Below, in pieces: positions 1 to 64,000 of a stretch of DNA of 64,000 bases. The translations under genes were made by a program, and so were the position numbers. Position 1 is the first letter of the stretch, and every line of letters starts with the position of its first letter. The notes under the pieces are model-generated. The model made no database searches, was not told the origin of the DNA, and saw only the letters and a list, made by a program, of their open reading frames with translations. The stretch is from Sipunculus nudus (Eukaryota; Annelida; Sipuncula; Golfingiida; Sipunculidae). The stretch covers positions 79,376,065-79,440,064 of the forward strand of contig CM049315.1 in the NCBI GenBank assembly GCA_026874595.1. The letters run 5' to 3'.

Positions 1-790
1 AGTACCCTAGCCTAAAGGGACCTGCCTACCCCCTTAGTACCCTACCCTAAAGGGACCTGCCTACCGACTAAGTACCCTACCCTAAAGGGACCTGCCTACC
101 CACTAAGTACCCTACCTTAAAGGGACTAGCCTACCCACTAAGTACCCTACCCTAAAGGGACCTTCCTACCCACTAAGTACCCTAGCCTAAAGGGACCTGG
201 CTACCCACTAAGTACCGTACCCTAAAGGGACCTGCCTACCGACTAAGTACCGTACCCTAAAGGGACCTGCCTAACCACTAAGTACCTTACCCTAAAGGGA
301 CCTGCCTACCAACTAAGTACCCTAGCCTAAAAGACCTACCTACCTACTAAGTACCCTACCCTGAAGAGACCTATCTACAGTCTAAGTACCCTAGCCTAAA
401 GGGACCTTCCTACCATTTACGTACACTAGCCTAAATGGACCTGCCTACCGACTAAGTACCCTACCCTATAGGGACCTGACTACCCACTAAGTACCCTACC
501 CTGAAGGGACCTGCCTACCAACTAAGTACCCTAGCCTAAAAGACCTACCTACCTACTAAGTACCCTACCCTAAAGAGACCTATCTACAGTCTAAGTACCC
601 TAGCCTAAGGGGACCTTCCTACCATTTACGTACACTAGCCTAAATGGACCTGCCTTCCGACTAAGTACCCTACCCTATATCGACCTGCCAACCGACTAAG
701 TACCCTACCCTATAGGGACCTGCCTACCGACTAAGTACCCTAGCCTTAAGGGACCTGCCTCCCGACTAAGTACCCTATCTTAAAGTTCCT

Positions 791-839
791 CCAGGGTAGG
801 GTACTTAGCTGGTTGGCAGGTCCTTTAGGGTAAGGTACT
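791..839 (-). repeat. Inverted satellite block (representative of the full-length copies)
   Basis: The 49 bp from CCAGGGTAGGGTACTTAG to TTTAGGGTAAGGTACT are the reverse complement of about 1.4 monomers set in an otherwise forward array. The left junction is marked by the non-satellite-like AAAGTTCCTCC and the right junction by GCCTGCCGACGAAG. Forward GTACCCTATCT just upstream can pair with the inverted AGGGTAGGGTAC, so each block could form a hairpin. The copies share the same junction bases, so one inversion event was amplified rather than recurring. The copy at 11342 and its descendants (28183, 41555, 47310, 57273, 63867) read GTACATTGCTGG instead of GTACTTAGCTGG. Confidence 0.9.
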
Positions 840-1221
840 GCCTGCCGACGAAGTACCCAACCTCAGAGGACCAGCCTACCGACTAAGTTCCTTACCATAG
901 AGGACCTGCTTTCCAATTAAGTACCCTAACCTAAAGGGACCTGCCTACCCACTAAGAACCCTACCCTAAAGGGACCTGCCTACCAACTAAGTACCCTACC
1001 CTAAAGAGACCTATCTACAGTCTAAGTACCCTAGCCTAAGGGGACCTTCCTACCATTTACATACACTAGCCTAAATGGACCTGCCTACCGACTAAGTACC
1101 CTACCCTATAGGGACCTGCCTACCGACTAAGTACGCTTCCCTATAGGGACCTGCCTACCGACTAAGTACCCTGGCCTAAAGGGACCTACCTCCCGACTAA
1201 GTACCCTATCTTAAAGTTCCT

Positions 1222-1240
1222 CCAGGGTTGGGTAGCTTAC
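1222..1240 (-). repeat. Truncated inverted satellite block
   Basis: Same left junction as the 49-bp blocks (TTCCTCCAGGG), but only about 19 bp of inverted sequence (CCAGGGTTGGGTAGCTTAC) before the forward array resumes at AGACTAAGTACC. A second copy lies at 2619-2637. It looks like a deletion derivative of the full block. Confidence 0.8.
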
Positions 1241-2618
1241 AGACTAAGTACCCTACCCTAAAGGGACCTGCCTACCGACTAAGTACCCTACCCTATAGGG
1301 ACCTGCCTACCGACTAAGTACCCTGGCCTAAAGGGACCTGCCTGCCGACTAAGTACCCTATCTTAAAGTTCCTCCAGGGTAGGGTACTTAGCTGGTTGGC
1401 AGGTCCTTTAGGGTAGGGTATTGCCTGCCGACGAAGTACCCTTCTTAGAGGACCAGCCTACCGACTAAGTACCCTTTCCAAAAGGGACCTGCCTACCCAC
1501 TATGTTCGCTAGCCAAAATGGACCTGCTAACCCACTAAGTACCCTAGCCTAAAGGGACCTGCCTACGGACTAAGTACCCTTCTCTAAAGGGTCCTGCCTA
1601 CCGACTAAGTACCCTTTCCAAAAGGGACCTGCCTACCGACTAAGTACCCTACCCTAAAGTGATCTGCCTACCGACTAAGTACCCTACCCTAAAGGGACCT
1701 GCCTACCCATTAAGTACCCTAGCCTAAATGGACCTGCCTACCCACTAAGTACCCTATCCTTAAGGGACCTGTCTTCCGACTAAGTACCCTACCTTAAAGG
1801 GACCTGCCTACCCACTAAGTACCCTAGCCTAAAGGGACTACCCTACCCACTAAGTACCCTAGCCTAAAGGGACCTGCCTACCCCTTAGTACCCTACCCTG
1901 AAGGGACCTGCCTACCAACTAAGTACCTTAGCCTAAAAGACCTACCTACCTACTAAGTACCCTACCCTAAAGAGACCTATCTACAGTCTAAGTACCCTAG
2001 CCTAAGGGGACCTTCCTACCATTTACGTACACTAGCCTAAATGGACCTGCCTACCGACTAAGTACCCTACCCTATATCGACCTGCCAACCGACTAAGTAC
2101 CCTACGCTATAGGGACCTGCCTACCGACTAATTACCCTAGCCTAAAGGGACCTGCCTCCCGACTAAGTACCCTATCTTAAAGTTCCTCCAGGGTAGGGTA
2201 CTTAGCTGGTTGGCAGGTCCTTTAGGGTAAGGTACTGCCTGCCGACGAAGTACCCTACCTCAGAGGACCAGCCTACCGACTAAGTTCCTTACCATAGAGG
2301 ACCTGCCTTCCCATTAAGTACCCTAACCTAAAGGGACCTGCCTACCCACTAAGAACCCTACCCTAAAGGGACCTGCCTACCAACTAAGTACCCTACCCTA
2401 AAGAGACCTATCTACAGTCTAAGTACCCTAGCCTAAGGGGACCTTCCTACCATTTACATACACTAGCCTAAATGGACCTGCCTACCGACTAAGTACCCTA
2501 CCCTATAGGGACCTGCCTACCGATTAAGTACGCTACCCTATAGGGACCTGCCTACCGACTAAGTACCCTGGCCTAAAGGGACCTGCCTCCCGACTAAGTA
2601 CCCTATCTTAAAGTTCCT

Positions 2619-2637
2619 CCAGGGTAGGGTAGCTTAC
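2619..2637 (-). repeat. Truncated inverted satellite block, second copy
   Basis: Reads CCAGGGTAGGGTAGCTTAC and shares the downstream junction AGACTAAGTACC with the copy at 1222. It lies about 1.4 kb away within a similar local monomer order, so the two are copies of one event. Confidence 0.8.
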
Positions 2638-5270
2638 AGACTAAGTACCCTACCCTAAAGGGACCTGCCTACCGACTAAGTACCATACCCTATAGGGACC
2701 TGCCTACTGACTAAGTACCCTGGCCTAAAGGGACCTGCCTGCCGACTAAGTACCCTATCTTAAAGTTCCTCCAGGGTAGGGTACTTAGCTGGTTGGCAGG
2801 TCCTTTAGGGTAGGGTATTGCCTGCCGACGAAGTACCCTTCTTAGAGGACCAGCCTACCGACTAAGTTCCTTACCTTGGAGGACCTGCCTACCCACTAAG
2901 TTCGTTAACCAAAATGGACCTGCTAACCCACTAAGTACCCTAGCCTAAAGGGACCTGCCTACGGACTAAGTACCCTTCTCTAAAGGGTCCTGCCTACCGA
3001 CTAAGTACCCTTCCCAAAAGGGACCTGCCTACCGACTAAGTACCCTACCCTAAAGTGACCTGCCTACCGACTATGTACCCTAGCCTTAAGGGACCTGCCT
3101 ACCGACTAAGTACCCTATCTAAAGGGTCCTGGCTACCGACTAAGTACCCTACCCTAAAGGGACCTGCCTACCGACTTAGTACCCTACCCTAAAGTGACCT
3201 GCCTACCGACTAAATACCCTACCCTAAAGGGACCTTCCAACCGACTAAGTACCCTACCCTAAAGGGACCTGCCTACCCACTAAGTACCCTAGAATAAAAG
3301 GACCTGCCTACTGACTAAGTACCCTAGCCTAAAAGACCTACCTACCGACTAAGTACCCTACCCTAAAGGGACTAGCCTACGGACTAAGTACCGTACCCTA
3401 AAGGGACCTGCCTACCCACTAAGTACCCTACCCTAAAGGGACCTGCCTACCAACTAAGTACCCTACCCTAAAGAGACCTATCTACAGTCTAAGTACCCTA
3501 GCCTAAGGGGACCTTCCTACCATTTACATACACTAGCCTAAATGGACCTGCCTACCGACTAAGTACCCTACCCTATAGGGACCTGCCTACCGACTAAGTA
3601 CCCTACCCTATAGGGACCTGCCTACCGACTAAGTACCCTGGCCTAAAGGGACCTGCCTGCCGACTAAGTACCCTATCTTAAAGTTCCTCCAGGGTAGGGT
3701 ACTTAGCTGGCTGGCATATCCTTTAGGGTAGGGTACTGCCTGCCGACGAAGTACCCTACCTTAGAGGACCAGCCTACAGACTAAGTTCCTTACCCTAGAG
3801 GACCTGCCTACCCACTATGTTCGCTAGCCTAAAGGGACCTGCCTACCCACTAAGTACCCTAGCCTAAATGGACCTGCCAACCCACTAAGTACCCTAGCCT
3901 AAAGGGACCTGCCAACGGACTAAGTACCCTTCTCTAAAGGGTCCTGCCTACCGACTAAGTACCCTTCCCTTAAGGGACCTGCCTACCAACTAAGTACCCT
4001 ACCCTAAAGTGATCTGCCTACCGACTAAGTACCCTACCCTAAAGGGACCTGCCTACCCATTAAGTACCCTAGCCTAAATGTACCTGCCTACCCACTAAGT
4101 ACCCTATCCTTAAGGGACCTGTCTACCGACTAAGTACCCTACCTTAAAGGGACCTGCCTACCCACCAAGTACCCTTGCCTAAAGGGACTAGCCTACCCAC
4201 TAAGTACCCTAGCCTAAAGGGACCTGCCTACCCCCTTAGTACCCTACCCTAAAGGGACCTGCCTACCGACTAAGGACCCTACCCTAAAGTGACCTGCCTA
4301 CCGACTATGTACCCTAGCCTTAAGGGACCTGCCTACCGACTAAGTACCGTTCTCTAAATGGTCCTGGCTACCGACTAAGTACCCTACCCTAAAGGGACCT
4401 GCCTACCGACTTAGTACCCTACCCTAAAGTGACCTGCTTACCGACTAAGTACCCTACCCTAAAGGGACCTTCCAACCGACTAAGTACCCTACCCTATAGG
4501 GACCTGCCTACCCACTAAGTACCCTAGCCTAAATAGACCGTCCTACCATTTACGTACACTAGCCTAAATGGACCTGCCTACCGACTAAGTACCCTACCAT
4601 ATAGGGACCTGCCTACCGACTAAGTACCCTACCCTATAGGGACCTGCCTACTGAATAAGTAACCTGGCCTAAAGGGACCTGCCTGCCGACTAAGTACCCT
4701 ATCTTAAAGTTCCTCCAGGGTAGGGTACTTAGCTGGTTGCCAGGTCCTTTAGGGTAGGGTACTGCCTGCCGACGAAGTGCCCTACCTTAGAGGACCAGCC
4801 TACCGACTAAGTTCCTTACCCTAGAATACCTGCCTACCGACTATGTACCGTACCCGAAAGGGACCTGCCTACCCACTAAGTACCCTACCCTAAAGGGACC
4901 TGCCTACCAACTAAGTACCCTACCTTAAAGAGACCTATCTACAGTCTAAGTACCCTAGCCTAAGGGGACCTTCCTACCATTTACATACACTAGCCTAAAT
5001 GGACCTGCCTACCGACTAAGTACCCTATCCTATAGGGACCTGCCTACTGACTAAGTACCCTACCCTATAGGGACCTGCCTACCGACTAAGTACCCTGGCC
5101 TAAAGGGACCTGCCTGCCGACTAAGTACCCTATCTTAAAGTTCCTCCAGGGTAGGGTACTTAGCTGGTTGGCAGGTCCTTTAGGGTAGGGTACTGCCTGC
5201 CGACGAAGTACCCTACCTTAGAGGACCAGCCTACCGACTAAGTTCCTTACCCTAGAGGACCTGCCTACCC

Positions 5271-8200
5271 ACTATGTTCGCTAGCCTAAAGGGACCTGCC
5301 TACCCACTAAGTACCCTAGCCTAAATGGACCTGCCAACCCACTAAGTACCCTAGCCTAAAGGGACCTGCCTACGGACTAAGTACCCTTCTCTAAAGGGTC
5401 CTACCTACCGACTAAGTACCCTACCCTATAGGGACCTGCCTACCCACTAAGTAACCTACCCTGAAAGGACCTGTCTACCGACTAAGTACCCTACCTTAAA
5501 GTGATCTGCCTACCCATTAAGTACCCTAGCCTAAATGGACCTGCCTACCCACTAAGTACCCTAGCCTAAAGGGACTAGCCTACCCACTAAGTACCCTAGC
5601 CTAAAGGGACCTGCCTACCCCCTTAGTACCCTACCCTAAAGGGACCTGCCTACCGACTAAGTACCCTACCCTATAGGGATCTGCCTACCCACTAAGTAAC
5701 CTACCCTGAAAGGACCTGCCTACCAACTAAGTACCCTAGCCTAAAAGACCTACCTACCTACTAAGTACCCTACCCTAAAGAGACCTATCTACAGTCTAAG
5801 TACCCTAGCCTAAGGGGACCTTCCTACCATTTACGTACACTAGCCTAAATGGACCTGCCTACCGACTAAGTACCCTACCCTATATCGACCTGCCAACCGA
5901 TTAAGTACCCTACCCTATAGGGACCTGCCTACCGACTAAGTACCCTAGCCTAAAGGGACCTGCCTCCCGACTAAGTACCCTATCTTAAAGTTCCTCCAGG
6001 GTAGGGTACTTAGCTGGTTGGCAGGTCCTTTAGGGTAAGGTACTGCCTGCCGACGAAGTACCCTACCTCAGAGGACCAGCCTACCGACTAAGTTCCTTAC
6101 CATAGAGGACCTGCCTTCCCATTAAGTACCCTAACCTAAAGGGACCTGCCTACCCACTAAGAACCCTACCCTAAAGGGACCTGCCTACCGACTAAGTACC
6201 CTACCCTAAAGGGACCTGCCTACCCATTAAGTACCCTACCCTAAAGTGACCTGCCTACCGACTAAGTACCCTACCCTAAAGGGACCTGCCTACCGACTAA
6301 GTACCCTACCCTAAAGGGACCTGCCTACCCATTAAGTACCCTAGCCTAAATGGACCTGCCTACCCACTAAGTACCCTAGCCTTAAGGGACCTGCCTACCC
6401 ACTAAGTACCCTACCCTAAAGGGACTAGCCTACCCACTAAGTACCCTAGCCTAAAGGGACATGCCTACCCCCTTAGTACCCTACCCTAAAGGGACCTGCC
6501 TACCGACTAAGTACCCTACCCTAAAGGGACCTGCCTACCCACTAAGTACCGTACCCTAAAGGGACCTGCTTACCCACTAAGTACCCCACCCTAAAGGGAC
6601 CTGCCTACCAACTCAGTACCCTAGCCTAAAAGACCTACCTACCTACTAAGTACCCTACCCTAAAGAGACCTATCTACAGTCTAAGTACCCTAGCCTAAGG
6701 GGACCTTCCTACCATTTACGTACACTAGCCTAAATGGACCTGCCTACCGAATAAGTACCCTACCCTATAGGGACCTGCCTACCGACTAAGTATCCTACCC
6801 CATAGGGATTTGCCTACCGACTAAGTACCCTGGCCTAAAGGGACCTGCCTGCCGACTAAGTACCCTATCTTAAAGTTCCTCCAGGGTAGGGTACTTAGCT
6901 GGTTGGCAGGTCCTTTAGGGTAGGGTACTGCCTGCCGACGAAGTACCCTACCTTAGAGGACCAGCCTACCGACTAAGTTCCTTACCCTAGAGGACCTGCC
7001 TACCCACTATGTTCGCTAGCCTAAAGGGACCTGCCTACCCACTAAGTACCCTAGCCTAAATGGACCTGCCAACCCACTAAGTACCCTAGCCTAAAGGGAC
7101 CTGCCTACGGACTAAGTACCCTTCTCTAAAGGGTCCTACCTACCGACTAAGTACCCTACCCTATAGGGACCTGCCTACCCACTAAGTAACCTACCCTGAA
7201 AGGACCTGTCTACCGACTAAGTACCCTACCTTAAAGTGATCTGCCTACCCATTAAGTACCCTAGCCTAAATGGACCTGCCTACCCACTAAGTACCCTATC
7301 CTTAAGGGACCTGTCTACCGACTAAGTACCCTACCTTAAAGGGACCTGCCTACCCACTAAGTACCCTAGCCTAAAGGGACTAGCCTACCCACTAAGTACC
7401 CTAGCCTAAAGGGACCTGCCTACCCCCTTAGTACCCTACCCTAAAGGGACCTGCCTACCGACTAAGTACCCTACCCTATAGGGATCTGCCTACCCACTAA
7501 GTAACCTACCCTGAAAGGACCTGCCTACCAACTAAGTACCCTAGCCTAAAAGACCTACCTACCTACTAAGTACCCTACCCTAAAGAGACCTATCTACAGT
7601 CTAAGTACCCTAGCCTAAGGGGACCTTCCTACCATTTACGTACACTAGCCTAAATGGACCTGCCTACCGACTAAGTACCCTACCCTATATCGACCTGCCA
7701 ACCGATTAAGTACCCTACCCTATAGGGACCTGCCTACCGACTAAGTACCCTAGCCTAAAGGGACCTGCCTCCCGACTAAGTACCCTATCTTAAAGTTCCT
7801 CCAGGGTAGGGTACTTAGCTGGTTGGCAGGTCCTTTAGGGTAAGGTACTGCCTGCCGACGAAGTACCCTACCTCAGAGGACCAGCCTACCGACTAAGTTC
7901 CTTACCATAGAGGACCTGCCTTCCCATTAAGTACCCTAACCTAAAGGGACCTGCCTACCCACTAAGAACCCTACCCTAAAGGGACCTGCCTACCGACTAA
8001 GTACCCTACCCTAAAGGGACCTGCCTACCCATTAAGTACCCTACCCTAAAGTGACCTGCCTACCGACTAAGTACCCTACCCTAAAGGGACCTGCCTACCG
8101 ACTAAGTACCCTACCCTAAAGGGACCTGCCTACCCATTAAGTACCCTAGCCTAAATGGACCTGCCTACCCACTAAGTACCCTAGCCTTAAGGGACCTGCC

Positions 8201-8810
8201 TACCCACTAAGTACCCTACCCTAAAGGGACTAGCCTACCCACTAAGTACCCTAGCCTAAAGGGACATGCCTACCCCCTTAGTACCCTACCCTAAAGGGAC
8301 CTGCCTACCGACTAAGTACCCTACCCTAAAGGGACCTGCCTACCCACTAAGTACCGTACCCTAAAGGGACCTGCTTACCCACTAAGTACCCCACCCTAAA
8401 GGGACCTGCCTACCAACTCAGTACCCTAGCCTAAAAGACCTACCTACCTACTAAGTACCCTACCCTAAAGAGACCTATCTACAGTCTAAGTACCCTAGCC
8501 TAAGGGGACCTTCCTACCATTTACGTACACTAGCCTAAATGGACCTGCCTACCGAATAAGTACCCTACCCTATAGGGACCTGCCTACCGACTAAGTATCC
8601 TACCCCATAGGGATTTGCCTACCGACTAAGTACCCTGGCCTAAAGGGACCTGCCTGCCGACTAAGTACCCTATCTTAAAGTTCCTCCAGGGTAGGGTACT
8701 TAGCTGGTTGGCAGGTCCTTTAGGGTAGGGTACTGCCTGCCGACGAAGTACCCTACCTTGGAAGACCAGCCTACCGACTAAGTTCCTTACCCTAGAGGAC
8801 CTGCCTACCC
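5271..8810. repeat. Two successive ~1.74-1.8 kb higher-order units inside S0
   Basis: The marker ACTATGTTCGCTAGCC recurs at 5271, 7006 and about 8811, with the same ordered series of variant monomers between. The first unit is 1735 bp; the second is 1805 bp, the extra 70 bp being two monomers inserted at about 7290-7360 (CCTATCCTTAAGGG and the following unit). Each unit contains two inverted blocks, so it is a dimer of the roughly 0.9-kb sub-unit. Confidence 0.85.
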
Positions 8811-11800
8811 ACTATGTTCGCTAGCCTAAAGGGACCTGCCGACCCACTAAGTACCCTAGCCTAAAGGGACCTGCCTACGGACTAAGTACCCTTCTATAAA
8901 GGGTCCTGCCTACCGACTAAGTACCCTTCCCTAAAGGGACCTGCCTACCGACTAAGTACCCTACCCTAAAGTGATCTGCCTACCGACTAAGTACCCTACC
9001 CTAAAGTGATCTGCCTACCGACTAAGTACCCTACCCTACAGGGGCCTGCCTACCCATTAAGTACCCTAGCCTAAATGGACCTGCTTACCCACTAAGTACC
9101 CTAGCACTAAGGGACCTATCTATCGACTAAGTACCCTACCTTAAAGGGACCTGCCTACCCACTAAGTACCCTAGACTAAAGGGACTAGCCTACCCACTAA
9201 GTACCCTACCCTAAAGGGACCTGCCTACCGACTAAGTACCGTACCCTAAAGGGACCTGCCTACCCACTAAGTACCCTACCCTAAAGGGACCTGCCTACCA
9301 ACTAAGTACCCTACCCTAAAGAGACCTATCTACAGTCTAAGTACCCTAGCCTAAGGGGTCCTTCCTACCATTTACATACACTAGCCTAAATGGACCTGCC
9401 TACCGACTAAGTACCCTACCCTATAGGGACCTGCCTACTGACTAAGTACCCTACCCTGTAGGGACCTGCCTACCGACTAAGTACCCTGGCCTAAAGGGAC
9501 CTGCCTGCCGAATAAGTACCCTATCTTAAAGTTCCTCCAGGGTAGGGTACTTAGCTGGTTGGCAGGTCCTTTAGGGTAGGGTACTGCCTGCCGACGAAGT
9601 ACCCTACCTTAGAGGACCAGCCTACCGACTAAGTTCCTTACCCTAGAGGATATGCCTACCCACTATGTTCGCTAGTCTAAAGGGACCTGCCTACCCACTA
9701 AGTACCCTAGCCTAAATGGACCTGCCAACCCACTAAGTACCCTAGACTAAAGGGACCTGCCTACGGACTAAGTACCCTTCTCTAAAGGGTCCTACCTACC
9801 GACTAAGTACCCTTCCCTTAAGGGACCTGCCTACCGACTAAGTACCCTACCCTAAAGTGATCTGCCTACCGACTAAGTACCCTACCCTAAAGTGATCTGC
9901 CTACCCATTAAGTACCCTAGCCTAAATGGACCTGCATACCCACTAAGTACCCTATCCTTAAGGGACCTGTCTACCGACTAAGTACCCTACCTTAAAGGGA
10001 CCTGCCTACCCACTAAGTACCCTAGCCTAAAGGGACTAGCCTACCCACTAAGTACCCTAGCCTAAAGGGACATGCCTACCCCCTTAGTACCCTACCCTAA
10101 AGGGACCTGCCTACCGACTAAGTACCCTACCCTAAAGGGACCTGCCTACCCACTAAGTACCCTACCCTGAAGGGACCTGCCTACCAACTAAGTACCCTAG
10201 CCTAAAAGACCTACCTACCTACTAAGTACCCTACCCTAAAGAGACCTATCTACAGTCTAAGTACCCTAGCCTAAGGGGACCTTCCTACCATTTACGTACA
10301 CTAGCCTAAATGGACCTGCCTACCGACTTAGTACCCTACCCTATATCGACCTGCCAACCGACTAAGTACCCTACCCTATAGGGACCTGCCTACCGACTAA
10401 GTACCCTAGCCTAAAGGGACCTGCCTCCCGACTAAGTACCCTATCTTAAAGTTCCTCCAGGGTAAGGTACTTAGCTGGTTGGCAGGTCCTTTAGGGTAAG
10501 GTACTGCCTGCCGACGAAGTACCCTACCTCAGAGGACCAGCCTACCGACTAAGTTCCTTACCATAGAGGACCTGCCTTCCCATTAAGTACCCTAACCTAA
10601 AGGGACCTGCCTACCCACTAAGAACCCTACCCTAAAGGGACATGCCTACCGACTAAGTACCCTACCCTAAAGGGACCTGCCTACCCATTAAGTACCCTAC
10701 CCTAAAGTGACCTGCCTACCGACTAAGTACCCTACCCTAAAGGGTCCTGCCTACCGACTAAGTACCCTACCCTAAAGGGACCTGCCTACCCATTAAGTAC
10801 CCTAGCCTAAATGGACCTGCCTACCCACTAAGTACCCTAGCCTTAAGGGACCTGCCTACCTACTAAGTACCCTACCCTAAAGGGACTAGCCTACCCACTA
10901 AGTACCCTAGCCTAAAGGGACATGCCTACCCCCTTAGTACCCTACCCTAAAGGGACCTGCCTACCGACTTAGTACCCTACCCTAAAGGGACCTGCCTACC
11001 CACTAAGTACCGTACCCTAAAGGGACCTGCCTACCCACTAAGTACCCCACCCTAAAGGGACCTGCCTACCAACTCAGTACCCTAGCCTAAAAGACCTACC
11101 TACCTACTAAGTACCCTACCCTAAAGAGACCTATCTACAGTCTAAGTACCCTAGCCTAAGGGGACCTTCCTACCATTTACGTACACTAGCCTAAATGGAC
11201 CTGCCTACCGAATAAGTACCCTACCCTATAGGGACCTGCCTACCGACTAAGTATCCTACCCTATAGGGACTTGCCTACCGACTAAGTACCCTGGCCTAAA
11301 GGGACCTGCCTGCCGACTAAGTACCCTATCTTAAAGTTCCTCCAGGGTAGGGTACATTGCTGGTTGGCAGGTCCTTTAGGGTAGGGTACTGCCTGCCGAT
11401 GAAGTACCCTACCTTGGAAGACCAGCCTACCGACTAAGTTCCTTACCCTAGAGGACCTGCCTACCCACTATGTTCGCTAGCCTAAAGGGACCTGCCTACC
11501 CACTAAGTACCCTAGCCTAAATGGACCTGCCAACCCACTAAGTACCCTAGCCTAAAGGGACCTGCCTACGGACTAAGTACCCTTCTATAAAGGGTCCTGC
11601 CTACCGACTAAGTACCCTTCCCTAAAGGGACCTGCCTACCGACTAAGTACCCTACCCTAAAGTGATCTGCCTACCGACTAAGTACCCTACCCTAAAGGGA
11701 CCTGCCTACCCATTAAGTACCCTAGCCTAAATGGACCTGTTTACCCACTAAGTACCCTAGCACTAAGGGACCTGTCTATCGACTAAGTACCCTACCTTAA

Positions 11801-11959
11801 AGGGACCTGCCTACCCACTAAGTACCCTAGACTAAAGGGACTAGCCTACCCACTAAGTACCCTATCCTAAAGGGACCTGCCTACCGACTGAGTACCCTAC
11901 CCTAAAGTGAACTGCCTACCGACTAAGTACCCTACCCTAAAGTGATCTTCCTACCGACT

Positions 11960-13435
11960 AAGTACCCTAACCTAAAGGGACCTGCCTACCCATTAAGTAC
12001 CCTAGCCTAAATGGACCTGCCTACCCACTAAGTACCCTAGCCTTAAGGGACCTGTCTACCCACTGAGTACCCTAGCCTAAAGGGACCTGCCTAGCCACTA
12101 AGTTCCCTAGCCTAAAGGGACTAGCCTACCCACTAAGTACCCTAGCCTAAAGGGACCTGCCTACCCCCTTAGTACCCTACCCTAAAGGGATCTACCTACC
12201 GACTAAGTACCCTACCCTAAAGGGACCTGCCTACCCACTAAGTACCCTAGCCTAAAGGGACTAGCCTACCCACTAAGTACCCTAGCCTGAAGGGACCTGC
12301 CTACCCCCTTAGTACCCTACCCTAAAGAGACCTATCTACAGTCTAAGTACCCTAGCCTAAGGGGACCTTCCTACCATTTACGTACACTAGCCTAAATGGA
12401 CCTGCCCACCGACTAAGTACCCTACCCTATATCGACCTGCCTACCAACTAAGTACCCTACCCTAAAGGGACCTGCCAACCGACTAAGTACCCTACCCTAA
12501 AGGGACCTGCCTACAGACTAAGTACCTTACCCTAAAGGGACCTGCCTACCGACTAAGTACCCTAGCCTAAAGGGACCTGCCTACCCACTAAGTTCCCTAG
12601 CCTAAAGGGACCTGCCTACCGACTAAGTACCCTACCCTAAAGGGACCAGCTACCGACTAAGTACCCTACGCTAAAGGGACCTACCTACCGACTAAGTACC
12701 CTAACCTAAAGGGACCTGCCTACCCATTAAGTACCCTAGCCTAAATGGACCTGCCTACCCACTAAGTACCCTAGCCTTAAGGGACCTGTCTACCCACTGA
12801 GTACCCTAGCCTAAAGGGACCTGCCTAGCCACTAAGTTCCCTAGCCTAAAGGGACTAGCCTACCCACTAAGTACCCTAGCCTAAAGGGACCTGCCTACCC
12901 CCTTAGTACCCTACCCTAAAGGAACCTACCTACCGACTAAGTACCCTACCCTAAAGGGACCTGCCTACCCACTAAGTACCCTAGCCTAAAGGGACTAGCC
13001 TACCCACTAAGTACCCTAGCCTGAAGGGACCTGCCTACCCCCTTAGTACCCTACCCTAAAGAGACCTATCTACAGTCTAAGTACCCTAGCCTAAGGGGAC
13101 CTTCCTACCATTTACGTACACTAGCCTAAATGGACCTGCCCACCGACTAAGTACCCTACCCTATATCGACCTGCCTACCGACTAAGTACCCTACCCTAAA
13201 GGGACCTGCCAACCGACTAAGTACCCTACCCTAAAGGGACCTGCCTACAGACTAAGTACCTTACCCTAAAGGGACCTGCCTACCGACTAAGTACCCTAGC
13301 CTAAAGGGACCTACCTACCCACTAAGTTCCCTAGCCTAAAGGGACCTGCCTACCGACTAAGTACCCTACCCTAAAGGGACCTGCTACCGACTAAGTACCC
13401 TACGCTAAAGGGACCTACCTACCGACTAAGTAGCC
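11960..13435. repeat. 734-bp tandem duplication inside the satellite
   Basis: Variant monomers recur with an offset of 734 bp: CTAACCTAAAGGG at 11967 and 12701, and GTACCCTACGCTAAAGGG at 12661 and 13395. 734 is 21 monomers minus one base; the missing base is in a shared short monomer reading GGGACC-GCTACCGAC. The same pair is present in S3 (about 28800-30275), S7 (about 47935-49400) and S9 (about 57900-59360), but is reduced in S6. Confidence 0.85.
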
Positions 13436-14387
13436 TATCTAAAAGTTCCTCCAGGGTAGGGTACTTAGCTGGTTGGCAGGTCCTTTAGGGTAGGGAACTG
13501 CCTGCCGACGAAGTACCCTACCTCAGAGGACCAGCCTACAGACTAAGTTCCTTACCATAGAGGACCTGCCTACCAACTGAGTACCCTACCCTAAAGGGAC
13601 CTGCCTACACACTGAGAACCCTACCCTAAAGGGACCTGCCTAGCCACTAAGTACCCTAGCCTAAAGGGACCTGCCTACCCAATAAGTACCCTGCCCTAAA
13701 GTGACCTGCCTACCGACTAAGTACCCTACCCTATACTAACAAACTGCCTACCGACTAAGTACCCTACCCTAAAGGGACCTGCCTGCCCATTAAGTACCAT
13801 AGCCTAAATGGACCTGCCTACCCACTAAGTACCCTAGCCTTAAGGGACCTGTCTACCCACTGAGTACCCTAGCCTAAAGGGACCTGCCTAGCCACTAAGT
13901 ACCCTAGCCTAAAGGGACTAGCCTACCCACTAAGTAACCTAGCCTAAAGGGACCTGCCTACCCCCTTAGTACCCTACCCTAAAGAGACCTGCCTACCGAC
14001 TAAGTACCCTACCCTAAAGGGACCTTCCTACCCACTAAGTACCCTAGCCTAAAGGGACCTGGCTACCCACTAAGTACCGTACCCTAAAGGGACCTGCCTA
14101 CCGACTAAGTACCGTACCCTAAAGGGACCTGCCTACCCACTAAGTACCTTACCCTAAAGGGACCTACCTACCTACTAAGTACCCTACTCTGAAGAGACCT
14201 ATCTACAGTCTAAGTACCCTAGCCTAAAGGGACCTTCCTACCATTTACGTACACTAGCCTAAATGGACCTGCCTACCGACTAAGTACCCTACCCTAAAGT
14301 GACCCGCCTACCGACTAAGTACCCTACCCTAAAGGGACCTGCCTAACAACTAAGTAACCTATACTAATGACCTCCCTGACTGCTTAC

Positions 14388-14465
14388 CTTTTTATGGAGA
14401 GGGGTACAGTCCACTGGTGCAGATTTTGTCAGGAACTCTTGTTTAGGTAATTGCCAACTGTCCAT
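14388..14465 (-). CDS. Candidate exon 1 without partner exons in the window (from E1)
   Basis: The frame is ATG-started, 26 codons (MDSWQLPKQEF... ending PLHKK), directly before a GTAAGC donor at 14387-14382. The exons it would join lie beyond the left edge, because S0 holds only satellite for 14.4 kb. In-frame codons upstream of the ATG are open back to a TGA, so the ATG is the first possible start in this exon. See the entry at 16248-17868 for the full gene model. Confidence 0.3.
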
Positions 14466-14519
14466 AAATCCAGAATGATTGTTGATAGGAACTCAAGTCT
14501 TGGTTTTCTCTGAAAAATG

Positions 14520-15182
14520 GGTAAGCAAATTTATTAGAAACTACAATTGGTTGGACAAGATCCTAAGAGGGCCCCACATATACTAAAATGTAAACCATTT
14601 ATGATTTTTATATCGATATTAACCACCCCAGTAAATTGATGATAAAAACTCAATAATAAAAATGTGTATTTCTAACGATCTTTTTTTTTCACATATGACA
14701 ACTTATAAACATTTACGCAGACATTATTTATTTTATTGAACAATTTTCACACAACACATGCGTATGGTTGCAAATGGTAATAAATCACAAAAAAATACTA
14801 GCAGTAAATGTTCAACACTAGAAATGATTGCATATGGTAGTAAATAAAAAAAATATGAGTAGCAAATGATCAACATTTGCATTTGGTTACATATGGTATT
14901 GAATTACTAAAGATATTGTACTAAATCACCATAGGCATATCTAGCAAATATGTAAATTAACCAGTAAAATTGACAAAAAAAAGTCTATAACTAAAATATC
15001 AGTATTTATAACAATCTTTATCACAAAAGAAAATGTATAAACAGGTATTTTCATCAGAATTTTTAGTTTCATCTAGCATATTCCACAGAAAACTTTCAAA
15101 TGGTTTCAAATGATATTAAACCACTAAAGATAGGGTACAAAATCACCAAAGACATGAGTCGCAAATGGTCGTTACAGTTCAT
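14520..15182. other. AT-rich spacer of E1 with degenerate ~60-bp repeats
   Basis: AT-rich with A and T runs. A loose repeat built around CATATGGTA-T-AAT-AC recurs at about 14771, 14831 and 14890 (spacing 60 and 59 bp). On the minus-strand gene model this lies upstream of exon 1 and would hold its promoter, but I see no element I can name. The matching tract in E2 gives a 99-codon minus-strand frame (17937-18236) rich in F, Y, I and C; homopolymer length changes shorten it in other copies, so I regard it as chance. Confidence 0.6.
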
Positions 15183-15239
15183 CTAGACTCTACCAAACCC
15201 TTCAAAATCTTCGTCGTCTGACTGCAGGAATATTTGCAT
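15183..15239 (-). other. Acidic micro-ORF (MQIFLQSDDEDFEGFGRV)
   Basis: An 18-codon frame with stop TAG. It is open a further 11 or so codons upstream (reading EVEKRTEDI before the M) behind a pyrimidine-rich stretch, so it could be part of an exon rather than a stand-alone ORF. A GTAGAG directly after the GGGTTTG codons could serve as a weak donor. The same frame is present in other E units, for example 18589-18645 in E2 and 21962-22018 in E3. I do not assign a function. Confidence 0.25.
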
Positions 15240-15405
15240 GATATCCTCTGTCCTCTTCTCGACTTCGTATGTAAAACAAATTCATCCTCATCGTCATCAT
15301 CAGAGCAACAGTGCTTGAATGATTAGATTATTATGTTGCTATCAATTTTGTGCGTCCCATGCGGCCTTGATCTGTTTCTGTTTGTGAAAATGTTTGCAAC
15401 AGAAA

Positions 15406-16150
15406 ATCTCTGATCCTGGACAGGCCGCCATATAGTACTTTGGGTGGGTCTGTTATTTGACAGGGATGGCACCAATCATCTTTTTCAATTTGAGAAAGAA
15501 CAAGCATGTTCTTGTTGGGATATCCGGTGTGAAATAAAATCACCGATTTTGCTCTGGCAGTCATATTGCATTTCCACCAGGTCTGTAATTCGATAGGTCT
15601 GAAGCCCTCATAGGTACCAATCATACTGTGAATATGATGAAGATCAAGCATCTTCTTATTGAGATATAGCACACAACAACAAAAATCACCGATTGTGCTC
15701 TGGCAGCCAAAAACAATTCCGACAAGTCTGTAATTCTGCAGGTCTGGAGACCTGTTAGGTACCAACCATCCCAATGAATATGAGAAAGATCAAGCACGTT
15801 CTTAGAAGATATTTCGTGCCAAATAAAACCTGAATACCCAGAGAGGGTGTCATTCGATATGTCTGGAGCCCTTATAGGTACCAAACATCCCTGTGGATAT
15901 GAGAAAAATCAAGCATGTTCTTTTTAAGATATCGAAGGTGTAAGAAAATCACCAGTTGTTCACTGGTGGCCAAATTGGAATACATACAGGTTTGTAATTC
16001 GAAAGGTCAAGATTCCTCATAGCTGCCAAACATCCCTGTGAATATTAGAATGATCTAGCTTGTTTTATTTGAGATATCATGCATGAAGAAAATCATCCAT
16101 TGTGCTCTGTGAGCAAATATTGGAATACCAACCGGTCTGCAATTAAATAG
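15406..16150. repeat. Array of ~143-bp repeats in E1 (5.5 copies)
   Basis: Units begin at 15406, 15541 (CACCGATTTTGCTCTGGCAG), 15687 (CACCGATTGTGCTCTGGCAG), 15829 (short, 121 bp, lacking the head), 15950 (CACCAGTTGTTCACTGGTGG) and 16094 (partial). Shared landmarks are ATATGAGAAAGATCAAGCA, GGTCTG-AATTC and a tail in AAAAT. Similarity between units is moderate, so this array is much older than the E-unit amplification. The minus strand shows overlapping frames of 147 and 87 codons. A one-base deletion in CCAAAAACAATTCC relative to E4 breaks what is a single 184-codon frame there. Confidence 0.92.
16064..16069 (-). promoter_or_regulatory. Possible poly(A) signal AATAAA
   Basis: AATAAA on the minus strand, about 180 bp past the stop of the candidate terminal exon, inside the 143-bp repeat array. 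In AT-rich sequence this hexamer is common by chance, so support is weak. Confidence 0.2.
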
Positions 16151-16247
16151 ATGGACTATTCAGAAAACAAGACCAAGTCAAATTTGTATTGAGGAAACTT
16201 AAGTAAATATACAATGAGAGTGAAAGGAATAGGTATACCATACATTA

Positions 16248-17868
16248 TCATTTCAGTCGGAAGTGTTTAATTTTTTTAATATCCATTGCCCAGGGCAGAT
16301 CCACCTGCCACACAACAGGTTGGAATGATGCACTGCCTGCACCAAAACAGTTGAGGTCATACGCCCCCAGGAACGTGTATTCAGCGACCTGGAAGTAAAG
16401 AAAATGATGTAAGTATCGACTTGTGAGACAAAATATCTCTCAAGTCAATACTTACATCATTATGTAAGCAGACAGGTTTCTTTCTACCAGTAATCTGACT
16501 ACCCTATACTAACAAACTGCCTACCGACTAAGTACCCTACCCTATACTAACAAACTGCCTACCGACTAAGTACCCTACCCTAAAGAAACCTGCCTACTGA
16601 CTATGTACCCTACCGTAAATGGACCTGCCGACCCACTATGTAACCTACCCTGAAGGGACCTGCCTACCCACTAAGTACCCTACCCTAAAGGGACCTGCCT
16701 ACCCACTGAGTACCCTAGCCTAAAGGGACCTGCCTACCCACTGAGTACCCTAGCCTAAAAGGACCTGCCTAACCACTAAGTACCCTACCCTAAAGGTACC
16801 TGCCTATCCACTAAGTACCCTACCCTAAAGGGACCTGCCTACCCACTAAGTACCCTAGCCTAAAAGGACCTGCCTGCCGACTAAGTACCCTACCCTAAAG
16901 GGACCTGCCTGCCGACTAAGTACCCTACCCTTAAGAGACCTGCCTACCGACTAAGTACCCTACCCTAAAGGGACCTGCCTACCGACTAAGTACCCTACCC
17001 TAAAGGGACCTGCCTACCGACTAAGTACCCTACCCTAAAGAGACCTGCCTACCGACTAAGTACGCTACCCTAAAGGGACCTGCCTATCGACTAAGTACGC
17101 TACCCTAAAGGGACCTGCCTACCGACTAAGTACGCTACCCTAAAGGGACCTGCCCACCGACTAAGTACGCTACCCTAAAGGGACCTGCCTACCCACTAAG
17201 TACCCTGCTCTAAAGGGACCTGCCTACCCACTAAGTACCCTGCCCTAAAGGGACCTGCCTACCCACTAAGTACCCTGCTTAGAGGGACCTGCCTACCCAC
17301 TAAGTACCCTACCCTAAAGGGACCTGCCTACCCACTAAGTACCCTGCCTTAGAGGGACCTGCCTACCCACTAAGTACCCTACCCTAAAGGGACCTGCCTA
17401 CCCACTAAGTACCCTACCCTAAAGTGACCTGCCTACCCACTAAGTACCCTAACCTAAAGTGACCTGCCTACCTACTAAGTACCTTACCCTAAAGGGACCT
17501 GCCTACAGACTAAGTACCCTGCCTTAAAGGACCTGCCTACCCACTAAGTACCCTACCCTAAAGGGACCTGCCTGCCGACTAAGTACCCTACCCTAAAGGG
17601 ACCTGCCTGCCGACTAAGTACCCTACCCTTAAGAGACCTGCCTACCGACTAAGTACCCTACCCTAAAGGGACCTGCCTACAGACTAAGTAACCTACCCTG
17701 GGGGACCTGCCTACCGACTAAGTACCCTACCCTAAAGGAACCTGCCTAACAACTAAATAACCTATACTTATGACCTCCCTGACTGCTTACCTGTTTATGG
17801 AGAGGGGTACAGTCCACTGGTGCAGATTTTGTCAGGAACTCTTGTTTAGGTAATTGCCAACTGTCCAT
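16248..17868 (-). CDS. Candidate three-exon small gene (E2 exon 1 to E1 exons 2-3), satellite-filled intron
   Basis: Model on the minus strand: exon 1 17868-17791, intron 1 17790-16495 (1296 bp, nearly all satellite), exon 2 16494-16456, intron 2 16455-16389 (67 bp), exon 3 16388-16248 with stop TGA. All junctions are phase 0. Predicted product is 85 residues: MDSWQLPKQEF..., then ITGRKKPVCLHND, then VAEYTFLGAYDLNCFGAG... ending IKKIKHFRLK. It has no signal peptide or obvious membrane segment, three cysteines and a basic C-terminus. Intron 2 has a strong donor (GTAAGTATT), a branch-like CTTAC and a pyrimidine tract TTTTCTTTACTTCCAG. Intron 1 has donor GTAAGC but a purine-rich acceptor (TATAGGGTAGTCAG), the weakest part of the model. 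In E2, exon 1 ends HKQ because of CAG for AAG. I recognise no family. It could be a pseudogene fragment. Confidence 0.35.
16404..16460. repeat. 25-bp inverted repeat overlapping intron 2
   Basis: Arms 16404-16428 and 16436-16460 pair at 23 of 25 positions around a 7-bp loop (CAAAATA). The outer arm ends are ATGATGTAAGTAT and ATACTTACATCAT. On the minus strand the 5' splice site GTAAGT of candidate intron 2 lies inside one arm and the branch-like ACTTAC in the other. Copies are at 19811-19867, 23185-23241, 33246-33302, 36654-36710, 40028-40084, 45818-45874, 52372-52428, 55746-55802 and 62340-62396. Confidence 0.9.
16500..17770. repeat. Satellite block S1, short class (1271 bp)
   Basis: Head-to-tail 35-bp monomers with no inverted block. 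The first two monomers are the variant CCCTATACTAACAAACTGCC, which also flanks the other E units on this side. Monomers with GTACGCTACCC cluster at about 17060-17170 and GTACCCTGC at about 17200-17350. S4 is the matching copy with the same length. Confidence 0.95.
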
Positions 17869-19906
17869 AAATCCAGAATGATTGTTGATAGGAACTCAAG
17901 TCTTGGTTTTCTCTGAAAAATGGGTAAGCAAATTTATTAGAAACTACAATTGGTTGGACAAGATCCTAAGAGGGCCCCACATATACTAAAATGTAAACCA
18001 TTTATGATTTTTATATTGATATTAACCACCCCAGTAAATTGATGATAAAAACTCCATAATAAAAATGTGTGTATTTCTAACGATCTTTTTTTCACATATG
18101 AAAACTTATAAACATTTACGCAGGCATTATTTATTTTATTGAACAACATGCACACAACACATGCGTATGGTTGCATATGGTAATAAATCACAAAAAAATA
18201 CAAGCAGTAAATGTTCAACACTAGAAATGATTGCATATGGTAGTAAATAAAAAAAATATGAGTAGCAAATGATCAACATTTGCATTTGGTTACATATGGT
18301 ATTGAATTACTAAAGATATTGTAATAAATCACCATAGGCATATCTAGCAAATATGTAAATTAACCAGTAAAATTGACAAAAAAAAGTTGTCTATAACTAA
18401 AATATCAGTATTTATAACAATCTTTATCACAAAAGAAAATGTAAAAACAGGTATTTTCATCAGAATTTTTAGTTTCATCTAGCATATTCCACAGAAAACT
18501 TTCAAATGGTTTCAAATGATATTAACTCACTAAAGATATGGTACTAAATCACCAAAGACATGAGTCGCAAATGGTCGTTACAGTTCATCTAGACTCTACC
18601 AAACCCTTCAAAATCTTCGTCGTCTGACTGCAGGAATATTTGCATGATATCCTCTGTCCTCTTCTCGACTTCGTATGTAAAAAAAATTCATCCTCATCGT
18701 CATCATCAGAGCAACAGTGCTTGAATGATTAGATTATTATGTTGCTATCAATTTTGTGCGTCCCATGCGGCCTGGATCTGTTTCTGTTTGTGAAAATGTT
18801 TGCAACAGAAAATCTCTGATCCTGGACAGGCCGCCATATAGTACTTTGGGTGGGTCTGTTATTTGACAGGGATGGCACCAATCATCTTTTTCAATTTGAG
18901 AAAGAACAAGCATGTTCTTGTTGGGATATCCGGTGTGAAATAAATCACCGATTTTGCTCTGGCAGTCATATTGCATTTCCACCAGGTCTGTAATTCGATA
19001 GGTCTGAAGCCCTCATAGGTACCAATCATACTGTGAATATGATGAAGATCAAGCATCTTCTTATTGAGATATAGCACACAACAACAAAAATCACCGATTG
19101 TGCTCTGGCAGCCATATAGCAATTCCGACAAGTCTGTAATTCTGCAGGTCTGGAGCCCTGTAAGGTACCAACCATCCCAATGAATATGAGAAAGATCAAG
19201 CACGTTCTTATAAAGATATTTCGTGCCAAATAAAACCTGAATACCCAGAGAGGGTGTCATTCGATATGTCTGGAGCCCTTATAGGTACCAAACATCCCTG
19301 TGGATATGAGAAAAATCAAGCATGTTCTTTTTAAGATATCGTAGGTGTAAGAAAATCACCAGTTGTTCACTGGTGGCCAAATTGGAATACATACAGGTTT
19401 GTAATTCGAAAGGTCAAGATTCCTTATAGCTGCCAAACATCCCTGTGAATATTAGAATGATCTAGCTTGTTTTATTTGAGATATCATGCATGAAGAAAAT
19501 CATCCATTGTGCTCTGTGAGCAAATATTGGAATACCAACCGGTCTGCAATTAAATAGATGGACTATTCAGAAAACAAGACCAAGTCAAATTTGTATTGAG
19601 GAAACTTAAGTAAATATACAATGAGAGTGAAAGGAATAGGTATACCATACATTATCATTTCAGTCGGAAGTGTTTAATTTTTTTAATACCCATTGCCCAG
19701 GGCAGATCCACCTGGCACACAACAGGTTGGAATGATGCACTGCCTGCACCAAAACAGTTGAGGTCATACGCCCCCAGGAACGTGTATTCAGCGACCTGGA
19801 AGTAAAGAAAATGATGTAAGTATCGACTTGTGAGACAAAATATCTCTCAAGTCAATACTTACATCATTATGTAAGCAGACAGGTTTCTTTCTACCAGTAG
19901 TCTGAC
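17771..19906 (-). repeat. E2: AT-rich interspersed unit, type B
   Basis: Same layout as E1. Type B markers: GAACAACATGCACAC, GTTGTCTATAAC, GAAATAAATCACC (one A shorter than A/C types), TTCTTATAAAGATA, AATACCCATTGCC and CACCTGGCACAC. The left junction reads CTATACTTATGACC, shared with E5. The one-base loss at about 18943 splits the minus-strand frame of the repeat array into 81- and 133-codon pieces. Confidence 0.95.
18812..19557. repeat. Array of ~143-bp repeats in E2
   Basis: 5.5 copies in the same order as in E1, 746 bp long. The B-type changes are ATCGTAGGTG, TTCCTTATAGCTG and TATAAAGATATTTCG. Three overlapping minus-strand frames (81, 133 and 67 codons) cross it in different phases, which argues that none is maintained as protein. 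Confidence 0.9.
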
Positions 19907-21241
19907 TACCCGATACTAACAAACTGCCTACCGACTAAGTACCCTACCCTATACTAACAAACTGCCTACTGACTAAGTACCCTACCCTAAAGAAACCTGC
20001 CTACTGACTATGTACCCTACCGTAAATGGACCTGCCTACCCACTAAGTACCCTACCCTAAAGGGACCTGCCAACCCACTAAGTACCCTAGCCTAAAGGGA
20101 CCTGCCTACCCACTGAGTACCCTAGCCTAAAAGGACCTGCCTACCCACTAAGTACCCTACCCTAAAGGGACCTGCCTACCCACTAAGTACCCTACCCTAA
20201 AGGGACCTGCCTACCCACTAAGTACCCTAGCCTAAAAGGACCTGCCTGCCGACTAAGTACCCTACCCTAAAGGGACCTGCCTGCCGACTAAGTACCCTAC
20301 CCTTAAGAGACCTGCCTACCGACTAAGTACCCTACCCTAAAGGGACCTGCCTACCGACTAAGTACCCTACCCTAAAGGGACCTGCCTACCGACTAAGTAC
20401 CCTACCCTAAAGAGACCTGCCTACCGACTAAGTACGCTACCCTAAAGGGACCTGCCTATCGACTAAGTACGCTACCCTAAAGGGACCTGCCTACCGACTA
20501 AGTACGCTACCCTAAAGGGGCCTGCCCACCGAATAAGTACGCTACCCTAAAGGGACCTGCCTACCCACTAAGTACCCTGCCCTAAAGGGACCTGCCTACC
20601 CACTAAGTACCCTGCCCTAAAGGGACCTGCCTACCCACTAAATACCCTGCCTTAGAGGGACCTGCCTACCCACTAAGTACCCTACCCTAAAGGGACCTGC
20701 CTACCCACTAAGTACCCTGCCTTAGAGGGACCTGCTTACCCACTAAGTACCCTACCCTAAAGGGACCTGCCTACCCACTAAGTACCCTACCCTAAAGTGA
20801 CCTGCCTACCCACTAAGTACCCTAACCTAAAGTGACCTGCCTACCTACTAAGTACCCTACCCTAAAGGGACCTGCCTACAGACTAAGTACCCTGCCTTAG
20901 AGGACCTGCCTACCCACTAAGTACCCTACCCTAAAGGGACCTGCCTGCCGACTAAGTACCCTACCCTAAAGGGACCTGCCTGCCGACTAAGTACCCTACC
21001 CTTAAGAGACCTGCCTACCGACTAAGTACCATACCCTAAAGGGACCTGCCTACAGACTAAGTAACCTACCCTAGGGGACCTGCCTACCGACTAAGTACCC
21101 TACCCTAAAGGGACCTGCCTAACAACTAAGTAACCTATACTAATGACCTCCCTGACTGCTTACCTTTTTATAGAAAGGGGTACAGTCCACTGGTGCAGAT
21201 TTTGTCAGGAACTCTTGTTTAGGTAATTGCCAACTGTCCAT
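19655..21241 (-). CDS. Candidate three-exon small gene (E3 exon 1 to E2 exons 2-3)
   Basis: Exon 1 21241-21164, satellite intron 21163-19902 (1262 bp), exon 2 19901-19863, 67-bp intron 19862-19796, exon 3 19795-19655. Predicted length 85 residues. Exon 1 is the C-type version, ending PFYKK rather than PLHKK. Exon 2 starts TTGRKK. Exon 3 carries the two B-type replacements: Trp to Cys in the VVWQVD stretch (TGC for TGG) and Asp to Gly after PWAM. The replaced Trp suggests weak constraint or a non-functional copy. Confidence 0.3.
19907..21143. repeat. Satellite block S2, short class (1237 bp)
   Basis: Head-to-tail monomers, no inverted block. It begins TACCCGATACTAACAAACTG and contains the order of GTACGCTACCC and GTACCCTGCC monomers seen in S1. 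S5 and S8 are copies of identical length. Confidence 0.95.
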
Positions 21242-23280
21242 AAATCCAGAATGATTGTTGATAGGAACTCAAGTCTTGGTTTCCTCTGAAAAATGGGTAA
21301 GCAAATTTATTAGAAACTACAATTGGTTGGACAAGATCCTAAGAGGGCCCCACATATACTAAAATGTAAACCATTTATGATTTTTATATCGATATTAACC
21401 ACCCCAGTAAATTGATGATAAAAACTCCATAATAAAAATGTGTATTTCTAACGATCTTTTTTTTTCACATATGACAACTTATAAACATTTACGCAGGCAT
21501 TATTTATTTTATTGAACAATTTTCACACAACACATGCGTATGGTTGCAAATGGTAATAAATCACAAAAAAATACTAGCAGTAAATGTTCAACACTAGAAA
21601 TGATTGCATATGGTAGTAAATAAAAAACAAAATATGACTAGCAAATGAACAACATTTGCATTTGGTTACATATGGTATTGAATTACTAAAGATATTGTAC
21701 TAAATCACCATAGGCATATCTAGCAAATATGTAAATTAACCAGTAAAATTGACAAAAAAAAGTCTATAACTAAAATATCAGTATTTATAACAATCTTTAT
21801 CACAAAAGAAAATGTATAAACAGGTATTTTCATCAGAATTTTTAGTTTCATCTAGCATATTCCACAGAAAACTTTCAAATGGTTTCAAATGATATTAACT
21901 CACTAAAGATATGGTACTAAATCACCAAAGACATGAGTCGCAAATGGTCGTTACAGTTCATCTAGACTCTACCAAACCCTTCAAAATCTTCGTCGTCTGA
22001 CTGCAGGAATATTTGCATGATATCCTCTGTCCTCTTCTCGACTTCGTATGTAAAAAAAATTCATCCTCATCGTCATCATCAGAGCAACAGTGCTTGAATG
22101 ATTAGATTATTATGTTGCTATCAATTTTGTGCGTCCCATGCGGCCTTGATCTGTTTCTGTTTGTGAAAATGTTTGCAACAGAAAATCTCTGATCCTGGAC
22201 AGGCCGCCATATAGTACTTTGGGTGGGTCTGTTATTTGACAGGGATGGCACCAATCATCTTTTTTCAATTTGAGAAAGAACAAGCACGTTCTTGTTGGGA
22301 TATCCGGTGTGAAATAAAATCACCGATTTTGCTCTGGCAGTCATATTGCATTTCCACCAGGTCTGTAATTCGATAGGTCTGAAGCCCTCATAGGTACCGA
22401 TCATACTGTGAATATGATGAAGATCAAGCGTCTTCTTATTGAGATATAGCACACAACAACAAAAATCACCGATTGTGCTCTGGCAGCCATATAGCAATTC
22501 TGACAAGTCTGTAATTCTGCAGGTCTGGAGCCCTGTTAGGTACCAACCATCCCTATGAATATGAGAAAGATCAAGCACGTTCTTAGAAGATATTTCGTGC
22601 CAAATAAAACCTGAATACCCAGAGAGGGTGTCATTCGATATGTCTGGAGCCCTTATAGGTACCAAACATCCCTGTGGATATGAGAAAAATCAAGCATGTT
22701 CTTTTTAAGATATCGAAGGTGTAAGAAAATCACCAGTTGTTCACTGGTGGCCAAATTGGAATACATACAGGTTTGTAATTCGAAAGGTCAAGATTCCTCA
22801 TAGCTGCCAAACATCCCTGTGAATATTAGAATGATCTAGCTTGTTTTATTTGAGATATCATGCATGAAGAAAATCATCCATTGTGCTCTGTGAGCAAATA
22901 TTGGAATACCAGCCGGTCTGCAATTAAATAGATGGACTATTCAGAAAACAAGACCAAGTCAAATTTGTATTGAGGAAACTTAAGTAAATATACAATGAGA
23001 GTGAAAGGAATAGGTATACCATACATTATCATTTCAGTCGGAAGTGTTAAATTTTTTTAATATCCATTGCCCAGGGCAGATCCACCTGCCACACAACAGG
23101 TTGGAATGATGCACTGCCTGCACCAAAACAGTTGAGGTCATACGCCCCCAGGAACGTGTATTCAGCGACCTGGAAGTAAAGAAAATGATGTAAGTATCGA
23201 CTTGTGAGACAAAATATCTCTCAAGTCAATACTTACATCATTATGTAAGCAGACAGGTTTCTTTCTACCAGTAGTCTGAC
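21144..23280 (-). repeat. E3: AT-rich interspersed unit, type C
   Basis: Same layout as E1. Type C markers: TTATAGAAAGGGG near the left end, GGTTTCCTCTG, AAAAAACAAAATATGACTAG, CATCTTTTTTCAATT (six T), CCGATCATACTG, CAGCCGGTCTGC and GTGTTAAATTTTTTT. The extra T shifts the minus-strand frame in the repeat array, leaving 136 codons (22255-22665) that end QIEKR. Confidence 0.95.
22185..22931. repeat. Array of ~143-bp repeats in E3
   Basis: 5.5 copies, 747 bp. It carries the C-type six-T run that truncates the minus-strand open frame at 136 codons. Landmarks and order match E1. Confidence 0.9.
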
Positions 23281-26200
23281 TACCCTATACTAACAAACTG
23301 CCTACCGACTAAGTACCCTACCCTACACTAACAAACTGCCTACCGACTAAGTACCCTACCCTAAAGAAACCTGCCTACTGACTAAGTACCCTACCGTAAA
23401 TGGACCTGCCGACCAACTATGTAACCTACCCTGAAGGGACCTGCCTACCCACTAAGTACCCTACCCTAAAGGGACCTGCCTACCCACTGAGTACCCTAGC
23501 CTAAAGGGACCTGCCTACCCACTGAGTACCCTAGCCTAAAAGGACCTGCCTACCCACTAAGTACCCTACCCTAAAGGGACCTGCCTAGCCACTAAGTACC
23601 CTACCCTAAAGGGACCTGCCTACCCACCAAGTACCCTAGCCTAAAAGGACCTGCCTGCCGACTAAGTACCCTACCCTAAAGGGACCTGCCTGCCGACTAA
23701 TTACCCTACCCTTAAGAGACCTGCCTACCGACTAAGTACCCTACCCTATAGGGACCTGCCTACCGACTAAGTACCCTAGCCTAAAGGGACCTGCCTCCCG
23801 ACTAAGTACCCTATCTTAAAGTTCCTCCAGGGTAAGGTACTTAGCTGGTTGGCAGGTCCTTTAGGGTAAGGTACTGCCTGCCGACGAAGTACCCTACCTC
23901 AGAGGACCAGCCTACCGACTAAGTTCCTTACCATAGAGGACCTGCCTTCCCATTAAGTACCCTAACCTAAAGGGACCTGCCTACCCACTAAGAACCCTAC
24001 CCTAAAGGGACATGCCTAACGACTAAGTACCCTACCCTAAAGGGACCTGCCTACCCATTAAGTACCCTACCCTAAAGTGACCTGCCTACCGACTAAGTAC
24101 CCTACCCTAAAGGGTCCTGCCTACCGACTAAGTACCCTACCCTAAAGGGACCTGCCTACCCATTAAGTACCCTAGCCTAAATGGACCTGCCTACCCACTA
24201 AGTACCCTAGCCTTAAGGGACCTGCCTACCTACTAAGTACCCTACCCTAAAGGGACTAGCCTACCCACTAAGTACCCTAGCCTAAAGGGACATGCCTACC
24301 CCCTTAGTACCCTACCCTAAAGGGACCTGCCTACCGACTTAGTACCCTACCCTAAAGGGACCTGCCTACCCACTAAGTACCGTACCCTAAAGGGACCTGC
24401 CTACCCACTAAGTACCCCACCCTAAAGGGACCTGCCTACCAACTCAGTACCCTAGCCTAAAAGACCTACCTACCTACTAAGTACCCTACCCTAAAGAGAC
24501 CTATCTACAGTCTAAGTACCCTAGCCTAAGGGGACCTTCCTACCATTTACGTACACTAGCCTAAATGGACCTGCCTACCGAATAAGTACCCTACCCTATA
24601 GGGACCTGCCTCCCGACTAAGTACCCTATCTTAAAGTTCCTCCAGGGTAGGGTACTTAGCTGGTTGGCAGGTCCTTTAGGGTAAGGTACTGCCTGCCGAC
24701 GAAGTACCCTACCTCAGAGGACCAGCCTACCGACTAAGTTCCTTACCATAGAGGACCTGCCTTCCCATTAAGTACCCTAACCTAAAGGGACCTGCCTACC
24801 CACTAAGAACCCTACCCTAAAGGGACCTGCCTACCGACTAAGTACCCTACCCTAAAGGGACCTGCCTACCCATTAAGTACCCTACCCTAAAGTGACCTGC
24901 CTACCGACTAAGTACCCTACCCTAAAGGGACCTGCCTACCGACTAAGTACCCTACCCTAAAGGGACCTGCCTACCCATTAAGTACCCTAGCCTAAATGGA
25001 CCTGCCTACCCACTAAGTACCCTAGCCTTAAGGGACCTGCCTACCCACTAAGTACCCTACCCTAAAGGGACTAGCCTACCCACTAAGTACCCTAGCCTAA
25101 AGGGACATGCCTACCCCCTTAGTACCCTACCCTAAAGGGACCTGCCTACCGACTAAGTACCCTACCCTAAAGGGACCTGCCTACCCACTAAGTACCGTAC
25201 CCTAAAGGGACCTGCTTACCCACTAAGTACCCCACCCTAAAGGGACCTGCCTACCAACTCAGTACCCTAGCCTAAAAGACCTACCTACCTACTAAGTACC
25301 CTACCCTAAAGAGACCTATCTACAGTCTAAGTACCCTAGCCTAAGGGGACCTTAATACCATTTACGTACACTAGCCTAAATGGACCTGCCTACCGAATAA
25401 GTACCCTACCCTATAGGGACCTGCCTACCGACTAAGTATCCTACCCCATAGGGATTTGCCTACCGACTAAGTACCCTGGCCTAAAGGGACCTGCCTGCCG
25501 ACTAAGTACCCTATCTTAAAGTTCCTCCAGGGTAGGGTACTTAGCTGGTTGGCAGGTCCTTTAGGGTAGGGTACTGCCTGCCGACGAAGTACCCTACCTT
25601 GGAAGACCAGCCTACCGACTAAGTTCCTTACCCTAGAGGACCTGCCTACCCACTATGTTCGCTAGCCTAAAGGGACCTGCCGACCCACTAAGTACCCTAG
25701 CCTAAAGGGACCTGCCTACGGACTAAGTACCCTTCTATAAAGGGTCCTGCCTACCGACTAAGTACCCTTCCCTAAAGGGACCTGCCTACCGACTAAGTAC
25801 CCTACCCTAAAGTGATCTGCCTACCGACTAAGTACCCTACCCTAAAGTGATCTGCCTACCGACTAAGTACCCTACCCTACAGGGGCCTGCCTACCCATTA
25901 AGTACCCTAGCCTAAATGGACCTGCTTACCCACTAAGTACCCTAGCACTAAGGGACCTGTCTATCGACTAAGTACCCTACCTTAAAGGGACCTGCCTACC
26001 CACTAAGTACCCTAGACTAAAGGGACTAGCCTACCCACTAAGTACCCTACCCTAAAGGGACCTGCCTACCGACTAAGTACCGTACCCTAAAGGGACCTGC
26101 CTACCCACTAAGTACCCTACCCTAAAGGGACCTGCCTACCAACTAAGTACCCTACCCTAAAGAGACCTATCTACAGTCTAAGTACCCTAGCCTAAGGGGT

Positions 26201-29200
26201 CCTTCCTACCATTTACATACACTAGCCTAAATGGACCTGCCTACCGACTAAGTACCCTACCCTATAGGGACCTGCCTACTGACTAAGTACCCTACCCTGT
26301 AGGGACCTGCCTACCGACTAAGTACCCTGGCCTAAAGGGACCTGCCTGCCGAATAAGTACCCTATCTTAAAGTTCCTCCAGGGTAGGGTACTTAGCTGGT
26401 TGGCAGGTCCTTTAGGGTAGGGTACTGCCTGCCGACGAAGTACCCTACCTTAGAGGACCAGCCTACCGACTAAGTTCCTTACCCTAGAGGATATGCCTAC
26501 CCACTATGTTCGCTAGTCTAAAGGGACCTGCCTACCCACTAAGTACCCTAGCCTAAATGGACCTGCCAACCCACTAAGTACCCTAGACTAAAGGGACCTG
26601 CCTACGGACTAAGTACCCTTCTCTAAAGGGTCCTACCTACCGACTAAGTACCCTTCCCTTAAGGGACCTGCCTACCGACTAAGTACCCTACCCTAAAGTG
26701 ATCTGCCTACCGACTAAGTACCCTACCCTAAAGTGATCTGCCTACCCATTAAGTACCCTAGCCTAAATGGACCTGCATACCCACTAAGTACCCTATCCTT
26801 AAGGGACCTGTCTACCGACTAAGTACCCTACCTTAAAGGGACCTGCCTACCCACTAAGTACCCTAGCCTAAAGGGACTAGCCTACCCACTAAGTACCCTA
26901 GCCTAAAGGGACATGCCTACCCCCTTAGTACCCTACCCTAAAGGGACCTGCCTACCGACTAAGTACCCTACCCTAAAGGGACCTGCCTACCCACTAAGTA
27001 CCCTACCCTGAAGGGACCTGCCTACCAACTAAGTACCCTAGCCTAAAAGACCTACCTACCTACTAAGTACCCTACCCTAAAGAGACCTATCTACAGTCTA
27101 AGTACCCTAGCCTAAGGGGACCTTCCTACCATTTACGTACACTAGCCTAAATGGACCTGCCTACCGACTTAGTACCCTACCCTATATCGACCTGCCAACC
27201 GACTAAGTACCCTACCCTATAGGGACCTGCCTACCGACTAAGTACCCTAGCCTAAAGGGACCTGCCTCCCGACTAAGTACCCTATCTTAAAGTTCCTCCA
27301 GGGTAAGGTACTTAGCTGGTTGGCAGGTCCTTTAGGGTAAGGTACTGCCTGCCGACGAAGTACCCTACCTCAGAGGACCAGCCTACCGACTAAGTTCCTT
27401 ACCATAGAGGACCTGCCTTCCCATTAAGTACCCTAACCTAAAGGGACCTGCCTACCCACTAAGAACCCTACCCTAAAGGGACATGCCTACCGACTAAGTA
27501 CCCTACCCTAAAGGGACCTGCCTACCCATTAAGTACCCTACCCTAAAGTGACCTGCCTACCGACTAAGTACCCTACCCTAAAGGGTCCTGCCTACCGACT
27601 AAGTACCCTACCCTAAAGGGACCTGCCTACCCATTAAGTACCCTAGCCTAAATGGACCTGCCTACCCACTAAGTACCCTAGCCTTAAGGGACCTGCCTAC
27701 CTACTAAGTACCCTACCCTAAAGGGACTAGCCTACCCACTAAGTACCCTAGCCTAAAGGGACATGCCTACCCCCTTAGTACCCTACCCTAAAGGGACCTG
27801 CCTACCGACTTAGTACCCTACCCTAAAGGGACCTGCCTACCCACTAAGTACCGTACCCTAAAGGGACCTGCCTACCCACTAAGTACCCCACCCTAAAGGG
27901 ACCTGCCTACCAACTCAGTACCCTAGCCTAAAAGACCTACCTACCTACTAAGTACCCTACCCTAAAGAGACCTATCTACAGTCTAAGTACCCTAGCCTAA
28001 GGGGACCTTCCTACCATTTACGTACACTAGCCTAAATGGACCTGCCTACCGAATAAGTACCCTACCCTATAGGGACCTGCCTACCGACTAAGTATCCTAC
28101 CCTATAGGGACTTGCCTACCGACTAAGTACCCTGGCCTAAAGGGACCTGCCTGCCGACTAAGTACCCTATCTTAAAGTTCCTCCAGGGTAGGGTACATTG
28201 CTGGTTGGCAGGTCCTTTAGGGTAGGGTACTGCCTGCCGATGAAGTACCCTACCTTGGAAGACCAGCCTACCGACTAAGTTCCTTACCCTAGAGGACCTG
28301 CCTACCCACTATGTTCGCTAGCCTAAAGGGACCTGCCTACCCACTAAGTACCCTAGCCTAAATGGACCTGCCAACCCACTAAGTACCCTAGCCTAAAGGG
28401 ACCTGCCTACGGACTAAGTACCCTTCTATAAAGGGTCCTGCCTACCGACTAAGTACCCTTCCCTAAAGGGACCTGCCTACCGACTAAGTACCCTACCCTA
28501 AAGTGATCTGCCTACCGACTAAGTACCCTACCCTAAAGGGACCTGCCTACCCATTAAGTACCCTAGCCTAAATGGACCTGTTTACCCACTAAGTACCCTA
28601 GCACTAAGGGACCTGTCTATCGACTAAGTACCCTACCTTAAAGGGACCTGCCTACCCACTAAGTACCCTAGACTAAAGGGACTAGCCTACCCACTAAGTA
28701 CCCTATCCTAAAGGGACCTGCCTACCGACTGAGTACCCTACCCTAAAGTGAACTGCCTACCGACTAAGTACCCTACCCTAAAGTGATCTTCCTACCGACT
28801 AAGTACCCTAACCTAAAGGGACCTGCCTACCCATTAAGTACCCTAGCCTAAATGGACCTGCCTACCCACTAAGTACCCTAGCCTTAAGGGACCTGTCTAC
28901 CCACTGAGTACCCTAGCCTAAAGGGACCTGCCTAGCCACTAAGTTCCCTAGCCTAAAGGGACTAGCCTATCCACTAAGTACCCTAGCCTAAAGGGACCTG
29001 CCTACCCCCTTAGTACCCTACCCTAAAGGGATCTACCTACCGACTAAGTACCCTACCCTAAAGGGACCTGCCTACCCACTAAGTACCCTAGCCTAAAGGG
29101 ACTAGCCTACCCACTAAGTACCCTAGCCTGAAGGGACCTGCCTACCCCCTTAGTACCCTACCCTAAAGAGACCTATCTACAGTCTAAGTACCCTAGCCTA

Positions 29201-31306
29201 AGGGGACCTTCCTACCATTTACGTACACTAGCCTAAATGGACCTGCCCACCGACTAAGTACCCTACCCTATATCGACCTGCCTACCAACTAAGTACCCTA
29301 CCCTAAAGGGACCTGCCAACCGACTAAGTACCCTACCCTAAAGGGACCTGCCTACAGACTAAGTACCTTACCCTAAAGGGACCTGCCTACCGACTAAGTA
29401 CCCTAGCCTAAAGGGACCTGCCTACCCACTAAGTTCCCTAGCCTAAAGGGACCTGCCTACCGACTAAGTACCCTACCCTAAAGGGACCAGCTACCGACTA
29501 AGTACCCTACGCTAAAGGGACCTACCTACCGACTAAGTACCCTAACCTAAAGGGACCTGCCTACCCATTAAGTACCCTAGCCTAAATGGACCTGCCTACC
29601 CACTAAGTACCCTAGCCTTAAGGGACCTGTCTACCCACTGAGTACCCTAGCCTAAAGGGACCTGCCTAGCCACTAAGTTCCCTAGCCTAAAGGGACTAGC
29701 CTACCCACTAAGTACCCTAGCCTAAAGGGACCTGCCTACCCCCTTAGTACCCTACCCTAAAGGAACCTACCTACCGACTAAGTACCCTACCCTAAAGGGA
29801 CCTGCCTACCCACTAAGTACCCTAGCCTAAAGGGACTAGCCTACCCACTAAGTACCCTAGCCTGAAGGGACCTGCCTACCCCCTTAGTACCCTACCCTAA
29901 AGAGACCTATCTACAGTCTAAGTACCCTAGCCTAAGGGGACCTTCCTACCATTTACGTACACTAGCCTAAATGGACCTGCCCACCGACTAAGTACCCTAC
30001 CCTATATCGACCTGCCTACCGACTAAGTACCCTACCCTAAAGGGACCTGCCAACCGACTAAGTACCCTACCCTAAAGGGACCTGCCTACAGACTAAGTAC
30101 CTTACCCTAAAGGGACCTGCCTACCGACTAAGTACCCTAGCCTAAAGGGACCTACCTACCCACTAAGTTCCCTAGCCTAAAGGGACCTGCCTACCGACTA
30201 AGTACCCTACCCTAAAGGGACCTGCTACCGACTAAGTACCCTACGCTAAAGGGACCTACCTACCGACTAAGTAGCCTATCTAAAAGTTCCTCCAGGGTAG
30301 GGTACTTAGCTGGTTGGCAGGTCCTTTAGGGTAGGGAACTGCCTGCCGACGAAGTACCCTACCTCAGAGGACCAGCCTACAGACTAAGTTCCTTACCATA
30401 GAGGACCTGCCTACCAACTGAGTACCCTACCCTAAAGGGACCTGCCTACACACTGAGAACCCTACCCTAAAGGGACCTGCCTAGCCACTAAGTACCCTAG
30501 CCTAAAGGGACCTGCCTACCCAATAAGTACCCTGCCCTAAAGTGACCTGCCTACCAACTAAGTACCCTACCCTATACTAACAAACTGCCTACCGACTAAG
30601 TACCCTACCCTAAAGGGACCTGCCTGCCCATTAAGTACCATAGCCTAAATGGACCTGCCTACCCACTAAGTACCCTAGCCTTAAGGGACCTGTCTACCCA
30701 CTGAGTACCCTAGCCTAAAGGGACCTGCCTAGCCACTAAGTACCCTAGCCTAAAGGGACTAGCCTACCCACTAAGTAACCTAGCCTAAAGGGACCTGCCT
30801 ACCCCCTTAGTACCCTACCCTAAAGAGACCTGCCTACCGACTAAGTACCCTACCCTAAAGGGACCTTCCTACCCACTAAGTACCCTAGCCTAAAGGGACC
30901 TGGCTACCCACTAAGTACCGTACCCTAAAGGGACCTGCCTACCGACTAAGTACCGTACCCTAAAGGGACCTGCCTACCCACTAAGTACCTTACCCTAAAG
31001 GGACCTACCTACCTACTAAGTACCCTACTCTGAAGAGACCTATCTACAGTCTAAGTACCCTAGCCTAAAGGGACCTTCCTACCATTTACGTACACTAGCC
31101 TAAATGGACCTGCCTACCGACTAAGTACCCTACCCTAAAGTGACCCGCCTACCGACTAAGTACCCTACCCTAAAGGGACCTGCCTAACAACTAAGTAACC
31201 TATACTAATGACCTCCCTGACTGCTTACCTTTTTATGGAGAGGGGTACAGTCCACTGGTGCAGATTTTGTCAGGAACTCTTGTTTAGGTAATTGCCAACT
31301 GTCCAT
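23047..31306 (-). CDS. Candidate three-exon small gene (E4 exon 1 to E3 exons 2-3), early stop, 7.95-kb intron
   Basis: Exon 1 31306-31229 (type A, PLHKK), satellite intron 31228-23276 (7953 bp, the longest here), exon 2 23275-23237, intron 2 23236-23170, exon 3 23169-23047. The C-type change GTGTTAAATTT creates TAA after the IKKI codons, removing the last six residues (KHFRLK); the ancestral stop would be at 23029. Predicted 79 residues. With inverted satellite blocks in the intron, correct splicing over this distance is less certain than for the short-intron copies. Confidence 0.25.
23281..31208. repeat. Satellite block S3, long class (7.93 kb)
   Basis: Begins like the short arrays for about 450 bp and then joins long-class sequence at about 23740 (CCCTATAGGGACC next to CCTCCCGAC). 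Inverted blocks start at 23827, 24642, 25527, 26378, 27298, 28183 and 30292. A sharp change in monomer order at about 24600 (CCGAATAAG monomer directly followed by the CCTCCCGAC monomer) is the junction of the 16.84-kb tandem duplication. From there to E4 it copies 7761-14367. A small difference is CCTTAATACC at about 25353 against CCTTCCTACC at 8511. Confidence 0.95.
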
Positions 31307-32171
31307 AAATCCAGAATGATTGTTGATAGGAACTCAAGTCTTGGTTTTCTCTGAAAAATGGGTAAGCAAATTTATTAGAAACTACAATTGGTTGGACAAG
31401 ATCCTAAGAGGGCCCCACATATACTAAAATGTAAACCATTTATGATTTTTATATCGATATTAACCACCCCAGTAAATTGATGATAAAAACTCAATAATAA
31501 AAATGTGTATTTCTAACGATCTTTTTTTTTCACATATGACAACTTATAAACATTTACGCAGACATTATTTATTTTATTGAACAATTTTCACACAACACAT
31601 GCGTATGGTTGCAAATGGTAATAAATCACAAAAAAATACTAGCAGTAAATGTTCAACACTAGAAATGATTGCATATGGTAGTAAATAAAAAAAATATGAG
31701 TAGCAAATGATCAACATTTGCATTTGGTTACATATGGTATTGAATTACTAAAGATATTGTACTAAATCACCATAGGCATATCTAGCAAATATGTAAATTA
31801 ACCAGTAAAATTGACAAAAAAAAGTCTATAACTAAAATATCAGTATTTATAACAATCTTTATCACAAAAGAAAATGTATAAACAGGTATTTTCATCAGAA
31901 TTTTTAGTTTCATCTAGCATATTCCACAGAAAACTTTCAAATGGTTTCAAATGATATTAAACCACTAAAGATAGGGTACAAAATCACCAAAGACATGAGT
32001 CGCAAATGGTCGTTACAGTTCATCTAGACTCTACCAAACCCTTCAAAATCTTCGTCGTCTGACTGCAGGAATATTTGCATGATATCCTCTGTCCTCTTCT
32101 CGACTTCGTATGTAAAACAAATTCATCCTCATCGTCATCATCAGAGCAACAGTGCTTGAATGATTAGATTA

Positions 32172-32726
32172 TTATGTTGCTATCAATTTTGTGCGTCCCA
32201 TGCGGCCTTGATCTGTTTCTGTTTGTGAAAATGTTTGCAACAGAAAATCTCTGATCCTGGACAGGCCGCCATATAGTACTTTGGGTGGGTCTGTTATTTG
32301 ACAGGGATGGCACCAATCATCTTTTTCAATTTGAGAAAGAACAAGCATGTTCTTGTTGGGATATCCGGTGTGAAATAAAATCACCGATTTTGCTCTGGCA
32401 GTCATATTGCATTTCCACCAGGTCTGTAATTCGATAGGTCTGAAGCCCTCATAGGTACCAATCATACTGTGAATATGATGAAGATCAAGCATCTTCTTAT
32501 TGAGATATAGCACACAACAACAAAAATCACCGATTGTGCTCTGGCAGCCATATAGCAATTCTGACAAGTCTGTAATTCTGCAGGTCTGGAGACCTGTTAG
32601 GTACCAACCATCCCAATGAATATGAGAAAGATCAAGCACGTTCTTAGAAGATATTTCGTGCCAAATAAAACCTGAATACCCAGAGAGGGTGTCATTCGAT
32701 ATGTCTGGAGCCCTTATAGGTACCAA
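32172..32726 (-). other. 184-codon open frame across the 143-bp repeats of E4, probably not a gene
   Basis: The translation shows internal repeats of 49, 48 and about 48 residues that begin KNVLDLSHIHWDG, KKMLDLHHIHSMIG and KNMLVLSQIEKDDW. Cysteine-rich; no known domain recognised. The frame exists whole only in E4: E1 and E8 lose one base, B types lose another, and C and D types gain a T. Within the same repeats a second frame is also open, as expected for repeat-derived sequence. Most likely an incidental ORF; a repeat protein is a weak alternative. Confidence 0.15.
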
Positions 32727-32992
32727 ACATCCCTGTGGATATGAGAAAAATCAAGCATGTTCTTTTTAAGATATCGAAGGTGTAAGAAAATCACCAGTTG
32801 TTCACTGGTGGCCAAATTGGAATACATACAGGTTTGTAATTCGAAAGGTCAAGATTCCTCATAGCTGCCAAACATCCCTGTGAATATTAGAATGATCTAG
32901 CTTGTTTTATTTGAGATATCATGCATGAAGAAAATCATCCATTGTGCTCTGTGAGCAAATATTGGAATACCAACCGGTCTGCAATTAAATAG
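32247..32992. repeat. Array of ~143-bp repeats in E4
   Basis: 5.5 copies, 746 bp. The third unit carries the CATATAGCAATTCTG patch that differs from E1. Confidence 0.9.
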
Positions 32993-33089
32993 ATGGACTA
33001 TTCAGAAAACAAGACCAAGTCAAATTTGTATTGAGGAAACTTAAGTAAATATACAATGAGAGTGAAAGGAATAGGTATACCATACATTA

Positions 33090-34710
33090 TCATTTCAGTC
33101 GGAAGTGTTTAATTTTTTTAATATCCATTGCCCAGGGCAGATCCACCTGCCACACAACAGGTTGGAATGATGCACTGCCTGCACCAAAACAGTTGAGGTC
33201 ATACGCCCCCAGGAACGTGTATTCAGCGACCTGGAAGTAAAGAAAATGATGTAAGTATCGACTTGTGAGACAAAATATCTCTCAAGTCAATACTTACATC
33301 ATTATGTAAGCAGACAGGTTTCTTTCTACCAGTAATCTGACTACCCTATACTAACAAACTGCCTACCGACTAAGTACCCTACCCTATACTAACAAACTGC
33401 CTACCGACTAAGTACCCTACCCTAAAGAAACCTGCCTACTGACTATGTACCCTACCGTAAATGGACCTGCCGACCCACTATGTAACCTACCCTGAAGGGA
33501 CCTGCCTACCCACTAAGTACCCTACCCTAAAGGGACCTGCCTACCCACTGAGTACCCTAGCCTAAAGGGACCTGCCTACCCACTGAGTACCCTAGCCTAA
33601 AAGGACCTGCCTAACCACTAAGTACCCTACCCTAAAGGTACCTGCCTATCCACTAAGTACCCTACCCTAAAGGGACCTGCCTACCCACTAAGTACCCTAG
33701 CCTAAAAGGACCTGCCTGCCGACTAAGTACCCTACCCTAAAGGGACCTGCCTGCCGACTAAGTACCCTACCCTTAAGAGACCTGCCTACCGACTAAGTAC
33801 CCTACCCTAAAGGGACCTGCCTACCGACTAAGTACCCTACCCTAAAGGGACCTGCCTACCGACTAAGTACCCTACCCTAAAGAGACCTGCCTACCGACTA
33901 AGTACGCTACCCTAAAGGGACCTGCCTATCGACTAAGTACGCTACCCTAAAGGGACCTGCCTACCGACTAAGTACGCTACCCTAAAGGGACCTGCCCACC
34001 GACTAAGTACGCTACCCTAAAGGGACCTGCCTACCCACTAAGTACCCTGCTCTAAAGGGACCTGCCTACCCACTAAGTACCCTGCCCTAAAGGGACCTGC
34101 CTACCCACTAAGTACCCTGCTTAGAGGGACCTGCCTACCCACTAAGTACCCTACCCTAAAGGGACCTGCCTACCCACTAAGTACCCTGCCTTAGAGGGAC
34201 CTGCCTACCCACTAAGTACCCTACCCTAAAGGGACCTGCCTACCCACTAAGTACCCTACCCTAAAGTGACCTGCCTACCCACTAAGTACCCTAACCTAAA
34301 GTGACCTGCCTACCTACTAAGTACCTTACCCTAAAGGGACCTGCCTACAGACTAAGTACCCTGCCTTAAAGGACCTGCCTACCCACTAAGTACCCTACCC
34401 TAAAGGGACCTGCCTGCCGACTAAGTACCCTACCCTAAAGGGACCTGCCTGCCGACTAAGTACCCTACCCTTAAGAGACCTGCCTACCGACTAAGTACCC
34501 TACCCTAAAGGGACCTGCCTACAGACTAAGTAACCTACCCTGGGGGACCTGCCTACCGACTAAGTACCCTACCCTAAAGGAACCTGCCTAACAACTAAAT
34601 AACCTATACTTATGACCTCCCTGACTGCTTACCTTTTTATGGAGAGGGGTACAGTCCACTGGTGCAGATTTTGTCAGGAACTCTTGTTTAGGTAATTGCC
34701 AACTGTCCAT
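33090..34710 (-). CDS. Candidate three-exon small gene (E5 exon 1 to E4 exons 2-3)
   Basis: Exon 1 34710-34633 (ending PLHKK with AAG, not the CAG of E2), satellite intron 34632-33337 (1296 bp), exon 2 33336-33298 (ITGRKK start), intron 2 33297-33231, exon 3 33230-33090 with stop TGA. This copy has full-length consensus coding parts, predicted 85 residues, and a short head-to-tail intron, so it and the copy at 16248 are the best candidates for testing expression. Confidence 0.35.
33342..34612. repeat. Satellite block S4, short class (1271 bp)
   Basis: Higher-order copy of S1, same length and monomer order. Head-to-tail only. Confidence 0.95.
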
Positions 34711-36749
34711 AAATCCAGAATGATTGTTGATAGGAACTCAAGTCTTGGTTTTCTCTGAAAAATGGGTAAGCAAATTTATTAGAAACTACAATTGGTTGGA
34801 CAAGATCCTAAGAGGGCCCCACATATACTAAAATGTAAACCATTTATGATTTTTATATTGATATTAACCACCCCAGTAAATTGATGATAAAAACTCCATA
34901 ATAAAAATGTGTGTATTTCTAACGATCTTTTTTTTCACATATGAAAACTTATAAACATTTACGCAGGCATTATTTATTTTATTGAACAACATGCACACAA
35001 CACATGCGTATGGTTGCATATGGTAATAAATCACAAAAAAATACAAGCAGTAAATGTTCAACACTAGAAATGATTGCATATGGTAGTAAATAAAAAAAAT
35101 ATGAGTAGCAAATGATCAACATTTGCATTTGGTTACATATGGTATTGAATTACTAAAGATATTGTAATAAATCACCATAGGCATATCTAGCAAATATGTA
35201 AATTAACCAGTAAAATTGACAAAAAAAAGTTGTCTATAACTAAAATATCAGTATTTATAACAATCTTTATCACAAAAGAAAATGTAAAAACAGGTATTTT
35301 CATCAGAATTTTTAGTTTCATCTAGCATATTCCACAGAAAACTTTCAAATGGTTTCAAATGATATTAACTCACTAAAGATATGGTACTAAATCACCAAAG
35401 ACATGAGTCGCAAATGGTCGTTACAGTTCATCTAGACTCTACCAAACCCTTCAAAATCTTCGTCGTCTGACTGCAGGAATATTTGCATGATATCCTCTGT
35501 CCTCTTCTCGACTTCGTATGTAAAAAAAATTCATCCTCATCGTCATCATCAGAGCAACAGTGCTTGAATGATTAGATTATTATGTTGCTATCAATTTTGT
35601 GCGTCCCATGCGGCCTGGATCTGTTTCTGTTTGTGAAAATGTTTGCAACAGAAAATCTCTGATCCTGGACAGGCCGCCATATAGTACTTTGGGTGGGTCT
35701 GTTATTTGACAGGGATGGCACCAATCATCTTTTTCAATTTGAGAAAGAACAAGCATGTTCTTGTTGGGATATCCGGTGTGAAATAAATCACCGATTTTGC
35801 TCTGGCAGTCATATTGCATTTCCACCAGGTCTGTAATTCGATAGGTCTGAAGCCCTCATAGGTACCAATCATACTGTGAATATGATGAAGATCAAGCATC
35901 TTCTTATTGAGATATAGCACACAACAACAAAAATCACCGATTGTGCTCTGGCAGCCATATAGCAATTCCGACAAGTCTGTAATTCTGCAGGTCTGGAGCC
36001 CTGTAAGGTACCAACCATCCCAATGAATATGAGAAAGATCAAGCACGTTCTTATAAAGATATTTCGTGCCAAATAAAACCTGAATACCCAGAGAGGGTGT
36101 CATTCGATATGTCTGGAGCCCTTATAGGTACCAAACATCCCTGTGGATATGAGAAAAATCAAGCATGTTCTTTTTAAGATATCGTAGGTGTAAGAAAATC
36201 ACCAGTTGTTCACTGGTGGCCAAATTGGAATACATACAGGTTTGTAATTCGAAAGGTCAAGATTCCTTATAGCTGCCAAACATCCCTGTGAATATTAGAA
36301 TGATCTAGCTTGTTTTATTTGAGATATCATGCATGAAGAAAATCATCCATTGTGCTCTGTGAGCAAATATTGGAATACCAACCGGTCTGCAATTAAATAG
36401 ATGGACTATTCAGAAAACAAGACCAAGTCAAATTTGTATTGAGGAAACTTAAGTAAATATACAATGAGAGTGAAAGGAATAGGTATACCATACATTATCA
36501 TTTCAGTCGGAAGTGTTTAATTTTTTTAATACCCATTGCCCAGGGCAGATCCACCTGGCACACAACAGGTTGGAATGATGCACTGCCTGCACCAAAACAG
36601 TTGAGGTCATACGCCCCCAGGAACGTGTATTCAGCGACCTGGAAGTAAAGAAAATGATGTAAGTATCGACTTGTGAGACAAAATATCTCTCAAGTCAATA
36701 CTTACATCATTATGTAAGCAGACAGGTTTCTTTCTACCAGTAGTCTGAC
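34613..36749 (-). repeat. E5: AT-rich interspersed unit, type B
   Basis: Higher-order copy of E2. Near the left end it reads ACCTTTTTATGG where E2 has ACCTGTTTATGG, and the T run at about 34928 is longer, which cuts the AT-rich minus-strand frame from 99 to 71 codons. That supports this frame being chance. Confidence 0.95.
35655..36400. repeat. Array of ~143-bp repeats in E5
   Basis: Copy of the E2 array, 746 bp, with the same B-type one-base deletion in GAAATAAATCACC at about 35786. Confidence 0.9.
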
Positions 36750-38084
36750 TACCCGATACTAACAAACTGCCTACCGACTAAGTACCCTACCCTATACTAA
36801 CAAACTGCCTACTGACTAAGTACCCTACCCTAAAGAAACCTGCCTACTGACTATGTACCCTACCGTAAATGGACCTACCTACCCACTAAGTACCCTACCC
36901 TAAAGGGACCTGCCAACCCACTAAGTACCCTAGCCTAAAGGGACCTGCCTACCCACTGAGTACCCTAGCCTAAAAGGACCTGCCTGCCCACTAAGTACCC
37001 TACCCTAAAGGGACCTGCCTACCCACTAAGTACCCTACCCTAAAGGGACCTGCCTACCCACTAAGTACCCTAGCCTAAAAGGACCTGCCTGCCGACTAAG
37101 TACCCTACCCTAAAGGGACCTGCCTGCCGACTAAGTACCCTACCCTTAAGAGACCTGCCTACCGACTAAGTACCCTACCCTAAAGGGACCTGCCTACCGA
37201 CTAAGTACCCTACCCTAAAGGGACCTGCCTACCGACTAAGCACCCTACCCTGAAGAGACCTGCCTACCGACTAAGTACGCTACCCTAAAGGGACCTGCCT
37301 ATCGACTAAGTACGCTACCCTAAAGGGACCTGCCTACCGACTAAGTACGCTACCCTAAAGGGGCCTGCCCACCGAATAAGTACGCTACCCTAAAGGGACC
37401 TGCCTACCCACTAAGTACCCTGCCCTAAAGGGACCTGCCTACCCACTAAGTACCCTGCCCTAAAGGGACCTGCCTACCCACTAAATACCCTGCCTTAGAG
37501 GGACCTGCCTACCCACTAAGTACCCTACCCTAAAGGGACCTGCCTACCCACTAAGTACCCTGCCTTAGAGGGACCTGCTTACCCACTAAGTACCCTACCC
37601 TAAAGGGACCTGCCTACCCACTAAGTACCCTACCCTAAAGTGACCTGCCTACCCACTAAGTACCCTAACCTAAAGTGACCTGCCTACCTACTAAGTACCC
37701 TACCCTAAAGGGACCTGCCTACAGACTAAGTACCCTGCCTTAGAGGACCTGCCTACCCACTAAGTACCCTACCCTAAAGGGACCTGCCTGCCGACTAAGT
37801 ACCCTACCCTAAAGGGACCTGCCTGCCGACTAAGTACCCTACCCTTAAGAGACCTGCCTACCGACTAAGTACCCTACCCTAAAGGGACCTGCCTACAGAC
37901 TAAGTAACCTACCCTAGGGGACCTGCCTACCGACTAAGTACCCTACCCTAAAGGGACCTGCCTAACAACTAAGTAACCTATACTAATGACCTCCCTGACT
38001 GCTTACCTTTTTATAGAAAGGGGTACAGTCCACTGGTGCAGATTTTGTCAGGAACTCTTGTTTAGGTAATTGCCAACTGTCCAT
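36498..38084 (-). CDS. Candidate three-exon small gene (E6 exon 1 to E5 exons 2-3)
   Basis: Exon 1 38084-38007 (C type, PFYKK), satellite intron 38006-36745 (1262 bp), exon 2 36744-36706, intron 2 36705-36639, exon 3 36638-36498. Carries the B-type Trp to Cys and Asp to Gly replacements, as in the copy at 19655. Predicted 85 residues. Confidence 0.3.
36750..37986. repeat. Satellite block S5, short class (1237 bp)
   Basis: Higher-order copy of S2, differing at a few bases (for example CTAAGCACCCTACCCTGAAG at about 37237). No inverted block. Confidence 0.95.
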
Positions 38085-40123
38085 AAATCCAGAATGATTG
38101 TTGATAGGAACTCAAGTCTTGGTTTCCTCTGAAAAATGGGTAAGCAAATTTATTAGAAACTACAATTGGTTGGACAAGATCCTAAGAGGGCCCCACATAT
38201 ACTAAAATGTAAACCATTTATGATTTTTATATCGATATTAACCACCCCAGTAAATTGATGATAAAAACTCCATAATAAAAATGTGTATTTCTAACGATCT
38301 TTTTTTTTCACATATGACAACTTATAAACATTTACGCAGGCATTATTTATTTTATTGAACAATTTTCACACAACACATGCGTATGGTTGCAAATGGTAAT
38401 AAATCACAAAAAAATACTAGCAGTAAATGTTCAACACTAGAAATGATTGCATATGGTAGTAAATAAAAAACAAAATATGACTAGCAAATGATCAACATTT
38501 GCATTTGGTTACATATGGTATTGAATTACTAAAGATATTGTACTAAATCACCATAGGCATATCTAGCAAATATGTAAATTAACCAGTAAAATTGACAAAA
38601 AAAAGTCTATAACTAAAATATCAGTATTTATAACAATCTTTATCACAAAAGAAAATGTATAAACAGGTATTTTCATCAGAATTTTTAGTTTCATCTAGCA
38701 TATTCCACAGAAAACTTTCAAATGGTTTCAAATGATATTAACTCACTAAAGATATGGTACTAAATCACCAAAGACATGAGTCGCAAATGGTCGTTACAGT
38801 TCATCTAGACTCTACCAAACCCTTCAAAATCTTCGTCGTCTGACTGCAGGAATATTTGCATGATATCCTCTGTCCTCTTCTCGACTTCGTATGTAAAAAA
38901 AATTCATCCTCATCGTCATCATCAGAGCAACAGTGCTTGAATGATTAGATTATTATGTTGCTATCAATTTTGTGCGTCCCATGCGGCCTTGATCTGTTTC
39001 TGTTTGTGAAAATGTTTGCAACAGAAAATCTCTGATCCTGGACAGGCCGCCATATAGTACTTTGGGTGGGTCTGTTATTTGACAGGGATGGCACCAATCA
39101 TCTTTTTTCAATTTGAGAAAGAACAAGCACGTTCTTGTTGGGATATCCGGTGTGAAATAAAATCACCGATTTTGCTCTGGCAGTCATATTGCATTTCCAC
39201 CAGGTCTGTAATTCGATAGGTCTGAAGCCCTCATAGGTACCGATCATACTGTGAATATGATGAAGATCAAGCGTCTTCTTATTGAGATATAGCACACAAC
39301 AACAAAAATCACCGATTGTGCTCTGGCAGCCATATAGCAATTCTGACAAGTCTGTAATTCTGCAGGTCTGGAGCCCTGTTAGGTACCAACCATCCCTATG
39401 AATATGAGAAAGATCAAGCACGTTCTTAGAAGATATTTCGTGCCAAATAAAACCTGAATACCCAGAGAGGGTGTCATTCGATATGTCTGGAGCCCTTATA
39501 GGTACCAAACATCCCTGTGGATATGAGAAAAATCAAGCATGTTCTTTTTAAGATATCGAAGGTGTAAGAAAATCACCAGTTGTTCACTGGTGGCCAAATT
39601 GGAATACATACAGGTTTGTAATTCGAAAGGTCAAGATTCCTCATAGCTGCCAAACATCCCTGTGAATATTAGAATGATCTAGCTTGTTTTATTTGAGATA
39701 TCATGCATGAAGAAAATCATCCATTGTGCTCTGTGAGCAAATATTGGAATACCAGCCGGTCTGCAATTAAATAGATGGACTATTCAGAAAACAAGACCAA
39801 GTCAAATTTGTATTGAGGAAACTTAAGTAAATATACAATGAGAGTGAAAGGAATAGGTATACCATACATTATCATTTCAGTCGGAAGTGTTAAATTTTTT
39901 TAATATCCATTGCCCAGGGCAGATCCACCTGCCACACAACAGGTTGGAATGATGCACTGCCTGCACCAAAACAGTTGAGGTCATACGCCCCCAGGAACGT
40001 GTATTCAGCGACCTGGAAGTAAAGAAAATGATGTAAGTATCGACTTGTGAGACAAAATATCTCTCAAGTCAATACTTACATCATTATGTAAGCAGACAGG
40101 TTTCTTTCTACCAGTAGTCTGAC
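37987..40123 (-). repeat. E6: AT-rich interspersed unit, type C
   Basis: Higher-order copy of E3 with all type C markers, including TTATAGAAAGG, the six-T run and GTGTTAAATTT. Confidence 0.95.
39028..39774. repeat. Array of ~143-bp repeats in E6
   Basis: 747 bp, as in E3. The minus-strand frame 39098-39508 is the 136-codon C-type version. Confidence 0.9.
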
Positions 40124-43100
40124 TACCCTATACTAACAAACTGCCTACCGACTAAGTACCCTACCCTACACTAACAAACTGCCTACCGACTAAGTACCCT
40201 ACCCTAAAGAAACCTGCCTACTGACTAAGTACCCTACCGTAAATGGACCTGCCGACCAACTATGTAACCTACCCTGAAGGGACCTGCCTACCCACTAAGT
40301 ACCCTACCCTAAAGGGACCTGCCTACCCACTGAGTACCCTAGCCTAAAGGGACCTGCCTACCCACTGAGTACCCTAGCCTAAAAGGACCTGCCTACCCAC
40401 TAAGTACCCTACCCTAAAGGGACCTGCCTAGCCACTAAGTACCCTACCCTAAAGGGACCTGCCTACCCACCAAGTACCCTAGCCTAAAAGGACCTGCCTG
40501 CCGACTAAGTACCCTACCCTAAAGGGACCTGCCTGCCGACTAATTACCCTACCCTTAAGAGACCTGCCTACCGACTAAGTACCCTACCCTATAGGGACCT
40601 GCCTACCGACTAAGTACCCTAGCCTAAAGGGACCTGCCTCCCGACTAAGTACCCTATCTTAAAGTTCCTCCAGGGTAAGGTACTTAGCTGGTTGGCAGGT
40701 CCTTTAGGGTAAGGTACTGCCTGCCGACGAAGTACCCTACCTCAGAGGACCAGCCTACCGACTAAGTTCCTTACCATAGAGGACCTGCCTTCCCATTAAG
40801 TACCCTAACCTAAAGGGACCTGCCTACCCACTAAGAACCCTACCCTAAAGGGACATGCCTAACGACTAAGTACCCTACCCTAAAGGGACCTGCCTACCCA
40901 TTAAGTACCCTACCCTAAAGTGACCTGCCTACCGACTAAGTACCCTACCCTAAAGGGTCCTGCCTACCGACTAAGTACCCTACCCTAAAGGGACCTGCCT
41001 ACCCATTAAGTACCCTAGCCTAAATGGACCTGCCTACCCACTAAGTACCCTAGCCTTAAGGGACCTGCCTACCTACTAAGTACCCTACCCTAAAGGGACT
41101 AGCCTACCCACTAAGTACCCTAGCCTAAAGGGACATGCCTACCCCCTTAGTACCCTACCCTAAAGGGACCTGCCTACCGACTTAGTACCCTACCCTAAAG
41201 GGACCTGCCTACCCACTAAGTACCGTACCCTAAAGGGACCTGCCTACCCACTAAGTACCCCACCCTAAAGGGACCTGCCTACCAACTCAGTACCCTAGCC
41301 TAAAAGACCTACGTACCTACTAAGTACCCTACCCTAAAGAGACCTATCTACAGTCTAAGTACCCTAGCCTAAGGGGACCTTCCTACCATTTACGTACACT
41401 AGCCTAAATGGACCTGCCTACCGAATAAGTACCCTACCCTATAGGGACCTGCCTACCGACTAAGTATCCTACCCTATAGGGATTTGCCTACCGACTAAGT
41501 ACCCTGGCCTAAAGGGACCTGCCTGCCGACTAAGTACCCTATCTTAAAGTTCCTCCAGGGTAGGGTACATTGCTGGTTGGCAGGTCCTTTAGGGTAGGGT
41601 ACTGCCTGCCGATGAAGTACCCTACCTTGGAAGACCAGCCTACCGACTAAGTTCCTTACCCTAGAGGACCTGCCTACCCACTATGTTCGCTAGCCTAAAG
41701 GGACCTGCCTACCCACTAAGTACCCTAGCCTAAATGGACCTGCCAACCCACTAAGTACCCTAGCCTAAAGGGACCTGCCTACGGACTAAGTACCCTTCTA
41801 TAAAGGGTCCTGCCTACCGACTAAGTACCCTTCCCTAAAGGGACCTGCCTACCGACTAAGTACCCTACCCTAAAGTGATCTGCCTACCGACTAAGTACCC
41901 TACCCTAAAGGGACCTGCCTACCCATTAAGTACCCTAGCCTAAATGGACCTGTTTACCCACTAAGTACCCTAGCACTAAGGGACCTGTCTATCGACTAAG
42001 TACCCTACCTTAAAGGGACCTGCCTACCCACTAAGTACCCTAGACTAAAGGGACTAGCCTACCCACTAAGTACCCTACCCTAAAGGGACCTGCCTACCGA
42101 CTGAGTACCCTACCCTAAAGTGAACTGCCTACCGACTAAGTACCCTACCCTAAAGTGATCTTCCTACCGACTAAGTACCCTAACCTAAAGGGACCTGCCT
42201 ACCCATTAAGTACCCTAGCCTAAATGGACCTGCCTACCCACTAAGTACCCTAGCCTTAAGGGACCTGTCTACCCACTGAGTACCCTAGCCTAAAGGGACC
42301 TGCCTAGCCACTAAGTTCCCTAGCCTAAAGGGACTAGCCTACCCACTAAGTACCCTAGCCTAAAGGGACCTGCCTACCCCCTTAGTACCCTACCCTAAAG
42401 GGATCTACCTACCGACTAAGTACCCTACCCTAAAGGGACCTGCCTACCCACTAAGTACCCTAGCCTAAAGGGACTAGCCTACCCACTAAGTACCCTAGCC
42501 TGAAGGGACCTGCCTACCCCCTTAGTACCCTACCCTAAAGAGACCTATCTACAGTCTAAGTACCCTAGCCTAAGGGGACCTTCCTACCATTTACGTACAC
42601 TAGCCTAAATGGACCTGCCCACCGACTAAGTACCCTACCCTATATCGACCTGCCTACCAACTAAGTACCCTACCCTAAAGGGACCTGCCTACCGACTAAG
42701 TACCCTAGCCTAAAGGGACCTACCTACCCACTAAGTTCCCTAGCCTAAAGGGACCTGCCTACCGACTAAGTACCCTACCCTAAAGGGACCTGCTACCGAC
42801 TAAGTACCCTACGCTAAAGGGACCTACCTACCGACTAAGTAGCCTATCTAAAAGTTCCTCCAGGGTAGGGTACTTAGCTGGTTGGCAGGTCCTTTAGGGT
42901 AGGGAACTGCCTGCCGACGAAGTACCCTACCTCAGAGGACCAGCCTACAGACTAAGTTCCTTACCATAGAGGACCTGCCTACCAACTGAGTACCCTACCC
43001 TAAAGGGACCTGCCTACACACTGAGAACCCTACCCTAAAGGGACCTGCCTAGCCACTAAGTACCCTAGCCTAAAGGGACCTGCCTACCCAATAAGTACCC

Positions 43101-43874
43101 TGCCCTAAAGTGACCTGCCTACCGACTAAGTACCCTACCCTATACTAACAAACTGCCTACCGACTAAGTACCCTACCCTAAAGGGACCTGCCTGCCCATT
43201 AAGTACCCTAGCCTAAATGGACCTGCCTACCCACTAAGTACCCTAGCCTTAAGGGACCTGTCTACCCACTGAGTACCCTAGCCTAAAGGGACCTGCCTAG
43301 CCACTAAGTACCCTAGCCTAAAGGGACTAGCCTACCCACTAAGTAACCTAGCCTAAAGGGACCTGCCTACCCCCTTAGTACCCTACCCTAAAGAGACCTG
43401 CCTACCGACTAAGTACCCTACCCTAAAGGGACCTTCCTACCCACTAAGTACCCTAGCCTAAAGGGACCTGGCTACCCACTAAGTACCGTACCCTAAAGGG
43501 ACCTGCCTACCGACTAAGTACCGTACCCTAAAGGGACCTGCCTACCCACTAAGTACCTTACCCTAAAGGGACCTACCTACCTACTAAGTACCCTACTCTG
43601 AAGAGACCTATCTACAGTCTAAGTACCCTAGCCTAAAGGGACCTTCCTACCATTTACGTACACTAGCCTAAATGGACCTGCCTACCGACTAAGTACCCTA
43701 CCCTAAAGTGACCCGCCTACCGACTAAGTACCCTACCCTAAAGGGACCTGCCTAACAACTAAGTAACCTATACTAATGACCTCCCTGACTGCTTACCTTT
43801 TTATGGAGAGGGGTACAGTCCACTGGTGCAGATTTTGTCAGGAACTCTTGTTTAGGTAATTGCCAACTGTCCAT
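39890..43874 (-). CDS. Candidate three-exon small gene (E7 exon 1 to E6 exons 2-3), early stop
   Basis: Exon 1 43874-43797 (PLHKK), satellite intron 43796-40119 (3678 bp), exon 2 40118-40080, intron 2 40079-40013, exon 3 40012-39890 ending at the C-type early TAA. Predicted 79 residues, lacking KHFRLK. The intron contains three inverted satellite blocks. Confidence 0.25.
40124..43776. repeat. Satellite block S6, long class with an ~804-bp deletion (3.65 kb)
   Basis: Inverted blocks start at 40670, 41555 and 42860. At about 42680 the order jumps from the TATATCGACC group to the CCTACCTACCCACTAAGTTCC group, skipping one 734-bp unit plus two monomers (70 bp) that S3, S7 and S9 retain. The size difference between E6-E7 spacing (5790) and E9-E10 spacing (6594) is exactly 804. 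Confidence 0.93.
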
Positions 43875-45913
43875 AAATCCAGAATGATTGTTGATAGGAA
43901 CTCAAGTCTTGGTTTTCTCTGAAAAATGGGTAAGCAAATTTATTAGAAACTACAATTGGTTGGACAAGATCCTAAGAGGGCCCCACATATACTAAAATGT
44001 AAACCATTTATGATTTTTATATCGATATTAACCACCCCAGTAAATTGATGATAAAAACTCCATAATAAAAATGTGTATTTCTAACGATCTTTTTTTTTCA
44101 CATATGACAACTTATAAACATTTACGCAGGCATTATTTATTTTATTGAACAATTTTCACACAACACATGCGTATGGTTGCAAATGGTAATAAATCACAAA
44201 AAAATACTAGCAGTAAATGTTCAACACTAGAAATGATTGCATATGGTAGTAAATAAAAAACAAAATATGACTAGCAAATGATCAACATTTGCATTTGGTT
44301 ACATATGGTATTGAATTACTAAAGATATTGTACTAAATCACCATAGGCATATCTAGCAAATATGTAAATTAACCAGTAAAATTGACAAAAAAAAGTCTAT
44401 AACTAAAATATCAGTATTTATAACAATCTTTATCACAAAAGAAAATGTATAAACAGGTATTTTCATCAGAATTTTTAGTTTCATCTAGCATATTCCACAG
44501 AAAACTTTCAAATGGTTTCAAATGATATTAACTCACTAAAGATATGGTACTAAATCACCAAAGACATGAGTCGCAAATGGTCGTTACAGTTCATCTAGAC
44601 TCTACCAAACCCTTCAAAATCTTCGTCGTCTGACTGCAGGAATATTTGCATGATATCCTCTGTCCTCTTCTCGACTTCGTATGTAAAAAAAATTCATCCT
44701 CATCGTCATCATCAGAGCAACAGTGCTTGAATGATTAGATTATTATGTTGCTATCAATTTTGTGCGTCCCATGCGGCCTTGATCTGTTTCTGTTTGTGAA
44801 AATGTTTGCAACAGAAAATCTCTGATCCTGGACAGGCCGCCATATAGTACTTTGGGTGGGTCTGTTATTTGACAGGGATGGCACCAATCATCTTTTTTCA
44901 ATTTGAGAAAGAACAAGCACGTTCTTGTTGGGATATCCGGTGTGAAATAAAATCACCGATTTTGCTCTGGCAGTCATATTGCATTTCCACCAGGTCTGTA
45001 ATTCGATAGGTCTGAAGCCCTCATAGGTACCGATCATACTGTGAATATGATGAAGATCAAGCGTCTTCTTATTGAGATATAGCACACAACAACAAAAATC
45101 ACCGATTGTGCTCTGGCAGCCATATAGCAATTCTGACAAGTCTGTAATTCTGCAGGTCTGGAGCCCTGTTAGGTACCAACCATCCCTATGAATATGAGAA
45201 AGATCAAGCACGTTCTTAGAAGATATTTCGTGCCAAATAAAACCTGAATACCCAGAGAGGGTGTCATTCGATATGTCTGGAGCCCTTATAGGTACCAAAC
45301 ATCCCTGTGGATATGAGAAAAATCAAGCATGTTCTTTTTAAGATATCGAAGGTGTAAGAAAATCACCAGTTGTTCACTGGTGGCCAAATTGGAATACATA
45401 CAGGTTTGTAATTCGAAAGGTCAAGATTCCTCATAGCTGCCAAACATCCCTGTGAATATTAGAATGATCTAGCTTGTTTTATTTGAGATATCATGCATGA
45501 AGAAAATCATCCATTGTGCTCTGTGAGCAAATATTGGAATACCAACCGGTCTGCAATTAAATAGATGGACTATTCAGAAAACAAGACCAAGTCAAATTTG
45601 TATTGAGGAAACTTAAGTAAATATACAATGAGAGTGAAAGGAATAGGTATACCATACATTATCATTTCAGTCGGAAGTGTTTAATTTTTTTAATATCCAT
45701 TGCCCAGGGCAGATCCACCTGCCACACAACAGGTTGGAATGATGCACTGCCTGCACCAAAACAGTTGAGGTCATACGCCCCCAGGAACGTGTATTCAGCG
45801 ACCTGGAAGTAAAGAAAATGATGTAAGTATCGACTTGTGAGACAAAATATCTCTCAAGTCAATACTTACATCATTATGTAAGCAGACAGGTTTCTTTCTA
45901 CCAGTAGTCTGAC
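43777..45913 (-). repeat. E7: AT-rich interspersed unit, type D (A-left, C-body)
   Basis: The left end is A-like (TTATGGAGAGGGG, GGTTTTCTCTG) and the body from about 44058 is C-like (CTCCATAATAAA, AAAACAAAATATGAC, six-T run, CCGATCATACTG). The right part has CAACCGGTCTGC and GTGTTTAATTT, unlike E3/E6/E9, then C-like TAGTCTGACTACCC and ACACTAACAAAC. Its left satellite matches that before A units and its right satellite that after C units, consistent with an A x C unequal crossover. The intact stop-region codons mean exon 3 is full length. Confidence 0.9.
44818..45564. repeat. Array of ~143-bp repeats in E7
   Basis: 747 bp, C-like through all informative sites up to the final partial unit, where CAACCGG replaces CAGCCGG. 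Confidence 0.9.
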
Positions 45914-48900
45914 TACCCTATACTAACAAACTGCCTACCGACTAAGTACCCTACCCTACACTAACAAACTGCCTACCGACTAAGTACCCTACCCTAAAGA
46001 AACCTGCCTACTGACTAAGTACCCTACCGTAAATGGACCTGCCGACCAACTATGTAACCTACCCTGAAGGGACCTGCCTACCCACTAAGTACCCTACCCT
46101 AAAGGGACCTGCCTACCCACTGAGTACCCTAGCCTAAAGGGACCTGCCTACCCACTGAGTACCCTAGCCTAAAAGGACCTGCCTAGCCACTAAGTACCCT
46201 ACCCTAAAGGGACCTGCCTACCCACCAAGTACCCTAGCCTAAAAGGACCTGCCTGCCGACTAAGTACCCTACCCTAAAGGGACCTGCCTGCCGACTAATT
46301 ACCCTACCCTTAAGAGACCTGCCTACCGACTAAGTACCCTACCCTATAGGGACCTGCCTACCAACTAAGTACCCTAGCCTAAAGGGACCTGCCTCCCGAC
46401 TAAGTACCCTATCTTAAAGTTCCTCCAGGGTAAGGTACTTAGCTGGTTGGCAGGTCCTTTAGGGTAAGGTACTGCCTGCCGACGAAGTACCCTACCTCAG
46501 AGGACCAGCCTACCGACTAAGTTCCTTACCATAGAGGACCTGCCTTCCCATTAAGTACCCTAACCTAAAGGGACCTGCCTACCCACTAAGAACCCTACCC
46601 TAAAGGGACATGCCTACCGACTAAGTACCCTACCCTAAAGGGACCTGCCTACCCATTAAGTACCCTACCCTAAAGTGACCTGCCTACCGACTAAGTACCC
46701 TACCCTAAAGGGTCCTGCCTACCGACTAAGTACCCTACCCTAAAGGGACCTGCCTACCCATTAAGTACCCTAGCCTAAATGGACCTGCCTACCCACTAAG
46801 TACCCTAGCCTTAAGGGACCTGCCTACCTACTAAGTACCCTACCCTAAAGGGACTAGCCTACCCACTAAGTACCCTAGCCTAAAGGGACATGCCTACCCC
46901 CTTAGTACCCTACCCTAAAGGGACCTGCCTACCGACTTAGTACCCTACCCTAAAGGGACCTGCCTACCCACTAAGTACCGTACCCTAAAGGGACCTGCCT
47001 ACCCACTAAGTACCCCACCCTAAAGGGACCTGCCTACCAACTCAGTACCCTAGCCTAAAAGACCTACCTACCTACTAAGTACCCTACCCTAAAGAGACCT
47101 ATCTACAGTCTAAGTACCCTAGCCTAAGGGGACCTTCCTACCATTTACGTACACTAGCCTAAATGGACCTGCCTACCGAATAAGTACCCTACCCTATAGG
47201 GACCTGCCTACCGACTAAGTATCCTACCCTATAGGGATTTGCCTACCGACTAAGTACCCTGGCCTAAAGGGACCTGCCTGCCGACTAAGTACCCTATCTT
47301 AAAGTTCCTCCAGGGTAGGGTACATTGCTGGTTGGCAGGTCCTTTAGGGTAGGGTACTGCCTGCCGATGAAGTACCCTACCTTGGAAGACCAGCCTACCG
47401 ACTAAGTTCCTTACCCTAGAGGACCTGCCTACCCACTATGTTCGCTAGCCTAAAGGGACCTGCCTACCCACTAAGTACCCTAGCCTAAATGGACCTGCCA
47501 ACCCACTAAGTACCCTAGCCTAAAGGGACCTGCCTACGGACTAAGTACCCTTCTATAAAGGGTCCTGCCTACCGACTAAGTACCCTTCCCTAAAGGGACC
47601 TGCCTACCGACTAAGTACCCTACCCTAAAGTGATCTGCCTACCGACTAAGTACCCTACCCTAAAGGGACCTGCCTACCCATTAAGTACCCTAGCCTAAAT
47701 GGACCTGTTTACCCACTAAGTACCCTAGCACTAAGGGACCTGTCTATCGACTAAGTACCCTACCTTAAAGGGACCTGCCTACCCACTAAGTACCCTAGAC
47801 TAAAGGGACTAGCCTACCCACTAAGTACCCTACCCTAAAGGGACCTGCCTACCGACTGAGTACCCTACCCTAAAGTGAACTGCCTACCGACTAAGTACCC
47901 TACCCTAAAGTGATCTTCCTACCGACTAAGTACCCTAACCTAAAGGGACCTGCCTACCCATTAAGTACCCTAGCCTAAATGGACCTGCCTACCCACTAAG
48001 TACCCTAGCCTTAAGGGACCTGTCTACCCACTGAGTACCCTAGCCTAAAGGGACCTGCCTAGCCACTAAGTTCCCTAGCCTAAAGGGACTAGCCTACCCA
48101 CTAAGTACCCTAGCCTAAAGGGACCTGCCTACCCCCTTAGTACCCTACCCTAAAGGGATCTACCTACCGACTAAGTACCCTACCCTAAAGGGAACTGCCT
48201 ACCCACTAAGTACCCTAGCCTAAAGGGACTAGCCTACCCACTAAGTACCCTAGCCTGAAGGGACCTGCCTACCCCCTTAGTACCCTACCCTAAAGAGACC
48301 TATCTACAGTCTAAGTACCCTAGCCTAAGGGGACCTTCCTACCATTTACGTACACTAACCTAAATGGACCTGCCCACCGACTAAGTACCCTACCCTATAT
48401 CGACCTGCCTACCAACTAAGTACCCTACCCTAAAGGGACCTGCCAACCGACTAAGTACCCTACCCTAAAGGGACCTGCCTACAGACTAAGTACCTTACCC
48501 TAAAGGGACCTGCCTACCGACTAAGTACCCTAGCCTAAAGGGACCTGCCTACCCACTAAGTTCCCTAGCCTAAAGGGACCTGCCTACCGACTAAGTACCC
48601 TACCCTAAAGGGACCAGCTACCGACTAAGTACCCTACGCTAAAGGGACCTACCTACCGACTAAGTACCCTAACCTAAAGGGACCTGCCTACCCATTAAGT
48701 ACCCTAGCCTAAATGGACCTGCCTACCCACTAAGTACCCTAGCCTTAAGGGACCTGTCTACCCACTGAGTACCCTAGCCTAAAGGGACCTGCCTAGCCAC
48801 TAAGTTCCCTAGCCTAAAGGGACTAGCCTACCCACTAAGTACCCTAGCCTAAAGGGACCTGCCTACCCCCTTAGTACCCTACCCTAAAGGAACCTACCTA

Positions 48901-50433
48901 CCGACTAAGTACCCTACCCTAAAGGGACCTGCCTACCCACTAAGTACCCTAGCCTAAAGGGACTAGCCTACCCACTAAGTACCCTAGCCTGAAGGGACCT
49001 GCCTACCCCCTTAGTACCCTACCCTAAAGAGACCTATCTACAGTCTAAGTACCCTAGCCTAAGGGGACCTTCCTACCATTTACGTACACTAGCCTAAATG
49101 GACCTGCCCACCGACTAAGTACCCTACCCTATATCGACCTGCCTACCGACTAAGTACCCTACCCTAAAGGGACCTGCCAACCGACTAAGTACCCTACCCT
49201 AAAGGGACCTGCCTACAGACTAAGTACCTTACCCTAAAGGGACCTGCCTACCGACTAAGTACCCTAGCCTAAAGGGACCTACCTACCCACTAAGTTCCCT
49301 AGCCTAAAGGGACCTGCCTACCGACTAAGTACCCTACCCTAAAGGGACCTGCTACCGACTAAGTACCCTACGCTAAAGGGACCTACCTACCGACTAAGTA
49401 GCCTATCTAAAAGTTCCTCCAGGGTAGGGTACTTAGCTGGTTGGCAGGTCCTTTAGGGTAGGGAACTGCCTGCCGACGAAGTACCCTACCTCAGAGGACC
49501 AGCCTACAGACTAAGTTCCTTACCATAGAGGACCTGCCTACCAACTGAGTACCCTACCCTAAAGGGACCTGCCTACACACTGAGAACCCTACCCTAAAGG
49601 GACCTGCCTAGCCACTAAGTACCCTAGCCTAAAGGGACCTGCCTACCCAATAAGTACCCTGCCCTAAAGTGACCTGCCTACCGACTAAGTACCCTACCCT
49701 ATACTAACAAACTGCCTACCGACTAAGTACCCTACCCTAAAGGGACCTGCCTGCCCATTAAGTACCCTAGCCTAAATGGACCTGCCTACCCACTAAGTAC
49801 CCTAGCCTTAAGGGACCTGTCTACCCACTGAGTACCCTAGCCTAAAGGGACCTGCCTAGCCACTAAGTACCCTAGCCTAAAGGGACTAGCCTACCCACTA
49901 AGTAACCTAGCCTAAAGGGACCTGCCTACCCCCTTAGTACCCTACCCTAAAGAGACCTGCCTACCGACTAAGTACCCTACCCTAAAGGGACCTTCCTACC
50001 CACTAAGTACCCTAGCCTAAAGGGACCTGGCTACCCACTAAGTACCGTACCCTAAAGGGACCTGCCTACCGACTAAGTACCGTACCCTAAAGGGACCTGC
50101 CTACCCACTAAGTACCTTACCCTAAAGGGACCTACCTACCTACTAAGTACCCTACTCTGAAGAGACCTATCTACAGTCTAAGTACCCTAGCCTAAAGGGA
50201 CCTTCCTACCATTTACGTACACTAGCCTAAATGGACCTGCCTACCGACTAAGTACCCTACCCTAAAGTGACCCGCCTACCGACTAAGTACCCTACCCTAA
50301 AGGGACCTGCCTAACAACTAAGTAACCTATACTAATGACCTCCCTGACTGCTTACCTTTTTATGGAGAGGGGTACAGTCCACTGGTGCAGATTTTGTCAG
50401 GAACTCTTGTTTAGGTAATTGCCAACTGTCCAT
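45662..50433 (-). CDS. Candidate three-exon small gene (E8 exon 1 to E7 exons 2-3)
   Basis: Exon 1 50433-50356 (PLHKK), satellite intron 50355-45909 (4447 bp), exon 2 45908-45870 (TTGRKK), intron 2 45869-45803, exon 3 45802-45662 with the full C-terminus IKKIKHFRLK and stop TGA. Predicted 85 residues with no B-type replacements. Confidence 0.3.
45914..50335. repeat. Satellite block S7, long class (4.42 kb)
   Basis: Same order as S9 but one 35-bp monomer shorter at about 46185 (GACCTGCCTAGCC follows directly on CTAAAAGG). Inverted blocks start at 46425, 47310 and 49419. The 734-bp tandem pair is intact at about 47935-49400. Confidence 0.95.
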
Positions 50434-52467
50434 AAATCCAGAATGATTGTTGATAGGAACTCAAGTCTTGGTTTTCTCTGAAAAATGGGTAAGCAAATTT
50501 ATAAGAAACTACAATTGGTTGGACAAGATCCTAAGAGGGCCCCACATATACTAAAATGTAAACCATTTATGATTTTTATATCGATATTAACCACCCCAGT
50601 AAATTGATGATAAAAACTCAATAATAAAAATGTGTATTTCTAACGATCTTTTTTTTTCACATATGACAACTTATAAACATTTACGCAGACATTATTTATT
50701 TTATTGAACAATTTTCACACAACACATGCGTATGGTTGCAAATGGTAATAAATCACAAAAAAATACTAGCAGTAAATGTTCAACACTAGAAATGATTGCA
50801 TATGGTAGTAAATAAAAAAAATATGAGTAGCAAATGATCAACATTTGCATTTGGTTACATATGGTATTGAATTACTAAAGATATTGTACTAAATCACCAT
50901 AGGCATATCTAGCAAATATGTAAATTAACCAGTAAAATTGACAAAAAAAAGTCTATAACTAAAATATCAGTATTTATAACAATCTTTATCACAAAAGAAA
51001 ATGTATAAACAGGTATTTTCATCAGAATTTTTAGTTTCATCTAGCATATTCCACAGAAAACTTTCAAATGGTTTCAAATGATATTAAACCACTAAAGATA
51101 GGGTACAAAATCACCAAAGACATGAGTCGCAAATGGTCGTTACAGTTCATCTAGACTCTACCAAACCCTTCAAAATCTTCGTCGTCTGACTGCAGGAATA
51201 TTTGCATGATATCCTCTGTCCTCTTCTCGACTTCGTATGTAAAACAAATTCATCCTCATCGTCATCATCAGAGCAACAGTGCTTGAATGATTAGATTATT
51301 ATGTTGCTATCAATTTTGTGCGTCCCATGCGGCCTTGATCTGTTTCTGTTTGTGAAAATGTTTGCAACAGAAAATCTCTGATCCTGGACAGGCCGCCATA
51401 TAGTACTTTGGGTGGGTCTGTTATTTGACAGGGATGGCACCAATCATCTTTTTCAATTTGAGAAAGAACAAGCATGTTCTTGTTGGGATATCCGGTGTGA
51501 AATAAAATCACCGATTTTGCTCTGGCAGTCATATTGCATTTCCACCAGGTCTGTAATTCGATAGGTCTGAAGCCCTCATAGGTACCAATCATACTGTGAA
51601 TATGATGAAGATCAAGCATCTTCTTATTGAGATATAGCACACAACAACAAAAATCACCGATTGTGCTCTGGCAGCCAAAAACAATTCCGACAAGTCTGTA
51701 ATTCTGCAGGTCTGGAGACCTGTTAGGTACCAACCATCCCAATGAATATGAGAAAGATCAAGCACGTTCTTAGAAGATATTTCGTGCCAAATAAAACCTG
51801 AATACCCAGAGAGGGTGTCATTCGATATGTCTGGAGCCCTTATAGGTACCAAACATCCCTGTGGATATGAGAAAAATCAAGCATGTTCTTTTTAAGATAT
51901 CGAAGGTGTAAGAAAATCACCAGTTGTTCACTGGTGGCCAAATTGGAATACATACAGGTTTGTAATTCGAAAGGTCAAGATTCCTCATAGCTGCCAAACA
52001 TCCCTGTGAATATTAGAATGATCTAGCTTGTTTTATTTGAGATATCATGCATGAAGAAAATCATCCATTGTGCTCTGTGAGCAAATATTGGAATACCAAC
52101 CGGTCTGCAATTAAATAGATGGACTATTCAGAAAACAAGACCAAGTCAAATTTGTATTGAGGAAACTTAAGTAAATATACAATGAGAGTGAAAGGAATAG
52201 GTATACCATACATTATCATTTCAGTCGGAAGTGTTTAATTTTTTTAATACCCATTGCCCAGGGCAGATCCACCTGGCACACAACAGGTTGGAATGATGCA
52301 CTGCCTGCACCAAAACAGTTGAGGTCATACGCCCCCAGGAACGTGTATTCAGCGACCTGGAAGTAAAGAAAATGATGTAAGTATCGACTTGTGAGACAAA
52401 ATATCTCTCAAGTCAATACTTACATCATTATGTAAGCAGACAGGTTTCTTTCTACCAGTAGTCTGAC
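50336..52467 (-). repeat. E8: AT-rich interspersed unit, A/B recombinant
   Basis: A-like from the left end through 51990 (ACTCAATAATAAA, GCAGACATT, AAACCACTAAAGATAGGG, CCAAAAACAATTCC, TTCCTCATAGCTG), then B-like from about 52248 (AATACCCATTGCC, CACCTGGCACAC, TAGTCTGACTACCCGATAC). The following satellite S8 is the type that follows B units. The switch lies in the roughly 260 bp between 51990 and 52248, where A and B are identical. Confidence 0.92.
51374..52118. repeat. Array of ~143-bp repeats in E8
   Basis: 745 bp, identical in type to E1, with the same one-base deletion that splits the minus-strand frame into 147 codons (51299-51742) and 87 codons (51589-51852). Confidence 0.9.
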
Positions 52468-53802
52468 TACCCGATACTAACAAACTGCCTACCGACTAAG
52501 TACCCTACCCTATACTAACAAACTGCCTACTGACTAAGTACCCTACCCTAAAGAAACCTGCCTACTGACTATGTACCCTACCGTAAATGGACCTGCCTAC
52601 CCACTAAGTACCCTACCCTAAAGGGACCTGCCAACCCACTAAGTACCCTAGCCTAAAGGGACCTGCCTACCCACTGAGTACCCTAGCCTAAAAGGACCTG
52701 CCTACCCACTAAGTACCCTACCCTAAAGGGACCTGCCTACCCACTAAGTACCCTACCCTAAAGGGACCTGCCTACCCACTAAGTACCCTAGCCTAAAAGG
52801 ACCTGCCTGCCGACTAAGTACCCTACCCTAAAGGGACCTGCCTGCCGACTAAGTACCCTACCCTTAAGAGACCTGCCTACCGACTAAGTACCCTACCCTA
52901 AAGGGACCTGCCTACCGACTAAGTACCCTACCCTAAAGGGACCTGCCTACCGACTAAGTACCCTACCCTAAAGAGACCTGCCTACCGACTAAGTACGCTA
53001 CCCTAAAGGGACCTGCCTATCGACTAAGTACGCTACCCTAAAGGGACCTGCCTACCGACTAAGTACGCTACCCTAAAGGGGCCTGCCCACCGAATAAGTA
53101 CGCTACCCTAAAGGGACCTGCCTACCCACTAAGTACCCTGCCCTAAAGGGACCTGCCTACCCACTAAGTACCCTGCCCTAAAGGGACCTGCCTACCCACT
53201 AAATACCCTGCCTTAGAGGGACCTGCCTACCCACTAAGTACCCTACCCTAAAGGGACCTGCCTACCCACTAAGTACCCTGCCTTAGAGGGACCTGCTTAC
53301 CCACTAAGTACCCTACCCTAAAGGGACCTGCCTACCCACTAAGTACCCTACCCTAAAGTGACCTGCCTACCCACTAAGTACCCTAACCTAAAGTGACCTG
53401 CCTACCTACTAAGTACCCTACCCTAAAGGGACCTGCCTACAGACTAAGTACCCTGCCTTAGAGGACCTGCCTACCCACTAAGTACCCTACCCTAAAGGGA
53501 CCTGCCTGCCGACTAAGTACCCTACCCTAAAGGGACCTGCCTGCCGACTAAGTACCCTACCCTTAAGAGACCTGCCTACCGACTAAGTACCCTACCCTAA
53601 AGGGACCTGCCTACAGACTAAGTAACCTACCCTAGGGGACCTGCCTACCGACTAAGTACCCTACCCTAAAGGGACCTGCCTAACAACTAAGTAACCTATA
53701 CTAATGACCTCCCTGACTGCTTACCTTTTTATGGAAAGGGGTACAGTCCACTGGTGCAGATTTTGTCAGGAACTCTTGTTTAGGTAATTGCCAACTGTCC
53801 AT
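52216..53802 (-). CDS. Candidate three-exon small gene (E9 exon 1 to E8 exons 2-3)
   Basis: Exon 1 53802-53725 ends PFHKK, intermediate between the A form (PLHKK) and the E3/E6 form (PFYKK). Satellite intron 53724-52463 (1262 bp), exon 2 52462-52424, intron 2 52423-52357, exon 3 52356-52216 with the B-type Cys and Gly replacements. Predicted 85 residues. Confidence 0.3.
52468..53704. repeat. Satellite block S8, short class (1237 bp)
   Basis: Copy of S2/S5: same length, same monomer order, head-to-tail only. Confidence 0.95.
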
Positions 53803-55841
53803 AAATCCAGAATGATTGTTGATAGGAACTCAAGTCTTGGTTTCCTCTGAAAAATGGGTAAGCAAATTTATTAGAAACTACAATTGGTTGGACAAGATCC
53901 TAAGAGGGCCCCACATATACTAAAATGTAAACCATTTATGATTTTTATATCGATATTAACCACCCCAGTAAATTGATGATAAAAACTCCATAATAAAAAT
54001 GTGTATTTCTAACGATCTTTTTTTTTCACATATGACAACTTATAAACATTTACGCAGGCATTATTTATTTTATTGAACAATTTTCACACAACACATGCGT
54101 ATGGTTGCAAATGGTAATAAATCACAAAAAAATACTAGCAGTAAATGTTCAACACTAGAAATGATTGCATATGGTAGTAAATAAAAAACAAAATATGACT
54201 AGCAAATGATCAACATTTGCATTTGGTTACATATGGTATTGAATTACTAAAGATATTGTACTAAATCACCATAGGCATATCTAGCAAATATGTAAATTAA
54301 CCAGTAAAATTGACAAAAAAAAGTCTATAACTAAAATATCAGTATTTATAACAATCTTTATCACAAAAGAAAATGTATAAACAGGTATTTTCATCAGAAT
54401 TTTTAGTTTCATCTAGCATATTCCACAGAAAACTTTCAAATGGTTTCAAATGATATTAACTCACTAAAGATATGGTACTAAATCACCAAAGACATGAGTC
54501 GCAAATGGTCGTTACAGTTCATCTAGACTCTACCAAACCCTTCAAAATCTTCGTCGTCTGACTGCAGGAATATTTGCATGATATCCTCTGTCCTCTTCTC
54601 GACTTCGTATGTAAAAAAAATTCATCCTCATCGTCATCATCAGAGCAACAGTGCTTGAATGATTAGATTATTATGTTGCTATCAATTTTGTGCGTCCCAT
54701 GCGGCCTTGATCTGTTTCTGTTTGTGAAAATGTTTGCAACAGAAAATCTCTGATCCTGGACAGGCCGCCATATAGTACTTTGGGTGGGTCTGTTATTTGA
54801 CAGGGATGGCACCAATCATCTTTTTTCAATTTGAGAAAGAACAAGCACGTTCTTGTTGGGATATCCGGTGTGAAATAAAATCACCGATTTTGCTCTGGCA
54901 GTCATATTGCATTTCCACCAGGTCTGTAATTCGATAGGTCTGAAGCCCTCATAGGTACCGATCATACTGTGAATATGATGAAGATCAAGCGTCTTCTTAT
55001 TGAGATATAGCACACAACAACAAAAATCACCGATTGTGCTCTGGCAGCCATATAGCAATTCTGACAAGTCTGTAATTCTGCAGGTCTGGAGCCCTGTTAG
55101 GTACCAACCATCCCTATGAATATGAGAAAGATCAAGCACGTTCTTAGAAGATATTTCGTGCCAAATAAAACCTGAATACCCAGAGAGGGTGTCATTCGAT
55201 ATGTCTGGAGCCCTTATAGGTACCAAACATCCCTGTGGATATGAGAAAAATCAAGCATGTTCTTTTTAAGATATCGAAGGTGTAAGAAAATCACCAGTTG
55301 TTCACTGGTGGCCAAATTGGAATACATACAGGTTTGTAATTCGAAAGGTCAAGATTCCTCATAGCTGCCAAACATCCCTGTGAATATTAGAATGATCTAG
55401 CTTGTTTTATTTGAGATATCATGCATGAAGAAAATCATCCATTGTGCTCTGTGAGCAAATATTGGAATACCAGCCGGTCTGCAATTAAATAGATGGACTA
55501 TTCAGAAAACAAGACCAAGTCAAATTTGTATTGAGGAAACTTAAGTAAATATACAATGAGAGTGAAAGGAATAGGTATACCATACATTATCATTTCAGTC
55601 GGAAGTGTTAAATTTTTTTAATATCCATTGCCCAGGGCAGATCCACCTGCCACACAACAGGTTGGAATGATGCACTGCCTGCACCAAAACAGTTGAGGTC
55701 ATACGCCCCCAGGAACGTGTATTCAGCGACCTGGAAGTAAAGAAAATGATGTAAGTATCGACTTGTGAGACAAAATATCTCTCAAGTCAATACTTACATC
55801 ATTATGTAAGCAGACAGGTTTCTTTCTACCAGTAGTCTGAC
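53705..55841 (-). repeat. E9: AT-rich interspersed unit, type C
   Basis: C-type markers throughout. The left end reads TTATGGAAAGG, one base different from E3/E6 (TTATAGAAAGG), suggesting it branched before that change. Confidence 0.95.
54746..55492. repeat. Array of ~143-bp repeats in E9
   Basis: 747 bp, C-type. The minus-strand frame 54816-55226 is the 136-codon version. Confidence 0.9.
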
Positions 55842-58800
55842 TACCCTATACTAACAAACTGCCTACCGACTAAGTACCCTACCCTACACTAACAAACTGC
55901 CTACCGACTAAGTACCCTACCCTAAAGAAACCTGCCTACTGACTAAGTACCCTACCGTAAATGGACCTGCCGACCAACTATGTAACCTACCCTGAAGGGA
56001 CCTGCCTACCCACTAAGTACCCTACCCTAAAGGGACCTGCCTACCCACTGAGTACCCTAGCCTAAAGGGACCTGCCTACCCACTGAGTACCCTAGCCTAA
56101 AAGGACCTGCCTACCCACTAAGTACCCTACCCTAAAGGGACCTGCCTAGCCACTAAGTACCCTACCCTAAAGGGACCTGCCTACCCACCAAGTACCCTAG
56201 CCTAAAAGGACCTGCCTGCCGACTAAGTACCCTACCCTAAAGGGACCTGCCTGCCGACTAATTACCCTACCCTTAAGAGACCTGCCTACCGACTAAGTAC
56301 CCTACCCTATAGGGACCTGCCTACCGACTAAGTACCCTAGCCTAAAGGGACCTGCCTCCCGACTAAGTACCCTATCTTAAAGTTCCTCCAGGGTAAGGTA
56401 CTTAGCTGGTTGGCAGGTCCTTTAGGGTAAGGTACTGCCTGCCGACGAAGTACCCTACCTCAGAGGACCAGCCTACCGACTAAGTTCCTTACCATAGAGG
56501 ACCTGCCTTCCCATTAAGTACCCTAACCTAAAGGGACCTGCCTACCCACTAAGAACCCTACCCTAAAGGGACATGCCTACCGACTAAGTACCCTACCCTA
56601 AAGGGACCTGCCTACCCATTAAGTACCCTACCCTAAAGTGACCTGCCTACCGACTAAGTACCCTACCCTAAAGGGTCCTGCCTACCGACTAAGTACCCTA
56701 CCCTAAAGGGACCTGCCTACCCATTAAGTACCCTAGCCTAAATGGACCTGCCTACCCACTAAGTACCCTAGCCTTAAGGGACCTGCCTACCTACTAAGTA
56801 CCCTACCCTAAAGGGACTAGCCTACCCACTAAGTACCCTAGCCTAAAGGGACATGCCTACCCCCTTAGTACCCTACCCTAAAGGGACCTGCCTACCGACT
56901 TAGTACCCTACCCTAAAGGGACCTGCCTACCCACTAAGTACCGTACCCTAAAGGGACCTGCCTACCCACTAAGTACCCCACCCTAAAGGGACCTGCCTAC
57001 CAACTCAGTACCCTAGCCTAAAAGACCTACCTACCTACTAAGTACCCTACCCTAAAGAGACCTATCTACAGTCTAAGTACCCTAGCCTAAGGGGACCTTC
57101 CTACCATTTACGTACACTAGCCTAAATGGACCTGCCTACCGAATAAGTACCCTACCCTATAGGGACCTGCCTACCGACTAAGTATCCTACCCTATAGGGT
57201 TTTGCCTACCGACTAAGTACCCTGGCCTAAAGGGACCTGCCTGCCGACTAAGTACCCTATCTTAAAGTTCCTCCAGGGTAGGGTACATTGCTGGTTGGCA
57301 GGTCCTTTAGGGTAGGGTACTGCCTGCCGATGAAGTACCCTACCTTGGAAGACCAGCCTACCGACTAAGTTCCTTACCCTAGAGGACCTGCCTACCCACT
57401 ATGTTCGCTAGCCTAAAGGGACCGCCCTACCCACTAAGTACCCTAGCCTAAATGGACCTGCCAACCCACTTAGTACCCTAGCCTAAAGGGACCTGCCTAC
57501 GGACTAAGTGCCCTTCTATAAAGGGTCCTGCCTACCGACTAAGTACCCTTCCCTAAAGGGACCTGCCTACCGACTAAGTACCCTACCCTAAAGTGATCTG
57601 CCTACCGACTAAGTACCCTACCCTAAAGGGACCTGCCTACCCATTAAGTACCCTAGCCTAAATGGACCTGTTTACCCACTAAGTACCCTAGCACTAAGGG
57701 ACCTGTCTATCGACTAAGTACCCTACCTTAAAGGGAACTGCCTACCCACTAAGTACCCTAGACTAAAGGGACTAGCCTACCCACTAAGTACCCTACCCTA
57801 AAGGGACCTGCCTACCGACTGAGTACCCTACCCTAAAGTGAACTGCCTACCGACTAAGTACCCTACCCTAAAGTGATCTTCCTACCGACTAAGTACCCTA
57901 ACCTAAAGGGACCTGCCTACCCATTAAGTACCCTAGCCTAAATGGACCTGCCTACCCACTAAGTACCCTAGCCTTAAGGGACCTGTCTACCCACTGAGTA
58001 CCCTAGCCTAAAGGGACCTGCCTAGCCACTAAGTTCCCTAGCCTAAAGGGACTAGCCTACCCACTAAGTACCCTAGCCTAAAGGGACCTGCCTACCCCCT
58101 TAGTACCCTACCCTAAAGGGATCTACCTACCGACTAAGTACCCTACCCTAAAGGGACCTGCCTACCCACTAAGTACCCTAGCCTAAAGGGACTAGCCTAC
58201 CCACTAAGTACCCTAGCCTGAAGGGACCTGCCTACCCCCTTAGTACCCTACCCTAAAGAGACCTATCTACAGTCTAAGTACCCTAGCCTAAGGGGACCTT
58301 CCTACCATTTACGTACACTAGCCTAAATGGACCTGCCCACCGACTAAGTACCCTACCCTATATCGACCTGCCTACCAACTAAGTACCCTACCCTAAAGGG
58401 ACCTGCCAACCGACTAAGTACCCTACCCTAAAGGGACCTGCCTACAGACTAAGTACCTTACCCTAAAGGGACCTGCCTACCGACTAAGTACCCTAGCCTA
58501 AAGGGACCTGCCTACCCACTAAGTTCCCTAGCCTAAAGGGACCTGCCTACCGACTAAGTACCCTACCCTAAAGGGACCAGCTACCGACTAAGTACCCTAC
58601 GCTAAAGGGACCTACCTACCGACTAAGTACCCTAACCTAAAGGGACCTGCCTACCCATTAAGTAGCCTAGCCTAAATGGACCTGCCTACCCACTAAGTAC
58701 CCTAGCCTTAAGGGACCTGTCTACCCACTGAGTACCCTAGCCTAAAGGGACCTGCCTAGCCACTAAGTTCCCTAGCCTAAAGGGACTAGCCTACCCACTA

Positions 58801-60396
58801 AGTACCCTAGCCTAAAGGGACCTGCCTACCCCCTTAGTACCCTACCCTAAAGGAACCTACCTACCGACTAAGTACCCTACCCTAAAGGGACCTGCCTACC
58901 CACTAAGTACCCTAGCCTAAAGGGACTAGCCTACCCACTAAGTACCCTAGCCTGAAGGGACCTGCCTACCCCCTTAGTACCCTACCCTAAAGAGACCTAT
59001 CTACAGTCTAAGTACCCTAGCCTAAGGGGACCTTCCTACCATTTACGTACACTAGCCTAAATGGACCTGCCCACCGACTAAGTACCCTACCCTATATCGA
59101 CCTGCCTACCGACTAAGTACCCTACCCTAAAGGGACCTGCCAACCGACTAAGTACCCTACCCTAAAGGGACCTGCCTACAGACTAAGTACCTTACCCTAA
59201 AGGGACCTGCCTACCGACTAAGTACCCTAGCCTAAAGGGACCTACCTACCCACTAAGTTCCCTAGCCTAAAGGGACCTGCCTACCGACTAAGTACCCTAC
59301 CCTAAAGGGACCTGCTACCGACTAAGTACCCTACGCTAAAGGGACCTACCTACCGACTAAGTAGCCTATCTAAAAGTTCCTCCAGGGTAGGGTACTTAGC
59401 TGGTTGGCAGGTCCTTTAGGGTAGGGAACTGCCTGCCGACGAAGTACCCTACCTCAGAGGACCAGCCTACAGACTAAGTTCCTTACCATAGAGGACCTGC
59501 CTACCAACTGAGTACCCTACCCTAAAGGGACCTGCCTACACACTGAGAACCCTACCCTAAAGGGACCTGCCTAGCCACTAAGTACCCTAGCCTAAAGGGA
59601 CCTGCCTACCCAATAAGTACCCTGCCCTAAAGTGACCTGCCTACCGACTAAGTACCCTACCCTATACTAACAAACTGCCTACCGACTAAGTACCCTACCC
59701 TAAAGGGACCTGCCTGCCCATTAAGTACCCTAGCCTAAATGGACCTGCCTACCCACTAAGTACCCTAGCCTTAAGGGACCTGTCTACCCACTGAGTACCC
59801 TAGCCTAAAGGGACCTGCCTAGCCACTAAGTACCCTAGCCTAAAGGGACTAGCCTACCCACTAAGTAACCTAGCCTAAAGGGACCTGCCTACCCCCTTAG
59901 TACCCTACCCTAAAGAGACCTGCCTACCGACTAAGTACCCTACCCTAAAGGGACCTTCCTACCCACTAAGTACCCTAGCCTAAAGGGACCTGGCTACCCA
60001 CTAAGTACCGTACCCTAAAGGGACCTGCCTACCGACTAAGTACCGTACCCTAAAGGGACCTGCCTACCCACTAAGTACCTTACCCTAAAGGGACCTACCT
60101 ACCTACTAAGTACCCTACTCTGAAGAGACCTATCTACAGTCTAAGTACCCTAGCCTAAAGGGACCTTCCTACCATTTACGTACACTAGCCTAAATGGACC
60201 TGCCTACCGACTAAGTACCCTACCCTAAAGTGACCCGCCTACCGACTAAGTACCCTACCCTAAAGGGACCTGCCTAACAACTAAGTAACCTATACTAATG
60301 ACCTCCCTGACTGCTTACCTTTTTATGGAGAGGGGTACAGTCCACTGGTGCAGATTTTGTCAGGAACTCTTGTTTAGGTAATTGCCAACTGTCCAT
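55608..60396 (-). CDS. Candidate three-exon small gene (E10 exon 1 to E9 exons 2-3), early stop
   Basis: Exon 1 60396-60319 (PLHKK), satellite intron 60318-55837 (4482 bp), exon 2 55836-55798, intron 2 55797-55731, exon 3 55730-55608 ending at the C-type TAA. Predicted 79 residues. Confidence 0.25.
55842..60298. repeat. Satellite block S9, long class (4.46 kb)
   Basis: Inverted blocks start at 56398, 57273 and 59382. It retains the monomer missing from S7 and both 734-bp units. Private variants include GGGACCGCCCTACCC (about 57420) and AAGTGCCCTTC (about 57508). Confidence 0.95.
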
Positions 60397-61339
60397 AAAT
60401 CCAGAATGATTGTTGATAGGAACTCAAGTCTTGGTTTTCTCTGAAAAATGGGTAAGCAAATTTATTAGAAACTACAATTGGTTGGACAAGATCCTAAGAG
60501 GGCCCCACATATACTAAAATGTAAACCATTTATGATTTTTATATCGATATTAACCACCCCAGTAAATTGATGATAAAAACTCCATAATAAAAATGTGTAT
60601 TTCTAACGATCTTTTTTTTTCACATATGACAACTTATAAACATTTACGCAGGCATTATTTATTTTATTGAACAATTTTCACACAACACATGCGTATGTTT
60701 GCAAATTGTAATAAATCACAAAAAAATACTAGCAGTAAATGTTCAACACTAGAAATGATTGCATATGGTAGTAAATAAAAAACAAAATATGACTAGCAAA
60801 TGATCAACATTTGCATTTGGTTACATATGGTATTGAATTACTAAAGATATTGTACTAAATCACCATAGGCATATCTAGCAAATATGTAAATTAACCAGTA
60901 AAATTGACAAAAAAAAGTCTATAACTAAAATATCAGTATTTATAACAATCTTTATCACAAAAGAAAATGTATAAACAGGTATTTTCATCAGAATTTTTAG
61001 TTTCATCTAGCATATTCCACAGAAAACTTTCAAATGGTTTCAAATGATATTAACTCACTAAAGATATGGTACTAAATCACCAAAGACATGAGTCGCAAAT
61101 GGTCGTTACAGTTCATCTAGACTCTACCAAACCCTTCAAAATCTTCGTCGTCTGACTGCAGGAATATTTGCATGATATCCTCTGTCCTCTTCTCGACTTC
61201 GTATGTAAAAAAAATTCATCCTCATCGTCATCATCAGAGCAACAGTGCTTGAATGATTAGATTATTATGTTGCTATCAATTTTGTGCGTCCCATGCGGCC
61301 TTGATCTGTTTCTGTTTGTGAAAATGTTTGCAACAGAAA

Positions 61340-62086
61340 ATCTCTGATCCTGGACAGGCCGCCATATAGTACTTTGGGTGGGTCTGTTATTTGACAGGGA
61401 TGGCACCAATCATCTTTTTTCAATTTGAGAAAGAACAAGCACGTTCTTGTTGGGATATCCGGTGTGAAATAAAATCACCGATTTTGCTCTGGCAGTCATA
61501 TTGCATTTCCACCAGGTCTGTAATTCGATAGGTCTGAAGCCCTCATAGGTACCGATCATACTGTGAATATGATGAAGATCAAGCGTCTTCTTATTGAGAT
61601 ATAGCACACAACAACAAAAATCACCGATTGTGCTCTGGCAGCCATATAGCAATTCTGACAAGTCTGTAATTCTGCAGGTCTGGAGCCCTGTTAGGTACCA
61701 ACCATCCCTATAAATATGAGAAAGATCAAGCACGTTCTTAGAAGATATTTCGTGCCAAATAAAACCTGAATACCCAGAGAGGGTGTCATTCGATATGTCT
61801 GGAGCCCTTATAGGTACCAAACATCCCTGTGGATATGAGAAAAATCAAGCATGTTCTTTTTAAGATATCGAAGGTGTAAGAAAATCACCAGTTGTTCACT
61901 GGTGGCCAAATTGGAATACATACAGGTTTGTAATTCGAAAGGTCAAGATTCCTCATAGCTGCCAAACATCCCTGTGAATATTAGAATGATCTAGCTTGTT
62001 TTATTTGAGATATCATGCATGAAGAAAATCATCCATTGTGCTCTGTGAGCAAATATTGGAATACCAACCGGTCTGCAATTAAATAG
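61340..62086. repeat. Array of ~143-bp repeats in E10
   Basis: 747 bp, as in E7. Confidence 0.9.
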
Positions 62087-62183
62087 ATGGACTATTCAGA
62101 AAACAAGACCAAGTCAAATTTGTATTGAGGAAACTTAAGTAAATATACAATGAGAGTGAAAGGAATAGGTATACCATACATTA

Positions 62184-62430
62184 TCATTTCAGTCGGAAGT
62201 GTTTAATTTTTTTAATATCCATTGCCCAGGGCAGATCCACCTGCCACACAACAGGTTGGAATGATGCACTGCCTGCACCAAAACAGTTGAGGTCATACGC
62301 CCCCAGGAACGTGTATTCAGCGACCTGGAAGTAAAGAAAATGATGTAAGTATCGACTTGTGAGACAAAATATCTCTCAAGTCAATACTTACATCATTATG
62401 TAAGCAGACAGGTTTCTTTCTACCAGTAGT
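62184..62430 (-). CDS. Candidate exons 2 and 3 of the small gene, exon 1 outside the window
   Basis: Exon 2 62430-62392 (TTGRKK...), intron 2 62391-62325, exon 3 62324-62184 with full C-terminus and TGA. The matching exon 1 would lie in an E unit past the right edge, beyond S10. Confidence 0.3.
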
Positions 62431-62435
62431 CTGAC

Positions 62436-64000
62436 TACCCTATACTAACAAACTGCCTACCGACTAAGTACCCTACCCTACACTAACAAACTGCCTACCG
62501 ACTAAGTACCCTACCCTAAAGAAACCTGCCTACTGACTAAGTACCCTACCGTAAATGGACCTGCCGACCAACTATGTAACCTACCCTGAAGGGACCTGCC
62601 TACCCACTAAGTACCCTACCCTAAAGGGACCTGCCTACCCACTGAGTACCCTAGCCTAAAGGGACCTGCCTACCCACTGAGTACCCTAGCCTAAAAGGAC
62701 CTGCCTACCCACTAAGTACCCTACCCTAAAGGGACCTGCCTAGCCACTAAGTACCCTACCCTAAAGGGACCTGCCTACCCACCAAGTACCCTAGCCTAAA
62801 AGGACCTGCCTGCCGACTAAGTACCCTACCCTAAAGGGACCTGCCTGCCGACTAATTACCCTACCCTTAAGAGACCTGCCTACCGACTAAGTACCCTACC
62901 CTATAGGGACCTGCCTACCGACTAAGTACCCTAGCCTAAAGGGACCTGCCTCCCGACTAAGTACCCTATCTTAAAGTTCCTCCAGGGTAAGGTACTTAGC
63001 TGGTTGGCAGGTCCTTTAGGGTAAGGTACTGCCTGCCGACGAAGTACCCTACCTCAGAGGACCAGCCTACCGACTAAGTTCCTTACCATAGAGGACCTGC
63101 CTTCCCATTAAGTACCCTAACCTAAAGGGACCTGCCTACCCACTAAGAACCCTACCCTAAAGGGACATGCCTACCGACTAAGTACCCTACCCTAAAGGGA
63201 CCTGCCTACCCATTAAGTACCCTACCCTAAAGTGACCTGCCTACCGACTAAGTACCCTACCCTAAAGGGTCCTGCCTACCGACTAAGTACCCTACCCTAA
63301 AGGGACCTGCCTACCCATTAAGTACCCTAGCCTAAATGGACCTGCCTACCCACTAAGTACCCTAGCCTTAAGGGACCTGCCTACCTACTAAGTACCCTAC
63401 CCTAAAGGGACTAGCCTACCCACTAAGTACCCTAGCCTAAAGGGACATGCCTACCCCCTTAGTACCCTACCCTAAAGGGACCTGCCTACCGACTTAGTAC
63501 CCTACCCTAAAGGGACCTGCCTACCCACTAAGTACCGTACCCTAAAGGGACCTGCCTACCCACTAAGTACCCCACCCTAAAGGGACCTGCCTACCAACTC
63601 AGTACCCTAGCCTAAAAGACCTACCTACCTACTAAGTACCCTACCCTAAAGAGACCTATCTACAGTCTAAGTACCCTAGCCTAAGGGGACCTTCCTACCA
63701 TTTACGTACACTAGCCTAAATGGACCTGCCTACCGAATAAGTACCCTACCCTATAGGGACCTGCCTACCGACTAAGTATCCTACCCTATAGGGATTTGCC
63801 TACCGACTAAGTACCCTGGCCTAAAGGGACCTGCCTGCCGACTAAGTACCCTATCTTAAAGTTCCTCCAGGGTAGGGTACATTGCTGGTTCGCAGGTCCT
63901 TTAGGGTAGGGTACTGCCTGCCGATGAAGTACCCTACCTTGGAAGACCAGCCTACCGACTAAGTTCCTTACCCTAGAGGACCTGCCTACCCACTATGTTC
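62436..64000. repeat. Satellite block S10, long class, cut by the window end
   Basis: Same monomer order as the starts of S7 and S9. Inverted blocks start at 62982 and 63867. Private change GGTTCGCAGG at about 63888 within the second block. Confidence 0.95.

Follow-up and report, generated by a model that had tools for sequence, protein, structure and literature searches.

A tandem array of satellite-bearing units with gene-like edges near a contig end in Sipunculus nudus

Organization of the array

The window, the whole stretch of DNA analyzed here, covers 64 kb of the Sipunculus nudus genome (C10:79,376,065-79,440,064) and lies ~0.2 Mb from the end of contig C10 (79.64 Mb). It contains ten units arranged head to tail, all on the minus strand (Table 1). 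Each unit has a 78-bp block running from an ATG to a donor motif at one end and, at the other end, blocks of 39 and 141 bp that flank a 67-bp GT..AG segment. The repeated unit as a whole consists of a 35-bp satellite array, two fixed flanks (the left and right arms) and ~1.8 kb of spacer. Kilobase-sized units, a long head-to-tail array and near-identical copies are features of macrosatellites, and all are present here, with copies of the family extending across C10:79.235-79.455 Mb.

A first-pass annotation had read these units as tandem copies of a small split gene whose first intron is the satellite. Its description of the motifs is accurate. In all ten units, the left end has an ATG plus 26 codons ending in AAG or CAG before GTAAGC, the right end has CAG, 39 bp, GTAAGT...TTCCAG and 141 bp on one strand, all parts are on the minus strand and every junction is phase 0. 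The window contains nine complete pairs, whose parts are separated by 1,262-7,953 bp of satellite. The further statement that ATG, frames, donors and acceptors are kept in all ten units holds for the motifs but fails for the frames, as a premature stop (AAA to TAA, six codons before the normal stop) interrupts three of the ten terminal blocks.

The units are also nearly identical, with arm identities to a query unit of 97.8-100% (left) and 99.0-100% (right), and a 10.27-kb stretch (10,269 bp) starting at 14362 is 99.85% identical to one starting at 31203, a shift of 16.84 kb. As the annotation itself had allowed, recent duplication would explain much of the conservation, and similarity within the window is therefore almost uninformative and provides no evidence of selection. 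A repeat finder places 60-bp repeats near the putative duplication junction in five of the ten units. Over the window, Rfam returned no families at gathering scores and a tRNA scan found none.

Table 1. Positions of arm blocks, satellite arrays and one spacer within the window
Feature	Position	Strand	Basis and remarks
Left-arm block ('exon 1', 26 codons)	14388..14465	-	motif scan; right-arm partner outside window
Left-arm block ('exon 1')	17791..17868	-	motif scan; upstream acceptor gives possible exon 17791-17912
Left-arm block ('exon 1')	21164..21241	-	motif scan
Left-arm block ('exon 1')	31229..31306	-	motif scan
Left-arm block ('exon 1')	34633..34710	-	motif scan
Left-arm block ('exon 1')	38007..38084	-	motif scan
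Left-arm block ('exon 1')	43797..43874	-	motif scan
Left-arm block ('exon 1')	50356..50433	-	motif scan
Left-arm block ('exon 1')	53725..53802	-	motif scan
Left-arm block ('exon 1')	60319..60396	-	motif scan
Right-arm block	16248..16494	-	39 bp 16456-16494; 67-bp hairpin 'intron 2' 16389-16455; 141 bp with stop 16248-16388
Right-arm block	19655..19901	-	motif scan
Right-arm block, premature TAA in 141-bp part	23029..23275	-	motif scan
Right-arm block	33090..33336	-	motif scan
Right-arm block	36498..36744	-	motif scan
Right-arm block, premature TAA	39872..40118	-	motif scan
Right-arm block	45662..45908	-	motif scan
Right-arm block	52216..52462	-	motif scan
Right-arm block, premature TAA	55590..55836	-	motif scan
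Right-arm block	62184..62430	-	motif scan; left-arm partner outside window
35-bp satellite array ('intron 1'), 1296 bp	16495..17790	.	repeat finder and motif scan
35-bp satellite array, 1262 bp	19902..21163	.	repeat finder and motif scan
35-bp satellite array, 7953 bp	23276..31228	.	repeat finder and motif scan
35-bp satellite array, 1296 bp	33337..34632	.	repeat finder and motif scan
35-bp satellite array, 1262 bp	36745..38006	.	repeat finder and motif scan
35-bp satellite array, 3678 bp	40119..43796	.	repeat finder and motif scan
35-bp satellite array, 4447 bp	45909..50355	.	repeat finder and motif scan
35-bp satellite array, 1262 bp	52463..53724	.	repeat finder and motif scan
35-bp satellite array, 4482 bp	55837..60318	.	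repeat finder and motif scan
Spacer of one unit	21242..23028	.	60-bp repeat 21540-21654 (at putative tandem-duplication junction); 146-bp repeat 22316-22593

Copies and relatives elsewhere in the genome

Searches of the whole 1.43-Gb assembly (153 contigs) recovered at least 34 left arms and at least 34 right arms, one right arm being truncated; of these, 31 left and 32 right arms were fetched and aligned. Most arms lie in arrays at C10:79.235-79.455 Mb and C10:78.49-78.52 Mb, with further copies at C4:73-95 kb, at C4:792-816 kb and at C6:88.48 Mb. These amplified copies are 0.07-1.2 Mb from contig ends. Two copies lie inside contigs, namely L002 (C4:31.86 Mb) and L001, a 5'-truncated piece (C1:45.53 Mb).

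On the gene strand, L002 consists of an acceptor upstream of the left arm, the left arm, the donor, satellite, the right arm with its hairpin, the last block and AATAAA. Its satellite comprises 13.2 copies of a 34-bp monomer (~0.45 kb) and matches the window satellite with a score reached by none of 1000 shuffles. Because this lone copy has the order arm-satellite-arm, the ends of neighboring units (the 'E units' of the first-pass annotation) do pair around the satellite and are better described as unit ends than as insertions. The annotation had proposed looking for a single-copy relative with a normal first intron; in L002 the gap is again filled by satellite. Pieces of the array spacer adjoin L002 on both sides, with E-unit positions 1713-1806 upstream (76% identity) and 1518-1650 downstream (91%). 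These outer flanks match two adjoining parts of the spacer, a layout that tandem duplication would produce if its junction fell within the spacer. The 35-bp satellite also occurs by itself: at C15:63.94 Mb it fills ~15 of the 20 kb fetched, in which no arm was detectable (best nhmmer E 0.93), and it is therefore not tied to a role as an intron.

More distant left arms with the acceptor TTTCTTTCAG|AGATAACC are found at C11:72.69, C15:3.08 and C17:5.68 Mb. They are mostly 73-80% identical to the C10/C4 family, and each precedes kilobases of a 33-bp satellite, whose resemblance to the 35-bp satellite is only suggestive, with 29-49 of 1000 shuffles reaching the observed score in four monomer comparisons. 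Neither the stretches first fetched nor a genome search revealed a right arm at these three sites, the end of the satellite at C15 lying beyond the region reached. Between C15 and C17, and between C11 and C15, left-arm homology starts abruptly ~40-50 bp before the acceptor.

Candidate coding regions around these relatives were rejected. Weak matches at C17 and C11, where the downstream DNA seemed coding, had raised the prospect of a parent gene, but the DNA beyond the satellite there is a ~760-bp tandem repeat, as the staggered alignments indicate. Upstream blocks common to C15 and C17 differ by many indels that are not divisible by three. A 600-bp upstream stretch matches at 40 of 529 candidate sites (the 40 scored) and therefore holds a dispersed repeat.

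Reading frames, splice sites and the hairpin

Rates of change were compared by aligning ten E units that we selected, two from the window and eight from elsewhere, and counting changes on a tree. In this set, the putative exon blocks carry 67 changes at 258 sites versus 320 at 1879 sites elsewhere (Fisher test on changed sites, 0.004); with CpG sites excluded, the corresponding counts are 52/240 and 269/1791 (0.03). The exon rate is reached by 41 of 5000 random sets of non-coding blocks, and intron 2, the 3' flank and the spacer all change more slowly than the exon blocks. The 60 bp before the left-arm acceptor change as fast (16/60), and being fastest is therefore not exclusive to the exons. 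By codon position, the changes number 27, 28 and 12, making the third position the slowest (binomial test for depletion, 0.004), and neither the left nor the right block has a third-position excess in any frame. Values of pN (0.020-0.121) and pS (0-0.125) overlap, with pN greater than pS in 14 of 21 pairs. There are other ways to read these numbers. The excess of exon-block changes, few of them at third positions, could also reflect diversifying selection, and similar pN and pS could also arise if a young peptide were under relaxed or diversifying selection.

The frames themselves are frequently broken. In the frame originally proposed, 24 of 31 fetched left blocks are intact (7 of 31 first blocks are broken), as are 20 of 32 fetched terminal blocks, and relatives differ by indels of 1, 2 and 4 bp inside the frames. 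The GT of the first donor has become TT in 6 of 31 left arms, and 2 of 31 have AA in the column of the upstream acceptor. An AATAAA within 60 bp of the last block occurs in 2 of 32 copies, L001 and L002, both outside the arrays, and is absent from the ten window copies. The 85-residue product matches no Pfam family and has no significant PDB match (best E = 1). An alternative, possibly ancestral frame was tried and discarded: it is open in one L004 left arm and in the L002 and L004 right arms and contains stops in most left arms genome-wide. This frame when joined, together with one spacer frame, likewise gave no Pfam family, and its best PDB match has E = 1.8. Hence a frame kept across paralogues, purifying selection and a known homologue or domain in Pfam or PDB are all lacking, and at the level of sequence we see no sign that the frames are maintained as protein.

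Splice sites were scored in one unit with a simple PWM. By this measure, the first donor, which adjoins the satellite, comes first among 314 GTs, and the second acceptor, just upstream of the 141-bp block, comes first among 306 AGs; these sites are therefore more than ordinary GT and AG dinucleotides. The intron-2 donor ranks 5 of 314. The intron-1 acceptor, identified at the outset as the weak point of the gene model, is indeed poor, ranking 186 of 306. Upstream of the ATG, at a distance of 44 bp, is a good acceptor, tttttcag|AGAAAACC (rank 6 of 306); an in-frame TGA separates the two, and the intervening 44 bp change slowly (5/44).

The 67-bp 'intron 2' is almost wholly a predicted hairpin, whose stem includes the donor. 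A 131-nt piece folds at -49.9, compared with -23.8 +/- 3.4 in shuffles (MFE z -7.7), and the hairpin starts ~35 bp from the beginning of the right arm, upstream of the 141-bp block. All right arms but one (31 of 32; the truncated L001 differs) keep the AG, GT and AG dinucleotides of the two right-hand junctions, and we do not count this conservation as significant because few changes are expected at six bases. If the unit is spliced, the likelier event seems to be a junction between the best donor and the best acceptor, skipping the 39-bp block.

Origin of the array and comparison with known systems

We propose that the array is probably a subtelomeric composite macrosatellite that formed when a cassette carrying satellite and gene-like edges was duplicated in tandem. 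Unequal exchange between short flank repeats could have generated the first tandem copies, later exchange could have spread a block of three units, 16.8 kb in length, and individual satellite stretches would have grown and shrunk independently. Several observations count against this model. The direct repeat around L002 is only 30 bp long and 83% identical, C11, C15 and C17 retain the left-arm acceptor TTTCAG|AGA, and the placement of the best donor and best acceptor on either side of the satellite is unlikely to arise by chance in random DNA. The strong sites flanking the satellite, together with the AATAAA found in the two interior copies, are perhaps left over from an old transcription unit that was once spliced; less likely, they belong to a non-coding transcript whose splicing continues.

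Such a non-coding RNA, with exons at 17791-17912 and in the 141-bp block and with the 39-bp block and hairpin as intron, has a modest chance of being the correct reading. The top-ranked donor and acceptor, the high-ranking upstream acceptor with its retention in the three distant relatives and the slow change between that acceptor and the ATG all favor it, whereas the exon blocks are not conserved as sequence, the first donor reads TT in some copies and the sequence at the donor position looks different at C11, C15 and C17. The tandem three-exon gene for an 85-residue protein, with the satellite as intron 1, accounts for the strong first donor and second acceptor, for the phase-0 blocks that are open in all ten left arms and seven of the ten right arms of the window, for the same topology in the lone copy and for the AATAAA that follows the last block in L001 and L002. 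This gene nevertheless appears very improbable: its exons evolve faster than intron 2 and the spacer with no excess at third positions and with pN similar to pS, indels and premature stops disrupt its frames, its first donor is lost in 6 of 31 copies, its intron-1 acceptor is poor, its intron-2 donor is buried in a stem, AATAAA is missing from the window copies and its product resembles no Pfam family or, significantly, any PDB entry. Another reading, which we consider unlikely, is a subtelomeric array of very small spliced genes that change fast and encode either a peptide or a non-coding RNA; a kilobase-scale satellite array would be their intron, and their exons would outpace introns, as in diversifying peptide families.

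An equally doubtful candidate is a mobile element with a central satellite, similar to a Helentron or HINE, whose ends would be the two arms. Arms that flank a central tandem repeat, the hairpin in the right arm and the abrupt start of left-arm homology in the C15/C17 and C11/C15 comparisons are consistent with such an element. Against it, few arms were found genome-wide (at least 34 left and 34 right), most of them in tandem arrays, the hairpin is at the start of the right arm and not at its end, the stretches covered at C11, C15 and C17 yielded no right arm, and L002 has no subterminal inverted repeat (longest inverted match 8 bp, shuffle mean 8.4, with 168 of 200 shuffles as good). In PMC7492417, oyster HINE and non-autonomous Helentrons are described as having two flanks around central satellite-like repeats and a palindrome in the right flank. 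The unit here shares that layout with oyster HINE as described there but differs in the lack of subterminal inverted repeats in L002, in its small copy number and in a palindrome that is not at the 3' end.

D4Z4 and RS447 are human macrosatellites with gene-like content. More generally, macrosatellites are characterized, in PMC3018141, by kilobase units, head-to-tail arrays, location of some near chromosome ends and gene-like content. On that description, the composite macrosatellite that we favor would resemble human D4Z4, TAF11-Like, SST1 and RS447 in its kilobase head-to-tail units, chromosome-end location and gene-like content. Unlike these arrays, each unit here holds its own variable satellite array, and we found no maintained reading frame. 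A search of titles and the beginnings of abstracts found no description of this array, which is no proof of its absence from print. If the locus is only DNA, it offers a clear case of a satellite and its flanks becoming a macrosatellite, and the steps can be dated and tested because the lone cassette, the arrays and the bare satellite all survive in one genome.

Satellite inside genes has precedent. Drosophila kl-3 and kl-5 are known, transcribed genes with megabases of intronic satellite, according to PMC6508621. As in kl-3 and kl-5 so described, satellite lies between candidate exons here; unlike those genes, the units here lack coding constraint and are only candidates for transcription. 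If splicing does occur in the S. nudus units, the length of the satellite would be free to vary within the intron of a unit present in many copies, and the array would provide a natural test of the effect of repeat length on splicing.

The palindrome in the right arm

The 67-bp stretch that forms 'intron 2' of the right arm is a near-perfect palindrome. When its 25-bp arm was used as a query, with up to two mismatches allowed, matches were found only at places belonging to this repeat family.

Coordinates of repeat features in the window, on C4 and in L058
Feature	Sequence	Position
67-bp palindrome	window	16389-16455 and equivalents
146-bp spacer repeat	window	15536-15804 and equivalents
Higher-order repeat	window	14362-31202; 31203 on
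Doubled set of family copies	C4	72,884-94,801; 792,559-816,717
Start of bare 35-bp array, with strand switch	L058	5000-5999

Repetition at larger scales

The window contains a higher-order repeat of ~16.84 kb that comprises three units, and comparison at this shift gives 99.85% identity over 10,269 bp. Near the start of contig C4, the same set of family copies is seen twice, ~720 kb apart; either the region has undergone a large-scale duplication or the assembly is in error here.

Spacer and satellite repeats

A repeat finder detected a 146-bp repeat in eight of the ten window spacers. Contig C11 also carries a 146-bp repeat, upstream of its left arm, but this repeat differs from that of the spacers. 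On C11 and C17 alike (fetched stretches L051-L054), the 33-bp satellite is adjoined by a ~760-bp tandem repeat.

The minus strand of the 35-bp monomer includes TTTAGGGTAGGG, which resembles the animal telomere repeat TTAGGG, and this satellite occurs near contig ends. In the bare 35-bp array of C15 (fetched stretch L058), a short opening part lies on the opposite strand before the orientation switches.
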